IMG/VR virus record: IMGVR_UViG_3300008117_000011
Location: 1 to 64,000 of that record
Length of the DNA: 64,000 nt
Reading direction: 5' to 3' (one strand)
DNA from: a virus
In this document: positions 1 to 64,000 of the stretch, in pieces
Layout of the letters: each line of letters begins with the position of its first letter
How positions within the stretch are numbered: the first letter of the stretch is position 1
The notes under the pieces: generated by a model
What the model was told of the DNA's origin: nothing
What the model saw: the letters and a program-made list of their open reading frames with translations, nothing else
The model's database searches: none
Translations under genes and position numbers: made by a program

Positions 1-1671
1 AAGATTTATCCCTCTTTTTTTAGCTTCTTCCATTAACATCAACATAGAATTTGCGGCCTCATCAGCTAATTTCTTTTTTAGGGCTTCACCAAAAATACCA
101 TTCTCAACTAAATTCTTGGTGTCTTCATCTGATATTGTGAATTTTGGTGTTTTAATATTACCAGTTTCTCCATTTTTTCCAGATAAAAAGTATTTTGTCC
201 ATTCTGGTAATAATTTAATTTCCTCATCAATCTTTTTAATATTTTTTGCAATTTTTTCTTTTTGTTCTTTTGGTAATTGATTTAAATCAGTATTTTGTTT
301 TTTCTTTATTGATTCATAAACACCTAGTATGTTTTCAACTACTTTTATGTAAGTTAATGTTATACCAAAATCTTTTACAAGTGTTTTAAATAAACTTTCT
401 GTTGGCTTTTTAAGTAAAGCAACAATTTCTGCTTTATAAGCTAAATAATCCGCACCTTTATAAGATTTTTTGGCAATATTATCAACGGCTTTCATTATTT
501 TTGGAGATAGATTATTAGCTTCTTTAATAACTTGTGTGAATAATGCTTTTTCTTCCATTGTTAGTGTGTTCATAAAGGCTTTAATTTGTGCTTGAGTCAT
601 ATTTGTCTCAAGTTTATTTGCCATTATTTTTGTGGATATACCATAACAAGTCTGTAAACTAAAATCTGGTAATATATTAACAAGTGGTGTAAATCTTTGA
701 ACAACTGGTAATGCTATAAATGCTAATGATAACCATCCAGCGCTTTCATAACCTTCTCTATTGAAATAGTATATTGCAACTGGTGCGTTAACAATTGTCT
801 CAGATAATATTGAAGCAGCAAAAAGTCTAGATCTTATTGCATTTACAGAAGCAATTTCTTGAGCGGTTAATCGTGCTATAGCTAAATTTCTTGTAAGAAG
901 AGTTACACCAATTGCAAGACCAATTTGTGCTAAAATACCAACCCCGCTATCCATAAATTTATCAAACCCACCTCTGGTGTCCAAATCAAACGTTGAGTAA
1001 TCACCCGGAACAATAGGTGCTATTATGTTATATGGAATCTGCGTTTCTCCTTCTGTTCTATAGTAACCGGATCCACCATCATTACTTAACGCTGTTTTTG
1101 ATCCTGGGTAGCTTAAGGCCCAGCCACGACTTTTATTGTTTGGGTCTTCTAAATCAATAACAGATTTTGTTGGTTCAATTAGTTTTAAAATTAAATGAAA
1201 ATATTTTCCATCTGGTGTTTTAAATGAATAAGGAATTCCTTTTTTCTGAATAAATTTCCAATCTTCCCAATCATTTGTTGGGTAATACCTTCTTACCGGT
1301 TCTCCATAATTTTCAACGTCAATCTCATCATAGTAACCATATTTATCTTTTTTTGTTAATCCAAGAATTCTACCAGTATCTATATCTGTTAAACGATAAA
1401 ATTTGGTGCCAACAACATATGGTATTTTACTTAATCCACCAAAATCAAAATATTTTATTTTATCATCTTTTTTTTCTTTACCACTAATAGGTGTAAACTT
1501 ATTGAGTACTTCTTTTTGTTTTGCTGCTTTTGGGTCGTAGTTGAAGTTTACAGTACCATCTTGGTTATACTGATTTATATTATCAACAGATTGTTCAGAT
1601 AAAAAAATTGATTTATTAAAATAAATTAATTTATCAATTTCAGTTATTATATCATTTATTTTTTTATCCAT
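1..1671 (-). CDS. Large unknown phage protein, C-terminus cut by window edge
   Basis: The frame is open for 557 codons from the ATG at 1671 to the left edge, so the C-terminus lies outside the window. The first 30 residues end in a hydrophobic stretch closing with LSEQ, the same (L/I)xE-Q ending seen in the leaders of the next two genes. The middle has several hydrophobic alanine/isoleucine-rich segments (about residues 240-330) that could be membrane segments or buried helices. The end is lysine-rich and helical. It lies 41 bp downstream of the 501-residue gene in the same direction, so it is probably the last gene of that operon. I do not recognise a family. Confidence 0.85.
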   Translation of the reverse strand, partial: MDKKINDIITEIDKLIYFNKSIFLSEQSVDNINQYNQDGTVNFNYDPKAAKQKEVLNKFTPISGKEKKDDKIKYFDFGGLSKIPYVVGTKFYRLTDIDTGRILGLTKKDKYGYYDEIDVENYGEPVRRYYPTNDWEDWKFIQKKGIPYSFKTPDGKYFHLILKLIEPTKSVIDLEDPNNKSRGWALSYPGSKTALSNDGGSGYYRTEGETQIPYNIIAPIVPGDYSTFDLDTRGGFDKFMDSGVGILAQIGLAIGVTLLTRNLAIARLTAQEIASVNAIRSRLFAASILSETIVNAPVAIYYFNREGYESAGWLSLAFIALPVVQRFTPLVNILPDFSLQTCYGISTKIMANKLETNMTQAQIKAFMNTLTMEEKALFTQVIKEANNLSPKIMKAVDNIAKKSYKGADYLAYKAEIVALLKKPTESLFKTLVKDFGITLTYIKVVENILGVYESIKKKQNTDLNQLPKEQKEKIAKNIKKIDEEIKLLPEWTKYFLSGKNGETGNIKTPKFTISDEDTKNLVENGIFGEALKKKLADEAANSMLMLMEEAKKRGINL

Positions 1672-1712
1672 TTTAAATTTTTATAATCTTTTGTTTAATA
1701 AATGTTTTAATC

Positions 1713-3218
1713 TTATCTTGGGTCGGCTAAAGGTTTAATTGGGACTCTTTTTAAAAATTCAACAGTATAATTTGTTTGTGACTCCATCTCGCTAGGTTTC
1801 TTGCAGAACTGAACGTTGTCTTCTCTAACCCAACCATATTTATAACCTAAACCACCTTCGTGCATATCCTGTTGTAGGTTTAAAAATTCTACTTGATACC
1901 AAAGCATATTTTTGTATTTTTTTGGTAATTTTTTGTAAAGTTCATCTGTGTAGAAGTCAATTGCATTATTAATACCCATCCCAAGTATATAGTTTTTTTG
2001 TTTTTGATTTCCTGTTAATAGAACATCTTTTATTGTTTTTCCTTTAAACCCTGGTGCTGGTTCATTTGAAACCCCTTTAGTATCTAAATGAGATATTAAT
2101 TTATTTAGTTCTGTTTTTGATCCTATAATATTTTTAAAAAACTTTAAAAGTGTGTTATCATCACGTATTTGTCCGTTGTAAAAGGCCGAAACCGGTCTTT
2201 GTCTTTTTTGTGAGATATATTTTCCAACAACTTCATCACTTGACCAATTAATAAAATTATCAGTAGGGTCTAAAAGTCCTGTGTCATCATTTACCTCATT
2301 TGTTGTTCTTAAATTTACATAATTAACACCTTGTTTTAAACAGATATATTCACCACCAATAAATTCATTATTTTGTGAAACTGGTGATTGACTTATTAAC
2401 ATTTTTTCATCATTTGTTAGTGGTAAATGTGATGCCAAATCAAACCCACCAATTGCGGTTGAATCCATTGATAATTTTTTACTTTCAGTGTCCAAGTTTA
2501 AGTCTTCAATGTCAATTTTTTTAACTTTACCTTGATCAGTGTAACTGTAACTCATATCTGAACGAATAAGATATGGTGCTTGAGGTGTATAATTATTATC
2601 TGCTTGATATTTTTTATATTCCGTTAAAAACCAACTTGTATATGATAAATATATTTCATAAAAAGGATTTTGATTACCCGTATTCTCTAGAGCTTTTGAA
2701 AAGACCGAAAAACTCATAGTACACCCTTTTGGTTTGTTTTGGACGACAAGGTAAGAGTTATTCATACAATTGTAGACCAATTCTTCAAATGAGCTGTTTA
2801 TTTGGTCTTGAATTATTTTATCATTACTCAGTTTTGCGTAAATACCGGTTTTTTTTGATATTTGATCTTTGATTATTTGTACGTAATAATTACAAGCAGT
2901 TAATTCATTAGCTTTATTTTGTGCTAATAAATCTTGTTGCTGTTGAATGTATTCACTGGTTGATTTATTTTTATATGGAACAACACTAGCAAAATTTGGG
3001 GATACGTATTGTTTACCTGTTTTACAATCAATTATTGTTCTATCAGTTAGATTCTGATTACCTTCACTTGATGTTATTTTTGGTGATTGGTTTGATTGTT
3101 TTTTTGCGGTAATAGTTACTTCTGGTTGTGCACTAACCGGTTGTTCAGACAAAGTCTTTCTTGAGTCATATTTCATATTAAGAAGTATTCTTTTCAGTAT
3201 TTCATCAGAATTATTCAT
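1713..3218 (-). CDS. Unknown 501-aa virion-type protein with leader
   Basis: The N-terminus has a helical leader with RILLNMKYDSRKTLSEQ, giving a candidate cleavage after LSE at about residue 26. The next 30 residues are a low-complexity P/Q/S/K linker. The body is soluble-looking and rich in N, Y and K with no motif I can name. It overlaps the preceding 81-residue gene by 4 bp, indicating translational coupling. A structural or packaged role is inferred from the leader and the neighbours only. Confidence 0.85.
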   Translation of the reverse strand: MNNSDEILKRILLNMKYDSRKTLSEQPVSAQPEVTITAKKQSNQSPKITSSEGNQNLTDRTIIDCKTGKQYVSPNFASVVPYKNKSTSEYIQQQQDLLAQNKANELTACNYYVQIIKDQISKKTGIYAKLSNDKIIQDQINSSFEELVYNCMNNSYLVVQNKPKGCTMSFSVFSKALENTGNQNPFYEIYLSYTSWFLTEYKKYQADNNYTPQAPYLIRSDMSYSYTDQGKVKKIDIEDLNLDTESKKLSMDSTAIGGFDLASHLPLTNDEKMLISQSPVSQNNEFIGGEYICLKQGVNYVNLRTTNEVNDDTGLLDPTDNFINWSSDEVVGKYISQKRQRPVSAFYNGQIRDDNTLLKFFKNIIGSKTELNKLISHLDTKGVSNEPAPGFKGKTIKDVLLTGNQKQKNYILGMGINNAIDFYTDELYKKLPKKYKNMLWYQVEFLNLQQDMHEGGLGYKYGWVREDNVQFCKKPSEMESQTNYTVEFLKRVPIKPLADPR

Positions 3219-3460
3219 AATAAAGTATTTGCTTTACCTCGTGTAATTTTATTTAATGATTTCCAAGTTACCTTATCATCAATTGTATTCGCATTACTTC
3301 TAACAAGCCCTGTTTCCCATTTTGTAACAGCAGGATATGCACCTCCACCACCAGATGATGTTGCACCTCCTCCAGCGTCATCCTCCTCGCCCAATTCACC
3401 ATTGTTTGTTGGGTTAAATGTGTATTTCTCAAGAAGTCCTATTAATTGGTCTAACTCCAT
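3215..3460 (-). CDS. Small Gly-rich protein with TRGKAN motif
   Basis: This 81-residue protein starts with a short amphipathic helix, continues into an acidic then glycine/serine-rich linker (GGGATSSGGGGAY), and ends with a tryptophan segment and TRGKANTLL. A related half-motif, LVRSNANTI, occurs about 15 residues earlier, suggesting a repeated short unit. It is the first gene of a three-gene operon reading left. Function is unknown; a small virion linker or decoration protein is possible. Confidence 0.75.
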   Translation of the reverse strand: MELDQLIGLLEKYTFNPTNNGELGEEDDAGGGATSSGGGGAYPAVTKWETGLVRSNANTIDDKVTWKSLNKITRGKANTLL

Positions 3461-3475
3461 AAAAATTTTTCTTTT

Positions 3476-3483
3476 ATAAATAT
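3476..3483 (-). promoter_or_regulatory. RTATTTAT motif (putative late promoter)
   Basis: ATATTTAT on the minus strand, 15 bp before the ATG at 3460, heading the 3460-to-left-edge operon. It lies back to back with the TAnnTTTG promoter of the plus-strand lipoprotein gene. Confidence 0.5.
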
Positions 3484-3504
3484 TTGTAAATAGAAAAAAA
3501 ATAG

Positions 3505-3512
3505 TATCTTTG
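3505..3512 (+). promoter_or_regulatory. Bacteroidota -7 element TATCTTTG
   Basis: TATCTTTG matches TAnnTTTG and lies 29 bp upstream of the lipoprotein ATG at 3542. This is the known -7 consensus for the primary sigma factor of Bacteroidota. Confidence 0.65.
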
Positions 3513-3541
3513 TGATATAGATAATATTTAAATAATAAGAT

Positions 3542-4045
3542 ATGAAACGAATTTTTGTACTTTTCTTTTTGCTTGGACTTGTAACTTCTTGTACAAAATA
3601 TGCAGAACCTAGTCTTCTTAGTCTGAGTGGCGAGTATCGTGTAGATAAAATCACGTACGAACAGACTGATAATACAACTAACTCAAATAATATGGTATTT
3701 TACCCGGGTGATATGTATATTAACCCAAATGATTCACACCCATTTGATACGATTCCGGTTGGTTTTTACAAATTACATTTTGATTATTCTATTGTTAGTT
3801 TTTCACCAAATCAGAATATGGATGGGTCAACAACTTGGTCTGAACAATATTTCTATCACGTTCATAATCAAACAACACAATATGCTGGTGATTTAGAAAT
3901 TGAGATGAATGGTTCAAAAAGAATGTTCTCAATTATTGAAGATGGTCTTGAGCATATTGTAATTAGGTCAAAAGGGGCCTGGTTCTCAGGGTCGTCTGGA
4001 CCAAACGAATCTATTACATTATTTTTAACAAGAACTGGTCCGTGA
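3542..4045 (+). CDS. Phage-encoded lipoprotein
   Basis: The 167-residue protein begins with MKRI, a hydrophobic stretch and the lipobox LVTSC (cysteine 17), so it should be exported and lipidated by host signal peptidase II. The mature part looks beta-rich with many Y, F, T and N residues. It stands alone on the plus strand between leftward operons, with its own promoter at 3505 and a terminator overlapping its stop codon. A host-surface role such as superinfection exclusion is plausible but unproven. Confidence 0.85.
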   Translation: MKRIFVLFFLLGLVTSCTKYAEPSLLSLSGEYRVDKITYEQTDNTTNSNNMVFYPGDMYINPNDSHPFDTIPVGFYKLHFDYSIVSFSPNQNMDGSTTWSEQYFYHVHNQTTQYAGDLEIEMNGSKRMFSIIEDGLEHIVIRSKGAWFSGSSGPNESITLFLTRTGP

Positions 4046-4062
4046 TAAACGGGCCTTTTTTA
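4037..4062 (+). terminator. Intrinsic terminator
   Basis: GGTCCGT pairs with ACGGGCC (one G-U) around a 5-base loop and is followed by a T run. It overlaps the stop codon of the lipoprotein gene. Confidence 0.75.
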
Positions 4063-4365
4063 TTATAGGATTTCTGACTTTGGAAGTTTGTCTTGATTTA
4101 CAATGTAATATTCATTTAGAAAGGATATAAGCTGCTCTTCATCTATTGACTGGAACTCTTCATCATAATAGTCATCTTCTTCGTCCTCAAACCCAAAAAA
4201 ATCATTGGTATCATCAACTAAATCATACCCAAAATCTTTTGCCTCATTTAAATCAACAATATCATTTCTGATTTCATCATCCGAATCACTAGATAACCTG
4301 AAAGAAATTTCAATTCTTTTAGTATCCTCAAAAAGATAGTACGAAACTAACTCCTGTATTTCCAT
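4063..4365 (-). CDS. Small acidic protein
   Basis: This 100-residue, strongly acidic protein has clusters of D and E around residues 55-80 (EDEEDDYYDEEF). It follows the next gene by 2 bp. No domain is recognised. Acidic proteins in head-gene regions can act as scaffold or DNA mimics, but nothing here fixes a role. Confidence 0.75.
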   Translation of the reverse strand: MEIQELVSYYLFEDTKRIEISFRLSSDSDDEIRNDIVDLNEAKDFGYDLVDDTNDFFGFEDEEDDYYDEEFQSIDEEQLISFLNEYYIVNQDKLPKSEIL

Positions 4366-4367
4366 TT

Positions 4368-4937
4368 TTAATTGTAGTTTTTAAATCTCTTAAACATATC
4401 TAAAGATTTATTTACACTTTCCATTAGATTATTATCCTCATCAAATTCGTCTAATGGTTGTGAACTAAAATCATCAAGCTCATCAATATCATACTCATAA
4501 TAGTCCTCCATCATTTCTTCAGTATCAATATCAAAAACAATATCCAAATTGTCGTCATCACAATTTTTACACTCACCATCATCTTTCATTCCAAGAGACA
4601 TATAATCAATTTCATCCTCGTTTGGTGAAGGATATAAATCATGCATAAAATCTGGATTATCCAAATCAACAGTTCCATTTTCTAAATCATCCGAACCATC
4701 AGCAATTTGATCTCTTCTATCAATATCTTCGTTAATTTTTGTATTTGTATAATGTTTTACCTCACCTTTATTTGATACTGTAATTCCGTTCTTATCATTT
4801 GCCAGATCTTGCACATAAAGAGGTTGCATGTTGGACCCATTTGCGTATTCTGTTACATAACCATCATAAAGTGATTTATGTTTGTCTAGAATATCATTTT
4901 TCTCAGTTTGAGACATCTTAAAGAAATATTGTGCCAT
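4368..4937 (-). CDS. Acidic protein with class D leader
   Basis: The start region contains SQTEKNDILDKHKSLYDG, which matches the class D leader pattern (EKxxIL-[D/E]) of the genes at 7106 and 20113. The body is very acidic, with a Cys pair (CKNC) near residue 123. An alternative start is the internal Met at residue 8. It sits in a three-gene operon with an SH3-like zinc-ribbon protein upstream and an acidic protein downstream. Function unknown. Confidence 0.75.
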   Translation of the reverse strand: MAQYFFKMSQTEKNDILDKHKSLYDGYVTEYANGSNMQPLYVQDLANDKNGITVSNKGEVKHYTNTKINEDIDRRDQIADGSDDLENGTVDLDNPDFMHDLYPSPNEDEIDYMSLGMKDDGECKNCDDDNLDIVFDIDTEEMMEDYYEYDIDELDDFSSQPLDEFDEDNNLMESVNKSLDMFKRFKNYN

Positions 4938-4941
4938 ATTA

Positions 4942-5328
4942 TTATTTTTTACATTCTTTTATTATTTGTTTTTTTGTTTTAAAAAACAAAACGCTTTCAT
5001 TTATATCTTCAACATCATCAATTTCAACTACCTTTCTCCACTGATCAATAGGTTCTAATTCTGTACTTCCACAATTTTTACACTCTGGAAATTCAGAACC
5101 TTGTTCGTTTCCACATTGTTTACATATTCTACCGTCAATAAGTGCTAAACTAGAACCACTTTTCCAATTTACATAGTACTGATTTAATCCGAAGACGTTT
5201 GAAACTGACTTTACGACACCCGGTGTTCCTCCGGCAACACCAGAGAATTTATCAGACATATTAATACAAATTACTTTGTCACCAGGTTCTAATAGTACGT
5301 TTTTTTCATATTTAACTTTCTTTGCCAT
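4942..5328 (-). CDS. SH3-like plus zinc-ribbon protein
   Basis: Residues 13-65 look like a small beta-barrel (GDKVICINMSDKFSG, PGVVKSV, YYVNWKSG). They are followed by a four-cysteine zinc ribbon (CKQCGN then CKNCGS, residues 70-90). There is no leader; the start is MAKKVKYEKN, directly behind a TATATTTG element. It heads the 5328-4063 operon. Nucleic-acid binding is a reasonable inference from the fold pattern, not shown. Confidence 0.75.
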   Translation of the reverse strand: MAKKVKYEKNVLLEPGDKVICINMSDKFSGVAGGTPGVVKSVSNVFGLNQYYVNWKSGSSLALIDGRICKQCGNEQGSEFPECKNCGSTELEPIDQWRKVVEIDDVEDINESVLFFKTKKQIIKECKK

Positions 5329-5329
5329 A

Positions 5330-5337
5330 CAAATATA
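5330..5337 (-). promoter_or_regulatory. Bacteroidota -7 element TATATTTG
   Basis: TATATTTG on the minus strand ends 1 bp before the ATG at 5328. Transcription would begin at or inside the start codon, so either the mRNA is leaderless or a slightly later start is used. Confidence 0.5.
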
Positions 5338-5348
5338 AATATAGCGTA

Positions 5349-5356
5349 ATATTTAT
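5349..5356 (+). promoter_or_regulatory. RTATTTAT motif
   Basis: ATATTTAT lies 5 bp before the ATG at 5362, divergent from the TATATTTG element that serves 5328. Confidence 0.5.
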
Positions 5357-5361
5357 TTGTT

Positions 5362-5979
5362 ATGAAGATAATACTTACAGAATCACAATATAAAAATTTA
5401 ATACTTGAAAACTTAGGTAGGGAAACAATTAATAAATTAAAATCTCTTCAGGAATTCTTTGATAACGTATCTTCTGAAAGTAAAAAACAAATAGGATTAG
5501 ACTTAGGATTTCTTGCGACCTGGGGTGTTACAATTGCTGGTTTTGTCAGACCGATTAGTGAATTTATGAAAGGTGAATTTCCGGAACTAACATCAACGGA
5601 AATAATTCTTTTGTCAACTGGTGTAATTTTAACTTACTTTACAACAAACAAGGATAAACTAAGAAAAGTTCTTGATTTAATAAAAGAAAAGAATCTTATT
5701 TTTGAGTTTGACATAGTTCTTGAAAAGGCGGATAAGTTAAAAAACGTATTTTTTGCTTTTATTGATAGTCTTGCAATCCCTATAAGTAAGATATCAAATA
5801 TGCTTGCTTATACATTCATTATTCCGATAATTCCTGAACTATATGAAATGGCTCAAGGAAATGAATCAATGGATGTATCTGAAATGGTTGGTAGAGTTCT
5901 TGGTTTTGTTGGTATCACATATGGTGGAAATTTAACAAAAAGACTTCTTAATGAAATTGTAAGAAGATTTAAATCTTAA
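5362..5979 (+). CDS. Membrane protein with class B leader
   Basis: The 205-residue protein opens with MKIILTESQYKNLILEN, where LTE-S is the candidate cleavage point. Four hydrophobic segments follow at about residues 48-68, 80-98, 125-160 and 170-190, separated by charged helices. If packaged, it could insert into the host membrane at infection. It converges on the 5976 gene with a 4 bp overlap. The family is unknown. Confidence 0.85.
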   Translation: MKIILTESQYKNLILENLGRETINKLKSLQEFFDNVSSESKKQIGLDLGFLATWGVTIAGFVRPISEFMKGEFPELTSTEIILLSTGVILTYFTTNKDKLRKVLDLIKEKNLIFEFDIVLEKADKLKNVFFAFIDSLAIPISKISNMLAYTFIIPIIPELYEMAQGNESMDVSEMVGRVLGFVGITYGGNLTKRLLNEIVRRFKS

Positions 5980-6410
5980 TAATTTGAGTAATCACCATAA
6001 GCTTCTTCTGGATCCCAGAATAGACCTAAAGTAATTTCACTAAATTCTGAATAAGATAAATTAACTTCGTGTATTATTATACCCCTAAATGAATTTGTCT
6101 TTTTATTAAGTTTTAAGTCTCTTGATAAACCCACTTGACAAATCTCTTGAACTACATTAAAATACCATTTTAAATTATCACCAATTGCGTCAGGTTCAAA
6201 ATCACAATTATCACAATCTGCGTTTTTTATTGTTAAACCTAAACTAATTTCATAAACTCGTTTTTTACCTTCTTTCCAATCAAAATCAATGTTGTCTAAT
6301 TGAATTAAAATATCACCTCTATCAATTTGTGGATTTAAACCAAGATTTACTGTTACATAGTTTTTTAATGTTTCAATTCTTGTTTGTAATTCTTGTGGGA
6401 TTTGTTTCAT
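5976..6410 (-). CDS. Unknown 144-aa protein
   Basis: A soluble alpha/beta-looking protein with a Cys pair (CDNC, residues 57-60). The N-terminus is a plain helix (MKQIPQELQTRIETLKNYV) without a clear leader. It is joined end to end with the upstream peptidase-like gene by a 1 bp overlap, so the two are probably co-translated. Function unknown. Confidence 0.8.
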   Translation of the reverse strand: MKQIPQELQTRIETLKNYVTVNLGLNPQIDRGDILIQLDNIDFDWKEGKKRVYEISLGLTIKNADCDNCDFEPDAIGDNLKWYFNVVQEICQVGLSRDLKLNKKTNSFRGIIIHEVNLSYSEFSEITLGLFWDPEEAYGDYSNY

Positions 6411-7006
6411 TATCTATGATTTAATATTTTGTTTATCACATCTGGTATTTGCTCATCACTTAATCTGTGAACTTCTTTGTTTTTTTCAAACCAGTTCTTA
6501 ATTACAAAATCAAGAGGTTTTTGTGTTATTTTAGCAAGTCTTTTAAAACCGAATAATTGGGCATCAAGTTCTTTTGGTTGTGTGTAATACTCATAAGGGT
6601 CTTCCGGTTCATCCCCACCAAGTTCATAAGTTCCCTTTATGTTTTGATCTACGTGTCTTATTTCGTGAGCTATTAACTCATTTAGTTCACCAATTAAATC
6701 ATACATAATCTGCATTTTTACCTCTGGGTTATATTCAATACGGATAATAATTATATCATCCTCGTGTAAATATTCCCCATTGATTATAAATGATTGGATC
6801 TCATCATTTTTTACAAGTTGCATTTCAACCGATAGTGGTGTTGGGAGTTCTTTAAATTCATAAAAATCTTTTTCTTCATCAAAGTAATTTGGAAGGTAGA
6901 ATTCACCATCTTCTTCTATTTTAAAGACTTTTGTAATACCAGACACTATTTGTCTTATTACATTTCTTCTTCTGTTGTCTTCAAGTAAAATTTGTTCTTT
7001 GGTCAT
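6410..7006 (-). CDS. Zincin-like metallopeptidase with leader
   Basis: The motif AHEIRHVDQ (HExxH) lies at about residues 117-125, and PKELDAQLFGF about 25 residues later could supply the third zinc ligand. The start at 7006 (MTKEQILLEDNRRRN) is preferred over the upstream Met at 7057 because it gives a leader-like N-terminus with LLE-D. A packaged peptidase acting in the new host or during entry is an inference. It could also be a catalytically weak relative; substrate unknown. Confidence 0.75.
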   Translation of the reverse strand: MTKEQILLEDNRRRNVIRQIVSGITKVFKIEEDGEFYLPNYFDEEKDFYEFKELPTPLSVEMQLVKNDEIQSFIINGEYLHEDDIIIIRIEYNPEVKMQIMYDLIGELNELIAHEIRHVDQNIKGTYELGGDEPEDPYEYYTQPKELDAQLFGFKRLAKITQKPLDFVIKNWFEKNKEVHRLSDEQIPDVINKILNHR

Positions 7007-7041
7007 ACAAATAAATATGTAAAGGTTATTAATATAACTAT

Positions 7042-7080
7042 AAAAAAAATACACCAAAAATAAATTATGGTGTATTTTTT
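7042..7080. terminator. Bidirectional hairpin terminator
   Basis: ATACACCA pairs with TGGTGTAT, flanked by an A run on the left and a T run on the right. On the minus strand it ends transcription from the 7106 gene. Confidence 0.7.
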
Positions 7081-7105
7081 AATTTTTTATTAAAATAAAA
7101 TTATT

Positions 7106-7894
7106 TTAACCAAGAGTTTCAGTACATAACATTGTTATTTGTTCTGGCGTTAAAGATTCACCCATTTTCAATTGATTAAGAGCGTCTTGCGTTTTACAAC
7201 CCCAATAACCATCATCTTTAATACCAAGTGTTGGTAATTTTTTAGCTAAACATCTTTGTACTTCTTTTATTTTTTCACATTTATCACACTTGTGGTAATG
7301 TTGTGATTGTGAACAATCTTTGTATGCTGGACAAGCAGGAATTCCACTAGGGCATTTTTTAGTTGGGCTTACTTGTGATCCTTTACATTTATAACCATCC
7401 TCACCTAGTTTAGCCCAAGCTTTACTTCCAGGTCTATCGGTATCAGGCTTTAATTTTGTTCCACAACAAAACATTGATTTCATTTTTCCTATAAAATCAA
7501 CCGGGTCTGTATATATATACTCATATCTGTCAACCCAATTACCGCTATCGTCCTTCAATTTTCCAATTACTTTATTAGAATCACATTTTATTGTTAATAA
7601 CTCCCGATAAGCATAACCTCGTTGTAAATTATTCCAAAATGTTATCGCATTAAATCTTTCATCTCCCCAAACGACCGTTCCAAGTTTTAATTCAGCTGTT
7701 ACACCTTTACCACCTCCTTGTCCAATTTCTTGACCTCTAAAAGTAACATCGCCTTGAGTTATGTATTGACCTTTTTCGTTAAGAATATCCTTTTCTTTAC
7801 TATATTGCTCAAGAATTGGCTTTAAAGATAAGTTTTTGTGCATATCTAATATTCTTCTTTTTTCTTCTTCTGAAATTAAAATTCTTTTGTTCAT
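7106..7894 (-). CDS. Cys-rich protein with class D leader and C-terminal PG-binding-like end
   Basis: The leader is MNKRILISEEEKRRILDMHK (ISE-E). The middle has FCCGTK, and residues 165-205 are cysteine-rich (CPSGIPACPAYKDC, CDKCEK), probably metal-binding. The last 45 residues (IKDDGYWGCKTQDALNQL) resemble the DG-G-T-AL pattern of peptidoglycan-binding domains. The end (CTETLG) matches the ends of the genes at 13004 and 16888, so the three are related. A role in cell-wall contact is tentative. Confidence 0.8.
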   Translation of the reverse strand: MNKRILISEEEKRRILDMHKNLSLKPILEQYSKEKDILNEKGQYITQGDVTFRGQEIGQGGGKGVTAELKLGTVVWGDERFNAITFWNNLQRGYAYRELLTIKCDSNKVIGKLKDDSGNWVDRYEYIYTDPVDFIGKMKSMFCCGTKLKPDTDRPGSKAWAKLGEDGYKCKGSQVSPTKKCPSGIPACPAYKDCSQSQHYHKCDKCEKIKEVQRCLAKKLPTLGIKDDGYWGCKTQDALNQLKMGESLTPEQITMLCTETLG

Positions 7895-7909
7895 AATTTA
7901 ACTTTTATT

Positions 7910-7917
7910 ATAAATAT
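7910..7917 (-). promoter_or_regulatory. RTATTTAT motif
   Basis: ATATTTAT on the minus strand, 15 bp before the ATG at 7894. Confidence 0.45.
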
Positions 7918-7938
7918 ATTTGATTATAAAAAAATAAT

Positions 7939-8859
7939 TTAAGTTTGATTTTTACTAGAGCAAAAATCACCATTTTGTACATAATAAGACCCAATGTCTG
8001 CAAGATTAAAAACATATGAAGGTATTTTCATTAATTCTTGGTATTTAGGATTGTTAATTACCCATTCTGGAACATTTATACAACCGGATGATAAATTTGA
8101 TGATTTATTTATACTTTCATCATCTAAATCAAAAATTGTTCTATCTTTTGCCTTAATTAATGCGTCTTTTCTTTCTGGATCATTTAATACTTTATGAATT
8201 GCTTGTGACAATAACTTACCATCTAATGTTTTTAAATATGTGTAGGGAACACTTAAATTACTTGTTGTATATATACCAGGATTTAAAGAGGCTCCACCAC
8301 TAAATTCAAAAACCTCTTTATCGGAAACATCACTAACTTTTTTATTTTTATATTTTGCAATATAAGCCCTTCTTTCTTCAAAATTTAAAAGATTAAATTT
8401 TTTAAATTCGTCTGATGTTGCTTGTTTTTCTCTACCGGTAATAATTGGAATTGGGGATTTTTTTTGTAAATCTTCATATGGCGTCACATCGTTTAATTCT
8501 TTATCAAAAAAATAAATTGTATGTCGCATAGAGTTTATAATTATTATATTTTTATCTCTAAATCTTGGTCTTATTGCAATGAGTCCCATTTCGCAAGCCG
8601 TATAAGTTTCAACCCCATCTGAAATTAATTTTGTTGCAAATAACTGAATATCATTATTTATTCCTGAAAAAACAACATTTAAATCATCAGTATTTAACTT
8701 TGTTTTGTACTTTGCAATAATTTCATCGTAATCAACAACATTAGTTTTTGATGATTCGTCAAATTTAAGACAAGAGTTTTCGGTCTGTTCAGTTACAATA
8801 CCATATAAATTTTTTATGTGGTTTTTTTCACTTTCTGTTATGACAAATCTTTTACTCAT
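7939..8859 (-). CDS. L,D-transpeptidase-like (YkuD-type) protein with leader
   Basis: The leader MSKRFVITESEKNHIKNLYG contains ITE-S. The C-terminal half has PGIYTTS, an IHK histidine and SSGCINVPEW, resembling the H...SxGC[IV]R active site of L,D-transpeptidases, although the Arg after the Cys motif is replaced (INV). These enzymes cross-link peptidoglycan peptides in the periplasm. A packaged member could repair or rework the wall at the entry site. The fold assignment is from motifs only; it starts the operon continuing into 8860 with no gap. Confidence 0.6.
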   Translation of the reverse strand: MSKRFVITESEKNHIKNLYGIVTEQTENSCLKFDESSKTNVVDYDEIIAKYKTKLNTDDLNVVFSGINNDIQLFATKLISDGVETYTACEMGLIAIRPRFRDKNIIIINSMRHTIYFFDKELNDVTPYEDLQKKSPIPIITGREKQATSDEFKKFNLLNFEERRAYIAKYKNKKVSDVSDKEVFEFSGGASLNPGIYTTSNLSVPYTYLKTLDGKLLSQAIHKVLNDPERKDALIKAKDRTIFDLDDESINKSSNLSSGCINVPEWVINNPKYQELMKIPSYVFNLADIGSYYVQNGDFCSSKNQT

Positions 8860-10095
8860 TTAAAATTCTTTAATTTTTACAATTAGTTCACCATCACCTT
8901 TGATTACTCTGTGGTAAACACCTTTAGGGATAAATATTGTTTGCCCTTCCTTTAGTTGTTTTGGTATTTCATTATCCATTTGTAGTTTCCACCCATTTGA
9001 TTTGACAACTTTTACTTTTCTATCCCTTTCGTCAAAATGCCATTTTAGTTCGTGTTCATTTATACCACTTTTAAATGTTCTACGTTTAACACCACTTTCA
9101 TTTACCTCATCAAATGGTAAGTCATCTGTATTTTGTTGTTTTGGTCCTAACTTGGGGTCTAGTAAATATTTTTCATTTAACCAGTTTCTTAATTCGTTTT
9201 CAACAAAGTATTCCGGAACCTCTTCATCTTCTGGTTTCGTACTTGCGATATCAGCAATATACCTAGCAAATTGAATTTTGTCGTTTTCTCTAATCATAGC
9301 TAAAAGGCCGTCCGATATAAAAAATATTTTAGATAATGGATCCTCAACGTTTAGTTCACCCTCAAATACATCAAAAGCCTTAAGGGTCATCTTTCCCCAC
9401 CAGGTTCTATATTTTTCAGTATCCTCAAGTGCCGGTCTTACAATTTTATTTATAGCCCTTGTAATTGATGCGGCGGCTCCAGCTAATGCAATTTGTGGTA
9501 AAAACCAGGGTAATAATCTTAATGTCGCTTTATACCCACCAACACCAAGATGTGTAAAAATTCTTTTTCTTGTTGCAGATTCAAATATTGCTTCTAGTTG
9601 ACCAAAAGTTATTTTTCCTTGTGCCTTACAAAACTTTTCAGAATCACAAATATTTTTTATGGCTCTTCCAGATGGGTTAACCTTTTCCTGGATGTTATTC
9701 CCAGTGACATATGTAATTGGGTTGGGTGGTCTTTGATTAAATAAAAAATTCACCATAAAGGTGCCTCCCAATCCAAAGTAATTATCCAGATTAAACTCCA
9801 ATATCTTTGAACCTCTGTCAAACATTACTTCTAAAAAAAAATTTTGAGGTATATCGTTTGATGTGCTATCAATAAAAAAAGTAACCCCTAACTCATCTGA
9901 CTTGTAATCAGAAAAATCTTCACCTGGTATATAAGGTTCCTTTGGTTTTATGTCAATTCCATATAAACTAAAGTCAAATTTACCACTATAATTTTTTTTA
10001 TACCTTTCACTAAAAGCCGGCTCAACCACTTTTTTTAAAAAGTAGTTAAATTTTTTAATGTAATTTGGGTTTGTAAATTTATCAAATAAATTCAT
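8860..10095 (-). CDS. Unknown 411-aa protein with C-terminal cupin-like domain
   Basis: The last 70 residues read as a small cupin (LKWHFDERDRKVKVV, EGQTIFIPKGVYHRVIKGDGELIVKI). The middle has a hydrophobic Ala-rich helix (IALAGAAASITRAI, around residue 205) similar in style to one in the left-edge protein. There is no obvious leader. It abuts the 7939 gene and follows 10102 by 6 bp, so it is in one operon with them. A structural role is likely from context. Confidence 0.75.
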   Translation of the reverse strand: MNLFDKFTNPNYIKKFNYFLKKVVEPAFSERYKKNYSGKFDFSLYGIDIKPKEPYIPGEDFSDYKSDELGVTFFIDSTSNDIPQNFFLEVMFDRGSKILEFNLDNYFGLGGTFMVNFLFNQRPPNPITYVTGNNIQEKVNPSGRAIKNICDSEKFCKAQGKITFGQLEAIFESATRKRIFTHLGVGGYKATLRLLPWFLPQIALAGAAASITRAINKIVRPALEDTEKYRTWWGKMTLKAFDVFEGELNVEDPLSKIFFISDGLLAMIRENDKIQFARYIADIASTKPEDEEVPEYFVENELRNWLNEKYLLDPKLGPKQQNTDDLPFDEVNESGVKRRTFKSGINEHELKWHFDERDRKVKVVKSNGWKLQMDNEIPKQLKEGQTIFIPKGVYHRVIKGDGELIVKIKEF

Positions 10096-10101
10096 TTTGT
10101 A

Positions 10102-10713
10102 TTACCAACTTCTTGATGACTTTAAGCCAAGTTTTTTTCTATATCTTGAGACATTACAACTCCAGTATCCGGCAGTTGTTCTATCTTTCTTTTGGTCACA
10201 TTTATGTCTTGCTCTAAAAGACTTTGCTCTTGCTTTACTTGCGTTTCTTACTCTCAAATTAGGATCTCCAAAAGTAACTTTTTTTACATTACCACCCGGG
10301 GTTTTAACATATACCGCAAATTTCTTTGGTCCTCCTGGGGTTCTAAATGGACTATTTAATTTAACATTTTTTCCACGATGTTTTACTTCAGTTAAAGTTT
10401 CCTCAATTTCAAATGGAGCGTCAAGATAAACAACTCTCCCATCATCAAGAGTTATAGATTTACCCAAATCACTTTCAATAATCCATTTATCATCTTTATT
10501 TAATTCAATCAGACCAAATTCATAAAGATTTCTAACTTCATTAATTAAATCAAAAAAAGATTCGGAATAAACTCTAAAAACGTTTTCCGAAAGTGTAATT
10601 TTATTGTCTAAATGATATTTTAAATTATCTGATATTTCAACCGATTCTTTTAATACCATTTTAGAATCCAATTCCTCAGAAAGTATTTTCTTTATATTAT
10701 TTTCTAAATTCAT
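10102..10713 (-). CDS. Head-region protein with FGDPNLRVR/KSFRARH motif and class C leader
   Basis: The leader is MNLENNIKKILSEE (LSE-E). The C-terminal 90 residues contain PGGPKKFAVYVKTPGGNVKK, FGDPNLRVRN and KSFRARHKC...YWSC, a pattern I recall from head or prohead-associated proteins of diverse large phages. The two cysteines may bind metal. The likely role is in or near capsid assembly, at moderate confidence. It is the first gene of the leftward operon. Confidence 0.75.
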   Translation of the reverse strand: MNLENNIKKILSEELDSKMVLKESVEISDNLKYHLDNKITLSENVFRVYSESFFDLINEVRNLYEFGLIELNKDDKWIIESDLGKSITLDDGRVVYLDAPFEIEETLTEVKHRGKNVKLNSPFRTPGGPKKFAVYVKTPGGNVKKVTFGDPNLRVRNASKARAKSFRARHKCDQKKDRTTAGYWSCNVSRYRKKLGLKSSRSW

Positions 10714-10736
10714 ACCTTATTGTGATATTTATATCT

Positions 10737-10744
10737 ATAAATAC
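10737..10744 (-). promoter_or_regulatory. RTATTTAT motif
   Basis: GTATTTAT on the minus strand, 23 bp before the ATG at 10713. A second AT-rich near-match lies between it and the gene. Confidence 0.4.
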
Positions 10745-10767
10745 ATTGAAAAATATTTAAATAAAAG

Positions 10768-10775
10768 ATATTTAT
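10768..10775 (+). promoter_or_regulatory. RTATTTAT motif
   Basis: ATATTTAT lies 15 bp before the ATG at 10791, divergent from the copy serving 10713. Confidence 0.45.
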
Positions 10776-10790
10776 TATTAAAATCATTAT

Positions 10791-11327
10791 ATGAAAAGAA
10801 TTAGATTATCAGAAAATGATCTTGTCAAGGTGATAAAGAAGGTTCTTAGCGAAAACGAGCAGCCAGAATCAAATAAAGGTAAAAAAGAACCACCAAAACC
10901 TAGATGTATTCCGGAAAACATAATCCCACTTGATGAAATTGTTGGTCAAGCCGATGAATATGTTAAATATTCCCCTGGAATCACAAAAAGAAGAATGGGT
11001 GTTAACTCAATGGTTGATACGTTAGGAATCTTAAACAACATTAGATTATTTAAAGATGTAAAAGATGGTGGATCTCATCTTGCTTATGATATAATGCATA
11101 ACTTAAATCGTTTTAGAAATAAAAACTACTACGATGAAACAAGTGGTGAATGTCATAAAGCTATGGATAAAATCATTGAACTTTACAAAGAAAACGAACA
11201 CGGAACAGAACTTGTTAAAGATATTGAAAGGATTTTGAATCTACAGACTAAGGATGACGAATACACTCCATCCCCAAGAGCTAAAGAGTATTTAAAACAA
11301 TGCGTTAACCTAGTTAAAGGACAATAA
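10791..11327 (+). CDS. Unknown protein with class A leader
   Basis: The N-terminus MKRIRLSENDLVKVIKKVLSE carries the class A pattern, with LSE at positions 6-8 and again at 19-21. A charged P/K linker follows, then an all-helical body with two cysteines. No named domain. It is followed by a hairpin terminator. Confidence 0.8.
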   Translation: MKRIRLSENDLVKVIKKVLSENEQPESNKGKKEPPKPRCIPENIIPLDEIVGQADEYVKYSPGITKRRMGVNSMVDTLGILNNIRLFKDVKDGGSHLAYDIMHNLNRFRNKNYYDETSGECHKAMDKIIELYKENEHGTELVKDIERILNLQTKDDEYTPSPRAKEYLKQCVNLVKGQ

Positions 11328-11365
11328 GAGTTTATTTAGGACCGTTGTCGTTAAGGCAACGAACA

Positions 11366-11400
11366 AAAAGGGACAATTCGCTACTGTCCCTTTTCTTTTT
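11366..11400. terminator. Intrinsic terminator
   Basis: AAAAGGGACA pairs with TGTCCCTTTT, followed by a T run. It ends the 10791 gene. Confidence 0.75.
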
Positions 11401-11411
11401 TTAAAAAGTAA

Positions 11412-11419
11412 ATATTTAT
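11412..11419 (+). promoter_or_regulatory. RTATTTAT motif
   Basis: ATATTTAT lies 20 bp before the ATG of the holin-like gene at 11440. Confidence 0.4.
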
Positions 11420-11439
11420 TGATATAAAAAACAATAATT

Positions 11440-11676
11440 ATGAAAGGATTTTTTAGAGAAATGTTAACGGATGAACACGGAGTTGTATCAACAAAGAGAA
11501 TTTCTGGGTTGATTTGTACACTAGGACTTGTTTTAGCTCTAGTTATAAACACCTTTACTCACGGAGATATTAAACCGTCTGATGCTTTAGTTGACGCAGT
11601 TGCTTTACTTGCTTTTGGTTGTCTTGGATTGACCTCAATTGACAAGTTTACAAAGAACAAATTTAAAAAAGATTAA
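11440..11676 (+). CDS. Small two-TM protein, holin candidate
   Basis: This 78-residue protein has two hydrophobic segments (about 20-40 and 50-68), a short loop (THGDIKPSD), and charged ends with a lysine tail. The size and topology fit a class II-like holin, which would form inner-membrane lesions to release endolysin. It is not next to the GH19 endolysin at 60.4 kb, so pairing is unproven. It could equally be a small virion or membrane protein. Confidence 0.75.
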   Translation: MKGFFREMLTDEHGVVSTKRISGLICTLGLVLALVINTFTHGDIKPSDALVDAVALLAFGCLGLTSIDKFTKNKFKKD

Positions 11677-11700
11677 AAATTTACTGGAAAATTGTTTGCT

Positions 11701-11727
11701 AAACCCTCATTATGTGAGGGTTTTTTA
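11701..11727 (+). terminator. Intrinsic terminator
   Basis: AAACCCTCA pairs perfectly with TGAGGGTTT around a 5-base loop and is followed by TTT. It ends the 11440 gene. Confidence 0.8.
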
Positions 11728-11728
11728 T

Positions 11729-11736
11729 TATATTTG
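11729..11736 (+). promoter_or_regulatory. Bacteroidota -7 element TATATTTG
   Basis: TATATTTG lies 6 bp before an ATG at 11743, directly after a terminator. Confidence 0.6.
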
Positions 11737-11742
11737 TAAACT

Positions 11743-11898
11743 ATGAGTAAAAGTAAGTCAAATACCAAAGGAGAACAAAAGAAATACGAAAGAACTTTTG
11801 TTTATGATGATTGTATTATCATCTGGAAATACGATAATTACAAAGCAACCTCTGGACCATACGAAATTGAGGTTAAAAATACACCTAAAAAGGGGTAA
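11743..11898 (+). CDS. Small 51-aa hydrophilic protein
   Basis: The reading frame starts MSKSKSNTKGEQKK, continues with ERTFVYDDCIIIWKYDNYK and ends with KNTPKKG. A promoter element 6 bp upstream and a terminator just before it support a separate gene. It is basic at both ends with an aromatic beta-like middle. Function unknown. Confidence 0.6.
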   Translation: MSKSKSNTKGEQKKYERTFVYDDCIIIWKYDNYKATSGPYEIEVKNTPKKG

Positions 11899-11991
11899 TT
11901 TTATACCTAATATGGCCTAAAAACAAGGGTTTTATCGGTGTTTTTTAACAATAAAACCCATTATTTTAGGTTAAAAAAGAGTAAAAATGGG

Positions 11992-12240
11992 TTATTTTTT
12001 TGGTTTTTTACCCATAATATCCTGTAACATCTTGATTTGTTGCTTATATTCATCAATATTTGGCATTTTTTTACCAAAATTAGCCGAAAATGCGTCATTT
12101 TTACCAAAATTTACCATATTTCCCATATTTTTTATGGTTTTAAAGAGATCTCTACCATATTTTCTCCACCAAAGGTACATCATAAGGGTCATTGTACCCA
12201 AAATTAACGTAAAAACGATTAAAACGATTGTAAATAACAT
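11992..12240 (-). CDS. Small single-TM protein
   Basis: The N-terminal 25 residues are a membrane segment (MLFTIVLIVFTLILGTMTLMMYLWWRKYG), followed by a basic cytoplasmic tail with a C-terminal helix. The positive residues after the segment predict an inside C-terminus. It is convergent with 11743 and divergent from 12333. No family is known to me. Confidence 0.65.
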   Translation of the reverse strand: MLFTIVLIVFTLILGTMTLMMYLWWRKYGRDLFKTIKNMGNMVNFGKNDAFSANFGKKMPNIDEYKQQIKMLQDIMGKKPKK

Positions 12241-12332
12241 AATTTTCTTGTATTTTACCTAAAAATATGGTAATTTATAGGAAAAGTCAAACAAATACTG
12301 ACATTTTATATAAATTGTACTATATTTTAGGT

Positions 12333-12611
12333 ATGAAACAGAAAAAAACACTCCAAAAGTTTCTAAATACCCAGTTAAGGCCGACTATTGAGTCATATTT
12401 TGGTAAAAATAGTAAAATTAACATAAATAATGTGTTTTATGTGAGAAAATCAGATTCATATGCTATAGATGTTACCTTACATACCGATAATTTGGAAAAA
12501 TTGGAGGATTTATACCCAGATGGTGTTAATTTATGTGTTCAAACAGCCTGGAAAGTAGTAGGATTGGGTAATTCTATAATAATTAAGTCATCTTTTGATT
12601 TAAATGAGTAA
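12333..12611 (+). CDS. Unknown 92-aa protein
   Basis: The start at 12333 (MKQKKTLQKFLNTQLRP) is chosen over a codon 66 bp upstream because upstream residues are low-complexity intergenic sequence. The fold looks alpha/beta (VFYVRKSDSYAIDVTL, VNLCVQTAWKVVG). It lies 54 bp ahead of the FKBP-like gene in the same direction. Function unknown. Confidence 0.7.
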   Translation: MKQKKTLQKFLNTQLRPTIESYFGKNSKININNVFYVRKSDSYAIDVTLHTDNLEKLEDLYPDGVNLCVQTAWKVVGLGNSIIIKSSFDLNE

Positions 12612-12665
12612 AAACACATTTACAAATACATATAAAAGAATTAAAATTGATTAAAACATTAAATT

Positions 12666-12962
12666 ATGAGTAAAGTTAACGCAAACAGCACGGTGACTGT
12701 TCATTACACCGGGAGATTAGATGATGGTTCTATCTTTGATTCTTCTTTAAATGAGGGTAGAGAACCATTAAAAGCAACTTTAGGTCAAGGACAGCTGATT
12801 CCTGGGTTTGAGTCCGGTCTTATTGATATGACTATTGGTGATAAAAAAACAATTGAAATCCCACATACTGAAGCATATGGGGATGTTGTTGATGATTTGT
12901 TTATTACAGTCCCAAAAACACAAGTTCCTGAAGGGGTTCAAGTAGGTGCCCTACTAGAATAA
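12666..12962 (+). CDS. FKBP-type peptidyl-prolyl cis-trans isomerase
   Basis: The 98 residues read as an FKBP/SlyD-like domain: TVTVHYTGRLDDGSIFDSS, GQGQLIPGFESGLIDMTIGDKKTIEIP and EAYGDV. Such enzymes speed proline isomerisation during protein folding in the cytoplasm. It stops soon after the position where SlyD continues into its second half, so it is a short form lacking the C-terminal part. No leader is present, so it is probably not packaged and may help fold virion proteins. A terminator overlaps its stop. Confidence 0.9.
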   Translation: MSKVNANSTVTVHYTGRLDDGSIFDSSLNEGREPLKATLGQGQLIPGFESGLIDMTIGDKKTIEIPHTEAYGDVVDDLFITVPKTQVPEGVQVGALLE

Positions 12963-12994
12963 AAAAAAGGAGGTTTTAAACCTCCTTTTTTTTA
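12962..12994. terminator. Bidirectional hairpin terminator
   Basis: AAAGGAGGTTT faces AAACCTCCTTT with a T run on both strands, between the convergent genes ending at 12962 and 13004. Confidence 0.8.
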
Positions 12995-13003
12995 TTTATG
13001 TGT

Positions 13004-13723
13004 TTATCCTAATGTTTGCATACAAGGAGACCCATCTTTACGGGTAGCACCTAACTTTAATTTTTCAATAGCGCTAGCGTACTTTGTAGAGTCAAGTTTA
13101 ATCCATTTTATACCTTTATCTTTAGATGCGTACCAATTATTATTTTTAAAGGCGTAAGTCCATTCTTTATCACCACTTAGCGTACAATGTTGGTTAGCTG
13201 GTATGACAATTTGGTTATCAACCACTGGTCTTTTCTTTAATTTTGTTCCGTCGCAAAATAAAGTCAAAATTGTTTTAACAAATCCTTCTGGTGACCCAAG
13301 AGCTACTAGTTTTTTATTGTTATGATACATTATTGTTCCTTTACCACCACTTTGCATTCCTGTAACATCACCACAAGTCATTGAAAATTTTCCGTCTAAC
13401 TTTTGTGTTAAAGTTTCATTTCCGCGAGTATAATCAATATGACCATCAAACATTATATGTTTGTCATCTGCAGCTGGTGATAAAATAGTACCGGTTGGGA
13501 TTTTAATTTTAATACCTTTCATATCACCAGTTAATGTTACTGGTTTGCCTTCAATTGTTGCTTTTTGTGTGAAATCATCAGCATCAGTACCAGCCAAGCT
13601 TAATGTTTGTGTATTTTTTAAAGTGTAAGTTCCGTCGGAATTTAACTTATAAGTCTGTTCTTCTATAACTCTTCTTACAATTCTTGTAAGATCTGTTTCT
13701 GTAAGTGTAATTATTCTTTTCAT
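13004..13723 (-). CDS. Class A leader protein, GATRxDGSPC C-terminal family
   Basis: The leader ITLTETDLTRIVRRVIEEQ ends with IEE-Q. The body is beta-rich with an FCDGTK motif, and the last 34 residues (WIKLDSTKYASAIEKL, LGATRKDGSPC) are nearly the same as the end of the 16888 protein. The two share the FC-GT-K core with 7106. This suggests a duplicated packaged protein with a conserved C-terminal domain of unknown function, possibly disulfide-stabilised. Confidence 0.8.
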   Translation of the reverse strand: MKRIITLTETDLTRIVRRVIEEQTYKLNSDGTYTLKNTQTLSLAGTDADDFTQKATIEGKPVTLTGDMKGIKIKIPTGTILSPAADDKHIMFDGHIDYTRGNETLTQKLDGKFSMTCGDVTGMQSGGKGTIMYHNNKKLVALGSPEGFVKTILTLFCDGTKLKKRPVVDNQIVIPANQHCTLSGDKEWTYAFKNNNWYASKDKGIKWIKLDSTKYASAIEKLKLGATRKDGSPCMQTLG

Positions 13724-13735
13724 TGATTTTTATTT

Positions 13736-13743
13736 ATAAATAT
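13736..13743 (-). promoter_or_regulatory. RTATTTAT motif
   Basis: ATATTTAT on the minus strand, 12 bp before the ATG at 13723. Confidence 0.45.
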
Positions 13744-13761
13744 TGGGTTTATATTGAAAAT

Positions 13762-14319
13762 TTACATATTTTTAGTTAAGTTCTTTGTTTCTTCATATAT
13801 TATTTGAGGATATGTTTCTTTAACCCAAGTTGTAAGGTCCTGGAATGTTTTAAAATTCATTGGTGTATCAATATAACTTTTAAAATCTATATTATAGTTT
13901 TTAACATCTTCTGTTTTATTATTATGTACGTATTTATCGCTAATTTCAATTGGTAACATTTCATCTCCTTCAAGAAAAGGTGTTGCATAACCATAATACG
14001 AAATCATTTCTTTGTCAGTAAAAACGTTTATCTCAATAGTTACGTAATAATTTCTATCACTACCAAAAACAATTTCAACGTTATCAAACATAAAATTAAC
14101 TTCAGTTAATTTATAACGAATTAAAAGAATAATAATATCACTAATTTTATCTACATCTAAATCAAAAACCTCTAAATCAACATCTTTTAGAATTTTATTA
14201 ATTCCAGTTAAGTTTAGATTAAATTTTTTCATAGTCTTAATAACCCCAATTTGATTAACTGAACTTATTATCATTTTTTGTGTTCTATTTATTTGTGATT
14301 CAGATAATATAACTTTCAT
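13762..14319 (-). CDS. Class B leader protein, GYATPY family
   Basis: The leader MKVILSESQINRTQKMI has LSE-S. Next comes a helical segment (IGVIKTMKKFNLNLTGINKIL) like that of other family members, then a beta-rich body with YYGYATPFLEGDEMLPIE. The GYATP-x-(6)-LPIE motif recurs in 36537 (GYATPYWEGNCYLPID) and, more loosely, in 33613. The three are paralogs of unknown function. Confidence 0.8.
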   Translation of the reverse strand: MKVILSESQINRTQKMIISSVNQIGVIKTMKKFNLNLTGINKILKDVDLEVFDLDVDKISDIIILLIRYKLTEVNFMFDNVEIVFGSDRNYYVTIEINVFTDKEMISYYGYATPFLEGDEMLPIEISDKYVHNNKTEDVKNYNIDFKSYIDTPMNFKTFQDLTTWVKETYPQIIYEETKNLTKNM

Positions 14320-14325
14320 AAAAAA

Positions 14326-14868
14326 TTAATTGTCTTCCGGTCTAGCCTGTGGTCTAAATTTATCAATTCTATTTTTAAAAGTTGTATGTGTTTTTAATAA
14401 CTCTTGATAATAACTAAGAAAATCGTCAAATAAATCATTAACTAACTTGGTTACTTTATTTATAACTTGTTTTTTATTTAAGTCTTCATCCCCAAATCGT
14501 AAAAGCGGTCTTGTTCTGTTTGTAAAAGATTTTAATTTATCAATTAAAATTTCACCTTTTTCTATTGTTAGTTTTTCAGAAAAGTCATTTAAGACAATCT
14601 CCATAATTTTAACTATTTCACCAATAAGATCGTTTGCTGCGGTTATATTTTCTTTTAAATCAACACTAGAAATGTCACCATCATTTAACATAATACGCAT
14701 TCCTTGTAAAACTTTAAGTAAGTCCTTTCCAGTTTCGTGAAGTAGTATCATTGAATGTCCTCCATGCATAATCATTGTATCAATGTCGTCATACCCAGAT
14801 ACCGCTTCGGCAATTAATTTTGCTAGTCTTTCTAGCTGACTTTCAGAAATTATAATTTTTTTTCCCAT
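14326..14868 (-). CDS. Helical class B leader protein
   Basis: The leader MGKKIIISESQLERLAKLIAEA contains ISE-S and a second site IAE-A at about residue 20. The remaining 160 residues are predominantly helical and charged with no Cys. It is preceded by a tiny lysine-rich gene. Function unknown. Confidence 0.8.
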   Translation of the reverse strand: MGKKIIISESQLERLAKLIAEAVSGYDDIDTMIMHGGHSMILLHETGKDLLKVLQGMRIMLNDGDISSVDLKENITAANDLIGEIVKIMEIVLNDFSEKLTIEKGEILIDKLKSFTNRTRPLLRFGDEDLNKKQVINKVTKLVNDLFDDFLSYYQELLKTHTTFKNRIDKFRPQARPEDN

Positions 14869-14871
14869 AAT

Positions 14872-14985
14872 TTATTTTTTTAATTCTTTTGTATACTTGT
14901 TAAGTAACTCAACATTATTTTTAAGTCTTTTAAGAAATTTTTTTAAGTTTCTTTTGTTTCTTGGTTTTGATTCTTTTTTTTTCAT
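14872..14985 (-). CDS. Tiny lysine-rich protein
   Basis: A 37-residue frame begins MKKKESKPRNKRNLKKFLKR and ends with TKELKK. It has an RTATTTAT motif 4 bp before the ATG and its stop lies 3 bp before the next start. Its charge suggests nucleic-acid binding or condensation, but it is too short to classify. Confidence 0.55.
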   Translation of the reverse strand: MKKKESKPRNKRNLKKFLKRLKNNVELLNKYTKELKK

Positions 14986-14986
14986 A

Positions 14987-15505
14987 TTAATAAATACTTT
15001 CTACCATCTCATTAAGTTTATCAAAATCAACTTTTGGTTGCCAGTAAGAAATTTCCGTTTTAACTGGTTCTTTTTCGTTTTGCCATCTTTTTGCACCTTC
15101 TAAACTCATTGATACCGCTTTTTCTAATTGATCATCTGAATAACCTTCAAATATTGAATACCTCATATAATCTGGTAAGTGTGAGTAAAAACTATTCATA
15201 TGTTTTATAAATTCCGCATTATAATCTGACGAATAGTTTTCATCTGCTGATCCATCAACATATCTCATTAAATAATACCCCTCCTGCTCTAATATCTCCC
15301 ATAATGATTTATTTACAATATAATTTTTTGGGAATGGTGCTCCGGATTTATAAAATTTAACTAAGTCAAACTCAATATCAAAAGATAAAAAAGTTCCATA
15401 TCTTTCAAAAGCTTCAAAATTAGGTTTGAGTCCAGTTACAAATGGATACTTTTTTTTGATGTGGTTTAAAAGTAACTTGAAGCCGGCTTTTTTATATTTA
15501 TCCAT
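14987..15505 (-). CDS. Unknown 172-aa protein, FPxVxG family
   Basis: The N-terminus (FKLLLNHIKKKYPFVTGL) resembles residues 9-30 of the 20913 protein (GKYLKMRFPYVKGV), and more weakly 21964, so these may share a domain. There is no leader; the start MDKYKKAG follows 15508 by 2 bp. Its last codons (SIY-stop) coincide with the RTATTTAT motif of the next gene. Function unknown. Confidence 0.75.
   Translation of the reverse strand: MDKYKKAGFKLLLNHIKKKYPFVTGLKPNFEAFERYGTFLSFDIEFDLVKFYKSGAPFPKNYIVNKSLWEILEQEGYYLMRYVDGSADENYSSDYNAEFIKHMNSFYSHLPDYMRYSIFEGYSDDQLEKAVSMSLEGAKRWQNEKEPVKTEISYWQPKVDFDKLNEMVESIY
14990..14997 (-). promoter_or_regulatory. RTATTTAT motif inside a gene end
   Basis: GTATTTAT on the minus strand, 4 bp before the ATG at 14985. 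It is embedded in the codons for S-I-Y and the stop of the upstream gene. Confidence 0.45.
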
Positions 15506-15507
15506 AA

Positions 15508-15729
15508 TTAATCAATATCTATAATACCGATAATTTCTTGATCTTCCGGTAGGTTATCTTTAAATGATTCAAAATCAACTTCAGAGTCAAAAGTCATCAT
15601 TTTTGATTCATAAACTGGTTCTAAATTATCTTCGTGTGTGATTTTAAAGGCAATACCTTTTTTTATTTTATCCGAGTTCTCAGATAAAATATATTTAAGT
15701 TGACCTTCAGTGATAATATAATTTTTCAT
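15508..15729 (-). CDS. Small class B leader protein
   Basis: The leader MKNYIITEGQLKYILSE has ITE-G and LSE. The remaining 55 residues look alpha/beta (GIAFKITHEDNLEPVY, EIIGIIDID). It is 73 residues in total, in an operon with flanking genes 2-5 bp away. Function unknown. Confidence 0.75.
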   Translation of the reverse strand: MKNYIITEGQLKYILSENSDKIKKGIAFKITHEDNLEPVYESKMMTFDSEVDFESFKDNLPEDQEIIGIIDID

Positions 15730-15734
15730 ATAAA

Positions 15735-16025
15735 TTAAAAATCGTCTCCAGGTAGATTTTTATTTTTTGCCTTATCTAGATATTCATATGCTTTATCACC
15801 ATAGATTTCATATAGTCTGGCAAATATTTTTGCTGGACTTTTTCTCATATACCTTAAAACATCAATTGGAATGTAGGCACCATATTTTTGACCAAACACT
15901 TGTTTTACATCCTTTTCCCTTGATTGTGTTGGTATTTGTGGTTCAACAGAGTATTCGTTCTCCTTAACAATTTTTTCTATTAGGTTTATCAATTCAGATT
16001 CCGTTAGTCGTATTTGTTTTTTCAT
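15735..16025 (-). CDS. Small class A leader protein
   Basis: The leader MKKQIRLTESELINLIEKIV contains LTE-S at positions 7-10. The 70-residue remainder is helical and rich in Y and K (YIPIDVLRYMRKSPAKIFARLYEIYG). It heads the 16025-14872 operon. Function unknown. Confidence 0.8.
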   Translation of the reverse strand: MKKQIRLTESELINLIEKIVKENEYSVEPQIPTQSREKDVKQVFGQKYGAYIPIDVLRYMRKSPAKIFARLYEIYGDKAYEYLDKAKNKNLPGDDF

Positions 16026-16040
16026 TACTAGAGTTTTAAT

Positions 16041-16048
16041 ATAAATAT
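16041..16048 (-). promoter_or_regulatory. RTATTTAT motif
   Basis: ATATTTAT on the minus strand, 15 bp before the ATG at 16025. Confidence 0.45.
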
Positions 16049-16061
16049 CTAGTAAATAGAA

Positions 16062-16358
16062 TTACAAACCTTCAAATGTGATATAATCACTTAAATCCAT
16101 ATTGAATTTTGTTTCAACAACCCTAGTTGTTAGTCTATATAAAAGTTCTAACTCTATAAATCCAAATGTATTTGTAATTAAATCTAATAACATAGGACTT
16201 ATTCTATAGATTTTAACCCAACTATCAAATATAAATAATTGTCCTTCATTCCCAACTTTAATTATTTTAACATCTTTGATTATGTCAATGTCGGTAATTC
16301 TTGAATTTTTAAATATGTTATTAAGAAACTTCTGAATACTTTCTTCTTGATTAATCAT
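16062..16358 (-). CDS. Unknown 98-aa protein
   Basis: The N-terminus INQEESIQKFLNNIF is reminiscent of a class C leader but lacks the basic RRIL-(R/K)EE end. The body is alpha/beta (GQLFIFDSWVKIY). It overlaps the preceding gene by 4 bp (ATGA). Function unknown. Confidence 0.7.
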   Translation of the reverse strand: MINQEESIQKFLNNIFKNSRITDIDIIKDVKIIKVGNEGQLFIFDSWVKIYRISPMLLDLITNTFGFIELELLYRLTTRVVETKFNMDLSDYITFEGL

Positions 16359-16597
16359 AGATTAAATAATTTATTCATATCGTAAGTATAAAGAAAATAA
16401 TTCATTTTTCTATTCCTCTTAACCTCACAGTCATCATACCCATTAATATATGCTCTATTAACAATGTCTTCTTCCATTTTTTTTAGTGTCTCAACCTCGG
16501 ATCTTAATTTATTCACATACTCAAGAGTCTCTGGAGAAAGATTATCCTCTTTTGATTTATCTAAAATATTAAAAAGTTTTTTTGTAACTGTTCCCAT
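16355..16597 (-). CDS. Unknown 80-aa helical protein
   Basis: The start MGTVTKKLFNILDKSK lies 5 bp after the upstream stop; an ATG at 16621 that overlaps the upstream gene is the alternative. The protein is a charged helix with a tyrosine-rich tail. It is part of a three-gene operon with a membrane protein. Function unknown. Confidence 0.65.
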   Translation of the reverse strand: MGTVTKKLFNILDKSKEDNLSPETLEYVNKLRSEVETLKKMEEDIVNRAYINGYDDCEVKRNRKMNYFLYTYDMNKLFNL

Positions 16598-16602
16598 ATC
16601 AA

Positions 16603-16824
16603 TTAAAAAATTTTTAACCATTTATCTTCAAAGTTAGGGTAATACAAAACAAAGTTTCTATGTCTTGTTATTAACTCGTTTAGATCTGTTGCAACAACAA
16701 TTGATGATATAATTAAAAGTAAAATATCATTATTAATAAACGATAATATCATAACTGGGATAAAGATGTAAAGTAAGAATAAATCTAATAGAAATATTGC
16801 AAAATATTGATATAGTGTTTTCAT
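16603..16824 (-). CDS. Small membrane protein, two hydrophobic segments
   Basis: The 73-residue protein has hydrophobic stretches at about 8-30 and 32-48, then a charged C-terminal third (ELITRHRNFVLYYP). The topology resembles small phage membrane proteins. No family recognised. Confidence 0.7.
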   Translation of the reverse strand: MKTLYQYFAIFLLDLFLLYIFIPVMILSFINNDILLLIISSIVVATDLNELITRHRNFVLYYPNFEDKWLKIF

Positions 16825-16853
16825 AAAATCAATTATATGAAATATTTTTTAAA

Positions 16854-16886
16854 TAAAAAACCCCTCCGGTTAGAGGGGATTGTTTT
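16854..16886 (-). terminator. Shared-type terminator hairpin, copy 1
   Basis: CCCCTC pairs with GAGGGG (16861-16878), with an A run on the left giving a T run on the minus strand. The 26 bases from CCCCTCCGG onward are repeated exactly at 19681. Confidence 0.8.
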
Positions 16887-16887
16887 T

Positions 16888-17550
16888 TTAACCTAAAGTT
16901 GGTGTACAAGGTGATCCATCACTACGTGTCGCACCTAATTCTAATTTTTCAATAGCACTAGCGTACTTAATTGGGTCTAATTTAATCCAATTTATTAAAT
17001 CTCTTTTGGTTGCGTACCAATCACTTCCAACTCTACCGTAAAACCATTTACTATCACCACCTAACATACAATATTTATCTTTTGGTATTTTTACTTTATC
17101 ATCAGTAATTGTTTTGTCTGTCAAATCTTCCCAAGGTTTTATTGTTGTACCATTACAGAAAGTTTTTTTCAAAAATGACATTAAACCATTTGATCCTGGA
17201 GTTATATTTTCGTGATATTGCTTATCTTCAATATAAAATTCATCTTTATCACAATACATAATAGCTTCATTATATATTTTACGCTCACCTTTTTTTACTT
17301 CACTAAAGAATACACCATTTTCTGGGTTGTTATTTTTAAAGTCTCTGTAAACTTTACTTCCCTTTGGTAGTGTATACTGTTTAGGTTCGTAAAATTCGCC
17401 AGCTCTTCTATCAACAACGTGGTCTCTAGTTAAAGTGTAAGTACCTTTTGTTTTATCAAATTGTTCACTAACAACTTTATTTTGGGGATAATATTTTGAT
17501 AATATTTCCTGTTTTTCTTTTTCTTCAATTAAAATTCTTTTGTAGCTCAT
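16888..17550 (-). CDS. Leader protein, GATRxDGSPC C-terminal family
   Basis: The N-terminus YKRILIEEKEKQEILSKYY is a class D leader variant (IEE, LSK). The body has FCNGTTIKPW, and the C-terminus (WIKLDPIKYASAIEKL, LGATRSDGSPC, PTLG) is nearly identical to that of 13004. The N-terminal halves differ, so the conserved part is the C-terminal domain. A packaged protein of unknown function is inferred. Confidence 0.8.
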   Translation of the reverse strand: MSYKRILIEEKEKQEILSKYYPQNKVVSEQFDKTKGTYTLTRDHVVDRRAGEFYEPKQYTLPKGSKVYRDFKNNNPENGVFFSEVKKGERKIYNEAIMYCDKDEFYIEDKQYHENITPGSNGLMSFLKKTFCNGTTIKPWEDLTDKTITDDKVKIPKDKYCMLGGDSKWFYGRVGSDWYATKRDLINWIKLDPIKYASAIEKLELGATRSDGSPCTPTLG

Positions 17551-17557
17551 AACATTT

Positions 17558-17565
17558 ATAAATAT
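17558..17565 (-). promoter_or_regulatory. RTATTTAT motif
   Basis: ATATTTAT on the minus strand, 7 bp before the ATG at 17550. Confidence 0.5.
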
Positions 17566-17572
17566 TTAACTT

Positions 17573-18151
17573 TTATAAAAAATTCTTTTCAAGGTAATTC
17601 TTTAAATTAGCTTTCGCTTTAAATAGATTTGATTTAGACGTTCCGGTTGATATTCCAAGTTTTTTAGCAATTTCATCGTGTGTTAAATCATCAAAATAAT
17701 ATAACTCTAAAACTTTTTTATACATTGGTGATAGTGTGTCTATTGCATCTCTAATATCTTTTTCTGAATATTGACCCATAAATAAATCGTCATATTCTTC
17801 ATCCTTTGGATTGTATTTTGAAAAATCAAAATCTTTGACCTGTTTTTTATTTTTTTCTTTTCTTAATTCATCCAAAATATGATTTCTTATTACCATTGAT
17901 ACCCAACCGGCAACATTTTCACCTCTAAATTGATCAAATTTTTGATAAGCTTTAATAAACCCTGTTTGACAAAAATCTTGTGCTTTTTCATAATCACCAT
18001 CAGAATATTTTAAACAAACTGATTTTAACATTTTATCATAAAGTTCATTGTATATTTTATTAAAATTATGTTCTATTAAAATATTTTGTACTTTAGATTC
18101 TTTAATGTCAACAATTCTACTATATTGTGATTCGGTAATAATTATTTTCAT
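17573..18151 (-). CDS. ECF-like sigma factor carrying a class B leader
   Basis: Residues 1-12 are the leader MKIIITESQYSR (ITE-S). Residues 35-105 read as sigma-70 region 2: an acidic/aromatic helix, then AQDFCQTGFIKAYQKFDQF, then NVAGWVSMVIRNHILDELRK. Residues 135-190 are region 4 with a clear helix-turn-helix (LTHDEIAKKLGISTGTSKSNL). Sigma factors direct RNA polymerase to promoters in the cytoplasm. The leader suggests it is packaged and injected, so it could start phage transcription at once. A natural candidate target is the RTATTTAT motif. Domain call is confident; packaging is inference. Confidence 0.88.
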   Translation of the reverse strand: MKIIITESQYSRIVDIKESKVQNILIEHNFNKIYNELYDKMLKSVCLKYSDGDYEKAQDFCQTGFIKAYQKFDQFRGENVAGWVSMVIRNHILDELRKEKNKKQVKDFDFSKYNPKDEEYDDLFMGQYSEKDIRDAIDTLSPMYKKVLELYYFDDLTHDEIAKKLGISTGTSKSNLFKAKANLKNYLEKNFL

Positions 18152-18156
18152 ATTTT

Positions 18157-18164
18157 ATAAATAT
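18157..18164 (-). promoter_or_regulatory. RTATTTAT motif
   Basis: ATATTTAT on the minus strand, 5 bp before the ATG of the sigma factor gene at 18151. If the sigma factor uses this motif, the gene would be autoregulated. Confidence 0.5.
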
Positions 18165-18188
18165 CCAAAAATTGTAAAATGATTGTTT

Positions 18189-19295
18189 TTACAAATCAAA
18201 AAATTCATTCATTAATCTTTTTGTTTCCGTCCAGTCTGGGTAATCCGGGAAACGCACATCTATCTGTTCAAAAACACCATTATAAAATAATTCGTTCATC
18301 ATTTCGGTATAACTCCCAATATACTCTAAAGTGTGAATGTAATAACCTTCTTGATTCTCTAAAAAAACTTTAACATCATATTTAAAATCTTTAATTCTTA
18401 TATAGGGAATATATCTTACCTTATCATTAACTTTAAATGGTTTTTCGTCAATTTTTGAACTAAAAAATTCTTCAAGACCATCATACACAGTTCTATAAAT
18501 TTCATCTTCGTAAGCTGAGTTTTCAGCGTTCCAGTAAAGATGTACAAGTTCACTATTTAATTCATCCAATTCTCCATTTAATAATTCATTTAAAGCTTTC
18601 TCATTTATAAAAAGTTCCATAACATTTTCATTTGTAATTTCAAATGTATTTTCAGTTCCCTGCTTTTCTGAAAGTTCTTTAAAAAATGAAGATGTATAAT
18701 CAAACGTTGACAATTTAACATTTCCAATTTCTTTAACAATTCTTTGACCTAGACGCTCAAGATTTACTTTATTTAAATTACTTATTACATCATCAAATAC
18801 ATTTACATTACTATCAAAATACCAATCGTGACTTAAACCGTGTTCACCAAATATTTTTTCAGCAATATATCTTGGACTTACATCTCTTCCGCGACTTTCT
18901 AAAAAATATTTGGCAAGTTCATCTCTATCTGTAAGTTTAAGCCAGTACCCATCATCTCTTATTTCAACATCATTTAATAAATTATTTGCAATAAAATTAA
19001 GAGTCTCAGTTGGATTTTTATCTAACCCCCAAAGTAAGTAACTATTTTTTACCTCATCTTCTAGTGGGTCATAATTCATATTTTTTAAAAAACCATTCTC
19101 AGATAAAAAATCCCAAAGTTCCGGATCATCGTTAAGTGCTTCAACTCTTAAATGTTCAATATCTACTTCGTCCTGTAAGTTATATTTAATAACCACTTTT
19201 AGGAAATTACGCAGCTTTACAAAGACTTTAATTAATCTTTCGTAGTCATCGTTATCTCCCTGGAAATCTTCTATGTATTGTCTTATATTTGCCAT
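18189..19295 (-). CDS. Unknown 368-aa protein
   Basis: A long, charged protein without a leader (MANIRQYIEDFQGDNDD). It contains DGYWLKLTDRDELAKYFLESRGRDVSPRYI-type charged helices around residues 110-150 and no cysteine motifs. It follows 19302 by 6 bp. No family recognised; an internal virion or cytoplasmic role cannot be told apart. Confidence 0.8.
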   Translation of the reverse strand: MANIRQYIEDFQGDNDDYERLIKVFVKLRNFLKVVIKYNLQDEVDIEHLRVEALNDDPELWDFLSENGFLKNMNYDPLEDEVKNSYLLWGLDKNPTETLNFIANNLLNDVEIRDDGYWLKLTDRDELAKYFLESRGRDVSPRYIAEKIFGEHGLSHDWYFDSNVNVFDDVISNLNKVNLERLGQRIVKEIGNVKLSTFDYTSSFFKELSEKQGTENTFEITNENVMELFINEKALNELLNGELDELNSELVHLYWNAENSAYEDEIYRTVYDGLEEFFSSKIDEKPFKVNDKVRYIPYIRIKDFKYDVKVFLENQEGYYIHTLEYIGSYTEMMNELFYNGVFEQIDVRFPDYPDWTETKRLMNEFFDL

Positions 19296-19301
19296 TACTA
19301 A

Positions 19302-19652
19302 TTACTCAACATCCAATAAAAATTCTGATAAGTCATCATCGTAATTTTCGGTACACTCCTCTTCTTTAATTAATCTATAAAAGTTATCTCTAATATAATC
19401 TAAAAAATTATGACGAACCCATTTATGTATTAGACTTGTTGTGTTATTTATTTCATCAGCCGAATCCTCAACTTCAATTCCAAAATCCTCTCTATTGTCA
19501 GAGACAAGCCAGCATACTTCGGTTACAAATTCCGCTAATGTAAAATCGCAAATATGAGATTTAAGTTCCTCAAATGTTTCGTCAATTACGTTTTGAATTT
19601 GTGTAAACCTACGGATTAATTCCTTTTGTGATTCGGAGATAATAATTTTCAT
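19302..19652 (-). CDS. Class B leader protein, acidic C-terminus
   Basis: The start at 19652 (MKIIISESQKELIRRF) gives the class B leader with ISE-S; the Met at 19676 lies upstream of the RTATTTAT motif and is rejected. The body is helical and the last 20 residues are acidic (EECTENYDDDLSEFLLDVE). Function unknown. Confidence 0.8.
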   Translation of the reverse strand: MKIIISESQKELIRRFTQIQNVIDETFEELKSHICDFTLAEFVTEVCWLVSDNREDFGIEVEDSADEINNTTSLIHKWVRHNFLDYIRDNFYRLIKEEECTENYDDDLSEFLLDVE

Positions 19653-19656
19653 ATAG

Positions 19657-19664
19657 ATAAATAC
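19657..19664 (-). promoter_or_regulatory. RTATTTAT motif
   Basis: GTATTTAT on the minus strand, 4 bp before the ATG at 19652. It decides the start codon of that gene. Confidence 0.5.
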
Positions 19665-19673
19665 TTTATAAAA

Positions 19674-19705
19674 CAAAAAACCCCTCCGGTTAGAGGGGAT
19701 TGTTT
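19674..19705 (-). terminator. Shared-type terminator hairpin, copy 2
   Basis: CCCCTC/GAGGGG at 19681-19698 with the same CGGTTA loop as copy 1. It follows the stop of the LysM gene at 19706. Confidence 0.8.
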
Positions 19706-20068
19706 TTAAGATCCTGGTAGTAGACTCATCATTATTACATCACCAACCCTAAAGCCATTTTTACTTTTTAAATCACATTGTGGATTCATAGTTTTTAAAG
19801 CTTCCTTTTGATCTATCTTCTCATAGACGTGACTTAACGTATCGCCTTGTTTTATTCTATATAATTCAATGTTGTGGTTTCCAGTATTTTTAATTTCTTT
19901 TATTAAATCAGAGTCTGAAAAACAATATTTACCACCTTGACCTGGTTTTGTAATTGATTTTTTATTCATAGCCATACTTTTAGCTTTTGAATCTGTTGGC
20001 TGTTCACTTATAACTCTTTTAACAATACGAACAAGGTCCGATTCTGTAAGTCTTATTACTTTTTTCAT
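19706..20068 (-). CDS. LysM-like domain protein with class A leader
   Basis: The leader MKKVIRLTESDLVRIVKRV ends ISE-Q at residues 20-23. Residues 68-118 read as a LysM domain (ELYRIKQGDTLSHVYEKI, LKTMNPQC, GFRVGDVIMM). LysM binds peptidoglycan N-acetylglucosamine. Between them is a K/S/G-rich linker. With the transpeptidase-like protein it points to wall-directed cargo, or the domain may serve in virion assembly. Confidence 0.75.
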   Translation of the reverse strand: MKKVIRLTESDLVRIVKRVISEQPTDSKAKSMAMNKKSITKPGQGGKYCFSDSDLIKEIKNTGNHNIELYRIKQGDTLSHVYEKIDQKEALKTMNPQCDLKSKNGFRVGDVIMMSLLPGS

Positions 20069-20112
20069 AAATTTTTTAATTAAAAATTATCACCAAAAAG
20101 GTTTTCATTTCT

Positions 20113-20550
20113 TTATTTTTCTAGTATTTTAAATATTTCATACATATCCATACCTTCGTTTGCAAGTTTTTTTGCCATTTCAAAAAAAGACTTTGCTTCG
20201 TCTGGATTTTCAGATATTCTCAATACTTGGTCTGGTACATCCTCATCAACACCAAATTCTATTTGTGGGAAATATATTGTATAATCACCATAATATGGGT
20301 CAAACGCAACAGAAATTTCAATACCATTTACGATGTCCTTATCACGATAATTTTCTTTTTTTTCTTCAGAACCAAATTCCGGATTATTAACATCAAAATC
20401 AATATCTTCATTGATTAATGGTTTAACATTTCCAAGTTGTGATTCAAGGAGTCTTTTAAAATTTTTAACATCAATTGTCTTTTCACCATTATATTGTTCA
20501 AGGATTCTATTTTTTTCATCCGAACTTAAATCATTTAATATATGTTTCAT
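20113..20550 (-). CDS. Class D leader protein
   Basis: The N-terminus MKHILNDLSSDEKNRILEQYNG matches class D (EKxxIL-E). The middle is acidic with DINDDVNNPEF-like character, then a beta-rich part (GIEISVAFDPYYGDYTIYFP) and a helical end. Function unknown. Confidence 0.75.
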   Translation of the reverse strand: MKHILNDLSSDEKNRILEQYNGEKTIDVKNFKRLLESQLGNVKPLINEDIDFDVNNPEFGSEEKKENYRDKDIVNGIEISVAFDPYYGDYTIYFPQIEFGVDEDVPDQVLRISENPDEAKSFFEMAKKLANEGMDMYEIFKILEK

Positions 20551-20565
20551 AATAATATTTTACTA

Positions 20566-20573
20566 ATAAATAT
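20566..20573 (-). promoter_or_regulatory. RTATTTAT motif
   Basis: ATATTTAT on the minus strand, 15 bp before the ATG at 20550. Confidence 0.45.
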
Positions 20574-20581
20574 CTATAAGT

Positions 20582-20908
20582 TTAGTATTCTTCTTTATGA
20601 AGGGCGTAATAAAGTTTAAGATGTTTTTCATACACTTTTTTAATTACTGGAATAAGACCTTTCCATAAATCAATAGTTTTTTCTTCACCAATTGTATCAA
20701 TCTCATCATCTTTATATTCGTAAACAAATTCAACAATTGAATACTCAAGCACCAAATCAATATACTGGTCAGCATTTGGTGCGTTCCAGGTTTCGGCATT
20801 TTCACTTATAAACTTATGAAGATTTTTAAAATCTTCTTCATTTAATCTACGAAGTAAATCTCTTGGGATTTCATTAAAGTATGGTCTATATGCATCTATT
20901 CCTTTCAT
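20582..20908 (-). CDS. RRL/EFVxExKxDEI family protein without leader
   Basis: The start at 20908 (MKGIDAYRPYF) lies 4 bp after the upstream stop. The sequence LLRRLNEEDFKNLHKFI followed by VEFVYEYKDDEIDT and a long helical end aligns with the leader-bearing proteins at 23777 and 24255. It lacks a leader, so it may be a cytoplasmic paralog or partner. Function unknown. Confidence 0.75.
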   Translation of the reverse strand: MKGIDAYRPYFNEIPRDLLRRLNEEDFKNLHKFISENAETWNAPNADQYIDLVLEYSIVEFVYEYKDDEIDTIGEEKTIDLWKGLIPVIKKVYEKHLKLYYALHKEEY

Positions 20909-20912
20909 AATA

Positions 20913-21239
20913 TTAACGTACTGAATCAAGTCTTACTGTAAAAATAATAACTTCCCACTCTGTACCATATGAACCAAGGTTTAGTTTGAAAGTTTTATTT
21001 AACTCTTGTACTACTTCTTTTCCGAAATCCCCAACATATTCCCATCTCTTAGCAATGTTTCCTTCACCGACTTTGTAAGGATCTATAACAACCTCAAGAA
21101 CGTTTTTATCAATAATTTCACCATCAAATTTTTTAATTGGGTATGTACTATACCTAACACCTTTGACATATGGGAATCTCATCTTTAAGTACTTTCCTAT
21201 TGATCCGGCAAGTTTGCTTTCGGTTATTATATATTTCAT
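20913..21239 (-). CDS. Class B leader protein, FPxVxG family
   Basis: The start at 21239 gives MKYIITESKLAGSIGKYLK (ITE-S); a Met 63 bp upstream precedes the RTATTTAT motif and is rejected. The segment KMRFPYVKGVRYSTYP resembles the 14987 protein (KKYPFVTGLKPN). The rest is beta-rich. Function unknown. Confidence 0.8.
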   Translation of the reverse strand: MKYIITESKLAGSIGKYLKMRFPYVKGVRYSTYPIKKFDGEIIDKNVLEVVIDPYKVGEGNIAKRWEYVGDFGKEVVQELNKTFKLNLGSYGTEWEVIIFTVRLDSVR

Positions 21240-21244
21240 ATACG

Positions 21245-21252
21245 ATAAATAC
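21245..21252 (-). promoter_or_regulatory. RTATTTAT motif
   Basis: GTATTTAT on the minus strand, 5 bp before the ATG at 21239. Confidence 0.5.
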
Positions 21253-21318
21253 TTTAAATTGTTGATAATTTTGTTGGTTCTAATAGATAATTTGGTTTTC
21301 ATAATTTCTATTATTAAA

Positions 21319-21346
21319 TAAAAAACCCCTCCGGTTAGAGGGGGAT
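21319..21346 (-). terminator. Shared-type terminator hairpin, copy 3
   Basis: CCCCTCCGGTTAGAGGGG at 21326-21343 with the A run on the left. It lies downstream of the 21366 gene on the minus strand. Confidence 0.8.
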
Positions 21347-21365
21347 TAATATTATTAAGATTAAA

Positions 21366-21935
21366 TTACCTTTTTCTTTTTCCTTTATAAGTAATTGTAA
21401 CTGTTCTCATACAGCCTTTACCTGTCTTCTTCTTCTTTGGTATCCGGCTTGTTAGTTTAACAATTGCAACAATTAATATTGTAAGAACAATTACACCAAT
21501 TGCAACCCAAGCCCATAGTGGTGCTGTAATGCCGGCAATTGTTGTACCAACGGCCGCCGCAGCAATAGTTTCGGCCTGTTCATTTGTTTCACCACTTTGT
21601 CCTTCTGTTTTTTGTTTATATTCTGATAAAAATGATTTTAATCCTTCTCTATCACCAGAATTAAAAAGTTGTTTAATTTTTTCTCTTACTTTAGTTAAAA
21701 GTTCTTCCGCTTGTGGTTTTAAATTTAAACTTACACCAGCCCCAACCTCATCTAAAGAACAAGATTCTGCCTCATTTTGTAAATCAACATCAATTTCAGT
21801 TCCAAGTTCCTGACCTAATTTATCATATGAGTCTTCAGTGAAAATTGGGTCACCCTCAACTTCCATTAATAATCTTTTTTCAAGACGCATATTCACTTCC
21901 TGAATATGTCTTATTTTGCTATAACTTTTATTCAT
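21366..21935 (-). CDS. Single-TM protein with leader and basic tail
   Basis: The N-terminus IRHIQEVNMRLEKRLLMEVEGDP is a leader variant (LME-V). A helical region follows, then a TM segment at about residues 137-162 (APLWAWVAIGVIVLTILIVAIV), and the protein ends with a very basic tail (RIPKKKKTGKGC, YKGKRKR). A packaged protein that ends up in a membrane, basic side inside, is one reading. Function unknown. Confidence 0.8.
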   Translation of the reverse strand: MNKSYSKIRHIQEVNMRLEKRLLMEVEGDPIFTEDSYDKLGQELGTEIDVDLQNEAESCSLDEVGAGVSLNLKPQAEELLTKVREKIKQLFNSGDREGLKSFLSEYKQKTEGQSGETNEQAETIAAAAVGTTIAGITAPLWAWVAIGVIVLTILIVAIVKLTSRIPKKKKTGKGCMRTVTITYKGKRKR

Positions 21936-21949
21936 AATAATTTTTATTT

Positions 21950-21957
21950 ATAAATAT
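21950..21957 (-). promoter_or_regulatory. RTATTTAT motif
   Basis: ATATTTAT on the minus strand, 14 bp before the ATG at 21935. Confidence 0.45.
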
Positions 21958-21963
21958 AAATAC

Positions 21964-22377
21964 TTAGAAAGATACGTTTTCGGCTTCCATCCCAAACTCT
22001 TTATTAAACCATTCAATAACGTAAAGCATTTTATCATCACCAAAAACAGTTTCAAGTCTTTCAAAAACCAATCTAAAAAGTTCTAAAGTTCTTTCACCTT
22101 CATAATATCTACAATAAGAGACTCCGGTTTTCTTATCTTTATATTCAATGGATCTTACGTGACGAAGTTCATTACCATAAGAATCTCTACCTTCAAAATA
22201 GTGTTTTATCTTTTCGGTATTTTTTTTAGTAAACCCCGGAAAATTCATTTTCATAAATCTTCCAATCATACGAACATTTTTTTCAAGCTCAGCGTAAAAA
22301 TCATCCTCTTCTTCAGATAAAACCTTTTTTACAATTCTATTTATATCCGATTCAGAAAGGTTTATAATATTTTTCAT
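21964..22377 (-). CDS. Class A leader protein
   Basis: The leader is MKNIINLSESDINRIVKKVLSEEE (LSE-S and LSE-E). The body starts GRFMKMNFPGFTKKN, weakly like the FPxVxG family, and continues alpha/beta with Y/E-rich segments. Function unknown. Confidence 0.8.
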   Translation of the reverse strand: MKNIINLSESDINRIVKKVLSEEEDDFYAELEKNVRMIGRFMKMNFPGFTKKNTEKIKHYFEGRDSYGNELRHVRSIEYKDKKTGVSYCRYYEGERTLELFRLVFERLETVFGDDKMLYVIEWFNKEFGMEAENVSF

Positions 22378-22383
22378 ATATCA

Positions 22384-22391
22384 ATAAATAT
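22384..22391 (-). promoter_or_regulatory. RTATTTAT motif
   Basis: ATATTTAT on the minus strand, 6 bp before the ATG at 22377. Confidence 0.5.
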
Positions 22392-22399
22392 ATGACTAG

Positions 22400-23140
22400 T
22401 TAGAACTTACCAATTAAGTTAATATAGATATCTAGTTTGTCCTGATCTGTAATCTCTGGTGTTATAACATTGGAAATTTTAAAGTTAACTTCACCATTTA
22501 CAAGGTTTGATCTGTAGTACATACGAACAACGGTTCCATTTTTGTAATAAACATCAATTGTCCCATTACGACTATCAATAGCCTCGTGTCCCGGAAATCT
22601 TTTTTTAGCCACTTCAAGAGCCAAGTTAAGTTTATTTTGATGGTCCACAATTGAATTGTGTGCTCTATGAAGACTTTCAATCTCTTCATTAACTCTTTTA
22701 ATTAAACCTTTGGCTGATTTATAGTAAGTTGGCTTACCATAATTCATCTCAAGTTTAATTTTAAATCCGTGGTTTGTCGTACTAAAAGACCTTCTACCAT
22801 TATTTGTTTTATGCTCTTCAACACTAACATTAAAGTAAGCTCTTTGAGTTTCAGGAATTTTACCAACAAAACTAATTTGACAATGGTTCCACTCTTTTGA
22901 AACTTTGTCAACAACGGTTAATTTCCCATTTGGGTGTCTATAGTTAACATTCTGAGAATAAAACCTTTTTGTTTTAGTTAACGTAAAATCAGAAGACAAT
23001 TTTTGAATTTCAGAAAAGAACTTATCGTACTCCTTTTCAATAGTATTAAAAACATCAATATGAAAATCAACTTTTTTTGTAACACGATTTTTCTCTTCAA
23101 TTACGATGTCCCTTACTGATTTTGTTGTCTCTGTTGTCAT
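22400..23140 (-). CDS. Unknown 246-aa protein, non-leader
   Basis: The protein begins MTTETTKSVRDIVIEEKNR and has no cargo leader, and its promoter is of the host type (23157), unlike its neighbours. It has a helical N-terminal third and a beta-rich middle (FYSQNVNYRHPNGKLTVVDK, RAYFNVSVEE). It probably acts in the cytoplasm rather than in the virion. Function unknown. Confidence 0.8.
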   Translation of the reverse strand: MTTETTKSVRDIVIEEKNRVTKKVDFHIDVFNTIEKEYDKFFSEIQKLSSDFTLTKTKRFYSQNVNYRHPNGKLTVVDKVSKEWNHCQISFVGKIPETQRAYFNVSVEEHKTNNGRRSFSTTNHGFKIKLEMNYGKPTYYKSAKGLIKRVNEEIESLHRAHNSIVDHQNKLNLALEVAKKRFPGHEAIDSRNGTIDVYYKNGTVVRMYYRSNLVNGEVNFKISNVITPEITDQDKLDIYINLIGKF

Positions 23141-23156
23141 ATCCGTTTATTTTTAA

Positions 23157-23164
23157 CAAATATA
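23157..23164 (-). promoter_or_regulatory. Bacteroidota -7 element TATATTTG
   Basis: TATATTTG on the minus strand, 16 bp before the ATG at 23140. Confidence 0.6.
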
Positions 23165-23190
23165 CAAAATACATTTGACTTTCCAAAATA

Positions 23191-23227
23191 TTTTTAAAAA
23201 AGAAACCTCATCTTTTTGGGATGAGGT
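23191..23227 (-). terminator. Intrinsic terminator
   Basis: ACCTCATC pairs with GATGAGGT, with the minus-strand T run on the left. It ends the 23266 gene. Confidence 0.7.
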
Positions 23228-23265
23228 CGGTCCGGCAATACTATCACCAGAGTGGTTTTTATAAT

Positions 23266-23646
23266 TTATTTATATTGTGACCACCTATCTTCGTCACTAT
23301 TCCCTCTTGGTCTCATTGGTCTTGGTTCAGGATCTCTTGGGGTACATCTATTTCTTTTAAATCTTCTTATTTTTCCACCACAAAGACTAAATTCATCAGA
23401 TCTCTCAACTCCATCAACTCTTTGAGTACCAAGTGCCCTGTTTAATAAATCCCACTTTTCTTCCATAACATTAATTTCAGAACAACTTGCAGATTCAATC
23501 ATTGAAACTTCATCACATAAAGAGTCAATTTCATCCATAAATTCACCGCTATTCATTTTAGAATATTTATGATGTTCATTTTCTTTAATAACCCTTTTAA
23601 CAATACGGGTTAAATCTGATTCAGTTAGTCTAATTACTTTTTTCAT
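23266..23646 (-). CDS. Class A leader protein, Arg/Pro-rich tail
   Basis: The leader MKKVIRLTESDLTRIVKRV ends IKE-N. The middle is acidic/helical with four cysteines; the end is rich in R and P (RFKRNRCTPRDPEPRPMRPRG). Function unknown. Confidence 0.8.
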   Translation of the reverse strand: MKKVIRLTESDLTRIVKRVIKENEHHKYSKMNSGEFMDEIDSLCDEVSMIESASCSEINVMEEKWDLLNRALGTQRVDGVERSDEFSLCGGKIRRFKRNRCTPRDPEPRPMRPRGNSDEDRWSQYK

Positions 23647-23650
23647 AATA

Positions 23651-23658
23651 ATAAATAT
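23651..23658 (-). promoter_or_regulatory. RTATTTAT motif
   Basis: ATATTTAT on the minus strand, 4 bp before the ATG at 23646. Confidence 0.5.
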
Positions 23659-23668
23659 ATCGTAAAAT

Positions 23669-23691
23669 AAAAAACCCTCCGGCTGGAGGGT
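23669..23691 (-). terminator. Shared-type terminator hairpin variant
   Basis: CCCTCC pairs with GGAGGG around GGCT, preceded by AAAAAA. It lies downstream of the 23777 gene. The 85 bp between it and that gene contain only a further GATGAGGT/ACCTCATC inverted repeat. Confidence 0.75.
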
Positions 23692-23776
23692 CTATGATGA
23701 GGTTTTATTTTTTAAATTGTTTATTATACCTCATCAACTGAAATATAAAAAATGATTTAAATATGGAAATGAAAAA

Positions 23777-24151
23777 TTATTGAATATCATTAAATCCATC
23801 TAGAATTATTGAATGATATATCTTTTCAAGATGGGGAATTAGCTGCCAGTACATATCAAAAACTCTATCCCTACTGTCATCGTTATAGACCATCCCATAC
23901 TCCGGGTCCATCTCGGTCTCAATTTCATCATCCTTTCTTTCAACAACAAACTCGTGAAGGGTACCGGCAATTATATCATATGAATAACCCTCAAAATCTT
24001 TTTTATAAGTATAATTTTTACCACCACTAATATTTTTATGAATTCTTCTTTCAATCCACTCAAGATCCTCCGTTGTTAATCTTCTTTTAAGATACACCGG
24101 AATACCTGAAAATAAAAGTTTGCTCTGGGATTCGGTTATAATGATTTTCAT
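23777..24151 (-). CDS. Class B leader, RRL/EFVxExKxDEI family
   Basis: The start at 24151 (MKIIITESQSKLLFSG) follows the RTATTTAT motif by 5 bp, so the Met at 24175 is rejected. The body reads YLKRRLTTEDLEWIERRI, then HEFVVERKDDEIET and a DPEYG segment. It is paralogous with 24255 and 20582. Function unknown. Confidence 0.82.
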   Translation of the reverse strand: MKIIITESQSKLLFSGIPVYLKRRLTTEDLEWIERRIHKNISGGKNYTYKKDFEGYSYDIIAGTLHEFVVERKDDEIETEMDPEYGMVYNDDSRDRVFDMYWQLIPHLEKIYHSIILDGFNDIQ

Positions 24152-24156
24152 ATAAA

Positions 24157-24164
24157 ATAAATAT
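24157..24164 (-). promoter_or_regulatory. RTATTTAT motif
   Basis: ATATTTAT on the minus strand, 5 bp before the ATG at 24151. Confidence 0.5.
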
Positions 24165-24195
24165 ATTATAAACAATTAAAAAAAACGGCCCCCGC

Positions 24196-24218
24196 GAAAA
24201 AAAGACGGACGAAGTCCG
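24196..24218 (-). terminator. Intrinsic terminator in a GC-rich patch
   Basis: CGGAC-GAA-GTCCG followed on the minus strand by a T run. It sits in an unusually GC-rich stretch (24184-24227) and ends the 24255 gene. Confidence 0.65.
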
Positions 24219-24254
24219 GGTCCGGTTTATGTTAGGATTACAAAAGGAAGAAAA

Positions 24255-24620
24255 TTAGTTATATTGTTTCCAAATTTCATATAGTTTGTCACGATACATT
24301 TCAATTAGAAGCGGTGTCAAATCTTTATATAGTTCAACAACCTTATTAAAACTACTCTCATAAAACATTTCACCATAATCTGGATCAATAAAGGTTTCAA
24401 TTTCATCACCCTTTCTTTCCGTAACAAATTCGGTTATGGTATAACCAACAACATTATTAACAAAAGTCTCAAAACTAACATTTGCCGGTTCATAACGGGC
24501 CATACTGGGAATTTTATGTTCAATATAATCAAAATCATCAGCCGTTAATCGTCTCATTAGTGTGGGGGATAATTTACCTACTAGAGATTTGTGTTGTGAT
24601 TCTGTTATAATGATTTTCAT
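24255..24620 (-). CDS. Class B leader, RRL/EFVxExKxDEI family
   Basis: The leader is MKIIITESQHKSLVGK (ITE-S). The body aligns along its length with 23777: LMRRLTADDFDYIEHKI, TEFVTERKGDEIET, DPDYGEMF and a helical end. The two are tandem duplicates. Function unknown. Confidence 0.82.
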   Translation of the reverse strand: MKIIITESQHKSLVGKLSPTLMRRLTADDFDYIEHKIPSMARYEPANVSFETFVNNVVGYTITEFVTERKGDEIETFIDPDYGEMFYESSFNKVVELYKDLTPLLIEMYRDKLYEIWKQYN

Positions 24621-24639
24621 ATTACAAAAAAAATTTTAG

Positions 24640-24834
24640 TTAATTTAATAATCTAAACCTTAATAGTGGTTTTCCATTAATTGTAATATCCCCCTTGTCA
24701 TTTTTGCCAATGGTTTTAACAACAACCTTTTTGTTTTTAAATTTCCCACCCATAAGAGTGTCACCAACCTTAATATCAAGTTTAATCATTTCCAGGATGT
24801 TTTTATATTGTCTTTCAGTTAGGATGATTTTCAT
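24640..24834 (-). CDS. Small class B leader protein
   Basis: The leader MKIILTERQYKNILEMI is followed by about 45 residues of a small beta-barrel-like domain (VGDTLMGGKFKNKKVVVKTIGKNDKGDITING). A KOW/SH3-like fold is possible. Total 64 residues. Function unknown. Confidence 0.75.
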   Translation of the reverse strand: MKIILTERQYKNILEMIKLDIKVGDTLMGGKFKNKKVVVKTIGKNDKGDITINGKPLLRFRLLN

Positions 24835-24839
24835 ATAAG

Positions 24840-24847
24840 ATAAATAT
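24840..24847 (-). promoter_or_regulatory. RTATTTAT motif
   Basis: ATATTTAT on the minus strand, 5 bp before the ATG at 24834. Confidence 0.5.
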
Positions 24848-24856
24848 TAGATTAAA

Positions 24857-24886
24857 TAAAAAACCCCACTCTTTAGGGAATGGGGA
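24857..24886 (-). terminator. Intrinsic terminator
   Basis: CCCCA pairs with TGGGG within a longer imperfect hairpin, with the minus-strand T run on the left. It ends the DoxX-like gene. Confidence 0.7.
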
Positions 24887-24906
24887 TTTAAATTAATAGG
24901 TTAGGA

Positions 24907-25263
24907 TTACTTTGATGTGTGGGTTCTTAAACAATAAGCTCCCCACGCTCCCAGTCCCAAAATAAATGGAACAAGAACACCTTGTCCTCCCATCATAGAT
25001 AAGTGGATTGCCACAGCACCTGACAGATAAGAGGAAAGAAGTACCACACCATACTTAGCCGTTCTTGGAATAATGAGCAAAACAACCCCAAGTAGTTCCA
25101 CAACACCAAGCAATGCCAGGTAAGGTAGTAGATTCATAAATGTAAAGTTGTCAACCATTTCTTTGGTTCCAATAAGTTTGGACACCGCGGACATTCCCAG
25201 CATAAAGGAAACCAGAACGGTTAATAACCATCCCAAGTTTTTAAGTGTAAGATATTTTTTCAT
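24907..25263 (-). CDS. DoxX-like membrane protein
   Basis: A 118-residue protein with four hydrophobic segments. The first contains the DoxX-like pattern GMSAVSKLIGTKEMVDNF, followed by LPYLALLGVVELLGVVLLII and two more segments. DoxX-family proteins sit in the cytoplasmic membrane and are linked to quinone or redox functions in bacteria. In a phage this is an auxiliary, host-derived gene. Base composition is slightly richer in G+C than its neighbours. Confidence 0.75.
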   Translation of the reverse strand: MKKYLTLKNLGWLLTVLVSFMLGMSAVSKLIGTKEMVDNFTFMNLLPYLALLGVVELLGVVLLIIPRTAKYGVVLLSSYLSGAVAIHLSMMGGQGVLVPFILGLGAWGAYCLRTHTSK

Positions 25264-25369
25264 ATTAACAATTATATTAAATTTGTTTTGTTATGTAAAG
25301 ACCCATTTTCCAAAAATTTTTTTTTGAATAATAGGTTATTTTCTAGAAGGGGGGTCGTGTTTCTGGTAA

Positions 25370-25549
25370 TTACAAACGAGATGCTGTTTCCATAAGGAAT
25401 CTTAATTTGTTTTCTAGTTCCCTAATCTCATTTAATTGTTTTTGATTTAACTCAATTGATTCCCCCTTTATTGAAGAGATTTGATTCTGAGTTTTTGTAT
25501 ATTCATACATTAGTTGATTATACTGCCGTGCTTTTAGTTCGTTATCCAT
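25370..25549 (-). CDS. Small coiled-coil phage protein
   Basis: A 59-residue frame starts MDNELKARQYNQLMYEY and is a continuous helix with heptad-like spacing (GESIELNQKQLNEIRELENKL), ending with METASRL. I recall similar short helical proteins in Bacteroidota phages. Function unknown. Confidence 0.7.
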   Translation of the reverse strand: MDNELKARQYNQLMYEYTKTQNQISSIKGESIELNQKQLNEIRELENKLRFLMETASRL

Positions 25550-25584
25550 AATTTATATATAGTTTATAAAAATAAAAAGGAAAT

Positions 25585-25614
25585 AAAAAACCCCTCCGGT
25601 TATTGAAGGGGGGG
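25585..25614 (-). terminator. Degenerate copy of the shared terminator
   Basis: CCCCTCCGGTTA is followed by TTGAAGGGG, so the right arm differs from the perfect copies. It lies 14 bp beyond the stop of the HNH gene. Confidence 0.65.
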
Positions 25615-25627
25615 ATTAAAAGATAAA

Positions 25628-26374
25628 TTAAAAATCCAATGAGTTCTTTTTTATATCCCTATTTATGTGTGAACAAAGGGGTTGAAGGTTAGTATAATGG
25701 TTTAAACGAATAACATCTTCTTCTGTATTTGCAGAAGATACAGGTATTATATGATCAATGTCCCAACCATAACATTGTTGACCATTATATAATCCATGAT
25801 TATCCCAAGACATCCATGGATCAAACTTTGATTCAAGGTATAATTTGAAATCTTCGTAGGAACAACATAGTATTTCAATTGATTTAGAATTTTTCCTATG
25901 ATTTAATTTTTTTAATGATTTCAAAATTGTAACCCTACATTTATGTTTTAATTTAAAAATAATATCAGTATCGTATTTGTTTTTTACATAGATATTATTT
26001 TTAATTCTAAGTGATTCTTTGTTCTTTTCTTTATAAAGTTTAATTTGTTCTTTATTGTTTTTATTATAAAATTTAGTATATTCTTTTATTTTATCGTTAT
26101 TTAATTTTTTGTAGTTTTTTTTATAATCTTTTAATTTATTTCCATTATTTTTTAGGTACAACTTATTTTGTTCTTTGTAATAATTTAAATTATTGTAATA
26201 ATATTTTTTTCTTTTTTGTTTTATTGTTTCCTTATTTAGTTGGTAATTTTCTTTTTGCATGTTTTTATTGCATATTATACAATGTGCATACGTCCCCATT
26301 TTTCCTGTTTTTTTCTTGTAGTATTCCGACAACACCTTTTCCTCACCACATTTTGTACAAGTCTTCTTTTCCAT
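25628..26374 (-). CDS. HNH endonuclease, homing-type
   Basis: The N-terminus is a zinc-ribbon (CTKCGEEKVLSEY, then CIIC). A long K/N/Y-rich helical linker follows, then the HNH core near residues 200-245 (YGWDIDHIIPVS, LNHYTNLQPLC, SHINRDIKKN). Such enzymes nick or cut DNA and often move as free-standing homing genes in phages. It has its own TATATTTG promoter and terminator, consistent with independent insertion. No intron is visible. Confidence 0.9.
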   Translation of the reverse strand: MEKKTCTKCGEEKVLSEYYKKKTGKMGTYAHCIICNKNMQKENYQLNKETIKQKRKKYYYNNLNYYKEQNKLYLKNNGNKLKDYKKNYKKLNNDKIKEYTKFYNKNNKEQIKLYKEKNKESLRIKNNIYVKNKYDTDIIFKLKHKCRVTILKSLKKLNHRKNSKSIEILCCSYEDFKLYLESKFDPWMSWDNHGLYNGQQCYGWDIDHIIPVSSANTEEDVIRLNHYTNLQPLCSHINRDIKKNSLDF

Positions 26375-26379
26375 AAAAA

Positions 26380-26387
26380 CAAATATA
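26380..26387 (-). promoter_or_regulatory. Bacteroidota -7 element TATATTTG
   Basis: TATATTTG on the minus strand, 5 bp before the ATG of the HNH gene at 26374. Confidence 0.6.
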
Positions 26388-26706
26388 AGAAATTATGAAA
26401 AAATTTCCAAAAATTTTTATTTCACTTTTACCCCTTTTTTTATCTATGTAGATTTTATGGGAAAAAATAAACATAGATACATCATATGTTTATCAAATGA
26501 ACATTCCCAAATTTTCTGAAAAAATTTCCCAAAAATTTTTTGCGAATATTTCATTTAAGGGATTGAGCCCCCTTATTGGGTGTCAAAATGTCATATATGG
26601 GGGGGATACCGGAGGGGGGAGGGGGTCATTATGTCATAAGGGTATAGGGGGGAGGGGGTATAAGGACCCTATTGACAAATGTGAACTGATTGTTTACTAT
26701 TGTAAT
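26388..26706 (+). other. Noncoding spacer with G-rich tract
   Basis: No convincing gene is seen in this 319 bp. The left part repeats a CCAAAAATTTTT-like unit (26409, 26529). The right part (26597-26663) has several runs of five to seven G on the plus strand, with CATTATGTCATAAGG between them. Strand-asymmetric G runs of this kind can form quadruplexes. Confidence 0.6.
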
Positions 26707-26868
26707 ATGTTTACAATGTTATTCCTAGTTATTGGTTTGATCTCCCTAATGTTCTGGGGGATGGTCATTATGTCAGTTCTTATTTTAAAGTATGGGAAAA
26801 AGGATGGGTATCTTTACCGGTGGGTTAATAGAAATATTATAACTGATAAGGACCTGGAGCAATCTTAG
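26707..26868 (+). CDS. Small single-TM protein
   Basis: The start at 26707 gives a 53-residue protein with one long hydrophobic segment (MFTMLFLVIGLISLMFWGMVIM) and a basic tail (YGKKDGYLYRWVNRN). Upstream codons cross the G-rich tract and are rejected. It converges on 26865 with a 4 bp overlap. Confidence 0.6.
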   Translation: MFTMLFLVIGLISLMFWGMVIMSVLILKYGKKDGYLYRWVNRNIITDKDLEQS

Positions 26869-27332
26869 ATATCGTAGTCTGCTTCAGTAACCTCCGTATC
26901 ATATGGATCAACATTATATGGGTCTATATGCCAGGGACTTATGTATCCATCCCCTTCCAGGGTGTTAAGATAACTTCTTTCAACAATATCATTTGCAAGA
27001 TATGTGGGAAGTTTTATTTCCCTTGTTTCTACTTGGTGTACTACAATTGTTGCCACGTGATCTATTCTATCTACCGTAAACTCCGGTCTGTATACACCCT
27101 CTGAGAAATCATTTCCATTTAATACAAAACACATAAAGATATATTCCATATCAAGTCTTTCTAGTTCACCACCGAAAGGGCCGGCAATCTTTTTATAGTT
27201 TGGGGTCTCCTCAGTCATTTCAAAATAGAACTCTTCAATATTTGTTATTGAATCCTCATATACACTTAATACATAATTTAAGTATTTCTTAAGTTGGGAT
27301 TCCCCTAGTCTTTCAAGTCTTGATTTTTCCAT
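26865..27332 (-). CDS. Unknown acidic protein, paralog of 27335
   Basis: The order of features matches the next gene: a K-YL helix near the start (KKYLNYVLSVYEDS), a GPFG motif, a hydrophobic helix (EYIFMCFVLNG), a beta part (VATIVVHQVETREI), and an acidic Y/D-rich tail (DPYDTEVTEADYDI). No leader. Function unknown. Confidence 0.75.
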   Translation of the reverse strand: MEKSRLERLGESQLKKYLNYVLSVYEDSITNIEEFYFEMTEETPNYKKIAGPFGGELERLDMEYIFMCFVLNGNDFSEGVYRPEFTVDRIDHVATIVVHQVETREIKLPTYLANDIVERSYLNTLEGDGYISPWHIDPYNVDPYDTEVTEADYDI

Positions 27333-27334
27333 AG

Positions 27335-27832
27335 TTATATTTCGTATATATCATAAAATTCTGAATCAAAGTAACCAAGGTCATCATCATCAGTGTCTAC
27401 TATCTCCCCATCATATATTTTAAACCAGTCACTCATTTCAAGTAAGTTAACGTACTCACTATCTGCATCACCCGGGTCTAAAAAAGATACTATGTCTTGT
27501 GTATATGTATCAGTTATCCTTACTTGTCTTTTAACTTCGTGTGTAACAGAGTATGATCTTTTCTTGGGAATATATAAATCTTCTTCAGTTTCATTTCCGT
27601 GCGTTATGTTTTCAATTAGAAACGCCCAGATAAATTCTAACATTAACCTCATCTCAGTTTTTTCCCACTGAAGGTTTTGTTTTCCAAATGGGGTCAATAA
27701 GAATGTGGTGTCAGCCTCGTCAATAAATGAATTAAATGATGAATAGTCAGATGGAAAGTCAATCCCCTTTGATTTAAAATACTTTTCACATACCTCCAGG
27801 TATTTTAAAAGCATCCTTTTTGAGTAGTCCAT
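27335..27832 (-). CDS. Unknown acidic protein, paralog of 26865
   Basis: Shares with 26865 the K-YL helix (LLKYLEVCEKYF), TPFG, a hydrophobic helix (LMLEFIWAFLIEN), a beta part (SVTHEVKRQVRI) and an acidic end (DTDDDDLGYFDSEFYDIYEI). Separated from it by 2 bp, so probably a tandem duplication in one operon. The 185 bp upstream holds no gene that I can support. Confidence 0.75.
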   Translation of the reverse strand: MDYSKRMLLKYLEVCEKYFKSKGIDFPSDYSSFNSFIDEADTTFLLTPFGKQNLQWEKTEMRLMLEFIWAFLIENITHGNETEEDLYIPKKRSYSVTHEVKRQVRITDTYTQDIVSFLDPGDADSEYVNLLEMSDWFKIYDGEIVDTDDDDLGYFDSEFYDIYEI

Positions 27833-28005
27833 TTATTATATGATAGTAAAAAATTATCCCCACAACTTAGTGTAAGGTTTACATTTGTTAATTGTTTTTG
27901 AACCCATCTTAATCTTTACGTATCACCGGGACTCCTGATTAACTAATTCCCTACCGTGGGGAAAATAAGTTCTATTATAAATATACGAAACTCAAATAAA
28001 TTTTG

Positions 28006-28013
28006 TATCTTTG
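28006..28013 (+). promoter_or_regulatory. Bacteroidota -7 element TATCTTTG
   Basis: TATCTTTG lies 7 bp before the ATG at 28021. Confidence 0.65.
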
Positions 28014-28020
28014 TAGTATT

Positions 28021-28305
28021 ATGCCACATAGAAAAATAGAAGCCGTTTTATCTTCAGCTGAAAATGCCTGTCACCAGATTGTTAGAAAAGATTTAACCGG
28101 AAAGAAAATTCAGATAGTTGAACTTAATAACAAATTCACAGCAATTGTTAAATCAGTTGACTTTGTAAAAATTGATGGTCCAAGACATATTCTTCTTTAT
28201 CTTACCCTTGATTTTGATGGTGATATTTTAGTTACAAGACAGCACCTTAGCTGCATTAAAGTTCTTTCAGATAATCATCAAGAACCTTCCTTGAGTGTGT
28301 CTTAA
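28021..28305 (+). CDS. Unknown 94-aa protein
   Basis: Starts MPHRKIEAVLSSAENACHQIV directly after a promoter element. The body is beta-rich (KKIQIVELNNKFTAIVKSVDFVKI, ILLYLTLDFDGDI). The last 17 codons overlap the convergent gene at 28256. Function unknown. Confidence 0.7.
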   Translation: MPHRKIEAVLSSAENACHQIVRKDLTGKKIQIVELNNKFTAIVKSVDFVKIDGPRHILLYLTLDFDGDILVTRQHLSCIKVLSDNHQEPSLSVS

Positions 28306-28555
28306 TAATATAATTTATTTTCTGTAGATCCTCAGCTCCCGTTATATGACCAACCTGGTATAAACACTCAATGATATCCTCCATATCAGTTTTTACTAGA
28401 AGGTATATTTCCTTTTTAAATTTTTTAATGTTTCCGGATATGACACATCTCTCATACTCACAAGTCCCGGAATATCCCTGGTACACATAAACTATAGTTA
28501 TAATACCATTCTCTGACACAATGTCAGTTGAAAAAATGTTCATTATCTCCATCAT
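28256..28555 (-). CDS. Unknown 99-aa protein
   Basis: A frame with four Met near the start (MMEIMNIF), a beta-rich middle (GIITIVYVYQGYSGTCEYERCVI) and a helical end. It overlaps the 28021 gene by 50 bp tail to tail, so one of the two ends may be shorter in reality. Function unknown. Confidence 0.65.
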   Translation of the reverse strand: MMEIMNIFSTDIVSENGIITIVYVYQGYSGTCEYERCVISGNIKKFKKEIYLLVKTDMEDIIECLYQVGHITGAEDLQKINYIIKTHSRKVLDDYLKEL

Positions 28556-28565
28556 AAATTGGGGT

Positions 28566-29180
28566 TTTGTTAATAAATATTTGTTAATTTTCTTGATTTT
28601 GTCAAAATGTCAGTCTCGTGTTAAACACCACACAATCCCCTTCCCCACTTTATTACCACTTTCTACCACCATTACACTCCCACTTTTTACCACACAATCA
28701 TTGTTTTAAATAGCTAAAAGAAGGATTTATCCCCTCTGTGGGTATCTAAAACAACACTTTTTTAAGTATACACATTTCCCAGTAAAAAGTGTATAGTTAT
28801 ATCCCCAGTGGCGTGGATAGACATTTATGTTGTTTAAATAGCTATTTACTGATCTTCAACCGGCAAACTTTAGTTGGTCCATAAGACATTTTGTTGGTAT
28901 ATTTTAAAGCAATAATAAACATATAATACTTAGTGGTAAATTGTGGGACAAGTTAAAATCATTAATGATTTCCATAGTGTCCCCTCACTTATTTACTTAT
29001 ATGTTCCTTTCATTAATTCCTTAAATAATAACTGTGTTATATGTAAATGAATATACTTTAGAACAACTAATATGTTACTTATTTGCTTACCTTACTTATT
29101 ACACAAAATGCGTTACACAAAATGTAGAATGGGGGACTATGTAAAGATGGGGGAAAAAGATTATAACATATGAGTGAATG
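28566..29180. other. Noncoding region with G-free strand segment
   Basis: About 615 bp without a plausible gene. Positions about 28624-28701 contain no G on the plus strand and many CCAC/CCCC units. A GTTTAAATAGCTA unit occurs twice (28705 and 28833 areas), as does TTACACAAAATG (29099 and 29112 areas). The region lies between divergent-style gene blocks and could hold an origin, a regulatory region or an ncRNA. Confidence 0.5.
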
Positions 29181-29210
29181 AAAAAGGAGACCGGTTTGAG
29201 GTCTCCCTTT
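29181..29210. terminator. Intrinsic terminator
   Basis: GGAGACC pairs with GGTCTCC around TTTG-type loop bases, flanked by A and T runs. It ends the 29259 leftward operon. Confidence 0.7.
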
Positions 29211-29258
29211 GTAATGAGTGAGTGTGTTGTAATGTTTTTACCTAACAATTTCTTTTAT

Positions 29259-29729
29259 CTAATCTATTTCTTCATCCTCACCATTCACTATTTGTTCGGA
29301 ATCTAATACCACCGTTACACTTCTACCAGCAAATGCAGGTTCCCAGGATGCCATTGTTCTAAATGGAAAAAACTTATTCATTTCATCACGTAATGTACTT
29401 ACAAGCCAAGATTCCATATTACTGGTCGGATTATTTGTGTTAAAATGTATTTTAATTCTTACTTTATCTGGTCTATCTTTATTAATTTCTAAATGTAATA
29501 TATCAACATCTTCTATATCTGCATGATAAATAAAACTTTTAACCAACATCTCCTGGGTTTTTAAATCATTTAAATCAAGGTTTAATACCTTTGATAAATT
29601 ATCTATCCCACCAACCGCTTTTGATGTTCTAACAACTCCTAGTGTTTTAATCATATTAGTTAACCTATCTTGACCTTTTTGTGATGTCTCTTCCCTTAAT
29701 ATTCTTCTTATGGATTCATGTATATTCAT
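29259..29729 (-). CDS. Class C leader, NGI-NLxKxL family
   Basis: The leader MNIHESIRRILREETS is followed by a helical domain (MIKTLGVVRTSKAVGGIDNLSKVLNLD), like IKKDGIIPVAKKVNGINNLGKIL in 34142 and the second half of 39709. The C-terminal two-thirds are beta-rich. The helical part could be DNA-binding, but the HTH call is weak. Function unknown. Confidence 0.82.
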   Translation of the reverse strand: MNIHESIRRILREETSQKGQDRLTNMIKTLGVVRTSKAVGGIDNLSKVLNLDLNDLKTQEMLVKSFIYHADIEDVDILHLEINKDRPDKVRIKIHFNTNNPTSNMESWLVSTLRDEMNKFFPFRTMASWEPAFAGRSVTVVLDSEQIVNGEDEEID

Positions 29730-29730
29730 A

Positions 29731-30414
29731 TTACATTACTTTATTTAAAAATATTTTGATTGCGTCTATTATTTTTTGTTCGTTATGGTCAAAATCTTTT
29801 TTGTAAATATTAAAAGGGTCAATTACTTCAAATGTAATTAAAACATCAAAGATTATTGCTATTTGGTGTCTTTCATTGATCCCTTTTTCTATAGCCCATG
29901 TTTTTCCATTTTTTTCAAAAAAAAGGGTTTTAACAATTCTAGATGTTTTTTCATCTCTAACGGGTATTTTTTTAACTTCAAAACGTCTTTTTAAAAAATT
30001 TAGTATTTTTTTAGTTATATATTCAGTTTCTTCTCTTAATACTTTTCTTATTGATTCTTGTAGGTTCGTATATAGTTCTGATATTAATCTTTCATATCTA
30101 ACCTTGATTCTATCTTTATAATATTCTTCTAAACTTTTTTTAGCGTCAACATACCATTGGATATCTCCCGGTATTGTACTATATAATTCATAATGGATCC
30201 CATCAATTAAAATTGAAATTGTTACTTCTACAAATCTTTTTAAACTCATAGCGTCCCCACCATTTTTAATTAAATTAAAAAACATATTTGATGCCATATC
30301 TAATGACTCCTCAAACTCTCTTTCTAAATCCTCGTGTGGTACTCTACGTCGGATTGCTAACATAAAATTGGTTTCTTCCCTTAATATTCTTCTTATGGAT
30401 TCTTGTAGGTTCAT
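29731..30414 (-). CDS. Double-leader fusion protein
   Basis: Residues 1-14 are MNLQESIRRILREE and the next 100 residues are an RRRV family body (AIRRRVPHEDLEREFEESLDM). At about residues 116-129 a second leader appears without a Met (NLQESIRKVLREE), followed by a different 98-residue body rich in K and F. It reads as two cargo genes fused in frame. Cleavage at both sites would give two mature proteins. Functions unknown. Confidence 0.85.
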   Translation of the reverse strand: MNLQESIRRILREETNFMLAIRRRVPHEDLEREFEESLDMASNMFFNLIKNGGDAMSLKRFVEVTISILIDGIHYELYSTIPGDIQWYVDAKKSLEEYYKDRIKVRYERLISELYTNLQESIRKVLREETEYITKKILNFLKRRFEVKKIPVRDEKTSRIVKTLFFEKNGKTWAIEKGINERHQIAIIFDVLITFEVIDPFNIYKKDFDHNEQKIIDAIKIFLNKVM

Positions 30415-30418
30415 CTAT

Positions 30419-31522
30419 TTATGATTTAATTATTCTCATAATATTTTTAATCCTTTTAATATGTTCATTTAATCTTTGATTATTACCTAATTTTTGAAAA
30501 AACCAATTATACAATTTATTTTTTTTCATATTTTCAAGTGATTCATAATCTTCAAACTGAACATATCTGTCATGAACATCTTTTAATTTTTCAAAAGAAC
30601 AATCACATCTTTGACCTTCTTTATATATTTTATTTTCAAAATAATCAAGTTGTTCTTTGTATTCACTATTATTAGGATTATTATCTAATCTATTTTTCCA
30701 ATATTTTATATTATTAATATAAGTCTCATAATCACTATTAGTATTATCCACAACAGCCGTCATACTACGAGGATTTTGACAAATTGGGCAATAGTACCCC
30801 CATGACCAATCAGACATTTTTTCTGGTTTTTCTCCGTCAGGGTTACATTTTTTACAGACCTCAGATTTTTTTACCATTCCTTTTGGGTAATCGGCATCAG
30901 AACTCACCCATGGCATCATTGCGTCTGAACTACATTGATTACAAACATCTCTGTATTTACCTTCTTTTCTATTTTTGTAATATTCATCATTTTCTTTTCT
31001 TTTCTTATCTTGTTCTTTGTATGTTTTATAATGTCTACCACCAAACAAATAATCAAAATAAACTTTATTACCCATATAATTTACAACATCATCATTAGGT
31101 GTCCATATTGGAACATCTTCAACACTTTTAAAAATATTCATCTCTGAACCATCATAATCTGTGTAAGGTAAATATTCTCCCCTTTTTTTAAGCCATTCTT
31201 GATAAAACTTACCAGCGGCATCTTGATTTCCATTAAAAAATTTATCAACCAAAATATCTTGCATAATATACCTATCAAGTGGTCTATTATTTTTATCATC
31301 TTCTATTGCACTAATAGCCTTAAAATTATCTATTGCCCTCTGTCTAACATCATCAGTCCTACCAAAAGTATTGGGTCTTGTTGGACTAATTGGCTTTCCA
31401 TAACCTTTTTCTTTTAATACGGTTTCCAATTTATTTAAAAATTTTGATGGGTCACCTTTTACGTAGTTATCGTAAAAAACATTATCAATAATCTCATTCC
31501 AATTTATTTCTTTATCTTCCAT
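30419..31522 (-). CDS. Zinc-finger-like protein downstream of a detached leader
   Basis: A 367-residue protein with Cys pairs CNQC, CKKC, CPIC and CDC between about residues 195 and 310, forming one or two zinc sites. The N-terminus (MEDKEINWNEIIDNV) has no leader, but a complete class C leader ORF ending in a stop lies 10 bp upstream. The body has charged helices and a tail ending RIKNIMRIIKS. Zinc sites suggest nucleic-acid or protein binding; otherwise unknown. Confidence 0.8.
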   Translation of the reverse strand: MEDKEINWNEIIDNVFYDNYVKGDPSKFLNKLETVLKEKGYGKPISPTRPNTFGRTDDVRQRAIDNFKAISAIEDDKNNRPLDRYIMQDILVDKFFNGNQDAAGKFYQEWLKKRGEYLPYTDYDGSEMNIFKSVEDVPIWTPNDDVVNYMGNKVYFDYLFGGRHYKTYKEQDKKRKENDEYYKNRKEGKYRDVCNQCSSDAMMPWVSSDADYPKGMVKKSEVCKKCNPDGEKPEKMSDWSWGYYCPICQNPRSMTAVVDNTNSDYETYINNIKYWKNRLDNNPNNSEYKEQLDYFENKIYKEGQRCDCSFEKLKDVHDRYVQFEDYESLENMKKNKLYNWFFQKLGNNQRLNEHIKRIKNIMRIIKS

Positions 31523-31532
31523 ACTATATAAT

Positions 31533-31571
31533 TTATTTTAATATTCTTCTTATGTTTTCTTGTAGGTTCAT
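31533..31571 (-). CDS. Orphan class C leader mini-ORF
   Basis: ATG at 31571 encodes MNLQENIRRILK and then TAA, exactly where genes such as 34142 continue with EET. It overlaps the stop of 31568 by 4 bp (ATGA) as a real gene start would. It is either a decapitated leader of the 30419 gene, a stop that is read through, or a decoy peptide. Confidence 0.6.
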   Translation of the reverse strand: MNLQENIRRILK

Positions 31572-31951
31572 ATTACTATATTTCTAATTTGTTTACCTCT
31601 CATTCCTTCAGTGGTCTGGCCAGAATAAAATGATTCACCCATAATAAATATTCTTTTTCCTTTATGTTCCTCCAAGAATGATAAAATAAATTCCATTGCC
31701 GTTAACACAGTATCTACCATTTCGTATTGAAGGCCATCTTGGTCAATAAGTTCTTTTCTTATAGAATTAAATTTTGATGTCAACTGGTGTTCTATAATTC
31801 TAAATACCGTATTTGTTCTAGCAATAAACTGTTTACCATCAATTGTAATCAAAGGAGAATCAATTATTTCAAATTCATATGTTGTATCTCTTCTTATAAT
31901 TGTCTCAATTTGATACTCCAATATTTCGTTAAGTTCTTCTTGTAGGTTCAT
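31568..31951 (-). CDS. Class C-like leader protein
   Basis: The leader is a diverged form (MNLQEELNEILEYQ). The body is alpha/beta with FIARTNTVFRIIEHQ and a C-terminal MGESFYSGQTTEGMRGKQ. Function unknown. Confidence 0.78.
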   Translation of the reverse strand: MNLQEELNEILEYQIETIIRRDTTYEFEIIDSPLITIDGKQFIARTNTVFRIIEHQLTSKFNSIRKELIDQDGLQYEMVDTVLTAMEFILSFLEEHKGKRIFIMGESFYSGQTTEGMRGKQIRNIVI

Positions 31952-31956
31952 ATGTT

Positions 31957-31964
31957 ATAAATAT
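31957..31964 (-). promoter_or_regulatory. RTATTTAT motif
   Basis: ATATTTAT on the minus strand, 5 bp before the ATG at 31951. Confidence 0.5.
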
Positions 31965-31995
31965 ATCATACCTAGATTACCTAAGTATAATATAC

Positions 31996-32295
31996 CTATT
32001 TGTTGTATATCTTCCCCCTAATACTTTTACCATATTTATTTTTTATATATTCATATAACCCGGAATGAATTTTTTTCATCTCCTCTGTTTTTGAAAGCCA
32101 GACAATGAATGTATCCATATTAAGACTTTCGGTCATAATGTGATTTGAAATATCTGTTATTAGTCTATGTTCCCACACATCCGGTTTAAGTGTTTTAGAA
32201 AGCATCTTTGACCCATTACAATTTAAATATAAATTAAATACCTCATCAATTAATGGTACTCTTCTGGCAATTATGTGTTTTACGTCTGGACCCAT
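31996..32295 (-). CDS. RRV family protein without leader
   Basis: The N-terminus MGPDVKHIIARRVPLIDEVFNLYLN resembles the body start of the RRRV family (29731, 35177) but has no class C leader before it. The remainder is helical with a basic end. It may be a non-packaged relative. Function unknown. Confidence 0.65.
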   Translation of the reverse strand: MGPDVKHIIARRVPLIDEVFNLYLNCNGSKMLSKTLKPDVWEHRLITDISNHIMTESLNMDTFIVWLSKTEEMKKIHSGLYEYIKNKYGKSIRGKIYNK

Positions 32296-32324
32296 TTTTT
32301 AAAGATAATAAAACTACCCATAAT

Positions 32325-32354
32325 AAAAAAGGGGACCTATATCTGGTCCCCTTT
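32325..32354. terminator. Intrinsic terminator
   Basis: GGGGACC pairs with GGTCCCC, preceded by AAAAAA. It ends the 32374 gene on the minus strand. Confidence 0.75.
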
Positions 32355-32373
32355 GTAATGTGTGATAAATATA

Positions 32374-32709
32374 TTAATCACCACAATGAAGGTGATAGTA
32401 TTGTTTTACTTTATCTCCGAATATATCTTTGATATAATTTTCCATTGCTTTGTATGCCTGTTCCCACTCCGGTGTTGCATAACTAATATGCTCCTCAAAA
32501 TATGCGTAGTACATATCTTCTATTACACCGGCTGTAAGATGTATTAAAACCTCATCCCCATTTCTATAGCGACAAATCTTCTCAGGACGATATGTTGTTG
32601 ACATATGGTAATATATCAAGTCTTCTAAATTAACAATTCTTCTTCTTATGTAGTGCGGAAGATTTGTTTCTTCTTTTAGAACTCTTCTTATGTTTTCTTG
32701 TTGGTTCAT
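32374..32709 (-). CDS. Class C leader, RRR family
   Basis: The leader is MNQQENIRRVLKEETN. The body begins LPHYIRRRIVNLEDLIYYHM and continues helical, ending KQYYHLHCGD. It shares its layout with 34654, 35177 and 35666. It overlaps the next gene's end by 1 bp. Function unknown. Confidence 0.8.
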   Translation of the reverse strand: MNQQENIRRVLKEETNLPHYIRRRIVNLEDLIYYHMSTTYRPEKICRYRNGDEVLIHLTAGVIEDMYYAYFEEHISYATPEWEQAYKAMENYIKDIFGDKVKQYYHLHCGD

Positions 32710-33572
32710 TATTTATTGTGATATATATTATATAACTCTTTAATTTCGTCCTCAAATACATTGGAAACTTCTGTAACAAATTCTATTTCTTCTTCCGATG
32801 GTAAATCTTCCCACCCAAGTTCATATTTATTCCAAATAATTGCTTCCACAGCCCTTAAAGTTAATTCATATTTAAATTGTTCATAACTTTCCGTTTCGTA
32901 ATATACTTGATCGGCATTTATTGGGAGCAGGTATTTAACCTCATCTAAATCAATTCTCCTATGAAAGAATTTTGATTCATTTAATATTCTTCTTATGGAT
33001 TCTTTTAATCCTAATAAATCATCCATACTAATTGTTGCACTATCATTACCTAGTTTATTAAGCATATCCGCAAATACATTAGGTTCTTCAGGTGTTTTTG
33101 GTTCTTCATATTTAGTTTTGTTACTTGGGTATTTTCCTGTTTTTTGATAAACCTCCATATCATCATCTTTTTGTTCGTCAGAACTAATTAATTTAAGAGC
33201 CGAAGGTGGTATTGGGTCTAAAGTTACATAGTATTTAAAATCATTCCCATCATCTTTATGTATTGGGTCATGAAACCATTGGTTATTTATTTTAGATAAA
33301 TCTATTTCCCATTCATCCCCACCAAAAAAACTATATTCAGGGTCTGAAGCAAAGACCATTGGTAATGGGTCTGAATCAGGAAAATTATGAGACATATAAT
33401 TTGAGGTGTATTTACCAACTTTGGGTAATAACCCGTGTTTTTGGATACTTTCTCTATTTTTATACGTTGTTCTATGTCGTAACACCCCTTTTGGATGTGC
33501 GGGAACTAAAACATCTCTTAATTGTTTAACCTCTTCCCTTAATATTCTTCTTATGGATTCTTTTAAGTTCAT
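32709..33572 (-). CDS. ART-like protein fused to an RRI family module
   Basis: The start at 33572 gives MNLKESIRRILREE; the more distal Met lies beyond the RTATTTAT motif. Residues 20-150 resemble an ADP-ribosyltransferase-like or KptA-like fold (VLRHRTTYKNRESIQKHGLLP, VFASDPEYSFFGGDEW, YYVTLDPIPPSALKLI). About residue 190 a second leader without Met (GLKESIRRILNES) precedes an RRIDLDEV body. The enzyme call is tentative; packaged ARTs such as T4 Alt modify host RNA polymerase. Confidence 0.7.
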   Translation of the reverse strand: MNLKESIRRILREEVKQLRDVLVPAHPKGVLRHRTTYKNRESIQKHGLLPKVGKYTSNYMSHNFPDSDPLPMVFASDPEYSFFGGDEWEIDLSKINNQWFHDPIHKDDGNDFKYYVTLDPIPPSALKLISSDEQKDDDMEVYQKTGKYPSNKTKYEEPKTPEEPNVFADMLNKLGNDSATISMDDLLGLKESIRRILNESKFFHRRIDLDEVKYLLPINADQVYYETESYEQFKYELTLRAVEAIIWNKYELGWEDLPSEEEIEFVTEVSNVFEDEIKELYNIYHNK

Positions 33573-33577
33573 ATGTA

Positions 33578-33585
33578 ATAAATAT
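33578..33585 (-). promoter_or_regulatory. RTATTTAT motif
   Basis: ATATTTAT on the minus strand, 5 bp before the ATG at 33572, and 11 bp from the divergent TATATTTG element. Confidence 0.5.
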
Positions 33586-33596
33586 ATTATTATTCT

Positions 33597-33604
33597 TATA
33601 TTTG
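33597..33604 (+). promoter_or_regulatory. Bacteroidota -7 element TATATTTG
   Basis: TATATTTG lies 8 bp before the ATG at 33613. Confidence 0.6.
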
Positions 33605-33612
33605 TGGATATT

Positions 33613-34155
33613 ATGGATTGTATCGTCACCGAAAATAAAAAATCAAACACCATTAAACTTATTCATAGTAAAATAAGTGAGTGGGGAGTAATTGGTGCTA
33701 GTCAAAGACTTGGTCTTTCTATTGATAAGTTTGTTGAACTTGGTGTTTTTAACTATCGTTTTGACACATTTCTTAATTACACAGATCTTCTTTATTTATC
33801 ACTATATGTTGTTGAAAAGAGTGGTCTGGTAAGTAAAGTTGATGAGACTTATGATTTTATGTGGTGGGGTGGGAATTCTAGGATGTATTTTGATTGTGCT
33901 GACTTAATTAATAATAATACTATGGTCGGATATGGAACACCATATTATGATGATATTCCTTATCTGGAGATTGAATCTGAAGTTTTTAATAAGTATTCTA
34001 TTGATTTTCGTAGAACTTATAAGTTAAAGTCCATTTCAGAATTTAAATCATTTAATGAATTTGAATCTTATATCTTAAATGATGTGTCAAAACTTGTATC
34101 AGACACAATCTTTGATGTTATTGAAAGAGTTGAAAGGGAAATTAAGGAAGGGTAA
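33613..34155 (+). CDS. GYATPY-family protein with weak leader
   Basis: The start at 33613 (MDCIVTENKKSNTIK) is supported by the promoter; VTE-N is a possible leader remnant. A helix (IHSKISEWGVIGASQRLGL) aligns with DEWGLWKTIDRLNLN in 36537, and VGYGTPYYDDIPYLEIE with the GYATPY motif. It uses a host-type promoter, unlike its leader-bearing paralogs. Its end overlaps 34142 by 14 bp. Function unknown. Confidence 0.78.
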   Translation: MDCIVTENKKSNTIKLIHSKISEWGVIGASQRLGLSIDKFVELGVFNYRFDTFLNYTDLLYLSLYVVEKSGLVSKVDETYDFMWWGGNSRMYFDCADLINNNTMVGYGTPYYDDIPYLEIESEVFNKYSIDFRRTYKLKSISEFKSFNEFESYILNDVSKLVSDTIFDVIERVEREIKEG

Positions 34156-34657
34156 CTGATGGTTCAAAACTTATAATATAATCATCTTCGTCTAATTTAA
34201 GTTGTCTTGCCAAATCATATGTAAAATCCTCAAATAGATATTTTAACTCCCATTTCATTGCTTTAAGATTAAAACCATCTTCACCATCTTTCAGATCTGC
34301 CAAATCATATGTTTTTTCCTCCCCATTCCTTAATGTAACTGTTACTGTTCCTTCTAATATCTTATAATAAAAGGTCATAGTCCCATACATATCAAGTTCT
34401 ACGTGTCTTATCTGGAATTTAAAATCGTATCCTTCTGTGTAGTCAGATTTAAAGTCATTTGATGAAAATATTTGATTCTGGAGATGTCGTCCAAGAAGTA
34501 TTGTTGGTCTTTCATTTAAAATCTTTCCCAGATTATTAATTCCATTTACTTTTTTTGCAACCGGAATGATACCATCCTTCTTAATCATCTTAAGTAGCCT
34601 GGACTGGATGGATGTTTCTTCTTTTAATATTCTTCTTATGTTTTCTTGTAGGTTCAT
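34142..34657 (-). CDS. Class C leader, NGI-NLxKxL family
   Basis: MNLQENIRRILKEETS leads into LLKMIKKDGIIPVAKKVNGINNLGKIL and then a beta-rich C-terminal domain containing GTVTVTLRNGEEKTYDL, which resembles GTVELIMTNDDRTHNL in 39709. It overlaps 34654 by 4 bp. Function unknown. Confidence 0.82.
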   Translation of the reverse strand: MNLQENIRRILKEETSIQSRLLKMIKKDGIIPVAKKVNGINNLGKILNERPTILLGRHLQNQIFSSNDFKSDYTEGYDFKFQIRHVELDMYGTMTFYYKILEGTVTVTLRNGEEKTYDLADLKDGEDGFNLKAMKWELKYLFEDFTYDLARQLKLDEDDYIISFEPSVTLP

Positions 34658-34983
34658 TTTTTTTTCATATTTCTATAATACATAATAAGAACTGGATCAT
34701 AAACTGATATCATATGTTTTACAAATGTATCTATATCTTCTTTTGGTAATTCTTTCTCAATCTCAATATTGTATTTGTTAAAAATATAGTTCTCTAGCGT
34801 TGCCTCAACTAATTTGTATTTGAACTCTTCTAGTGAGTTTGAATCGTAATACATATATGGAATTCCCTTTCTCATCATTTTCTCAAATTTATGATGATCA
34901 ACCCTTCTAGTGAAAAAATAAGGTAGTTTATTGTTTTCGGTTTCTTCTTTTAATATTTTTCTTATGGTTTCCTGTAAATTCAT
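34654..34983 (-). CDS. Class C leader, RRV family
   Basis: MNLQETIRKILKEET leads into YFFTRRVDHHKFEKMMRKGIPYMYYDSNSLEEFKYKL. The last part aligns with YYETESYEQFKYEL in the second module of 32709, so those two are closest relatives. Function unknown. Confidence 0.82.
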   Translation of the reverse strand: MNLQETIRKILKEETENNKLPYFFTRRVDHHKFEKMMRKGIPYMYYDSNSLEEFKYKLVEATLENYIFNKYNIEIEKELPKEDIDTFVKHMISVYDPVLIMYYRNMKKK

Positions 34984-34989
34984 ATAACA

Positions 34990-34997
34990 ATAAATAT
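34990..34997 (-). promoter_or_regulatory. RTATTTAT motif
   Basis: ATATTTAT on the minus strand, 6 bp before the ATG at 34983. Confidence 0.5.
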
Positions 34998-35073
34998 ATA
35001 ACCGGGAGGTTTAATTAATACTTTTTTATTGTCATAAATGGGATATATACTCGGATTTTTTCCGATTATATAT

Positions 35074-35139
35074 TTAAAATTCGTCATTAAGTCCGGCAAC
35101 TGTTATAAGTATAATCCCAACAATTAAAATTAGTGTCAT
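35074..35139 (-). CDS. Tiny membrane peptide
   Basis: A 21-residue frame (MTLILIVGIILITVAGLNDEF) is one hydrophobic helix with a short acidic end. It is followed by a CGGA/TCCG hairpin near 35050-35065. Weak evidence, but similar tiny TM genes occur at 38713 and 56044. Confidence 0.4.
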   Translation of the reverse strand: MTLILIVGIILITVAGLNDEF

Positions 35140-35176
35140 ATTATTTTTTACTGAGATATAAGTAAAAAATAATTAA

Positions 35177-35515
35177 TTATCTATAAATGTGTGTATACTC
35201 TTTTTTGATTTTATCATCAAAGTATTCCGAAAGGGCTGAAAAGGTCTCCTCATGCCATTCTTCATTTTCATCAAATGATGTATATAACTGCCAGTGAAGT
35301 CCATCAATTGTCATTGATATTACAACAAATTTATATCTATCTAAATCTGGTTTTGTTCCAGTTCTTGAGTATTCTCTTTGGAACATTTCTTTTGCTGAGT
35401 CTAATGACGATTCAAATTCTTCTTCAATATCCTCTTGTGAAACCCTACGTCTTATAAATGCCGGAAGTTTTGTTTCCTCTTTTAATATTCTTTTTATGGA
35501 TTCTTTTAAATTCAT
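35177..35515 (-). CDS. Class C leader, RRRV family
   Basis: The start at 35515 (MNLKESIKRILKEE) is fixed by the motif at 35522. The body AFIRRRVSQEDIEEEFESSLDSAKEMF aligns with RRRVPHEDLEREFEESLDMASNMF in 29731, and both continue with a VISMTIDGLHWQLY-type stretch. Close paralogs of unknown function. Confidence 0.83.
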   Translation of the reverse strand: MNLKESIKRILKEETKLPAFIRRRVSQEDIEEEFESSLDSAKEMFQREYSRTGTKPDLDRYKFVVISMTIDGLHWQLYTSFDENEEWHEETFSALSEYFDDKIKKEYTHIYR

Positions 35516-35521
35516 ATAATC

Positions 35522-35529
35522 ATAAATAC
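35522..35529 (-). promoter_or_regulatory. RTATTTAT motif
   Basis: GTATTTAT on the minus strand, 6 bp before the ATG at 35515. Confidence 0.5.
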
Positions 35530-35539
35530 TATTAGAAAT

Positions 35540-35568
35540 AAAAAACCCCATCTTTATCAGATGAGGTG
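35540..35568 (-). terminator. Probable terminator
   Basis: CCCCATC faces GATGAGG with one mismatch, and AAAAA on the left gives the minus-strand T run. It lies 98 bp beyond the stop of 35666. Confidence 0.55.
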
Positions 35569-35665
35569 ATAAATTATTTCATCGTTTAGATTGAGGTAAT
35601 AAACCCACACCGTCACACCCGGTATTTGGCGGTCAGATTATTTATTAGGAGTTCTGACATCCTTT

Positions 35666-36040
35666 TTACATATCAAAGTATTTATACATACTACAATCAG
35701 CATTATTGTAATATTCTTTTATTTCTTTATCAAACATTCTTTTAATATTATAAAGTAACTCACCATAAACTGCATATTCCTCGTCCTCATCTTTTCTATA
35801 GTACTCCGGAAATATCTCAAGTGTTCTTTCAGCAACTGCTCTTACAACAACACTCCAGTAAAGTTGTAAACCATACTCAGGATCCTTATCTTTATACTTA
35901 TCTTTCCAGTAACAAGGTTCCTGGTCCTCAAGTTCTTGTTTTAATATTTTATCTACACTATCAAATCTTCTAATTATGAACATTTCATAATCATTTCTTT
36001 CTTCTCTTAGAACTTTTCTTATGGATTCTCTTAAATTCAC
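35666..36040 (-). CDS. Class C leader, RRF family, GTG start
   Basis: The start codon is GTG within a GTGA overlap with the upstream stop, giving (M)NLRESIRKVLREER. The body MFIIRRFDSVDKILKQEL is a diverged RR family member with YGLQLYWSVVVRAVAERTLE. Function unknown. Confidence 0.8.
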   Translation of the reverse strand: MNLRESIRKVLREERNDYEMFIIRRFDSVDKILKQELEDQEPCYWKDKYKDKDPEYGLQLYWSVVVRAVAERTLEIFPEYYRKDEDEEYAVYGELLYNIKRMFDKEIKEYYNNADCSMYKYFDM

Positions 36041-36498
36041 TTATATGTTGTTTCAGGTATTTTATTAATATCTACATCATCTATTAGTAGCTGGACCACA
36101 TACTTTCTTCTAATAATTACTTCTATGTCCTCAATCAAATCTGAATAATATGAATGTATTCTTTTATCTGTTGATACAATTTTTGCACTTACACTAAATG
36201 TTGGCATTTTTTTACTAGTATAGTATTCTGCTTCACCTGTAACATTTTTAATTGATGTTATTTTAAATTCTTTAATTGTATCTATAATATCACAAGTAGT
36301 TGGTGACAACCATTCATTATTAATTGCAAAGTCAGCAAAGTCCATATATTGATCCTGGGTTTTACAAAGTTTGTTAGTTGAGGTGATTACCTCATCAATT
36401 ATCTTTTGAAATCTCTTAACTAGTTTATCGTCACTTTCATTAAGTTCAGATACATTCATTAAACCCTTTATTCTTGACAGCTCTTCATTTAATTTCAT
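36037..36498 (-). CDS. Leader protein, CD-motif alpha/beta body
   Basis: The leader MKLNEELSRIKGLMNVSELNE differs from class C but also contains LNE-E and LNE-S. The body (CDIIDTIKEFKITSIKNV, MPTFSVSAKIV, IEVIIRRKY) parallels that of 44659. Function unknown. Confidence 0.78.
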   Translation of the reverse strand: MKLNEELSRIKGLMNVSELNESDDKLVKRFQKIIDEVITSTNKLCKTQDQYMDFADFAINNEWLSPTTCDIIDTIKEFKITSIKNVTGEAEYYTSKKMPTFSVSAKIVSTDKRIHSYYSDLIEDIEVIIRRKYVVQLLIDDVDINKIPETTYK

Positions 36499-36502
36499 AT
36501 AT

Positions 36503-36514
36503 ATAAATATTTAT
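36503..36514. promoter_or_regulatory. Palindromic RTATTTAT pair
   Basis: ATAAATATTTAT reads ATATTTAT on both strands. It sits 4 bp from the ATG of 36037 on the minus strand and 22 bp from the ATG of 36537 on the plus strand, serving both divergent genes. Confidence 0.5.
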
Positions 36515-36536
36515 ATGTAACCTATTTTGTAAATAA

Positions 36537-37115
36537 ATGAAATATATAATCACAGAAAGTCAATTAAGTAGAACCAAAAACTTTGTTTTTAATAAGATAG
36601 ATGAGTGGGGTCTTTGGAAAACAATTGACAGACTTAATTTAAATATTGATACTCTTGATAGAATTTTTGATGGTGGTATGCCAGATTGGTTTAATTGTGG
36701 TGTACTTAATGATTTAATCAAGTTTTACTATAGTAAAGGAGAAATAAAACTAAATAAAACTAAAGAAATAGATGGTGTTTTATATGGTTTAAAATGTGAT
36801 TGGGATGACTTTGGTAATGCAAACTATTTTAAATTAACTAACTTTGAAACTAAAGAGGGTATTAGCGGTTATGCCACACCATACTGGGAAGGTAATTGTT
36901 ATTTACCAATTGATGCCGAATATTATACATACGATGCTGAAGAAGATTTTAACGAATTTAATTTTCACGAATACGAAACTTTTAATTTAAAAAGTAAATT
37001 TTCTTCTTTTAGGGAATTCAAAGAATACGCCGATAATGAAATCCCTGATATAATAATAAATTACATAGTAAGAATATTACCTAAGACAAGAGAAGAGTCC
37101 GGGAGTTGGGATTAA
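36537..37115 (+). CDS. Class B leader, GYATPY family
   Basis: The leader MKYIITESQLSRTKNFV has ITE-S and is strikingly like MKVILSESQINRTQKMI of 13762. A helix DEWGLWKTIDRLNLNIDTLDRIF and the motif GYATPYWEGNCYLPID follow. Function unknown. Confidence 0.83.
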   Translation: MKYIITESQLSRTKNFVFNKIDEWGLWKTIDRLNLNIDTLDRIFDGGMPDWFNCGVLNDLIKFYYSKGEIKLNKTKEIDGVLYGLKCDWDDFGNANYFKLTNFETKEGISGYATPYWEGNCYLPIDAEYYTYDAEEDFNEFNFHEYETFNLKSKFSSFREFKEYADNEIPDIIINYIVRILPKTREESGSWD

Positions 37116-37116
37116 A

Positions 37117-37455
37117 TTATAAACTAATTGTAACCCCAACAAACATAACTAAAGCTCCGGTAACAATTGGGTAAAATCTTGGTTGAGAATAAAATGGTTT
37201 CTTTTCAGTTGTAGATCCTCCAACATAAACCGGTGGTGTTAGAACTCCGGCTAATATAAATGCTGCCCCACCCATTAACATTCCACCGCCAACCGAAATT
37301 CTAGATTGTGGTGAAGAATCATATGGAGGAAGATTAAGTTGCACCTTAGTTGTTTGTATTTCTTTTACTGGTGTAAAATCAAACGATTGGTACGAATCTT
37401 GAGAAAAACAAGTAAACGTAAATAAACTTAAAAGGATAACCAATATATTTTTCAT
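37117..37455 (-). CDS. Exported protein with two hydrophobic segments
   Basis: An N-terminal signal peptide (MKNILVILLSLFTFTCFSQ) is followed by a short soluble part and two hydrophobic segments (GGGMLMGGAAFILAGVLTP and PIVTGALVMFVGVTISL). The signal end FTCFSQ could be a lipobox-like site or a signal peptidase I site. Last gene of a small host-interaction operon. Confidence 0.75.
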   Translation of the reverse strand: MKNILVILLSLFTFTCFSQDSYQSFDFTPVKEIQTTKVQLNLPPYDSSPQSRISVGGGMLMGGAAFILAGVLTPPVYVGGSTTEKKPFYSQPRFYPIVTGALVMFVGVTISL

Positions 37456-37586
37456 AGTTTTTGATAAATTTTAACGACAGTTGTTGTATCTGTTTTTTGT
37501 TTATGATTTCCGTAAGCATCACAATCAATTTTTTTTGATGATTTACAGGCAAATAGTAGTGGTAAAATAATTAATAGTTTTTTCAT
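37452..37586 (-). CDS. Small lipoprotein
   Basis: A 44-residue frame starts MKKLLIILPLLFAC and continues KSSKKIDCDAYGNHKQK, a typical short lipoprotein with the lipid-bearing cysteine at residue 14. It overlaps both neighbours by the 3-4 bp ATGA arrangement. Confidence 0.7.
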   Translation of the reverse strand: MKKLLIILPLLFACKSSKKIDCDAYGNHKQKTDTTTVVKIYQKL

Positions 37587-37744
37587 CCTTGAGGTTGTTT
37601 TTGAGTTTTCTTTTTATTTATAAATTTCCTAATCTCAACACCAAGGTCCTGATCATTAGCATATTGTTTAACTAGTTTTTCAATTATCTCCAGTTTTAAG
37701 TTCTCCTGGATATAACAAATTTTATTCAGACTATTGTTTTCCAT
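37583..37744 (-). CDS. Small helical protein
   Basis: A 53-residue frame (MENNSLNKICYIQENLKLEI...) is helical with a basic tail (FINKKKTQKQPQG). It is chained by overlaps into 37452. Function unknown. Confidence 0.6.
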   Translation of the reverse strand: MENNSLNKICYIQENLKLEIIEKLVKQYANDQDLGVEIRKFINKKKTQKQPQG

Positions 37745-37778
37745 CTTTCCAATCATTAAATGTCATATCAAATCCCAT
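37731..37778 (-). CDS. Possible 15-aa leader peptide
   Basis: ATG at 37778 encodes MGFDMTFNDWKDGKQ and overlaps the start of the next frame. It is the first ATG after the TATCTTTG element, so it may couple translation of the downstream gene. Weak. Confidence 0.3.
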   Translation of the reverse strand: MGFDMTFNDWKDGKQ

Positions 37779-37798
37779 ATCTTATCTTGTTTGTCTTA

Positions 37799-37806
37799 CA
37801 AAGATA
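37799..37806 (-). promoter_or_regulatory. Bacteroidota -7 element TATCTTTG
   Basis: TATCTTTG on the minus strand, 20 bp before the ATG at 37778, serving the 37778-37117 operon. Confidence 0.6.
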
Positions 37807-37833
37807 AGAATATTATTTTATATTTCCAAATTT

Positions 37834-38322
37834 TTATTTAACAATTTCCCAACAAGTTTTATCAGCAACCCCCAAATCGTATGGACATCGTGTTTTAACC
37901 CCCTCTCTCAATCCAACAACACTATATTTATCACCACCTTTAATTATACTTGTTTTACCATTGGTATCTTGATACATACTACGAACATGAACAATACATT
38001 CTCCCCCAACAACTGAACAAAATACATCACCTCTGTTTGTTCCACTACTCGGTAATCTTAAAATTGTTCCCTTTGGTATGTCAATTGTTTCGGGTGTGTT
38101 ATATGAATTTGAAGTTCCTTTCAAATCTTTCTTTGCTCGGATAAGTATATCACCCTTTAATTCAAAATTGGGTTTCCTTTCCTCAAGAATATCCAAACTA
38201 TCTTTTGTTAATCGGCTTAACACTTGTTTGTCATCCAACTCATTTACCAATATCTCATTTAGAGTATCAGTATTACCACTCGCAAGTTCATCAGCAATTT
38301 GCTTAATCAATAAATCTCTCAT
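37834..38322 (-). CDS. Unknown 162-aa protein
   Basis: The start at 38322 (MRDLLIKQIADELASGNTDTL) is preferred over an upstream Met that precedes the promoter element. The N-terminal half is helical; the C-terminal half is beta-rich with paired cysteines (VVGGECIVHV, TRCPYDLG). Function unknown. Confidence 0.7.
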   Translation of the reverse strand: MRDLLIKQIADELASGNTDTLNEILVNELDDKQVLSRLTKDSLDILEERKPNFELKGDILIRAKKDLKGTSNSYNTPETIDIPKGTILRLPSSGTNRGDVFCSVVGGECIVHVRSMYQDTNGKTSIIKGGDKYSVVGLREGVKTRCPYDLGVADKTCWEIVK

Positions 38323-38346
38323 AACGTTTGTTTTAATTAGAAAATA

Positions 38347-38354
38347 CAAAGATA
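38347..38354 (-). promoter_or_regulatory. Bacteroidota -7 element TATCTTTG
   Basis: TATCTTTG on the minus strand, 24 bp before the ATG at 38322; it decides that start. Confidence 0.6.
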
Positions 38355-38380
38355 AGAAAAATGTTTTGATTTGCAAAGGA

Positions 38381-38707
38381 TTATTTTTGTTTGTTATACC
38401 AATTAATGAACTTCACAACACCATCATACGCAATATTAATTTCACAAGAAAAAACAGTTTCTTCAAGATCCCTAAGTATGTAAATATCATTTGCATCTTT
38501 TGGATTACTCAATAGGTTCTTACACGTTTTAACTACTGGCATCAACCATTCCCAAGACTTATTATATTTCATTTCATTAGGCTCTAAGAAAGGAAAATCC
38601 AAATCATAAAAATAGTATCTATCATCATTTATACCTTCGTGATATCTAAGTGTTTTAATACCCATAAAGTCCGCGATCATTACATTCTTTTCTTCAATTG
38701 TTACCAT
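38381..38707 (-). CDS. Conserved phage protein of unknown function
   Basis: Contains IADFMG near the start, WEWLMPVVKTCKNL in the middle and INIAYDGVVKFINWYN at the end, a pattern I recall from small proteins shared by Bacteroidota phages. Likely cytoplasmic, early-type. No function known. Confidence 0.75.
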   Translation of the reverse strand: MVTIEEKNVMIADFMGIKTLRYHEGINDDRYYFYDLDFPFLEPNEMKYNKSWEWLMPVVKTCKNLLSNPKDANDIYILRDLEETVFSCEINIAYDGVVKFINWYNKQK

Positions 38708-38712
38708 ATCTC

Positions 38713-38793
38713 TTAGTCTTTTCTATTTATATTAATACCTATGATAATTCCCGTGATTATCCCAATCGCTAACATTAATGTTTCTATATTCAT
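38713..38793 (-). CDS. Tiny membrane peptide
   Basis: A 26-residue frame (MNIETLMLAIGIITGIIIGI...NRKD) is a single TM helix with a charged end. It shares the upstream AAGAGATATG-type leader with the genes on both sides, which supports it being translated. Confidence 0.5.
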   Translation of the reverse strand: MNIETLMLAIGIITGIIIGININRKD

Positions 38794-38808
38794 ATCTCTT
38801 ATTGTTTA

Positions 38809-39030
38809 TTACTCATTAACTGAACCGTAGGTTTTACCCCAAAGACCAGTAACGATTACTTGTGTCTCTTTAAGCGGTAATGGTTCATTAATTTTGGTTT
38901 TACCTAACACCAATAACATACCTTCAATCGCACCCAATCGTCTTAGAATATCTTTACTATTGTGTTTTTGATCGTGCATGTTAATAATGATAATTGAAAT
39001 GTCTTTTTTGATTTCTTCTCTGGTCTTCAT
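38809..39030 (-). CDS. Unknown 73-aa protein
   Basis: The start at 39030 (MKTREEIKKDISIIIINMHDQ) follows the promoter at 39048. The helical N-terminal half continues into LRRLGAIEGMLLVLGKT. Function unknown. Confidence 0.65.
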   Translation of the reverse strand: MKTREEIKKDISIIIINMHDQKHNSKDILRRLGAIEGMLLVLGKTKINEPLPLKETQVIVTGLWGKTYGSVNE

Positions 39031-39047
39031 ATCTCTTATTGTTTCTA

Positions 39048-39055
39048 CAAAGATA
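39048..39055 (-). promoter_or_regulatory. Bacteroidota -7 element TATCTTTG
   Basis: TATCTTTG on the minus strand, 17 bp before the ATG at 39030. Confidence 0.6.
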
Positions 39056-39063
39056 CAACGCAA

Positions 39064-39099
39064 ATAAAAAACCCACAACCTGTTAAAGTGTGGGTTTTG
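39064..39099 (-). terminator. Intrinsic terminator
   Basis: ACCCACA pairs with TGTGGGT, with AAAAA on the left giving the minus-strand T run. It separates the leader-type operon ending at 39122 from the TAnnTTTG gene. Confidence 0.8.
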
Positions 39100-39121
39100 A
39101 TCTATTTTAATAGACAAAAAA

Positions 39122-39712
39122 TTACATAAGATTTTTAATTCTTTGGATTTCTTCTTTTACGATTTCGTGACCTCCACCATCTAACTTATCTGTAAAACCC
39201 ATAAGTTTGTCAAATGCCGGATGAGACTGAATTGGTTCTTTCTTTTTATCTTTCATTTGATTCCAGGTAGATGGTTTTACCTTCATATGGTTTTTAACAA
39301 GATATTTGATTTCATCAACATCTGTTCCTTCAAACGAACTAATCCACTCTTTGAATTGGTCAACATAGTCTGCTGACTTATCTTCGTGTCCATATGCTGT
39401 TGGTTGTCCGGTCTTTGGATTAATTGCATAAACATCCATCTTTCCAAGGTCGTGAAACAATGCTGCCATAATCATATTGGGGTCATCTGGGTAATGATGA
39501 TAAGCTCTTTTTAAAACAATAATGATATGTTTTAATGTGTTTCCTTCCGGATGCCATTCAGGGTTTTGTTTTGCACTCCATTGTTTAAATAATAATTCTT
39601 TTAATTCTGGTGTTAGATTTTTAATTAACTCTTGTGGTGTTGCGTGAAGTTTCTCTTCAGATATAATATTCATCATATTTTTAATTGTTTCTATATTTTC
39701 TCTTAAATTCAT
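39122..39712 (-). CDS. HD-domain hydrolase with leader
   Basis: The leader MNLRENIETIKNMMNIISEE ends ISE-E. The body has an HD-type phosphohydrolase pattern: HPEGNTLKHIIIVLKRA, AALFHDLGKMD (the HD pair), YGHEDKSADYV and LVKNHMKV. HD enzymes are metal-dependent and cleave phosphate bonds of nucleotides. The substrate cannot be told. If packaged, it would act immediately after DNA entry. It overlaps 39709 by 4 bp. Confidence 0.82.
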   Translation of the reverse strand: MNLRENIETIKNMMNIISEEKLHATPQELIKNLTPELKELLFKQWSAKQNPEWHPEGNTLKHIIIVLKRAYHHYPDDPNMIMAALFHDLGKMDVYAINPKTGQPTAYGHEDKSADYVDQFKEWISSFEGTDVDEIKYLVKNHMKVKPSTWNQMKDKKKEPIQSHPAFDKLMGFTDKLDGGGHEIVKEEIQRIKNLM

Positions 39713-40647
39713 TTTTTAAATATAACTCTAAATTTAACAAATCCTAAATCACTATCAAGTCTTAATTGTCTAAATAATTCACGATAATTATCATTTAATA
39801 TATCTTGTATTTCATATGTAACTTCCCAGAAATAATCAGCCTCTTGAAATTCCGGATCTAATAAATTGTGAGTTCTATCATCATTAGTCATTATTAATTC
39901 AACAGTTCCTTCCTGGACCTCAAAAATAAAATCAAATCTTCTAACACCAACATCACTATAATCATTATCTTGAATGTCTATAATTTTACCAACAAAGTCA
40001 TAACCACCAGTATCATTTAACTCGTAGGTTGATATTTCTTTTCCTAAAGCAAATTGTTTTAATAGTTCTAATACCGATGTGTCTAATACTTTTGCTAAAT
40101 TAAAAATTCCATTAACTTTTCTTGCGGTTCGGATAAGACCTTCCTTATCAATTAAATCTTTTAATTTTTTTTTTAATGAAGTTTCTTCTTTAAGTATTTT
40201 TGAGATGTGTTCTTTTAAACTATAACTTTCTTTAATGTCTTTACCTAAAAGTACGGCCCAAACACGAAAAAGATCTTCGGAATCCTTTTGTAAAGTTCTA
40301 TTAAAGTTGGCCATATATTTTCTATCAAACTCATCATAATCATCGGTTTCTTCATCGCCGGTATTTTCATTGGCCTTTGATATTTTCATTTGGACTCCAA
40401 CTTTCATAAGTCTTTCCATATTATCGGCCATATCTAGTAACTCTTCAAAATTTTCCTTATCTGGAATATGTTTATACTTAAATTCGTGTTCCAGTCTTTC
40501 TCTTCCGATATAAAGAAATGATGGTGCCTGCCACATATTAATAATCCCAGAATCTCTTAATACTTTAAAAAATTGTGATACCTTTTTAAAATTATAAAAT
40601 TTATTTAAGGTTGTCATTTTTTTTCTTGCCTCTGTTTTTGCATCCAT
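39709..40647 (-). CDS. Two-module cargo protein with internal leader
   Basis: The N-terminal module (residues 1-145) lacks a leader but has IGRERLEHEF and FEELLDMADNMERLM, like the RRRV family. About residues 146-161 is a leader without Met (YSLKEHISKILKEET), followed by KDLIDKEGLIRTARKVNGIFNLAKVL, the NGI-NLxKxL family. It therefore fuses the two major cargo families in one frame. Function unknown. Confidence 0.8.
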   Translation of the reverse strand: MDAKTEARKKMTTLNKFYNFKKVSQFFKVLRDSGIINMWQAPSFLYIGRERLEHEFKYKHIPDKENFEELLDMADNMERLMKVGVQMKISKANENTGDEETDDYDEFDRKYMANFNRTLQKDSEDLFRVWAVLLGKDIKESYSLKEHISKILKEETSLKKKLKDLIDKEGLIRTARKVNGIFNLAKVLDTSVLELLKQFALGKEISTYELNDTGGYDFVGKIIDIQDNDYSDVGVRRFDFIFEVQEGTVELIMTNDDRTHNLLDPEFQEADYFWEVTYEIQDILNDNYRELFRQLRLDSDLGFVKFRVIFKK

Positions 40648-40652
40648 ACTAA

Positions 40653-40660
40653 ATAAATAT
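40653..40660 (-). promoter_or_regulatory. RTATTTAT motif
   Basis: ATATTTAT on the minus strand, 5 bp before the ATG at 40647. Confidence 0.5.
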
Positions 40661-40708
40661 CAATTACAACGTAAATTATCATTTTGACAATAAGGATTAA
40701 TATTCCTA

Positions 40709-40716
40709 TAATTTTG
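40709..40716 (+). promoter_or_regulatory. Bacteroidota -7-like element TAATTTTG
   Basis: TAATTTTG fits TAnnTTTG and ends 2 bp before the ATG at 40719; a later in-frame ATG at 40746 would leave a short leader. Confidence 0.45.
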
Positions 40717-40718
40717 TT

Positions 40719-41048
40719 ATGTCAAATTTAATAAATAATACGATTATGGAAGAAGAAAAGAAATCAGTTGTTGAAAAACTGAAGGTTATTGGGAAAAAAG
40801 TTGGTATAATTACCACACTTTGTGTTACTGTGTTAGGAGCCTTTTCTCTTGGGTATATCTATAGTAGAAGTACAACAAAAATAAAACCAATTGTTGTAAA
40901 TCATATTGATAATTCAGATGTCAATTTAGCTTTAGATCAAAATAATCATCTTATGGTTATTGATAAAAAAACTGGGAATTACACAATATATGATGATTCT
41001 GTTGGTGTTACAATTTTTAATATTTACGCAAGAAATCTAAGTCATTAA
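40719..41048 (+). CDS. Single-TM protein upstream of a transglycosylase
   Basis: One TM segment (about residues 30-50, VGIITTLCVTVLGAFSLGYIY) is followed by a soluble domain on the far side of the membrane. It is 2 bp ahead of the SLT gene, so the pair probably works together in lysis or wall remodelling. A spanin-like or adaptor role is possible. Start could be 40746. Confidence 0.7.
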   Translation: MSNLINNTIMEEEKKSVVEKLKVIGKKVGIITTLCVTVLGAFSLGYIYSRSTTKIKPIVVNHIDNSDVNLALDQNNHLMVIDKKTGNYTIYDDSVGVTIFNIYARNLSH

Positions 41049-41050
41049 TT

Positions 41051-41599
41051 ATGAAACCTAAATTTTATATATTGTTTTGTTATTTTACTATTGTGTTTGG
41101 TTTAGGTCTGTACGCATTTACTTTAAGTAAACAAGAAAGAGTACGTAAAATAGAATTGTCATATTGTTCAATGTATGATACAAGAACGCCAACATCTCTT
41201 AAAATGTACGCCTTAATTGAAAAGTACTCTTCAGAATATAATATACCAAAATATGTTGCTTATAACGTTGCGTACCGGGAAACAAGGTATATGGGTCCGT
41301 TCCATTGGAGATATAATCCCTATCAAACGTCTTGTGCCGGCGCTGAAGGGCCAATGCAGATTATGATTAAAACTTGTAATGGGTTAAATAAGTCAAGATA
41401 TTCAAAGAAGGAACTTAGAAGAAACCTTGAGTTAAATGTACGTACAAGTATGAAACTTCTTAATCGTTTACATAAAAAATATAAAAACTGGTCGGTTGTA
41501 TGTGGTTGGTACAATACCGGTAGACCTATTGTGAATGAGTATGGTAAGTACTGTGGTACAAATCTAAATTATAAAACCAAGTGGATTCAATTAGATTGA
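41051..41599 (+). CDS. Lytic transglycosylase (SLT domain)
   Basis: An N-terminal membrane anchor or signal (residues 6-25) is followed by an SLT fold: YIKVAY-type helix with the catalytic Glu in AYRETRY, GAEGPMQIM, ELNVRTSMKLLNRL and CGWYNTG. These enzymes cleave the glycan strands of peptidoglycan in the periplasm. Paired with 40719 under a host-type promoter. The end overlaps the convergent 41587 gene by 13 bp. Confidence 0.88.
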   Translation: MKPKFYILFCYFTIVFGLGLYAFTLSKQERVRKIELSYCSMYDTRTPTSLKMYALIEKYSSEYNIPKYVAYNVAYRETRYMGPFHWRYNPYQTSCAGAEGPMQIMIKTCNGLNKSRYSKKELRRNLELNVRTSMKLLNRLHKKYKNWSVVCGWYNTGRPIVNEYGKYCGTNLNYKTKWIQLD

Positions 41600-44094
41600 T
41601 TCCCTCTATATATAACAATGTTGGCCCTAGTAATTCTTTTATTGGGTCCGACATTGTATCCTTTTTCTTTAAACTCCTCATTAAAGAATTCTCTAAAAGC
41701 TTCCTTAAATATATCCCCAATCCATCCTCTTGTTCTAATTTTACTCTCAGCTAAATCCATTATTTTAAAATCATAAGCCAGAGAGTTATTTTTAACATCA
41801 TAATATCCTAAACAATTCTCACCCTTATTATCCCCAAAAATAAAAAGTTTTGTCTTTGAGTCATTATAAGAATAAGATTTAAGTTCTTTTTTTAAAATCT
41901 TCTTAATTGCATTTTTTAATATTCTTTCACTTTTTTCTTCATTCTCATTAAGACCTCTTTTCTTTCTTCCCTGACAATGCGCTCTTTGTGAAAACCCTTG
42001 TGGATTATTACAATCAATACTTCTTTTATATTTTTCAGACCACTTTTCATTAACCTCTTTTTGGTTTGCAATTTTTCTGATACTTACAATTTTAACACCC
42101 TCACCTTTATTTTTAAGTGTGACCTCGTTTTCATTTGGGTAAAGTAAATTGTTATATATTGTTTGGTCAATATCCACCAATTCTTTTGGCGCAAGAACTG
42201 TGATCATAAATGAATTATCTCCAATACCATCAGCAAATGAGTGACTATCTAACAAATCTTTTTTGTTTTTTGCATAGTGATCTCCGGGTTTATCCGTATC
42301 AATATCTTTTCTATCGTCCGCTTTTATTATTCTAAATAATTTAATTTCTTCAGGTAGATTCTTAATTGATTTAATAATATATTCAATTTCTTCTTTTGAT
42401 TCTTCTTCAGAATAGCCCATATGTTTTTTACCTTGGTCTATTAAACTTTTCAATTGTTTTTTTGATAAGTTGAGTGGATCTTTTACTTCGGAAATAACTT
42501 TTTTTTTTCTTAACGATTCTGTAATCGTATTTTGTTTTTCAATTTCATCATTTAATACTCTTACAAATTCTCTTTGTATAGCTTTTGTTAGTTCAACATA
42601 AGTTCTAATTTCAGGTTCCTTTTCTTCACCCTCGGATCCAATTGATTGATTTTCTTTTTCAATAATTTTCATCGCAGCTTCAATTTGTTTATCTGACAAC
42701 GAACCAAATTTATTGTATTTGTATTGTAAATCATTTACAAATTTATTTGTCCCTAAATAATTTAAAATTGGTTTTACCTCATCTGGGGTATTCATTTCAA
42801 ATTTTACTGGGTTATTACGATACAAATATGAAAGACCTGAAATGTTTGTAATACATTTGTGACCACCGGAGTTTGCTTGAACTATATCCCAACCATTAAT
42901 AGATATTTTATTTAAAAGTTCTTTTTGTTTATCAGATAATGTTCTATATAGTTTTGTTGAGATGTTCTCAATAATTCTTAAAATATTTTCGTTCACACCT
43001 TTAGTACTAAAAGATTCTCTATTTCCATAAAGGGCCACAAAATCTTTATAGGTAAAACCAACAGAAGAATAATCTGTTTTAAATTCTGACAATTTTTTAA
43101 TCTCACCAAATGTAATCTTCATATCTTTAAGTAAAGTTTCAAATTTACTTAATACAACATCTTTCATTTTACCTAAATCAACCCCTTTAAGTGCTCTATC
43201 TTCTTTGAATGGGTTACAAGAAGCTTGGACTAGACCTAGTGGCCAAGCAATAACAATAAAGTCAGCATCTGGATTATTTTTAAATGGTGTGTATCTATCA
43301 TATGACCCAGGTTCTCTCATATTACCACCACCATATTGCACGATGATATTACCAAGCCTTTTTACTTCACCACTTTGTTTTTGTTTTTCAATATATGCTT
43401 CTTGGTTTTTTGTAAGTTCATCAGTATTAGCATAACCCTTATCTTTAATTTGTTTTTTAATATTATTTAAAATACTTAAAAGTGATGGTTGTGCATTCAT
43501 TACAATGTAATCTAGAAACCCCGGTTTGTTTTTAAATGCTAAAAGCAATTTATTTGCAACAAGACCCATCTTAATTTTATTTGCTCTTGACGTATCACTT
43601 GGGTCAAACTTGAATAGGTAGTTCATAACCATTTCTGGTGTAATCTTATTTACAGCAAAGTTTGCTGAGTCAACAATTGATATTAACTGAACATCTTCAT
43701 CCGGAAATATTAATGATGGTGATACAACTTGTGAAATAGTTTCAACGTTTGATCTTGATGGTCTAAAGTTTGTTGATGTTCCAGCTTCAACACCGGCTTG
43801 TGTGTCGTGATGATCTGTATGGATTTCAAACATTGGTTTTCCGTGGGCAAAGTCAACAAGTACTGGCATAACTTCTCCGTGAGCATCCGCTTTCTTAATT
43901 GACCATTCTTTATCACCATATTGGATTAATTCTGCGTCAACAACTTTGATTCCGTATTTTTCTAAATAGTTTTTCATTGCTAGGGCTGTAGTAACCCCAT
44001 CAAGATCCATATGATAATATATCTTAGCTTTCTTATATCTTTGTGCTAATTTATTTATATTTCTGATTCCAGATTCTTTTAAAATAGATTTCAT
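41587..44094 (-). CDS. DHH-like phosphoesterase fused to ART-like domain, multi-leader
   Basis: The start MKSILKESGIR is leader-like (LKE-S). Residues 20-290 look like a DHH phosphoesterase: DLDG at 30-33, VDFA at 80-83, HTDHHD at 92-97. Residues 524-538 hold an internal leader (ITESLRKKKVISE). Residues 540-675 resemble an ADP-ribosyltransferase: LFRII, a SHSF segment and PNENEVTL with an ExE. Then SIDCNNPQGFSQRAHC, a Cys/His motif I recall from large-phage proteins, another basic helix, and a 100-residue C-terminal domain. Processing would release separate enzymes. T4 packages its ART Alt in a similar way. Confidence 0.75.
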   Translation of the reverse strand: MKSILKESGIRNINKLAQRYKKAKIYYHMDLDGVTTALAMKNYLEKYGIKVVDAELIQYGDKEWSIKKADAHGEVMPVLVDFAHGKPMFEIHTDHHDTQAGVEAGTSTNFRPSRSNVETISQVVSPSLIFPDEDVQLISIVDSANFAVNKITPEMVMNYLFKFDPSDTSRANKIKMGLVANKLLLAFKNKPGFLDYIVMNAQPSLLSILNNIKKQIKDKGYANTDELTKNQEAYIEKQKQSGEVKRLGNIIVQYGGGNMREPGSYDRYTPFKNNPDADFIVIAWPLGLVQASCNPFKEDRALKGVDLGKMKDVVLSKFETLLKDMKITFGEIKKLSEFKTDYSSVGFTYKDFVALYGNRESFSTKGVNENILRIIENISTKLYRTLSDKQKELLNKISINGWDIVQANSGGHKCITNISGLSYLYRNNPVKFEMNTPDEVKPILNYLGTNKFVNDLQYKYNKFGSLSDKQIEAAMKIIEKENQSIGSEGEEKEPEIRTYVELTKAIQREFVRVLNDEIEKQNTITESLRKKKVISEVKDPLNLSKKQLKSLIDQGKKHMGYSEEESKEEIEYIIKSIKNLPEEIKLFRIIKADDRKDIDTDKPGDHYAKNKKDLLDSHSFADGIGDNSFMITVLAPKELVDIDQTIYNNLLYPNENEVTLKNKGEGVKIVSIRKIANQKEVNEKWSEKYKRSIDCNNPQGFSQRAHCQGRKKRGLNENEEKSERILKNAIKKILKKELKSYSYNDSKTKLFIFGDNKGENCLGYYDVKNNSLAYDFKIMDLAESKIRTRGWIGDIFKEAFREFFNEEFKEKGYNVGPNKRITRANIVIYRGNQSN

Positions 44095-44098
44095 AATA

Positions 44099-44106
44099 AT
44101 AAATAG
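44099..44106 (-). promoter_or_regulatory. CTATTTAT, RTATTTAT-like motif
   Basis: CTATTTAT on the minus strand, 4 bp before the ATG at 44094; the first base deviates from consensus. Confidence 0.4.
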
Positions 44107-44129
44107 TTGTAAATAAAATAAAAATGAAG

Positions 44130-44137
44130 TATATTTG
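44130..44137 (+). promoter_or_regulatory. Bacteroidota -7 element TATATTTG
   Basis: TATATTTG ends 3 bp before the ATG at 44141, predicting a leaderless transcript. Confidence 0.55.
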
Positions 44138-44140
44138 GGT

Positions 44141-44464
44141 ATGATTGATTATAAAACGGAAAAACTACTTTTAAAATTTTTAAATCATAGTAGTGGTGGA
44201 AATATTGTGAGTATTCTTGGTTACACCCAAAAGCTTGAGTCTAGTGTATTAAACCTAGATGTATTTGAATTCCAAACAGCAAAAACATTTGTACCAAAAG
44301 TTGATAAAGTATTACAAATTAGATGTAATTGTAGGGATAATTTACATTTTAATGGAATGAATAATCTTTCACAAAGAACCTATCTAACTTTTAAAGATGT
44401 CTTAAAGGATTTTAGTAAAATAGAAATAGAATATAACTACTCTATGTATTGTTGTCGTGATTAA
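44141..44464 (+). CDS. Unknown 107-aa protein
   Basis: Starts MIDYKTEKLLLKFLNHSSGG; a TTG two codons earlier lies in the promoter. It has Cys residues CNC and CC and a beta-rich look. It converges on 44461 with a 4 bp overlap. Function unknown. Confidence 0.65.
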   Translation: MIDYKTEKLLLKFLNHSSGGNIVSILGYTQKLESSVLNLDVFEFQTAKTFVPKVDKVLQIRCNCRDNLHFNGMNNLSQRTYLTFKDVLKDFSKIEIEYNYSMYCCRD

Positions 44465-44658
44465 GCTTTAAGATACTCCTTCCAGAACTTTAATAGTTCT
44501 TTATCGTTATATCTTTGTTCATCACTATCCCAACCACACATATGACAAAGGTTTGGGTGTTTGTCATCCTTTTCTTTTTTCCAGGAATGACCACACTTAC
44601 AACTTATTTTTTCTTCAAATAGTAATCTACTTTGTCTTTCTGTTATTATTATTTTCAT
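44461..44658 (-). CDS. Class B leader plus zinc ribbon
   Basis: The leader MKIIITERQSRLLFEE is joined to a zinc ribbon (CKCGHSWKKEKDDKHPNLCHMCGWD) and a short helix. At 65 residues it is one of the smallest cargo candidates. The same ribbon style recurs in large-phage proteins as far as I recall. Role unknown. Confidence 0.8.
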   Translation of the reverse strand: MKIIITERQSRLLFEEKISCKCGHSWKKEKDDKHPNLCHMCGWDSDEQRYNDKELLKFWKEYLKA

Positions 44659-45048
44659 TTACCAATTTCTATTTGTATTTGTATTCCATTCCTCGTGTGA
44701 GTTAATTATTAAATCCATTTTGTACTTTTGAAATACTCTGTAATTTATAACGTGTCTTAAACTTTCATAGTCTCTACTTTCAAAAATACTATAATAGTAT
44801 ATGTCAACCCAGACTCTAAACCTTGGGTAATTTTTACCTTGAAGGTTTGGTGTTGTTTCAACCTTTTCAATTTCAACTACTTTAATTTTTTCTAGACTCT
44901 CAACAAGGTCGCAATCATACCAGCTAAACCAATCACCATCCCCACCATCATTAAGTTTTTCACATTCGTTTTTCAATTCCTTTATGGTTTCCTGAATTGC
45001 ACGATTGATAAAATTATCTTGCTGTGATTCTGTTATTATAAATTTCAT
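44659..45048 (-). CDS. Class B leader protein, CD-motif body
   Basis: MKFIITESQQDNFINRA is followed by an alpha/beta body (WYDCDLVESLEKIKVVEIEKV, YPRFRVWVDIYYY) laid out like that of 36037. It overlaps 45045 by 4 bp. Function unknown. Confidence 0.8.
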   Translation of the reverse strand: MKFIITESQQDNFINRAIQETIKELKNECEKLNDGGDGDWFSWYDCDLVESLEKIKVVEIEKVETTPNLQGKNYPRFRVWVDIYYYSIFESRDYESLRHVINYRVFQKYKMDLIINSHEEWNTNTNRNW

Positions 45049-45917
45049 TTAAACTTAATTTCTTCTGGTTTAATTGGCCCTGACTTAAATATAACTTTAT
45101 CATATGTAAATCCTTTTTTTGATTTGATTCCGGTTGTTATTTTCAAATCAGAATCATTTTCAAATATGTAATAAATACCTTTTGTTTTGTTTACAAAAAT
45201 TAAATAATCAACATCGTCTAAATTATATCCAGAAGCTGGATACTTTTGTGTTAAAACATCAAAAGATGTCTTGTTACCATTTAAAAACAAAAGTTGTTTA
45301 ACCTGAAATGTTGCTTTTGTATCTCCTTTTGTTAATATAAAATCAACACCTTGTTTTGCATCACTTTTAGATCCTGGACAAAAATTAATATTACCGGGTA
45401 ATTTAAGTGCGTTGATTAAAGTATCAAATACCGATTTTTCTGATTCAAAACCAAATCTGATTTTTTTTAAATTTTCAATTGCAAGGTTTTCAATCTTATC
45501 TGTATGTAGATTGTTCTTTATGTATTCTTTTACGTATTCAATAAAATTATCAACTGTTTCATCAACTGTTGTTTCAGCTCTAAATGATTTTAAAAGAGAA
45601 TCAAGTACTACACCACTTGTTATAAAGAAATTTATAACAGACCAGTTTGAGTTTGGGACATTCATTTTTTGACTATAATCAGTAAATGTATGTACACCAA
45701 TAACTCCATTAAGTGTATAACAATCAATTGCCGGATTATCAGCGGTTCCCCAATTTCCAAGTGGTATAAAAATTTCCTTAAGTACTCCTAAGAACTTGGA
45801 TTTAAAATCTTTGTTATTTTTTAATGAATCTGAAGTTAATACATTTCTAATTAACTCTTCTTCTTTTATAATTCCCATCAATTTTTTTATTCTACTATTT
45901 TCAACTATACTAGTCAT
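45045..45917 (-). CDS. PD-(D/E)XK-like nuclease with leader
   Basis: The start at 45917 (MTSIVENSRIKKLMGIIKEEE) gives a leader with IKE-E. Residues 150-210 carry a restriction-endonuclease-like pattern: GFESEKSVFDTLI, then PGSKSDAKQGVDFILT and ATFQVKQLLFL, that is E ... D ... QxK. Packaged nucleases can attack host DNA. The fold call is by motif and could be a non-catalytic relative. Confidence 0.65.
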   Translation of the reverse strand: MTSIVENSRIKKLMGIIKEEELIRNVLTSDSLKNNKDFKSKFLGVLKEIFIPLGNWGTADNPAIDCYTLNGVIGVHTFTDYSQKMNVPNSNWSVINFFITSGVVLDSLLKSFRAETTVDETVDNFIEYVKEYIKNNLHTDKIENLAIENLKKIRFGFESEKSVFDTLINALKLPGNINFCPGSKSDAKQGVDFILTKGDTKATFQVKQLLFLNGNKTSFDVLTQKYPASGYNLDDVDYLIFVNKTKGIYYIFENDSDLKITTGIKSKKGFTYDKVIFKSGPIKPEEIKFK

Positions 45918-46611
45918 ATTTTTCCATATATTTACTATCAATTATGATTGTCTTTGCTTTTTTAGTTACAAGATTTATTTGATCAAGAACAATTCTGTTG
46001 TTACCATCTCTATTTAAAACTAAAGTCCCAGAACCACCCGGTTCGTTATGAATATTTAAATCAATAACTTCCTTTGCCACATTTAATACCCAATTATGAA
46101 ATGATGTTTCACCAAAAAACATTTCATAATATGATCTAACATTCATAATAGATTTGTTTGTTGATGTACTAACCTCATCTACTATAAAATCACCATACCC
46201 ATAAGTAAAATCAATAAGTAATGTATCATAACTTTTTATATAATTAAATAATCGTTCAGATGTGTTATCCGTGTATTGAAATTCTGTTGTCTTTTCTTTA
46301 TTTTCTCGTGCGTCATATTTTGCAACTAAAATTATTTGTCTTTTTTGTGGGTCTATTGTCACATCACACCACCAGGTATTATCCCAATATTCTACTTCCT
46401 CGGTAAACATTTCACTTCCGTGATCTTCTACTAATTTTATTATAAAATCTTCAAAGTAATCTAAAATAGGAACTTTAAATCCTTTTTCAGACCAAAATGC
46501 TGATGGAACATATTCAATTCTTTCAGAATACATATCAATATTAACCCCAATAGGTCCAATTGGATTAAGATATGCCATAAGTGCTTTAAATGTATTTTTA
46601 TAATTCATCAT
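45910..46611 (-). CDS. Tandem paralog array, member 1
   Basis: The N-terminus NTFKALMAYLNPIG is a variant of the shared KxLKxxxAYFRGF start. The body has a WWCDVTIDPQKRQI strand, a DFTYGYGDF motif, and ends with a strand-rich tail. Last of six genes chained by 1-14 bp overlaps. Function unknown. Confidence 0.8.
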   Translation of the reverse strand: MMNYKNTFKALMAYLNPIGPIGVNIDMYSERIEYVPSAFWSEKGFKVPILDYFEDFIIKLVEDHGSEMFTEEVEYWDNTWWCDVTIDPQKRQIILVAKYDARENKEKTTEFQYTDNTSERLFNYIKSYDTLLIDFTYGYGDFIVDEVSTSTNKSIMNVRSYYEMFFGETSFHNWVLNVAKEVIDLNIHNEPGGSGTLVLNRDGNNRIVLDQINLVTKKAKTIIIDSKYMEKYD

Positions 46612-47308
46612 TAAAATTATCTAGTGTTATTTGAATATTCATATCTGTAGGTTGATATTCTTCTTCAAATTCATATCCATCAATTAATACTTTACCATTT
46701 GCGTAAACAATAATTCTACCTTTAAAACCATTTTCACCATTCCAATAAAGATTTACATTACGTTTCATAATATCGTTTACAATGACCCAGTATCTATCTT
46801 CATCTTCACTATCAATTCTTGCGTCTATATCGTTTACATAAGCTTCAAATACTTCACCGTCATCCCATCTTCCATAAAAATGTAATTCAAGTTTTTTAAT
46901 AATATCATCTTCAAATATGTCATAAATAATTTCTTTTGTTCTTGTAGTAATATCATCAAGATTTACCATTTCCTTTTTTTTAATTGATATTTCTTGCTTA
47001 CACTCACTTGTAAAAACAATTCTATTTTCAAAAGGATATATTAAAGCGTATAAATACCAAAGTTCACTATATTCATAATCGTTATATTTTCTAAATTCTG
47101 GTGTAATTTTATTTAGTATTTCACTAAAAATTGAGATAATTGTGTCCGGAGGAGTTACAAGTGATTTTTGTCCGTCACTTTTTCTAAAGTAAAAATGCTT
47201 GTTCCAGTCTGGTTCAATTGTGTTTACATCAAATGGAATATCTGTGTCTACAGTTTTTACTTTTAGACCTTTAAAATACGAAAAAAACATTTTTAATTTA
47301 TTCTTCAT
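46598..47308 (-). CDS. Tandem paralog array, member 2
   Basis: MKNKLKMFFSYFKGLK start; then NDYEYSELWYLYALIYPFENRIVFTSECK, which matches NDYNEDDWWSLEVSIYPFENEIHFTSECK in member 5; then a KLELHFYGRWDDGEVFE strand. Function unknown. Confidence 0.83.
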   Translation of the reverse strand: MKNKLKMFFSYFKGLKVKTVDTDIPFDVNTIEPDWNKHFYFRKSDGQKSLVTPPDTIISIFSEILNKITPEFRKYNDYEYSELWYLYALIYPFENRIVFTSECKQEISIKKKEMVNLDDITTRTKEIIYDIFEDDIIKKLELHFYGRWDDGEVFEAYVNDIDARIDSEDEDRYWVIVNDIMKRNVNLYWNGENGFKGRIIVYANGKVLIDGYEFEEEYQPTDMNIQITLDNFNDEL

Positions 47309-47993
47309 CTTCTTGTTTTAAATTATCTAGTGTAACTACAATGTCTAAACTTTCGGTAACATCATCATTTGTATTCCATTCGTGCATAACTTCAATATGG
47401 TTTCTTGTAACTTCAATTGTTCCTTGGGATCCTTCATTTATCTCCCAACCACCAAAATCTTCAAGTAACTGATAACAAATATTTTCAATTTCTCTAGTTA
47501 TTGTTCCAGATTTTTTTCTTGAAGAATAACTATCGTGAACTTGTCCACTATCGCCACCACCATCGTAAGTTATTTCAAGTGAATCAATTCCTTCTTTATC
47601 TAAAAATTTATCAAATTCTTCAAAATACTGAGAAACACTTTCACCATCTTCATCCCTATCATAATATATTCCAGAATCTTCTGTTCCATACTGAGTAAAA
47701 TCTGTACTTTCAAAAACTAATCTATCTGGATATATTGTCCCATCAACAGTAAAGTAATCACTTCCATCACCATAACTTCCAAGCCCACCATCATATAAAT
47801 CTTCAGCGTACAATTCAGCGATATCATAAAATATTTGCTCCATATTTGATGACATCTGAAATCCTGGGTTTTTTGCACAAGTAAAATCTATATAATCAAT
47901 TGAATCTCCATCATTATAAAATTGTATTGTAAAATCAATGTTACAATTTAGACCTCTAACATACCCTAAAAGGGCTTTAAATTTTTTATTCAT
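47298..47993 (-). CDS. Tandem paralog array, member 3
   Basis: MNKKFKALLGYVRGLN start; SLEITYDGGGDSGQVHD and FGGWEINEGSQGTIEV match member 6 (QFSGYGDSGEIHE, FGGWEIDDGSRGEFEI). Acidic overall. Function unknown. Confidence 0.83.
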   Translation of the reverse strand: MNKKFKALLGYVRGLNCNIDFTIQFYNDGDSIDYIDFTCAKNPGFQMSSNMEQIFYDIAELYAEDLYDGGLGSYGDGSDYFTVDGTIYPDRLVFESTDFTQYGTEDSGIYYDRDEDGESVSQYFEEFDKFLDKEGIDSLEITYDGGGDSGQVHDSYSSRKKSGTITREIENICYQLLEDFGGWEINEGSQGTIEVTRNHIEVMHEWNTNDDVTESLDIVVTLDNLKQEDEE

Positions 47994-48681
47994 AATCTTC
48001 TATATTATTTGGTGTTAATTCTATTCTCATATTACTCGGAAGTAATCTTTCTTGATGGTGTTTGTAGCTTACTTCTATTTTATTCTTTTCTATTCTCACG
48101 CTACCACTAACTCCGTCAATTCCCCATTCAATAGATTGATCTACAACATCCATAATGTTTTGAGCTATATCATAATATTTCTCTTCAATATTTGAGTCTA
48201 ATTCATAAATGTTTTTTTCATCACCATTTATATTCAAATTTGTAACTTCACCTTCATCTACACCCATCCAAAAATCAATTTCAATAAAATTATTATCGTC
48301 TTTTATATGTTTTTCTAATTCAACAATAGCCCAATCCTGCAATCTTTTTAAATATGTTTTTTTTTCTTTTTTTTCTGTAAATTTTTGATAGTCTTTGGCG
48401 GTAACAATTATTTGATTATCAAATGGTCTAATAGTAATACTTAAAATCCAATAATCAGAATACTCCCTTGAAACATTGTCTAAAATTTCTCTTTTTAATT
48501 TTCTACTAAAAAGTGATTTTATTGCATTGTTAATTGTTAAATTCGTATTCGTTTCTTTACCATCAATCATACAAAGTCCGTCATCATTAAATTCCCAATC
48601 AACCATATCAAATTCTATATCGGCTCGTGGTTTATTAAAACCCCTAAAATAGGCTAATATCATTTTTAATTTATTTTTCAT
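47986..48681 (-). CDS. Tandem paralog array, member 4
   Basis: The start MKNKLKMILAYFRGF at 48681 is preferred over two upstream Met codons that lie in the tail of member 5. The body contains YWILSITIRPFDNQIIVTAK and EIDFWMGVDEGEVTNL. Function unknown. Confidence 0.82.
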   Translation of the reverse strand: MKNKLKMILAYFRGFNKPRADIEFDMVDWEFNDDGLCMIDGKETNTNLTINNAIKSLFSRKLKREILDNVSREYSDYWILSITIRPFDNQIIVTAKDYQKFTEKKEKKTYLKRLQDWAIVELEKHIKDDNNFIEIDFWMGVDEGEVTNLNINGDEKNIYELDSNIEEKYYDIAQNIMDVVDQSIEWGIDGVSGSVRIEKNKIEVSYKHHQERLLPSNMRIELTPNNIEDYE

Positions 48682-49366
48682 CCGTATCATCAAAAAAATC
48701 TGGCGTTATTGTAATGTCCATATCTGTATTGCCCCATTCAACAAGTCTGTTCTCAAGGTCAAGGAAAATATCATCACCCCATATTGTGATATCTCCAGTA
48801 AAACCACCATCATCGGTCCAGTATTTTCCATAATTTTTTGACATTAACTCGTATGTTACATCGTGAAATAACATATCAAGTTCATTTGTTGTTTTAATAA
48901 ACTTGTCATCAAAAAGAATATTAAAAATTTCAACATCCCAAATACCTCTAAAATCAAACTGAATTTTTGTTAAATTATTTTCTTCTTCAATTTCGGTTAT
49001 CTTATCCTGGAATTCTTCAGATAAATCAGAAAACTCCATTTGTAGTTGTTCTGGAACTGAATTTGCGTATTTGCACTCACTTGTAAAATGTATCTCATTT
49101 TCAAATGGATAAATACTAACTTCTAATGACCACCAATCATCTTCGTTATAATCATTATAATGATGAAATGTTGGCATAAGTTTTTTAATAACCTCTTCTA
49201 TAATATCACGAATTGGTTTTGCCGGTTCTATAAACTTTCTAGTACCACCTAAAGATATATCACTAAACTCTTCAATTGTGTTATAACCAAAAGTTACGTT
49301 GAAAAACAACTCCTCTTGTTTAAACCCTCTAAAATATGCAAAAAGTGCTTTTAATTTATTTTTCAT
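48671..49366 (-). CDS. Tandem paralog array, member 5
   Basis: MKNKLKALFAYFRGFK start; WWSLEVSIYPFENEIHFTSECK; FDFRGIWDVEIFNI; ending DITITPDFFDDTDEK. The C-terminal IT(L/P)DNxxD pattern is shared across the array. Function unknown. Confidence 0.83.
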   Translation of the reverse strand: MKNKLKALFAYFRGFKQEELFFNVTFGYNTIEEFSDISLGGTRKFIEPAKPIRDIIEEVIKKLMPTFHHYNDYNEDDWWSLEVSIYPFENEIHFTSECKYANSVPEQLQMEFSDLSEEFQDKITEIEEENNLTKIQFDFRGIWDVEIFNILFDDKFIKTTNELDMLFHDVTYELMSKNYGKYWTDDGGFTGDITIWGDDIFLDLENRLVEWGNTDMDITITPDFFDDTDEK

Positions 49367-50031
49367 TCGTTTAACATATCTTCGGTTATTTCAATTGGGT
49401 CCTGACAATCGTTCCAGACTCTCTGCTGCCAAGTTTGTTCTATTGTAATCATTTTTGTTGTTCCATAATACTCAGCAATTTCAAACTCACCTCTGGATCC
49501 GTCATCTATTTCCCATCCTCCAAATGCGGCTTCTAATCTGTCATAAAGATAATTTAATAGTTTTTCATATTCACCACCCCATCTTACAATTTCGGTTTGA
49601 CCATTAATTTCAATATCCTCGTGTATTTCACCGGAATCACCATAACCACTAAATTGTCCTTTTACAGATTCAATACCTTTTTCTTTAAGAAATTCTAAAA
49701 CTTCTTCATCTCTTATGTCATCAGAATATGTGTCAGGTTGTTCGTCAAAATTTTCACATCTAACACTATAAAACATTTTATTTTCAGATGGTTTTAAATC
49801 TAAAGTAATACTTTTATATTCTGTTTCACTATAAAGTTGTTCTATATCATATTCTTCAGCTAAAAATATTGCAATACCAGTTATTATATCTCTAATATTT
49901 CCTGGTACTGACATATTACTACTAAAGCTGTACCAGTCAACTTCTCCATCATAATATGCAAAAGAAAATGATATATTATCTTTCTTTAATGACTTAAAAA
50001 AAGACATTAGAACTTTAAATTTTTTTTTCAT
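49363..50031 (-). CDS. Tandem paralog array, member 6 (first in operon)
   Basis: MKKKFKVLMSFFKSLK start behind an RTATTTAT motif; body with QFSGYGDSGEIHE and FGGWEIDDGSRGEFEI. It lacks the ExS-type leader, but the conserved basic amphipathic N-terminus could act as a different targeting tag. Function unknown. Confidence 0.83.
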   Translation of the reverse strand: MKKKFKVLMSFFKSLKKDNISFSFAYYDGEVDWYSFSSNMSVPGNIRDIITGIAIFLAEEYDIEQLYSETEYKSITLDLKPSENKMFYSVRCENFDEQPDTYSDDIRDEEVLEFLKEKGIESVKGQFSGYGDSGEIHEDIEINGQTEIVRWGGEYEKLLNYLYDRLEAAFGGWEIDDGSRGEFEIAEYYGTTKMITIEQTWQQRVWNDCQDPIEITEDMLNE

Positions 50032-50036
50032 ATTAA

Positions 50037-50044
50037 ATAAATAT
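50037..50044 (-). promoter_or_regulatory. RTATTTAT motif
   Basis: ATATTTAT on the minus strand, 5 bp before the ATG at 50031, heading the six-paralog operon. Confidence 0.5.
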
Positions 50045-50045
50045 C

Positions 50046-50399
50046 CTAGTCATCAAATTTAAGCTCTAAAGTTCTCATCATCCAGATAGGTTTCTCCTTG
50101 GATTCAATTGCTTTTATCCATTCTTTTGCTGATGGTACATAGTTGTAACAATCTTCCTTTACGTGATCTTCCCCAACGTATCTTGTATACACAGTTTTTC
50201 CATCACTATTAATAAAGGACTCTCCAAATATCTTTTCACATTCAAATATACCTTCTGAATGATGTCGGAACATTCTATGATATGAATGTCCAAACCAGGC
50301 CTTTGTCTGATCAAACCAATTGTGAATATGGATGTAGTCTTCTACTTTTCCTCCATATTTCTTAACTGAGCTTTTTGCGTGAATTAAAGGATGTGCCAT
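50046..50399 (-). CDS. DUF6915-like conserved protein
   Basis: The pattern HAKSSVKKYGGKVEDYIHIHNWFDQTK, followed by RMFRHHSEGIFECEKIFG, RYVGEDHVKEDC and PSAKEWI, matches what I recall of DUF6915, a short His-rich family found in bacteria and phages with no known function. The conserved histidines suggest metal binding. No leader. Confidence 0.75.
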   Translation of the reverse strand: MAHPLIHAKSSVKKYGGKVEDYIHIHNWFDQTKAWFGHSYHRMFRHHSEGIFECEKIFGESFINSDGKTVYTRYVGEDHVKEDCYNYVPSAKEWIKAIESKEKPIWMMRTLELKFDD

Positions 50400-50445
50400 A
50401 ATGTGTCTTTTTGATAAGTATAACTTTAATAATCATATTTTTGAA

Positions 50446-50453
50446 GTATTTAT
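50446..50453 (+). promoter_or_regulatory. RTATTTAT motif
   Basis: GTATTTAT lies 5 bp before the ATG at 50459 and fixes that start. Confidence 0.5.
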
Positions 50454-50458
50454 TAGGT

Positions 50459-51079
50459 ATGAAAGATTTGATTCGTCAGGTTTTAAGGGAAACTATACAA
50501 AGTAAGTACAGAAGATTAAGTCCAGAACTTAATACTGTAATTATGAAAAAAATTACTTCTTTATTTAAAAATTTCAAAGTTGACTATAAAGACCCAAAAA
50601 AAACTTATGGAAATATTGATGTAGAATTTTGTTTAAATGGTAAAAAGGTTGTCAATTTTATTGGTGGTGATGAACCAGGGTGGGATGATTATGATACACC
50701 AGAAGGAACAAAAATTGACCCATATGGTCGTGTTACGTTTGATAAAAAGATTGTAAATCAATTAACTTCAACATTTAATATCAGAAAATCATTGGCCTTA
50801 CATCTTTTAACAGAATTTTTTGAGGATAATTATCTAAATACAATATCACAAAAATATGGAATTCAATTTAACGATTTAGATGATGGTCAAGAGTACGATT
50901 ATAAAAATGGTTTATGTCAATCTGAAATGGTAAAAAGTGTTCCAAATTATAATAGAGAACAAATGCTTGACTATATAGAATCAAGTGGAAGAGGAAGGAG
51001 ATATTGGGAAGAAATGGATGATGAGGAATTACAGAATTCTTTTGAGCAAATCTGGGTTATAATAAATTTTCGTGAGTAA
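50459..51079 (+). CDS. Class C-like leader protein
   Basis: The start at 50459 gives MKDLIRQVLRETIQSK, a leader of the LIRxxLRE form. The body is beta-rich then helical (VEFCLNGKKVVNFIGGDEPGWDDYD). It is chained to the next two genes by 1 bp overlaps. Function unknown. Confidence 0.8.
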   Translation: MKDLIRQVLRETIQSKYRRLSPELNTVIMKKITSLFKNFKVDYKDPKKTYGNIDVEFCLNGKKVVNFIGGDEPGWDDYDTPEGTKIDPYGRVTFDKKIVNQLTSTFNIRKSLALHLLTEFFEDNYLNTISQKYGIQFNDLDDGQEYDYKNGLCQSEMVKSVPNYNREQMLDYIESSGRGRRYWEEMDDEELQNSFEQIWVIINFRE

Positions 51080-52062
51080 TGAAAAAATTAATTAGACATA
51101 TATTACAAGAGGAAACCTCAATGTTTTTACCAGATAGATTTATTTACAATTCTATGATGGAAAGTAATGACGATATCATTAAGGCTTACCCTAAAAAGAA
51201 AAAACTAGCAATAAAATTTTTAGAGTCTTTTAAACTTGAGCACTGGGAAAATAAAAGATATCAAATGGAATACCTTGCGACACCAAAAGGTACTATTATT
51301 TTTATGTTAACGGATGCTGAGTTGTCTATTCAATCTGAAATTTATGATGTTTTAACACGGATTATGGATAATCCGGAATCTCTAACCTATTTCATAAATG
51401 ATTATGTTAGAAATAGAGGACTTTCTTTAGATTATATCTATGTAACTAGATCCGGTGGTATTGGTGAAATTGAGGATGATGATGACCGGGTAATTCAAAA
51501 CATTCAAGAATCAACTAGTAAAAACCCACTCAAACAATATTTTTTTAAAATCTGGGACAAAGAAAAAAAAGAAGGTAAAATTCCAATGATTGGTAATTTA
51601 GAAAGACTTGGTCTTATTGAAAAGCAAAATGAGATTATTCAATACTTTGCTGAGTATATGGGTTGGGACACAAACAGTAAATTGGAAGCAATTAAAATGT
51701 ATCTTTTAAACCAAACATTCACAGAAGATTATATTACTGGTATGAAAGATATCCCAGAAGGAAAAATAACAATTAAATTTACAGATATTCAAGTTGGTGA
51801 AAAGCCTAGTACAGATACGTATTTTGATGAAAGTTACATTGCTGGCGAATTTGTTGTTTTAGATGGTTCATTTTTAGAACCTGAAGTTGGTGAAACATTA
51901 CACTTTTCAAGTGGTGATATACCAATGTCTGATTTTCTTGAATACCACGATTTTAAAGATGCTGTTAGTGAGATTGTAGAAGGTTTTGTTGATAATATTT
52001 TAAAAACATTTGGTTATAAAAAGGGTGCCGTTAGTTATCCTTACGTTGATTTTAACTGGTAA
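51079..52062 (+). CDS. Two-module leader protein
   Basis: The leader is MKKLIRHILQEETS. Residues 1-145 form one module; around residue 150 VIQNIQESTSK looks like a second, diverged leader. The second half (YFFKIWDKEKKEGKIPMIG ... VLDGSFLEPEVG) aligns with the whole of 52062. Function unknown. Confidence 0.8.
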   Translation: MKKLIRHILQEETSMFLPDRFIYNSMMESNDDIIKAYPKKKKLAIKFLESFKLEHWENKRYQMEYLATPKGTIIFMLTDAELSIQSEIYDVLTRIMDNPESLTYFINDYVRNRGLSLDYIYVTRSGGIGEIEDDDDRVIQNIQESTSKNPLKQYFFKIWDKEKKEGKIPMIGNLERLGLIEKQNEIIQYFAEYMGWDTNSKLEAIKMYLLNQTFTEDYITGMKDIPEGKITIKFTDIQVGEKPSTDTYFDESYIAGEFVVLDGSFLEPEVGETLHFSSGDIPMSDFLEYHDFKDAVSEIVEGFVDNILKTFGYKKGAVSYPYVDFNW

Positions 52063-52619
52063 TGAAAGAGTTAATTAGAAATATATTAAGAGAAGATAAC
52101 AAAACTGAAATGGTGTTAAACTATTTTAGGAAGTTGTGGCAAAAGGATGTTGACTCTGGTAATGTTCCTACAATACCACATATTGATATTAAAAGAAAAA
52201 AATTAGATTCGTTCTATGATGATATAAAAGTTGCATATTTTGATTTTGTTGGTGGAAAAGAAAAAGCTTTTGAGTACTTTGAAAAATCAATTGAAAATAA
52301 AGTATTAACTGATAGGGACTTATCTAAGGTGCTTGATTTTCGTGGTCCGGATACTTTTACTTTTGAACTTTATGGTGTAACATCTGTTGATTACAAAGAT
52401 GGTGAAGTTGATGAAATTGAGTTTGTTTTTGATGTGTTAGATGGTAACTTTGAAACTGATGGTGGCGTTTTTGTTACCTGGTCTGAATTAATGCCTGAAG
52501 AAATGGATGATTTATACCACGATGTGTCAAATTGGATTAGGGGATTAATTGAGGACTACGTTGACACAATGGCGGAAAGTTATGGTTTTAAATTTGCATC
52601 ATATGGTTCCTGGGGATAA
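52062..52619 (+). CDS. Class C-like leader protein, paralog of 51079 C-half
   Basis: MKELIRNILREDNK leads into YFRKLWQKDVDSGNVPTIP and, near the end, FDVLDGNFETDGGVFVTWSELMP. The arrangement suggests that 51079 arose by fusion with a copy of this gene. Function unknown. Confidence 0.8.
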   Translation: MKELIRNILREDNKTEMVLNYFRKLWQKDVDSGNVPTIPHIDIKRKKLDSFYDDIKVAYFDFVGGKEKAFEYFEKSIENKVLTDRDLSKVLDFRGPDTFTFELYGVTSVDYKDGEVDEIEFVFDVLDGNFETDGGVFVTWSELMPEEMDDLYHDVSNWIRGLIEDYVDTMAESYGFKFASYGSWG

Positions 52620-52623
52620 AAAC

Positions 52624-52654
52624 AGAAAAGTCGGATTTCTCCGACTTTCTTTTA
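52624..52654. terminator. Intrinsic terminator
   Basis: AAAGTCGGA pairs perfectly with TCCGACTTT around TTTC, followed by a T run, between convergent genes. Confidence 0.8.
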
Positions 52655-52903
52655 TTTAATCCCGTATACTGTGGCTTTTTCCCCCAAAAGGAATTTTGCC
52701 ATATCAACTGCCTGATCTTTTGTCTTATAACCTTTCTCAACCAATTTTTTTGAGTGGTAGATGTTATAAACAGTTGATGCTACGTCCGGTTTAGCATACT
52801 TAAACTTACTTTCTTTTTTAGGTTTAAAACTGTCTTTAGCATAGACATCGTAAAAACCAACTTTGCAAATGTACCTTCCTCTTACTCCAGATTTTGTTGC
52901 CAT
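52652..52903 (-). CDS. Unknown 83-aa basic protein
   Basis: MATKSGVRGRYICKVGFYDVYAK start, then K/Y-rich segments and KTKDQAVDMAKFLLGEKATVYGIK. It has a host-type promoter and no leader. Function unknown. Confidence 0.7.
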   Translation of the reverse strand: MATKSGVRGRYICKVGFYDVYAKDSFKPKKESKFKYAKPDVASTVYNIYHSKKLVEKGYKTKDQAVDMAKFLLGEKATVYGIK

Positions 52904-52936
52904 CTTTTTTTTAGATATTTAATGATTAATAATAAA

Positions 52937-52944
52937 CAAATGTA
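52937..52944 (-). promoter_or_regulatory. Bacteroidota -7-like element TACATTTG
   Basis: TACATTTG on the minus strand, 33 bp before the ATG at 52903. Confidence 0.5.
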
Positions 52945-52955
52945 ATTCTTTTTTT

Positions 52956-53321
52956 TTAATTTTTCAAAACATTATTAAGAAATTTTCTAATTGTTTTGAT
53001 TATTTTCTGTTTTTTTGGGTGTTGATCCGGTAATTCAAAAAAATCATCACCAATCAAATCTGTTTCTTCAACAAGTAATGATAAAATATTATTCATCATT
53101 TCTTTTTTAGTTCTATAACTATTAAAACCATAACCTGGAAAACCTTCAAATGTATATTCAATTACCTTTAAAGGTTCTTCTTCCGTTTCAAAGTTAGACC
53201 AATTAAGTTTTTTTTCTTCAACTTTAATTCTTCTCATTAAAAAAAGTAAAATGTCAGAATCAAACTCCTCGTGTTTTGAGGAAATTTGATTCTTTTCATT
53301 TTCATTAATTATGATTTTCAT
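52956..53321 (-). CDS. Leader protein, RRI-type helix
   Basis: The N-terminus MKIIINENEKNQISSKHEEF is a class B/D hybrid (INE-N). It continues ILLFLMRRIKVEEKK, echoing the RR families, and ends in a basic helix. It overlaps 53318 by 4 bp. Function unknown. Confidence 0.75.
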   Translation of the reverse strand: MKIIINENEKNQISSKHEEFDSDILLFLMRRIKVEEKKLNWSNFETEEEPLKVIEYTFEGFPGYGFNSYRTKKEMMNNILSLLVEETDLIGDDFFELPDQHPKKQKIIKTIRKFLNNVLKN

Positions 53322-53845
53322 TTAAGAAATTTCAATTTATAAAGTGTTGAATTAACTAGTTCTTGAACTGTGTCAATCTGGTTTTGGATAAAACTATCGT
53401 CTACTGAATCTCTATTTTCTTCAATTATATCAAGTAGTCTTTCAAAATAAGAAATTGTCTTTTTACCATTCTTGTATTGCTCAATTTTGAATGACTTAAA
53501 GTTTTTCATTATACCATACTTTCCTTGGTAAGATTCAACTATCGCATCAAACAAAGGAACAACGGCATCATAATAACCATTAAGAGCAATATGTTCGGCG
53601 TATGATTTTGTTTGTAGGTGAAATACGTGAGCCTGATTTCTTGAGTGTAGTATATTACACATCATATCACAAAAGTCATCGTTTGAATCTGAATCATCTT
53701 CTACCTCATCAGTGTCGTCATCATCATCTTCGTCCTCTTCCTCGTCTTCCATTTCATCCTCAAGTTCGTCTTCATCTTCATCTTCCTCAAAGATATTTCT
53801 TTTTTTTAATTCTTCAAAAAGTTTATCACTTAGATTTTTTTCCAT
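53318..53845 (-). CDS. Protein with long poly-acidic segment
   Basis: Residues 18-55 are almost all D and E, followed by a helical, histidine-containing body (MMCNILHSRNQAHVFHLQTK, HIALNGYYDAVVPLFDAIVESY). The acidic part could mimic DNA or act as a scaffold-like region. No leader is visible. Function unknown. Confidence 0.75.
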   Translation of the reverse strand: MEKNLSDKLFEELKKRNIFEEDEDEDELEDEMEDEEEDEDDDDDTDEVEDDSDSNDDFCDMMCNILHSRNQAHVFHLQTKSYAEHIALNGYYDAVVPLFDAIVESYQGKYGIMKNFKSFKIEQYKNGKKTISYFERLLDIIEENRDSVDDSFIQNQIDTVQELVNSTLYKLKFLK

Positions 53846-53867
53846 AATATTTAGTTTTTACTAATAT

Positions 53868-53875
53868 ATAAATAT
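53868..53875 (-). promoter_or_regulatory. RTATTTAT motif
   Basis: ATATTTAT on the minus strand, 22 bp before the ATG at 53845. Confidence 0.4.
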
Positions 53876-53882
53876 CATAAAA

Positions 53883-54587
53883 TTAGATAAATTCAAGAAT
53901 ATTTGTCACCTGATCCCACTCAAAAGTAACCGGTTTGTTGCGAAATTCATATCTTCCATTAAGAACCGCAGCATTGATGAAATGTGTTTGACCATCAAAT
54001 ACATAACCAAACCCTTCGTGAATATGGCCAAAAATATTGATTTTGGGTCTAATCTCCTCAATTCTTTTAAGAAGTTCTTCGCAACCAACATTCATATTGC
54101 CATAACCAACATAATCAAGTTTACCATAAGGAGGTCCGTGAGTAATAAGAATGTCAGTTCCGGCCGGAATCATATCCCACTTCTCTTTAAGTTTTTCACC
54201 ACGAGGAAGATTAAATGCCCAGTTATGAAATTCTGGCTGCCAAGGAGTTCCCCATATTTTAAGCATGTCATCATACTCAACTTCACCTTCACCAAGAAAC
54301 ATAAAATCATCTTGTAGGTAATCAATATTTTTGTAACCGGTAAGAATACCTTTCACCTTCAATAAATCATCCTGGAAGCCAAAATCGTGGTTTCCGGCAA
54401 TAAAAATCTTATGGTCGTAATTATCAATTTTATCATACCAAGTTGCAAAATTTTCAATTTCGGTAAGATATCCTCTACTAGTAATATCACCAGCACAAAT
54501 AAGAATATCACCACCGGGTAAAAAACCATCTAGTTTATTATGTTTAGTGTGAGTATCACTAATACAAGTTATTTTCCATTTTTTCAT
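53883..54587 (-). CDS. Calcineurin-like metallophosphoesterase
   Basis: A complete set of motifs: SDTHTKH, GGDILICAGDIT, FIAGNHDFGF, ITHGPPYG and FGHIHEGFG. The family uses two metal ions to cleave phosphoester bonds in nucleotides or proteins. At 234 residues it is a single-domain enzyme of usual size. It has a host-type promoter and no leader, so it acts in the infected cell. Substrate unknown. Confidence 0.92.
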   Translation of the reverse strand: MKKWKITCISDTHTKHNKLDGFLPGGDILICAGDITSRGYLTEIENFATWYDKIDNYDHKIFIAGNHDFGFQDDLLKVKGILTGYKNIDYLQDDFMFLGEGEVEYDDMLKIWGTPWQPEFHNWAFNLPRGEKLKEKWDMIPAGTDILITHGPPYGKLDYVGYGNMNVGCEELLKRIEEIRPKINIFGHIHEGFGYVFDGQTHFINAAVLNGRYEFRNKPVTFEWDQVTNILEFI

Positions 54588-54591
54588 AATA

Positions 54592-54599
54592 CAAATATA
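54592..54599 (-). promoter_or_regulatory. Bacteroidota -7 element TATATTTG
   Basis: TATATTTG on the minus strand, 4 bp before the ATG at 54587. Confidence 0.6.
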
Positions 54600-54609
54600 A
54601 TAAAAAAAA

Positions 54610-54708
54610 TTAGATTGGTAATTTAATTTTAGATAATAATTGATTTGAGACGTGGGTGTATATCTCAGTTGTTTTTACATTACTATGACCGGCTATTTTT
54701 TGTATTGG
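54610..54708 (-). pseudogene. C-terminal remnant of a tyrosine recombinase
   Basis: Thirty-two codons between two stops read IQKIAGHSNVKTTEIYTH and then VSNQLLSKIKLPI. This is the end of a tyrosine recombinase with the GHxxxxTTxxYTHV box, including the His/Trp-position histidine and the catalytic Tyr. The style matches Bacteroidota mobile-element integrases. No start or earlier catalytic residues remain. It lies at the edge of the attC-like cluster. Confidence 0.7.
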
Positions 54709-54787
54709 TCAAAAAACCAATATTTTCCCATTTTGTGATTAATTCATTTGAGTTTTGTTCTTTTAATGTTTTTAATAATTCTCCCAT
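54683..54787 (-). CDS. Short 34-aa ORF running into the integrase remnant
   Basis: MGELLKTLKEQNSNELITKW continues ENIGFLTNTKNSRS and stops inside the recombinase fragment in another frame. The first 25 residues look like a genuine helical start, so this is probably a gene truncated at a recombination junction near 54710. Confidence 0.45.
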   Translation of the reverse strand: MGELLKTLKEQNSNELITKWENIGFLTNTKNSRS

Positions 54788-54798
54788 AATTTTTTTTA

Positions 54799-55005
54799 TT
54801 AATTAATTTTTTCATATTTAGTTTCCACAGCTCTTAGAATATCGTCACTGACAAAACAATTATTTTTTATTGACCATATTGATTCCATTTTTAAGAAGGG
54901 TTCATAACCACTAATTAAAACAATGTATTCTTCCATTTTTAAACCTTTTGTAGTTTTTTTAGTTGTTGTTAATCTATAACAACCAGCGTTAAATAGTGTT
55001 TTCAT
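54799..55005 (-). CDS. Unknown 68-aa protein
   Basis: MKTLFNAGCYRLTTTKKTTK start, alpha/beta body with LISGYEPFLKMESIWSIKNN. Overlaps the upstream stop by 4 bp, in the same cassette-like unit as 55002. Function unknown. Confidence 0.65.
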   Translation of the reverse strand: MKTLFNAGCYRLTTTKKTTKGLKMEEYIVLISGYEPFLKMESIWSIKNNCFVSDDILRAVETKYEKIN

Positions 55006-55295
55006 TTTTTATTTATTTTTAAAATTTCATTAAACATTTCTTTAGTAGTTTTACCAACAAAATTATCATATTTACCTTCTTTAATTTCCTTACTTGTTTG
55101 ATGTTGGTCAATACATAATAAAGCTAATGAATCTATAGACATAGGATATATTCCACCAATTAAATTTAATGTGTTATTTATTGGTAAGTTTTTAATAAAA
55201 CCATCTTTAAATAATACAAAATCTTCATCGGTTACCCAACAATCACAACCAAAGTCTATTATTCTATTTTTAATTAATTCTATCTTATCACTCAT
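55002..55295 (-). CDS. Unknown 97-aa protein in cassette-like unit
   Basis: The start MSDKIELIKNRIIDFGCDCW at 55295 lies 17 bp after a TATATTTG element; a GTG at 55313 overlaps the element. The body has WVTDEDFVLFKDGFI and a helical basic end. First gene after the attC-like site at 55364. Function unknown. Confidence 0.65.
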   Translation of the reverse strand: MSDKIELIKNRIIDFGCDCWVTDEDFVLFKDGFIKNLPINNTLNLIGGIYPMSIDSLALLCIDQHQTSKEIKEGKYDNFVGKTTKEMFNEILKINKK

Positions 55296-55312
55296 ATAAC
55301 CAGTTTTATTCA

Positions 55313-55320
55313 CAAATATA
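55313..55320 (-). promoter_or_regulatory. Bacteroidota -7 element TATATTTG
   Basis: TATATTTG on the minus strand, 17 bp before the ATG at 55295; a promoter inside a cassette-like unit. Confidence 0.55.
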
Positions 55321-55363
55321 CTAATTTATTTTGATAATATCAACCCAATGCACAAAATACTAT

Positions 55364-55417
55364 GTATAACAAATGATAAACAACATTAAAACGATTGTTT
55401 ATCATCGGACGTTAGCA
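55364..55417. repeat. attC-like palindrome 1
   Basis: TAAC at 55367 and GTTA at 55411 are the outer boxes. ATGATAAACAA pairs with TTGTTTATCAT inside, with extra unpaired bases (CGGAC) only on the right arm. This matches the imperfect-palindrome layout of integron attC sites. Confidence 0.6.
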
Positions 55418-55693
55418 AACATTAGACTGTGCTATAATTTTCAACCGAAGTTCTTTTATAATACCATCCCATTTATTAGCCATATCAAAGCAATATTGTT
55501 TTTCTTTACTTGATACAGTTCTTCTATATCCATCACCAGTATCATAAATATATCTAATTGAATAGTGTTGGAAATTATCTCTTGCATATTGCCATTGTTC
55601 AAACAACGTCATTTCATCCCAACTCTTAACACAACGTTTGCTAACAAAGTATAAACGTAATGTTTTCAGTCTTCCAATCAATCTTTTTATCAT
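55412..55693 (-). CDS. Unknown 93-aa protein, start inside attC-like repeat
   Basis: The first 16 residues (MIKRLIGRLKTLRLYFV) are encoded by the loop and arm of repeat 2 and recur almost unchanged at the start of 55754. The body then diverges (WDEMTLFEQWQYARDNF). The stop TAA overlaps the outer box of repeat 1, as is common for integron cassette genes. Function unknown. Confidence 0.65.
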   Translation of the reverse strand: MIKRLIGRLKTLRLYFVSKRCVKSWDEMTLFEQWQYARDNFQHYSIRYIYDTGDGYRRTVSSKEKQYCFDMANKWDGIIKELRLKIIAQSNVC

Positions 55694-55759
55694 AATTTTT
55701 TAGTTTTGTATTTCAAATTAAGTTCAGTTAAACACTACGTTTATACTCAACCGTTATGT
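55640..55759. repeat. attC-like palindrome 2 (long loop)
   Basis: Outer boxes TAAC (55642) and GTTA (55753). AGTATAAACGTA pairs perfectly with TACGTTTATACT, with the extra CAAC/C bases on the right arm and a loop of about 75 bases. Nearly identical to repeat 3 over its whole length. Confidence 0.65.
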
Positions 55760-55966
55760 GTAATAAGTTTTGTCTGTTTCATCTGAAAATCCTTTACTAA
55801 CATTTATACAATCATTTTTATCACACCACTTCATCCCACACCAGTTTTTACAACGAACATTATTATCGCTCAATCCATCTAATACTTTTTCTATATCAGA
55901 CTTATTACCACACATAACAAAGTATAAACGTAATGTTTTCAGTTTTTCAATCAATCTTTTTATCAT
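55754..55966 (-). CDS. Unknown Cys-rich protein, start inside attC-like repeat
   Basis: Starts MIKRLIEKLKTLRLYFV from repeat 3; an internal Met (MCGNKSDIEKVLDG) right at the repeat end may be the true start. The body has CKNWCGMKWCDKNDC, suggesting zinc binding. The stop overlaps the GTTA box of repeat 2. Function unknown. Confidence 0.6.
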   Translation of the reverse strand: MIKRLIEKLKTLRLYFVMCGNKSDIEKVLDGLSDNNVRCKNWCGMKWCDKNDCINVSKGFSDETDKTYYT

Positions 55967-56031
55967 AATTTCAAGTTTTGTATTTCAATTTAAGTTCAGT
56001 TAAGCACTACGTTTATACTCAACCGTTATAC
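55912..56031. repeat. attC-like palindrome 3 (long loop)
   Basis: Outer boxes TAAC (55915) and GTTA (56025), with the same AGTATAAACGTA stem and loop as repeat 2. It differs by a few substitutions and a short deletion in the loop. Confidence 0.65.
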
Positions 56032-56043
56032 TCAATAAAAAAA

Positions 56044-56139
56044 TTATTTTAAGTTTTTAAGAGCCATAAACCCACAATATATTGCACCTAAACCACATAA
56101 AACCATTACAGCCAATAATATAATTTTAACTACTATCAT
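56044..56139 (-). CDS. Tiny single-TM protein
   Basis: A 31-residue frame (MIVVKIILLAVMVLCGLGAI...) forms one membrane helix with a basic end (ALKNLK). It lies between repeats 3 and 4 as a candidate cassette gene. Confidence 0.5.
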   Translation of the reverse strand: MIVVKIILLAVMVLCGLGAIYCGFMALKNLK

Positions 56140-56180
56140 TTTTTTTAATTTTTTAATTTGTAAATAATTTTTTAACTAAG

Positions 56181-56233
56181 TATAACAAAGAATATGTGTC
56201 ATTAAAACGAACACATATTCTCAACCGTTATAT
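56181..56233. repeat. attC-like palindrome 4
   Basis: Outer boxes TAAC (56183) and GTTA (56227). AGAATATGTGT pairs with ACACATATTCT, with CAAC/C extra on the right arm. Short loop (CATTAAAACGA) shared with repeat 1. Confidence 0.6.
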
Positions 56234-56285
56234 ATACCTTACCGGTTGTTAATATTTTTTTAAATCCCATAATGTAAATATAGTA

Positions 56286-56293
56286 GTATTTAT
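56286..56293 (+). promoter_or_regulatory. RTATTTAT motif
   Basis: GTATTTAT lies 4 bp before the ATG at 56298; an unusual case of this motif before an exported, non-leader protein. Confidence 0.45.
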
Positions 56294-56297
56294 TGAT

Positions 56298-56891
56298 ATG
56301 AAAAAGTTTATATTATTTTTATTTTTAGTTTTTCCTTTTGTTTCTTTATCACAAAAAAAATTAAGAGATAGTGTCATTGTAAATGCTGACATATTCAAAA
56401 TCATTTATTCAGAAAAACTACAACAACCTCTTTCTGTAAAATATAATGTTCAATGTCCTTCTGGATCTGCGTCAAGAAAAGGTCTTGATTTTTTTACTTG
56501 TGATTCAATATTAACTTCAGATGGTAAGGATTATGATAACAATGTTTGGGATAAAGGTCATATGGCACCTGCCGCGGATTTTAATTGTACAAGAGATCTA
56601 ATGAAAAAAACTTTCACTTATTTAAATTGTACTTTACAACATCAAGATCTTAATAGAACCACTTGGAGGCTTTTAGAAACATATGAAAGATCGTTAGCTT
56701 TAAAATATAAAGTAGTTTCGGTTGAGGTTATTTGTGAATTTACTAAATCCTCTAAAGTGTTACCTTCAGGTGCAACTATACCCGATGGTTATTATAAAAT
56801 AATTAAATATAATAACACAACCGAAACCTATTATTTCAAAAACGAAAAACCTTCTTCAACTGATTATAAAAAATATCAAGTTAAAGGTTGA
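56298..56891 (+). CDS. Secreted DNA/RNA non-specific endonuclease
   Basis: A signal peptide (residues 1-19, ending SLSQ) is followed by a beta-beta-alpha-metal nuclease: DKGHMAPAADF (the DRGH-type motif with its catalytic His) and NCTLQHQDLNRTTWRLLE. Such enzymes degrade DNA or RNA outside the cytoplasm. It could destroy competing DNA or recycle nucleotides. It converges on 56881 with an 11 bp overlap. Confidence 0.88.
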   Translation: MKKFILFLFLVFPFVSLSQKKLRDSVIVNADIFKIIYSEKLQQPLSVKYNVQCPSGSASRKGLDFFTCDSILTSDGKDYDNNVWDKGHMAPAADFNCTRDLMKKTFTYLNCTLQHQDLNRTTWRLLETYERSLALKYKVVSVEVICEFTKSSKVLPSGATIPDGYYKIIKYNNTTETYYFKNEKPSSTDYKKYQVKG

Positions 56892-57270
56892 TCTCAAACC
56901 GGGATTTCATCGTTTGAATCTTATCTTCCGGAACTCCGTGCTTATTCACACCTCCGTGTCTATTTTCAACAATTACTGAAAATACGGTGTATCCATATTC
57001 TTTGGCCATATTTACATAAGGCTCCATCTCCCACTCTTGTGTGAAAGTGTTTGACACAACAATTTTTGGGTATTCCAAAATCATATCCCCTTTAACCATT
57101 CCCTGACACCACTGGTGAGCATCTTTAATCTTTGTTGGGTCAAAATTGTAATTACCGGATTCACCAATAAAATACATATCAGCCTCATAGTGATTGCCAC
57201 CCAGTGTTTTTGCAAATGTTGATTTTCCGGATCCCGGAATTCCTCTTACGATATAAAGTACTTTTTCCAT
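56881..57270 (-). CDS. P-loop kinase/ATPase (AAA_33-like)
   Basis: The start at 57270 (MEKVLYIVRGIPGSGKSTFAK) places the Walker A at residues 9-17. EADMYF and NTFTQEWEMEPYVNMAKEYGYTVFSVIVEN follow, as in phage polynucleotide-kinase-like proteins. The Met at 57312 lies in a repeated intergenic element and is rejected. It probably phosphorylates a nucleotide or nucleic-acid end; substrate unknown. Confidence 0.85.
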   Translation of the reverse strand: MEKVLYIVRGIPGSGKSTFAKTLGGNHYEADMYFIGESGNYNFDPTKIKDAHQWCQGMVKGDMILEYPKIVVSNTFTQEWEMEPYVNMAKEYGYTVFSVIVENRHGGVNKHGVPEDKIQTMKSRFEINL

Positions 57271-57271
57271 C

Positions 57272-57481
57272 TTATTCTGATTTAAAGGTTTCGTTGTAGT
57301 ATTGTTCAACATTCCTATCCGCTTCCATTATAGCATCAACCCCTCCTTGCACATAGAAATTATATAAATGCTCCTTCTCCATTTCTTTGGCTTTTTCAAA
57401 TGCCTTTCCCATTTCTAATAAGTTGCCAGAATGTTTTATGTATTGCTCTTTTAACCATTCTACTGCTGTCTGTTTTTTCAT
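57272..57481 (-). CDS. Small helical protein, AVEWL...FKSE type
   Basis: MKKQTAVEWLKEQYIKHSGN, a helical middle (FEKAKEMEKEHLYNF) and the end YYNETFKSE. I recall this short family from Bacteroidota phages. Parts of its start and end are repeated in the neighbouring tiny genes. Function unknown. Confidence 0.75.
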   Translation of the reverse strand: MKKQTAVEWLKEQYIKHSGNLLEMGKAFEKAKEMEKEHLYNFYVQGGVDAIMEADRNVEQYYNETFKSE

Positions 57482-57493
57482 ATCATACACGTT

Positions 57494-57706
57494 TTAAAGG
57501 GTATCTCCTATTTGCCATTTACCACAATCAGCATAAAATCTAGTATAGTCCCATTTACCTATAAATACATATTCACACCTACCATTTCTATATTGTGTAA
57601 TCTCAGCACATATAGAAATTCCTTCTTTTATCTCCTTTCCATTATAATGATTGTCACAACTTACTAATATCATCATAATAAAAACTCCAATTAAGTATTT
57701 TCTCAT
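57494..57706 (-). CDS. Small lipoprotein
   Basis: MRKYLIGVFIMMILVSC gives a signal with lipobox (Cys 17), followed by a 53-residue soluble part containing two more cysteines. Overlaps 57703 by 4 bp. Function unknown. Confidence 0.7.
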   Translation of the reverse strand: MRKYLIGVFIMMILVSCDNHYNGKEIKEGISICAEITQYRNGRCEYVFIGKWDYTRFYADCGKWQIGDTL

Positions 57707-57825
57707 ATCACACACGTTTTATAAATTAGACATAAAAAAGCTGTAATTATACAACTCCCACATATAAACAAAAATCTTTTGTTGGGGGATAAATCTTCCC
57801 ATAACCATTTGTTAAATCTTTCCAT
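57703..57825 (-). CDS. Tiny membrane protein
   Basis: A 40-residue frame starts MERFNKWLWEDLSPNKR and continues into one TM segment (FLFICGSCIITAFLCLIY). It ends in the repeated AAAACGTGTGTGATATG element that also precedes the next gene. Confidence 0.55.
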   Translation of the reverse strand: MERFNKWLWEDLSPNKRFLFICGSCIITAFLCLIYKTCVI

Positions 57826-57843
57826 ATCACACACGTTTTAAAA

Positions 57844-57906
57844 TTAAGGTCTATCACCCCAAGTAAACACTTGTTCTTCTAACCATTCTACTGCTGTCTT
57901 TTTCAT
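57844..57906 (-). CDS. Truncated AVEWL peptide
   Basis: MKKTAVEWLEEQVFTWGDRP is a 20-residue copy of the start of the 57272 gene. It is followed by another repeated element. Either a decayed duplicate or a very small gene. Confidence 0.4.
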   Translation of the reverse strand: MKKTAVEWLEEQVFTWGDRP

Positions 57907-57921
57907 CTTATTCTGATTTAA

Positions 57922-57999
57922 TTATCTTTTCATTATGTTGTAACACATTGCGATTCCAGTAATCATTCCCATTAAAAAAAATATAATCTCTAGGTGCAT
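57922..57999 (-). CDS. Tiny TM peptide
   Basis: A 25-residue frame (MHLEIIFFLMGMITGIAMCY...) with one membrane helix and a basic end (NIMKR). Preceded by the repeated TCAGAATAAGATG element. Confidence 0.4.
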   Translation of the reverse strand: MHLEIIFFLMGMITGIAMCYNIMKR

Positions 58000-58010
58000 C
58001 TTATTCTGAT

Positions 58011-58073
58011 TTAAAGGTTAATAAATTTAATTACTACTAATGGTTGTTCTTCATTTTCTGATTTTATTCTCAT
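58011..58073 (-). CDS. Tiny peptide
   Basis: MRIKSENEEQPLVVIKFINL, 20 residues, between two copies of the repeated element. Weak coding evidence; listed because of its position in the chain. Confidence 0.3.
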   Translation of the reverse strand: MRIKSENEEQPLVVIKFINL

Positions 58074-58074
58074 C

Positions 58075-58221
58075 TTATTCTGATTTAAAGGTTAAAGGGT
58101 TTTCTGTCCAAATTGTGCCATCATCTTCTCTCATTGCTTCAATCATTGTCCAAGCAAACCAATAGGGTAAACTTACTGGAAGAAATATAATTGATAATAT
58201 TACTATTTGATATCTTTTCAT
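58075..58221 (-). CDS. Small TM protein with FKSE end
   Basis: A 48-residue frame: MKRYQIVILSIIFLPVSLPY, a TM helix, then WTMIEAMREDDGTIWTENPLTFKSE. The FKSE end is the same as in 57272. First gene of the tiny-gene operon behind the promoter at 58226. Confidence 0.55.
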   Translation of the reverse strand: MKRYQIVILSIIFLPVSLPYWFAWTMIEAMREDDGTIWTENPLTFKSE

Positions 58222-58225
58222 ATCA

Positions 58226-58233
58226 CAAATATA
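58226..58233 (-). promoter_or_regulatory. Bacteroidota -7 element TATATTTG
   Basis: TATATTTG on the minus strand, 4 bp before the ATG at 58221, heading the 58221-56881 gene chain. Confidence 0.6.
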
Positions 58234-58238
58234 ATAAA

Positions 58239-58652
58239 TTATTCTGATGTTTCTAATCTTTCAAGCATTTCTTTTATTCTCTTTACAGATTTTTCTTTTA
58301 ACGGTAATGGATTTCCATCTTCATCAATATATACAAATTTGGTATGTGTCTTTAGAACAACAGCTTGTCTACCGGTCCTTACATTGTGAGCTCTTGCTTC
58401 AATATATAATGTAACTGATGTATTTCCAATAGACGCCGGATATCCAAATATTTTAAGTAGTTGTCCTTCTTTACTTGGTTTTTCAAATACACATTTGTCA
58501 ATTGACACTGTGACCATTCTTGGTGTGTCACATAGTTGCATCGCATAAGCAACAGCGGCTGCGTCAAGCCATGCCAATAATTTTCCACCAAAAAGATTTC
58601 CGTGAAATCCAAGATCTGATTTTTTAATTGGGTGTGTTGTTATTAATTCCAT
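58239..58652 (-). CDS. Acyl-CoA thioesterase (hotdog fold, YciA/BFIT-like)
   Basis: The sequence LGFHGNLFGGKLLAWLDAAAVAYA, then VTVSIDKCVFEKPSKEGQLLKIFG and TSVTLYIEARAHN, matches hotdog acyl-CoA thioesterases (HGNxFGGxxLxWxDxAA). These cut acyl-CoA to fatty acid and CoA in the cytoplasm. Length (137) is normal. In a phage this is an auxiliary metabolic gene that could shift host lipid or CoA pools. Confidence 0.88.
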   Translation of the reverse strand: MELITTHPIKKSDLGFHGNLFGGKLLAWLDAAAVAYAMQLCDTPRMVTVSIDKCVFEKPSKEGQLLKIFGYPASIGNTSVTLYIEARAHNVRTGRQAVVLKTHTKFVYIDEDGNPLPLKEKSVKRIKEMLERLETSE

Positions 58653-58654
58653 TA

Positions 58655-59026
58655 TTATATCTTATCCCATTTATTATCGTGATTATATGAAAAAGAACCA
58701 ATATGTTCTTTATTCCATTGATTTGGTTCAATTAGTGATAAGAATATATCACCATTGTTAGAGTAATACAAATGATAAATTTGTCCAATTACCGGCTCAA
58801 AATTAAACTTTGCTTTATATACCAGTTCATTCCATTTGTATTCCTCAATTAGTTTTTCGTACTCCTTTTTCAAATTGTTAAATCTATCTTCAAATTGTTT
58901 ATTTACATTTTTAATTCTTGGTTCCTTCCAGGCTTGTATATTTTCTGTTCTAATAGCCGGAGCTCCAATATTTGACCCATATGGTAAAATACCCGGGTTG
59001 TCTGCAACGTTATCTGGTTTTTCCAT
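58655..59026 (-). CDS. Unknown 123-aa protein
   Basis: A proline-rich start (DNPGILPYGSNIGAPAIRTEN), a charged helix, then a beta part (GQIYHLYYSNNGDIFLSLIEP). Overlaps 59026 by 1 bp. Function unknown, likely cytoplasmic. Confidence 0.75.
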   Translation of the reverse strand: MEKPDNVADNPGILPYGSNIGAPAIRTENIQAWKEPRIKNVNKQFEDRFNNLKKEYEKLIEEYKWNELVYKAKFNFEPVIGQIYHLYYSNNGDIFLSLIEPNQWNKEHIGSFSYNHDNKWDKI

Positions 59027-59349
59027 TAATATGTGTCAATTTGTTTTTTTATTCTTTCAAGGATGTCCTCGTTCATAATATTCTCATTTATTATAATTTG
59101 TTCTAGAAGATCTTTGATGTCTCTTTTACTTCTTTCTTTTGACTTATATCTTGTTTTTAATTCAACTTGATATAAATGAAATGCAACCTCATCTACTTTT
59201 CTTAATTTTTGTAAGTATTTTTCAACTCTCTGGTCCAATTTTCTTTTTCTATTTAAATCAGAAATTGTTGGGAGCGCTTTAAATAGTTCATCTAGTCTTC
59301 CTTTAAGGTATTGAATTTCCCCGTATTTTAATATTTCCTGGTCCGTCAT
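59026..59349 (-). CDS. Unknown helical protein
   Basis: 107 residues, entirely charged helix (MTDQEILKYGEIQYLKGRLDEL, RKVDEVAFHLYQVELKTRYKSK). No domain recognised. Confidence 0.75.
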   Translation of the reverse strand: MTDQEILKYGEIQYLKGRLDELFKALPTISDLNRKRKLDQRVEKYLQKLRKVDEVAFHLYQVELKTRYKSKERSKRDIKDLLEQIIINENIMNEDILERIKKQIDTY

Positions 59350-59407
59350 AAAATATAATTTTTATAAAAAAAGTATAATGATTATTTATTATAAAATCAC
59401 CTGTTTT

Positions 59408-59602
59408 ATGAAATTTTTAAGATATCTTTTAATTGAGTTAACAAATAAATACGGATCCTTTGTTTGGTTTGGGACTCACGTATCAATGACACAAACAGAT
59501 TGGCACTGGATTTTAGAAAGTTTTTTATGTCTTTTTGTTAATATTATAATTATTTTTTCTTTATATTTGCAGTATAAAGACCTTGAGGATGGAAAAAGAT
59601 AA
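59408..59602 (+). CDS. Small TM protein
   Basis: The start at 59408 (MKFLRYLLIELTNKYGSF) gives 64 residues with a C-terminal TM segment (WILESFLCLFVNIIIIFSLYLQY). Its end contains the promoter for 59589. Function unknown. Confidence 0.6.
   Translation: MKFLRYLLIELTNKYGSFVWFGTHVSMTQTDWHWILESFLCLFVNIIIIFSLYLQYKDLEDGKR
59562..59569 (+). promoter_or_regulatory. Bacteroidota -7 element TATATTTG
   Basis: TATATTTG lies 19 bp before the ATG at 59589, inside the end of the preceding gene. Confidence 0.6.
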
Positions 59603-60179
59603 GATAAATGTACTTGAAAAAATATCTCTTTGGTGGAGATTTGAGGGTAGATATTACCACAAGGATTTTTATCGTGGAGTTAAAAATCTTATAAGATGGT
59701 TTCCTACTATTTGGAAAGATAGAGATTGGGATGATACCTTTATCTTTGAAATACTCCGTGTTAAATTGGAACATCAAGCAAAATACATTGGTGATAGGGG
59801 TATTCATATTAGTGCCAAAAGAGATTCTGAAAAGATGAGACTTGTTGCAAAACTTATCAAATTACAACAAGATGATTTCTACGGAATGGAGTATATGGAT
59901 TATCACGACACTAAATACGATTTTATTCCAACCGATGAAACAAAAAAATGGTTCAGAATGGAGGACTCTTTGATTTCTGAAAACTTTGATGATTACTTTA
60001 AAAAGTATCCTCGTCAGTACAAAAAAGTATTGTCAGGAGAAATTAATAGATTTGGTAAAGAAGTTGATGAAACTGACAAACAAAGAATTGCAATGGAAAT
60101 TGCCCACGAAAACCAAGACCGTTGTAGAAAACTTATTTTTAAAATTATGGAATCTGAAATTTCAAGATGGTGGGATTAA
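59589..60179 (+). CDS. Conserved phage protein of unknown function
   Basis: Starts MEKDKINVLEKISLWWRFEG; contains RDWDDTFIFEILRVKLEHQAKYI and ends with IAHENQDRCRKLIFKIMES and SRWWD. I recall this aromatic-rich layout from other phages. Probably cytoplasmic. It converges on 60176 with a 4 bp overlap. Confidence 0.8.
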   Translation: MEKDKINVLEKISLWWRFEGRYYHKDFYRGVKNLIRWFPTIWKDRDWDDTFIFEILRVKLEHQAKYIGDRGIHISAKRDSEKMRLVAKLIKLQQDDFYGMEYMDYHDTKYDFIPTDETKKWFRMEDSLISENFDDYFKKYPRQYKKVLSGEINRFGKEVDETDKQRIAMEIAHENQDRCRKLIFKIMESEISRWWD

Positions 60180-60412
60180 CGAATTATGTTAATCTCACTA
60201 TCAGTTTCAATAACTACTCTAGCACCACAACTTAAAATTGGTTTTTGGTCACCACTTCCACAATACTTTATAACACTAGGTCCAAGGATTTCAACCTCAT
60301 TACAATACGTATTTTTTCTCCCTTCCTTTATTGTTATAACCGGAAGGTCAGTATCTTTAGTTTTATTGGACCTAATGTGATGTTGATTAACGTGAATTCG
60401 TTTCTTTGCCAT
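60176..60412 (-). CDS. Conserved small phage/bacterial protein
   Basis: The start at 60412 (MAKKRIHVNQHHIRSNKK-like) is chosen because upstream codons look like intergenic sequence. The pattern PVITIKEGRKNTYCNEVEILGPS and SCGARVVIETDSE recurs in many phages and bacteria as far as I recall. Function unknown. Confidence 0.8.
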   Translation of the reverse strand: MAKKRIHVNQHHIRSNKTKDTDLPVITIKEGRKNTYCNEVEILGPSVIKYCGSGDQKPILSCGARVVIETDSEINIIR

Positions 60413-60434
60413 TAAAAATATGATAAAAAATAAA

Positions 60435-61253
60435 CTACTTAAGTAAATTATAAAACTCTTTAAAGTGTTTAATACGGTCTGAAAGTCCATTGGTACCACC
60501 ATTTACTCGTTTTGTTACGGCTGCAACGTCTGTGTCTGTAGTTCCTTTATCACATAGTGACCACAATTTATTTACGTCAAAGAAAAATGCGGCCGATGCC
60601 AATGGATATTTTGTTGCAACAAGATCTGGATTTGCAACACAATCTTCACCAATAAACTGTGTAAACTTTGAATAGTTTCCTTTACCTGTTAGTTGGATGT
60701 ATCCTCTTCCTCTAAATTTCCATCCTTCACCAGACGCTTCATTTCCATTTCCCATTCTATCGGCATATACTCTTGCAGCAATTTTTTCTGGTTGTCTAGC
60801 GTATTGTTCGGCAAGTGTTGATGGAAAGTATTTTCCAAATGTTCCTCTGAGTCCTTGAGCGGAATAATTAAGATTTTCGTTAACAGCTTTAAAGTTTCCG
60901 GATTCGTGAGCACATTGTGATAAGAAGTGTGCAAGTCTTAAATTATTTGTAATATTAAATTTCTTTGCGGTTTCTGGTATTTGTGTTAACACAGAATCTG
61001 GAATATGACCTTTAAGTTTATCAATGTTTAATCCTTCAACTTTTGCTATTACAACATCTTCTTTGATAACACCACCAAACATCTTTGACCAGGTTCCATC
61101 ACCAACAACACCATCGGCTTTTAATCCATTTTTATTTTGCCAGTCTTTAACAGCCGTTTCAGTTTTTGGTCCAAAGGAACCATCAGCTGTTAATCCTAAT
61201 TTTGATTGTAATTTTTTTACATCTTCACCGGTTGATCCTACTTTAAGTAACAT
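60435..61253 (-). CDS. Endolysin: PG-binding domain plus GH19 glycosidase
   Basis: Residues 1-60 are a peptidoglycan-binding domain (GEDVKKLQSKLGLTADGSFGPKTETAVKDW). Residues 75-270 are GH19: LAHFLSQCAHESGNF with the catalytic Glu, EGWKFRGRGYIQLTGKGNY and VTKRVNGG. The enzyme cuts peptidoglycan glycan strands for lysis. It is the last gene of an operon with a receiver and a histidine kinase. Confidence 0.93.
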   Translation of the reverse strand: MLLKVGSTGEDVKKLQSKLGLTADGSFGPKTETAVKDWQNKNGLKADGVVGDGTWSKMFGGVIKEDVVIAKVEGLNIDKLKGHIPDSVLTQIPETAKKFNITNNLRLAHFLSQCAHESGNFKAVNENLNYSAQGLRGTFGKYFPSTLAEQYARQPEKIAARVYADRMGNGNEASGEGWKFRGRGYIQLTGKGNYSKFTQFIGEDCVANPDLVATKYPLASAAFFFDVNKLWSLCDKGTTDTDVAAVTKRVNGGTNGLSDRIKHFKEFYNLLK

Positions 61254-61264
61254 AATTTATAGTT

Positions 61265-61942
61265 TTAATTTTTATTTTCTGTTGCATATTTTATACCCAT
61301 AATTGTTCCTACAATTGAGAAAGCATTTGTTAATAAAATTCCAAATATATTAGACCAGGCCGCACTTATTACTTGTGTGTCTTTACCCATTATCATTGTA
61401 AACACATAAACCCCAGTTGTGACAATTCCGACCCCAACTATAATGTACAAAGCAACTCTTACAATTGTTGATATTAATTCAGTTTGATTTCTTTTTTGTA
61501 AAAGGTCAAGATCATTCTCAGCATTTTGTTTTGCTGTCTCGGCAGTAACTTTTGCTTGTTCGGCTTTTACCATTTCAATTTTTAATTCTTCGGTAAGTCT
61601 TAAATTATCTTGTTTCCATTCGTTAAGTTCCCGGTTTTGAACCTCAAAAGTTAGTCTTGATTCTTCAACTTCTTTTAATGTTTCCTGGAGTTCAGATAGA
61701 ATCCTTTCATTTTCTTGATTTGCAACAACCAACTCATCATTTTGTTTTTGAATTTGTTTTGTCATTTCAAGACGTTTTTTTCTTTTTTCTGTGTCATTTG
61801 TTAGACAATCTTCAAGGTACTTTTTGAACTCCGGGTCATTTTCATTATCAATAATTTTGGTAATATTTCCTTCAAGGCCTATTTTTTTCTTATTATATAG
61901 GTCAATAAGGGTACGTTTTGTATTACCATCAATTTTAATCAT
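61265..61942 (-). CDS. Coiled-coil protein with C-terminal TM hairpin
   Basis: Residues 55-155 form a long charged coiled coil (ELQETLKEVEESRLTFEVQN). Two TM segments follow (about 160-185 and 193-217), ending with a short basic tail. It sits between the receiver and the endolysin, overlapping the receiver gene by 4 bp. It could be a membrane output protein of the signalling pair or a lysis-control protein. No family known. Confidence 0.8.
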   Translation of the reverse strand: MIKIDGNTKRTLIDLYNKKKIGLEGNITKIIDNENDPEFKKYLEDCLTNDTEKRKKRLEMTKQIQKQNDELVVANQENERILSELQETLKEVEESRLTFEVQNRELNEWKQDNLRLTEELKIEMVKAEQAKVTAETAKQNAENDLDLLQKRNQTELISTIVRVALYIIVGVGIVTTGVYVFTMIMGKDTQVISAAWSNIFGILLTNAFSIVGTIMGIKYATENKN

Positions 61943-62376
61943 CTGTAAATTTTAAATGGTGCTGTTCTATTTTTATAACCCTCAAAATCTTTTTTGAACT
62001 CTTCCAATCTTGGTTCTATTTCGTCCGATTTTATAATCCAAAACTGTGCTCCAGCCTGTAAAGCCTTTGCTTGTTCTTCCGGTTCATTTGAAGATGAAAT
62101 TATCCCAATAACTACGTGATTTCCGTATTGGAAGTTTATTCTTCTAATAAGTTCAATTCCATCAAACGAACTTCCAATTATGTTTAAATCAACAAACACA
62201 CATTCAGGTTTATCCTCTGTGTTGTTTTCTTCAAACCATTTTTTAAATCTTCTTTCCGCCTCGTCGGCGCTTGTTATAGAATTTAAAGAAAGACTTATGT
62301 CTAGTAGAGAACAGCTATCTTCAAATACCAAGTGGAAAAGATCCTCATCATCAACTAATAAAATAGATTCAATCAT
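61939..62376 (-). CDS. Response-regulator receiver domain (CheY-like)
   Basis: The protein is a lone receiver with all key residues: D9 and D10 (LLVDDED), phosphoacceptor D63 (VFVDLN), S94-S96 (IISSSNEP) and K116 (WIIKSD). It has no DNA-binding output domain, so it should act by protein contact. It is joined to the kinase gene by a 4 bp overlap, which makes the kinase its partner. Confidence 0.9.
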   Translation of the reverse strand: MIESILLVDDEDLFHLVFEDSCSLLDISLSLNSITSADEAERRFKKWFEENNTEDKPECVFVDLNIIGSSFDGIELIRRINFQYGNHVVIGIISSSNEPEEQAKALQAGAQFWIIKSDEIEPRLEEFKKDFEGYKNRTAPFKIYR

Positions 62377-64000
62377 TTTTTTAATTTTATTTTCATTTTG
62401 GTCCCAATGTCATTCTTTTCACAAGAAACACTAAAACCGTGTTCATTTAATATCGCCAGACATATGTTTAAACCAAGTCCGGTTCCCGATTCCTTTTGTC
62501 CTTCTTTTCTAACATATGGTTTTGATAACAAGTTAAATTCTTCTTGTGTTAATCCTCTACCGTTATCCTGAACTACAAGGTCATTATTTTCTAAATAAAT
62601 ATGTACATATTTTGTATCGTTATCATTATATTTTAATCCGTTTCTAATAAGGTTGTCAACCGCAGTACAAAATAGTGGTTCGTTAACATCAATATTTAAT
62701 AATTCATCAATTTTAACTTGTGATTTATATGATGTTGTTGCAAGGTAATTTTCAAGTATTACTTTTAAATCACATTCTGTTTTATTTAAAACAACATCTT
62801 TTTTAACTAGATTTGTAAACTCAAACACACCTTTATACACTTTTTGTGTGTGTAACAATCCTTCTTTTAACATTTTTAATGGTGCTTCAAGTTTCAAATT
62901 AGAAATCACATCATCTGTTAATCTTCTTTCAAGGGATGAGATACCTCTTGGTATATATGTGTTAATTCCAGAATGCATATCGTGTCTTAATATTTTTGCG
63001 GCATGTTCTAGATATGTATTTTGTTTTTGTATTTGATTTGAGTTTTCAACTATTTCAGTAATATCCCTAGCAATTTTTAAAACTCTATATGGTTTGCCTT
63101 CATCATTTATAATTGGGTTATAAGTTGCACTTAAATGAATTGGTGACCCATCTTTTTTCTTTCTAATTATTTCCCCACTATAATACTTCCCTTCTTTTAA
63201 TTTTTTCCAAAAGTTTTTATATTCTTTTGAATTTATATCTTCATCATATAAGAATATACTGTGGTGTTTACCTTTTATTTCCTCATTTGTATATCCCATT
63301 GCGTCTAAAAAAGAATTATTTGCATAGCAAATTTCACCATCAATAGTGAATTCAATAACAGGACTTGATCTATTGATAGCATCCATTCTATTTGTTAATT
63401 CTGCTTCTTTTTGAATAACTTTTTTTGTTAAGGTGTCTCCTTCTTTTACCGAAAAAGCAAATGAATAAAGTGATGCTAGCATTTGAGCAAAATTTACTTC
63501 ATATTCTTTCCATTCCCTACTGGTCAAACTTTCAATACATATAACACCAAGAACATCTCCTTTATGAATGATTGGGACATCAAGCATTGATTTGATTCCA
63601 AGCGGTTTCAAATAACTTTCTGTAAAACAAGATGTCGCATGGTGCGTTTCGGCATTATTTGCAACTATTATTGGATTAATTAATAGTGCCAAAAAATACT
63701 CCTGGAAATCTTTTTTAAATAGTTCAATATCTTGATACCACTTATGCTCCGCTTTTATATATAACTGATGACAAATAATTGAAGTTCTATCGTTATTATA
63801 TAACCAAATAGAACACCTATCAGTATTAATTGTTTGTGTAACATCTTGAGTTAATGCCTTTGCTCCTTCATTTACATTTCCTTCATAAAATAAAGAATTG
63901 TGAGATTGTGAGATAATAACATCATTTAGTTCTTTTTGGTACAAACTAATAAATTTTGTTTTTTTACTTTTTTTGATGTACTCAAAAATGTTTACAATAA
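62373..64000 (-). CDS. Sensor histidine kinase (GAF-PAS-HisKA-like-HATPase), 5-prime partial
   Basis: The frame stays open to the right edge, where upstream codons read IVNIFEYIKKSKKTKFIS, so the true start is probably just outside; a TTG at 63944 is the only in-window alternative. Counted from that TTG: a GAF domain at about 20-165; a PAS at 183-298 (AMGYTNEEIKGKHHSIF, KDGSPIHLSATYNPI); H321 in ILRHDMHSG; N-box DNLIRNGLKYN; G1 DNGRGL; G2 GTGLGL. No TM segment, so a cytoplasmic sensor. Confidence 0.9.
   Translation of the reverse strand, partial: IVNIFEYIKKSKKTKFISLYQKELNDVIISQSHNSLFYEGNVNEGAKALTQDVTQTINTDRCSIWLYNNDRTSIICHQLYIKAEHKWYQDIELFKKDFQEYFLALLINPIIVANNAETHHATSCFTESYLKPLGIKSMLDVPIIHKGDVLGVICIESLTSREWKEYEVNFAQMLASLYSFAFSVKEGDTLTKKVIQKEAELTNRMDAINRSSPVIEFTIDGEICYANNSFLDAMGYTNEEIKGKHHSIFLYDEDINSKEYKNFWKKLKEGKYYSGEIIRKKKDGSPIHLSATYNPIINDEGKPYRVLKIARDITEIVENSNQIQKQNTYLEHAAKILRHDMHSGINTYIPRGISSLERRLTDDVISNLKLEAPLKMLKEGLLHTQKVYKGVFEFTNLVKKDVVLNKTECDLKVILENYLATTSYKSQVKIDELLNIDVNEPLFCTAVDNLIRNGLKYNDNDTKYVHIYLENNDLVVQDNGRGLTQEEFNLLSKPYVRKEGQKESGTGLGLNICLAILNEHGFSVSCEKNDIGTKMKIKLKK

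Follow-up and report, generated by a model that had tools for sequence, protein, structure and literature searches.

A large family of exchangeable N-terminal leaders, probably capsid-targeting propeptides for protein cargo, in an environmental phage

About 40 proteins encoded in the 64,000-nucleotide stretch analysed here (the window) begin with an N-terminal leader of 13–28 residues that belongs to one of a few classes, and we read these leaders from their sequences, with a probability of about 0.8, as capsid-targeting propeptides for protein cargo. The phage is a T4-superfamily myovirus, probably of a Bacteroidota host, and the system is best read as a version of the T4 capsid-targeting/internal-protein system that is far larger and distinct in sequence. 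In the proposed mechanism, the leader (a short strand-like segment and/or an amphipathic helix) would dock cargo on the core or shell during prohead core formation, an S77 (gp21-type) prohead protease would then cleave after a terminal (I/L)-x-E with loss of the leader, and the mature cargo would be retained in the head and enter the next host alongside the DNA. Any leader class would fit any body, so new cargo could be gained by recombination.

Leader classes in the window

The initial annotation had described dozens of proteins with short leaders of a few classes, and a census bore this out. Five class patterns (regular expressions) found leaders on 44 genes of the 272 in the 223,671-base record, where N-terminal shuffles predict 4.4, and on 48 of the 337 in a relative (G021), where the expectation is 5.0. 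Within the record, leaders occur on 37 of the 100 genes in the window and on 7 of the 172 outside it (Fisher P = 2e-12). All genes that the annotation had listed do have the kind of leader assigned to them, 20113 only loosely (LSSDEKNRIL); all four of its classes are real, but a fifth, class E, also exists. The genes at the two ends of the span 3215–53845 that it had given, 3215 and 53318, have none.

Class A leaders (minus strand unless marked +; an arrow marks the leader end) are found at 10791–11327 (+; MKRIRLSENDLVKVIKKVLSE↓N), 13004–13723, 15735–16025 (MKKQIRLTESELINLIEKIVKE↓N), 19706–20068 (MKKVIRLTESDLVRIVKRVISE↓Q), 21964–22377 (MKNIINLSESDINRIVKKVLSE↓E) and 23266–23646 (MKKVIRLTESDLTRIVKRVIKE↓N). 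The class A motif occurs in at least 120 stretches in IMG/VR and has no match across 84,980 bacterial and archaeal genomes. A tblastn search of a class A leader against cultured phages gave no match, its 24 aa being too short for such a search, and a literature text search with four leader strings found no occurrence, which is not proof of novelty.

Class B leaders precede the bodies at 5362–5979 (+; MKIILTESQYKNLILE↓N), 14326–14868 (MGKKIIISESQLERLAKLIAE↓A), 15508–15729 (MKNYIITEGQLKYILSE↓N), 19302–19652 (MKIIISESQ), 24640–24834 (MKIILTERQYKNILE↓M) and 44659–45048 (MKFIITESQ). The paralogues 23777–24151 and 24255–24620 both start with MKIIITESQ, 20913–21239 (MKYIITESK) starts at an internal ATG of a longer ORF, and 44461–44658 joins MKIIITERQ to a Cys-rich module. 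The body of 36537–37115 (+; MKYIITESQ) is related to those of 13762–14319 (MKVILSESQ) and 33613–34155 (+), the latter with a weak class B leader, MDCIVTENK; a class B-like leader, MKIIINENEK, is present at 52956–53321.

Class C leaders are carried by 10102–10713 (MNLENNIKKILSE↓E), 29259–29729 (MNIHESIRRILRE↓E), 32374–32709 (MNQQENIRRVLKE↓E), 34142–34657 (MNLQENIRRILKE↓E), 34654–34983 (MNLQETIRKILKE↓E), 35177–35515 (MNLKESIKRILKE↓E) and 35666–36040 (MNLRESIRKVLRE↓E; GTG start), and on the plus strand by 50459–51079 (MKDLIRQVLRE↓T), 51079–52062 (MKKLIRHILQE↓E) and 52062–52619 (MKELIRNILRE↓D). Class D comprises 7106–7894 (MNKRILISEEEKRRILDMH...), 16888–17550 (MSYKRILIEEKEKQEILSKYY...), the D-like 7939–8859 (MSKRFVITESEKNHIKNLYGIVTE↓Q) and the loose 20113–20550 (MKHILNDLSSDEKNRILEQY), which the census pattern missed. 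Class E (MNLQENISRIKEMMGLLxE) has 26 distinct members in the window and relatives, and those in the window are 36037–36498 (MKLNEELSRIKGLMN) and 39122–39712 (MNLRENIETIKNMMNIISE↓E). The latter is an HD-domain protein (Pfam HD, 4.1e-7) that also has a C-terminal class E box, and another such box, NEHIKRIKNIM, which resembles the scaffold C-terminus, lies at the C-terminus of 30419–31522.

Leader ends and the head genes of relatives

In class A, the residue two positions after RVI is Glu in 112 of 112 ORFs from many phages, giving an I-x-E end at a position that was not part of the search pattern; conservation then drops sharply, to 1.6 bits at the residue that follows and to about 0.2–0.5 beyond it. 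Class C ends in L-x-E in 87 of 88 cases, class D often in (Y/F)LxE↓Q and class E usually in MMG(L/V)(I/L)xE, and class B meets the (I/L)-x-E pattern only partly. In T4, gp21 cleaves behind L/I-x-E, the 10 N-terminal residues of IPIII are enough for packaging, and Asp at position 10 prevents processing while leaving targeting intact (PMC9026906). The hydrophobic-x-E-(S/E/N/Q) core noted by the initial annotation is present, but it covers no more than the beginning of the leader, and it is the terminal (I/L)-x-E that most resembles a cleavage site. Counting against the cleavage reading, several class B leaders (23777, 24255) lack a clear second (I/L)xE, and the residue after Glu is mostly Q, N, S, E or D in the leaders, while it is A in the capsid protein of the clade and often A in T4. 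The similarity of class B to the major capsid protein (MCP) pro-segment LYENQASFLINE is striking by eye; its profile score was not significant (about 0.05), and this comparison was dropped.

Synonymous codons vary at invariant leader residues (Arg as AGA, CGA or CGT; Leu as TTA, CTA or CTT), and selection therefore acts on the protein, not the DNA. This bears on the idea that the leader codons are a recently duplicated DNA or RNA element, such as a translation enhancer, a promoter-linked cassette or a recombination site, which would fit their location at gene 5′ ends and the probable absence of Shine-Dalgarno signals in this type of host. Besides the codon variation, no motif beyond an A-rich context was found upstream of the leader genes, and full-strength leaders also occur within ORFs. 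We consider such an element highly improbable, and a DNA-level cassette was rejected as contradicted by the codon variation and the missing upstream motif.

The initial annotation had tied the capsid-targeting reading to the presence of a prohead protease. Neither an S77 protease nor a Gp23 capsid gene was found in this record, from which the whole head-gene block is missing; synteny with relatives places the block just beyond the right end of the record, with S77 expected about 20 kb past that end. The truncation explains why both genes are missing, and the lack of a protease in this record does not refute the reading. Peptidase_S77 is, however, encoded by all 11 MCP-bearing relatives (the match in G002, at L092:3804–4532, scoring 8.3e-22) and is present in 7 of 7 leader-bearing records longer than 200 kb, and the nine records without S77 lack Gp23 too. 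The relatives have T4-type head proteins (Portal_T4, 4.7e-77; Gp23, 3.4e-73), and the pro-segment of their gp23 MCP, ENQAS(F/H/Y/Q)LINE↓A, contains an invariant LINE↓A site. Between portal and protease they encode a core protein with a leader of the LxE↓S type (MKFGLLKSKIEKYLVE↓SY, 24 variants), and their scaffold ends in FLRMKDLM, a C-terminus to which the class E box corresponds. The gp21-motif ends of the leaders, together with S77 and the LINE↓A capsid site in relatives, support the proposal of the annotation that the leaders are capsid-targeting signals.

Alternatively, the leaders might dock proteins on some structure of the phage or host other than the capsid (a replication compartment, a host chaperone, the degradation machinery or a membrane), with the terminal IxE being part of the docking peptide. 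A short amphipathic peptide common to many proteins would fit any docking tag, and the AlphaFold2 model of 35177, with the leader as a low-confidence helix and a well-folded body, shows only that leader and body are separate. We regard this as unlikely, as it does not account for the abrupt end of conservation at the T4 gp21 motif in five classes, for the identical layout of the core protein encoded between portal and protease, for the match of one class to the scaffold C-terminus or for the way in which leaders track S77-bearing phages.

Leader exchange, cargo bodies and polyproteins

The bodies had been described as unrelated, which holds to the extent that 39 leader proteins of the window fall into 32 body families; some bodies are nevertheless related, often with different leader classes. 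Likewise, the 112 class A ORFs form 79 body clusters. The 13004 body (class A leader) is 46% identical to the 16888 body (class D leader), and homologues of 10102 in relatives have bodies 72–79% identical with different N-termini. The leader is class A-type in a homologue of 14326 (L198), where the window protein has class B, and also in a 73% identical homologue of 39122 (L324); it is MKSLIRKVLKE↓S in a homologue of 23777 (L227, 49% identity) and class B in one of 35666 (L278). Counting against the capsid-targeting reading, a homologue of 15735 (L125) has no visible leader.

Most cargo bodies have no Pfam domain, and a fold search with two cargo families gave no PDB match: the 34142 body was modelled with a pLDDT of 86 without a fold match, and 35177 had no PDB match. 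One exception is 17573–18151, in which a class B leader (MKIIITESQYSRIVDIKE) precedes an ECF-type sigma-70 factor (Sigma70_r4_2, 1.8e-15; Sigma70_r2, 1.3e-12). Its homologue in G036 has the same leader class, and another in G045 has no visible leader, which likewise counts against the capsid-targeting reading.

Most cargo is single-body, and a few ORFs are multi-module. Some of these are, to judge from their sequences, leader-body-leader-body polyproteins: 29731–30414 has a class C leader and a second one, NLQESIRKVLREE, within the ORF; 32709–33572 likewise has a class C leader and a second, internal leader (GLKESIRRILNE↓S); and in 39709–40647 a family-G body comes after a class C leader (YSLKEHISKILKE↓E) that is internal to the ORF. 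The fourth, 41587–44094, encodes an 835-aa multidomain protein with a DHH-like domain and a Cys module that cyanophage head-cluster proteins also have; segments resembling leaders lie at its N-terminus and around residue 725.

The leader proteins could instead be structural parts of a complex head, belonging to its inner body, decoration or core, that are not delivered, the leader being an ordinary head-protein propeptide. In giant phages, SPN3US among them, head proteins number about 50, many of them processed (PMC5694885), and the core protein of the relatives has the same layout as the leader proteins; yet the cargo differs strongly from one close relative to the next, and an ECF sigma factor and an HD-domain protein are part of it, unlike essential structure, and we think this quite improbable, more so than docking elsewhere. 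The packaging step is identical in this alternative and in the capsid-targeting of delivered cargo, and the fate of the proteins alone differs. Pursuing the latter, we tentatively suggest that heads might be pre-loaded with dozens of swappable effectors and protease-cut polyproteins, including a virion-delivered ECF sigma factor; if so, the factor would turn the host RNA polymerase towards phage promoters as soon as it is injected.

Relation to known systems

The closest counterpart is the capsid-targeting sequence (CTS) of T4 IPI–III and Alt, which shares the short N-terminal leader on unrelated bodies and the (I/L)-x-E end (PMC9026906, PMC3012670), the S77 protease (here in relatives; processing is by gp21 in T4; PMC9026906) and variable accessory cargo loci with leader/body recombination (Repoila et al. 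1994 in PMC12373910). T4 has four such proteins of one leader class, and the IPs reported from T-even phages as a whole number at least 10, whereas there are about 40 in five classes in this one phage. Here, moreover, P1′ is rarely Ala, internal leaders occur in polyproteins and a sigma factor is among the cargo. Alongside T4 ipI–ipIII, only the layout is alike, with no recognisable homology to MKTYQEFIAE; we therefore say that the leaders work like the T4 CTS, not that they are the T4 CTS.

The ejection proteins of phiKZ and SPN3US are also alike in having many head-protein propeptides and a gp21-related protease that cuts after x-x-E, but their propeptides are mostly longer than 100 residues and protein-specific, with the phiKZ motif being S/A-x-E, where those described here are short and shared with I/L-x-E (PMC5694885, PMC10052503). 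Polyvalent proteins of phages and plasmids are multidomain accessory proteins likewise predicted to enter the host with DNA, but they are recognised by their domains and not by a common leader (PMC5512222), whereas the cargo here is mainly small and single-body, although ORFs such as 29731 and 41587 fuse two or three bodies. Freshwater bS21-encoding Bacteroidetes phages are large and cluster TerL, portal, prohead protease and MCP as the relatives do; in the portion of the published account consulted, no leader proteins were found (PMC9723584).

These data suggest that a large and readily exchangeable protein cargo is delivered by the phage into its host with the DNA. Since the few such proteins known in T4 proved to be injected anti-restriction factors (PMC12373910), the locus of about 40 genes would richly supply host-takeover and counter-defence proteins. 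A simple sequence rule, namely a five-class leader with an (I/L)xE end, gives many orphan genes of an abundant environmental phage group a testable role as packaged and injected cargo, and the leaders could act as packaging tags for protein delivery in new phage chassis. The ECF sigma cargo, the putative leader-body-leader-body polyproteins and the class resembling a scaffold C-terminus are features new here. The cyanophage protein SSM2_108, from a gp16–gp17 head cluster, has a T4-like leader (MKTLKQFLKE) and a Cys module in common with 41587.

Leader census and leader ends

A census with five class patterns (A to E), with expectations taken from shuffles, placed short N-terminal leaders on 44 of the 272 genes of the record against 4.4 expected and on 48 of the 337 genes of the 296-kb relative G021 against 5.0 expected, so the leaders reported by the initial annotation are real. 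They are concentrated in the window, which covers the first 64 kb of this 223,671-base IMG/VR virus record and in which 37 of 100 genes carry one versus 7 of 172 outside it (P = 2e-12), and cluster at 5-53 kb (37 of the 77 genes in that span). The 39 leader proteins comprise 32 body families. Six consecutive minus-strand genes at 45910-50031 (222-236 aa, related N-terminus MKNKLKALFAYFRGFK...) resemble a tandem paralogue array and bear no class A-E leaders.

In IMG/VR, a degenerate DNA pattern for class A, LTE(S)DLxRIVKRVI, matched at least 120 stretches; across 84,980 genomes of bacteria and archaea it matched nothing. Among the IMG/VR matches listed, 112 ORFs are 60 aa or longer, and every one has Glu at the second residue past the pattern, generating I-x-E; in these ORFs information drops from 3.8 bits to 1.6 at the next residue (Q, N, S, E or D) and to about 0.2-0.5 thereafter, and the bodies sort into 79 clusters, of which 62 contain a single body. 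L-x-E is present in 87 of 88 class C leaders (MNLQESIRRILREE), class D leaders (FLITEEEKSRILGMH...) frequently have [YF]LxE↓Q at their end (arrow, predicted cleavage point), and (L/I)xE is the usual end of class E (MNLQENISRIKEMMG). Class B (MKIIITESQ) is the loosest, Glu being the commonest residue nine past T; a second cleavage-type site, looked for in class B leaders, was absent from several members. T4 gp21 cleaves after L/I-x-E; for packaging, the 10 N-terminal residues of IPIII are enough (PMC9026906).

Exchange of leaders and their cargo

Leader codons display synonymous variation at invariant residues and no conserved motif was found upstream of the leaders, so selection acts at the protein level. 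Different leaders occur on homologous bodies in five pairs (genes named by start coordinate, individual loci by L-handles): 39122 (class E) and L324 (class A type), with bodies 73% identical; 13004 (class A) and 16888 (class D), 46%; 23777 (class B) and L227 (class C-like), 49%; 35666 (class C) and L278 (class B), 33%; and 14326 (class B) and L198 (class A type), 27%. A small Cys module, CWxGYxxKGMK, follows class A, B, C and E leaders. Full internal leaders produce leader-body-leader-body proteins in 29731, 32709 and G021 97421, and gene 27458 of the 91-kb IMG/VR contig G002 has a class A leader inside the ORF at residue 338.

Most cargo bodies matched no Pfam domain. Gene 17573 encodes an ECF-type sigma factor (Sigma70_r4_2, 1.8e-15) with a class B leader, as does its 40% identical homologue in the IMG/VR record G036; a larger sigma factor, present in 13 records, has no leader. 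The product of 39122 is an HD domain protein, and that of 41587 combines a weak DHH-like domain with a Cys module also present in proteins of cyanophage head clusters, among them SSM2_108, which lies between gp16 and gp17 and has a T4-like N-terminus, MKTLKQFLKE. Non-structural proteins are known in cyanophage virions (PMC10665884). Two cargo families modelled with AlphaFold2 (pLDDT 88 and 86) gave no match in a PDB fold search; in the first model, the leader forms a helix separate from the body and predicted with lower confidence (62-70).

Small Cys-rich basic modules (SIDCxNPKGFSQxAHC, CWxGYxxKGMK, YxVxPSAY and CGxxW...CHxCG) were also observed in L350, L354, L288, L342 and the cyanophage loci L402-L405, and are shared by leader proteins of the set described here and multi-module cyanophage proteins from head clusters.

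Head genes in relatives

The tail genes of the record are of the T4 contractile type (sheath, tube, baseplate wedge and hub) and are accompanied by genes for a UvsW-like helicase and ribonucleotide reductase, a gene content that makes the phage a myovirus of the T4 superfamily. Shine-Dalgarno sequences are rare in the record, which, with the type of its relatives, would suggest a Bacteroidota host. Neither a major capsid protein (MCP, Gp23) nor a prohead protease was found across the 223,671 bases; the record ends before the head block, since its right end is syntenic with G002, in which that block lies further along in the same direction. Portal_T4, Peptidase_S77, Gp23 and a T4-type terminase are all encoded by G002.

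The S77 protease is encoded by 11 of 11 MCP-bearing relatives tested and by 21 of 30 leader-bearing records, including all seven of those above 200 kb; the other nine probably miss the head region, because Gp23 is absent along with S77. The MCP pro-segment of the relatives is invariant, ENQAS(F/H/Y/Q)LINE↓A, and the protein between portal and protease carries MKFGLLKSKIEKYLVE↓SY in 24 variants, with the same layout as the leaders. FLRMKDLM forms the C-terminus of the scaffold protein, and five proteins of the record have a box like it at their own C-termini against 0.06 expected; one of the five, 221464, is probably a chance case. This box also resembles class E leaders.

The initial annotation had proposed capsid-targeting signals comparable to those of T4 internal proteins and Alt. 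The (I/L)-x-E ends, the leader swaps and the S77/MCP site in relatives support this reading, and the leaders look like capsid-targeting propeptides, in number and variety well past those of T4. The two systems are alike in working, a likeness that we do not claim as homology. The cargo would accordingly be packaged, cleaved from its leaders and injected into the host.

Elsewhere in the record, 180809-182890 (L007:2809-4890) encodes a 693-aa phage protein that includes an entire Fe/Mn superoxide dismutase (Pfam 3.6e-39 and 1.2e-21) and whose counterparts in the related records G001-G003 have the same place and a similar size and N-terminus. Three consecutive genes at 106210-108733 (L003:4210-6733) share the start NVLSLFDGLSCGQIALNR and resemble tandem cytosine-5 DNA methyltransferases, of which G021 likewise has three. 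In G036 (268,739 bases), S77 protease and Gp23 are each encoded twice, with some 200 kb between the copies, which may reflect a chimeric record or duplication of the head block.

Follow-up and report, generated by a model that had tools for sequence, protein, structure and literature searches.

We propose that a large phage with T4-type head genes packs an ECF-type sigma factor in its head. The window analysed, a 64,000-nt stretch of DNA, belongs to the 223,671-base record IMGVR_UViG_3300008117_000011, and with a probability of about three in four one of its genes encodes a sigma factor that is made late, targeted to the head by a leader, trimmed, injected and then active on the host core polymerase. 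We infer targeting, cleavage, virion presence, injection and activity from sequence; the sigma fold, the leader common to other proteins, the protease and T4-type head genes of the same phage and the conservation of a site at the domain edge are established. Packaging, which an earlier note on this DNA had proposed, appears well supported by the leader module, the protease, the presence of the domain-edge site in all relatives and the swapping of leaders and fusion partners.

The gene encodes an ECF-type sigma factor

The earlier note had read a clear ECF-like sigma factor with regions 2 and 4 at exactly 17573-18151, and domain, family and structure searches confirm this. Pfam detected Sigma70_r2 (PF04542, aa 38-100, 1.3e-12) and Sigma70_r4_2 (PF08281, aa 132-183, 1.8e-15), both above the gathering cut-off; only sigma domains were found in the protein, with no polymerase catalytic subunits. 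Regions 2 and 4 are joined by a short linker, without region 1.1 or 3, which is the ECF sigma-70 layout. The protein matches the phrog_1740 sigma family (1.8e-26). When its AlphaFold model was searched with Foldseek, the top matches were ECF sigmas (SigE/SigL/SigH/SigW/RpoE), and the best matches in the PDB were ECF sigmas within transcription initiation or anti-sigma complexes. Among known phages, the closest relatives are the crAss-like sigma-W proteins (phrog_1740), at ~30% identity; these and the sigmas of Cronobacter phage GAP52 belong to the same two-domain family, but in the papers searched neither a leader nor virion status is described for them.

Leader genes abound around the sigma gene, which belongs to a unit of four genes delimited on both sides by terminators of identical sequence (Table 1). 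The identical terminator hairpins CCCCTCTAACCGGAGGGG (16861-16878, 19681-19698 and 21326-21343) flank cargo cassettes and are possible sites of cassette exchange. Elsewhere in the window, six similar genes in a row (45910-50031) start with MKNKLKMFFSYFKG or alike and may form a paralogous set without the class B leader.

Table 1 Features of the sigma gene, its unit and a related locus, in window positions
Feature	Position	Strand	Basis
ECF-type sigma factor gene, 192 aa, putative N-terminal head-targeting leader	17573..18151	(-)	ATG start; Pfam, phrog, structure search
Leader, residues 1-27 MKIIITESQYSRIVDIKESKVQNILIE, predicted propeptide	18071..18151	(-)	sequence; pLDDT; E27 nearly invariant in A2
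(I/L)xE sites of the sigma leader	E7 18131-18133; E18 18098-18100; E27 18071-18073	(-)	sequence
Sigma-70 region 2	17852..18040	(-)	Pfam
Sigma-70 region 4 (helix-turn-helix)	17603..17758	(-)	Pfam
RTATTTAT motif ATATTTAT, late-promoter-like, 13 nt before sigma ATG	18157..18164	(-)	sequence
RTATTTAT motif GTATTTAT heading the four-gene unit	19657..19664	(-)	sequence
RTATTTAT motif before gene 16888-17550	17558..17565	(-)	sequence
116-aa protein, class B leader MKIIISESQ, first gene of unit	19302..19652	(-)	sequence
368-aa protein without class B leader; paralogue at record 91529-92650, 38% identity	18189..19295	(-)	sequence comparison
220-aa protein whose C-terminal half is a paralogue of leader protein 13004-13723 (46%)	16888..17550	(-)	sequence comparison
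Terminator at the end of the unit; the same sequence recurs at 19681-19698 and 21326-21343	16861..16878	(-)	hairpin
Terminator that ends the unit before and bounds the sigma unit upstream	19681..19698	(-)	hairpin
DHH-like 835-aa protein; relatives fused directly to sigma in other phages	41587..44094	(-)	sequence comparison

The sigma factor opens with a leader module common to unrelated proteins

The class B leader that the earlier note saw at the start of the sigma factor is indeed there: MKIIITESQ is matched at 7 or more of its 9 positions in nine other genes of the same phage, always at the N-terminus, and none of 68,971 internal 9-mers of that phage's proteins reached this level. A degenerate DNA pattern for MKIII[ST]E[ST]QY, run on IMG/VR, matched at least 120 stretches. 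Among the matches listed, the 90 complete leader proteins comprise at least 28 unrelated body families, with peptidase-like, kinase-like and DHH-like bodies recognized by eye; a tblastn search of the leader peptide against phages gave no match. The class B leader is therefore a module common to unrelated proteins. Its codons differ where residues stay fixed, which indicates that selection acts on the peptide. A second (I/L)xE at residues 10-21 occurs in 81% of the leader proteins among the matches listed and in 71% of family representatives, against a background of 12% in random windows.

In the AlphaFold model of the sigma factor, residues 1-27 have pLDDT below 50 and the confident fold runs from residue 28 onward. 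The boundary between residues 27 and 28 is where cleavage at the last (I/L)xE site would free the mature sigma.

A cluster of class C leaders (MNLQESIRRILREET) occupies 29731-35551. At record positions 180809-182890 (L015:3809-5890), leader-like stretches containing (I/L)xE sites connect the three parts of a 693-aa protein: an HEXXH-like N-terminal part, a full Fe/Mn superoxide dismutase (3.6e-39) and one further domain. This protein looks like a virion polyprotein carrying superoxide dismutase.

The same phage encodes a gp21-family protease and a T4-type head

Tail sheath, tube and baseplate hub genes are present in the 223,671-base record, in which a search found no protease, capsid or portal gene. 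This absence reflects a gap in the record that is filled by IMG/VR contig 3300031951_000024 (G010, 154 kb), which derives from the same phage (>99.9% identity over 73 kb). At its two ends the contig overlaps the record by 62 kb and 11 kb, and its intervening 81 kb are missing from the record, so that the genome measures ~305 kb. The T4-type head module of G010 contains a portal (PF07230, 7e-75), Peptidase_S77 (PF03420, 1.8e-22), which is the gp21-family prohead protease, the capsid protein gp23 (PF07068, 4.5e-73) and an acidic scaffold-like protein. Seven of ten leader-bearing IMG/VR contigs carry the S77 protease.

An (I/L)xE specificity of this S77 protease is suggested by analogy with T4 and by the N-terminus of the capsid protein. 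The consensus of the T4 prohead protease resembles (I/L)xE. In the capsid protein such sites fall at E6, E23, E44, E51 and E60 and the next only at 324, a spacing that fits the 65-residue propeptide of T4 gp23 (PMC9958956) and supports this specificity. The proteases of T4 and giant phages cut after glutamate (PMC5694885).

The sigma factor and its phage share the features of T4-type capsid-targeted internal proteins: a short common leader, an (I/L)xE between leader and mature part, and a gp21-family protease together with T4-type head genes. In T4 a 10-residue targeting sequence is removed by gp21 (PMC9026906, PMC9958956); the first ten residues of IPIII are enough for packing, and positions 8 and 10 determine processing (PMC9026906). 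By analogy with this layout, the sigma leader may act as a capsid targeting sequence, and the phage protease would cleave the sigma at (I/L)xE.

The domain-edge site persists while N-terminal arrangements change

We collected 45 distinct complete viral homologues of the sigma by three scans that were not leader-based and one Pfam search; the relatives are all metagenomic. An (I/L)xE at the edge of the sigma domain is present in 45 of 45, no more than 14 residues before the domain in 44 and a few residues further in the last, where 12% would be expected to have one within 14 residues by chance. The site is kept through several architectures and two leader classes: a class B leader directly on the sigma (22/45), a class C leader, such as MKRSLIRQILREE, directly on the sigma (3/45), a class B leader followed by a 150-aa helical domain, a site and the sigma (6/45), and a DHH-like protein followed by a site and the sigma (14/45). 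No leader was found in four bacterial relatives. The 45 homologues are related, so these counts are not independent, and the repeated changes of arrangement, at least eight on the sigma tree, are the stronger point of the sequence argument. The sisters L211 and L215 differ by the entire helical domain and both keep leader and site, and in L258 and L270 a class C leader stands in place of class B. MKIIIKESQ is the start of a divergent sigma from another phage, which was identified with Pfam, independently of the leader.

For the fusion domain of L023/L034, a comparison with known phages gave no match, and its structural model was poor (pLDDT 55). Another phage (G002, IMG/VR, 268,739 bases) has two Peptidase_S77 genes and a very divergent leader-bearing ECF sigma. 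The DHH-like protein of the window contains internal leader-like sites and is related to proteins of huge phages of 630-640 kb; over ~33 residues (680-713) it shares 70-86% identity with hypothetical proteins of cyanophages, the remainder being unrelated. It could be an injected nucleotide-signal hydrolase.

Proposed route and promoters of the sigma factor

According to our proposal, the sigma would be made late in infection from its RTATTTAT promoter, as the capsid genes would be, and its 27-residue leader, serving as a capsid targeting sequence, would bring it into the core of the prohead. The gp21-family protease would then cut after (I/L)xE, with E27 as the last site, leaving a leader-free two-domain ECF sigma in the head with the DNA. 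On infection the sigma would be ejected with the genome, bind host core RNA polymerase and direct it, ahead of the synthesis of any phage protein, to a group of promoters, most likely the early ones of the phage.

Motif discovery for promoters of the sigma returned only RTATTTAT, TAnnTTTG types and terminator remains. TAnnTTTG, a Bacteroidetes housekeeping promoter element, stands near the start of many genes lacking RTATTTAT in the window, the rest of the record and G010, hinting that these are early genes read by the host enzyme. Together with the Flavobacterium phages found among the closest isolates by capsid protein, the TAnnTTTG elements ahead of many genes point to a host that probably belongs to the Bacteroidetes. 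Immuto, a Flavobacterium phage and, judged by its capsid protein, the closest Bacteroidetes isolate, has other leader-like N-termini; a paper on Baltic Sea Flavobacterium phages makes no mention of immuto and reports no mass spectrometry.

With so many host-type promoters, early transcription may not need a packaged sigma, which may instead be devoted to some of the early genes or to genes of the host. A packed and injected sigma that mainly targets host genes or sequesters RNA polymerase, rather than reading phage promoters, is accordingly a tentative variant of our proposal, favoured by the host-type promoters that the early phage genes apparently already have; ECF sigmas are also compact and able to compete with the housekeeping sigma. 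We consider this variant rather doubtful.

The RTATTTAT motif that the earlier note placed ahead of the sigma gene was found there (Table 1). It is present upstream of 20 of 33 leader genes (61%) and 58 of 345 others (17%), against ~2% by chance, mostly starting at -12 to -15 or -20 to -23 from the start codon, and it precedes protease, scaffold, capsid, fibre, baseplate and tail genes. Next to start codons it is also enriched in related records without a detectable ECF sigma, though these may be incomplete; it is not enriched in the huge phages LR756501 and LR756502 nor in immuto, and only slightly in LR745206. Its position at head and tail genes and its persistence without this sigma lead us to read RTATTTAT as what looks like a late promoter and not as the sigma's template. 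Two other sigmas are at hand to read it. One is RpoD-like (record 108762-109586, phrog_351, 6e-53), the other a gp55-like protein in the head-side stretch with a weak phrog_234 match, which is kept at 56-69% identity across six further records. Neither has a leader, and both types were ruled out as packaged candidates on that account. RpoD-like and gp55-like sigmas are common in the group, and the ECF sigma was clearly found in two of ten leader-bearing large records, which may be incomplete, so that its absence is unproven for any one of them; it is an accessory gene. The reader of RTATTTAT is probably the gp55-like or RpoD-like sigma.

These data also weigh on the view that the protein is a conventional late or middle sigma that works within the infection that produces it and reads RTATTTAT, its own promoter included, with the leader a relic or serving another role. 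Phage sigmas normally act in the cell that produces them, the motif does lie upstream of the gene, and the protein weakly matches the late sigmas of phrog_234 (8.7e-4). However, RTATTTAT is enriched where no ECF sigma was detected, a separate gp55-like protein is conserved, and the shared leader and domain-edge (I/L)xE are left unexplained, which makes this view unlikely. Assignment to the T4 gp55 type itself was rejected, since the phrog_234 score is only 8.7e-4 and a separate gp55-like gene exists. The suggestion of the earlier note that the sigma acts on RTATTTAT templates finds no support and is probably wrong: the motif fronts capsid genes and persists in records without a detectable copy of this sigma, and the gp55-like sigma is a better candidate for reading it. 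The motif common to the sigma gene and the head genes more likely means that the sigma is made late, in time for packing, and is not what the sigma reads, the sigma's own promoters probably being of another kind. Very unlikely is a leader that targets another phage structure (membrane, replication compartment) or turnover and keeps the sigma in the producing cell: N-terminal leaders can have other roles, but the sites at the end of this one fit the prohead protease that the phage itself encodes, fusion junctions have the same site, leader genes share the promoter motif of the capsid genes, and T4 internal proteins have exactly such a layout (PMC9026906).

Relation to known systems

The packaged sigma that we propose resembles the T4 internal proteins IPI, IPII, IPIII and Alt, in which a short leader is borne by unrelated proteins of a phage with T4-type portal and capsid. 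The likeness is one of layout, the only aspect compared: the T4 leader is cut after glutamate by a gp21-family protease, an event that is predicted here (PMC9026906). Alt acts on host RNA polymerase (PMC9026906). Unlike in T4, the cargo here would be a sigma factor, the leader has 27 residues and three sites instead of 10 residues, and the cargo set is far larger, with polyprotein-like fusions that contain internal sites. T4 gp55 is likewise a sigma encoded by a phage whose head is of the T4 type, but the protein described here combines a leader with complete ECF regions 2 and 4, and the gp55-like gene is the better candidate for a late sigma.

Phages with a polymerase in the head offer a second parallel, in that a transcription component is proposed as head cargo here. 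The virion RNA polymerases of phiKZ-like jumbo phages, AR9 and N4 read the first genes without new protein synthesis (PMC7598289, PMC13282480). In contrast to these enzymes, the cargo here would be the specificity subunit only and must borrow the host core. The earlier note knew of no established packaged sigma, and this agrees with the literature searched, which lay mostly outside the subscription journals and held no report of a packaged or virion-borne sigma; jumbo phage reviews, in the portions available, describe packaged polymerases and no packaged sigma.

Implications

With slightly less confidence than for this one phage, we think it probable that packing and injection of a processed ECF sigma extend to a widespread group of large, T4-like phages whose hosts are probably Bacteroidetes, the sigma sometimes being part of a polyprotein with a DHH-type enzyme or a helical domain. 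No virion-borne sigma would have been known before it, and the host polymerase would be taken over through a specificity subunit that the phage injects. Injection of polymerases and of polymerase modifiers is already known from phages. If our proposal is true, there is a third route to seize host transcription at time zero, for which a protein of fewer than 200 residues suffices. Leader and cleavage site together would provide a rule for listing injected cargo from sequence, with ~30 candidates in this genome, and would open the injected repertoire of large phages to direct testing.
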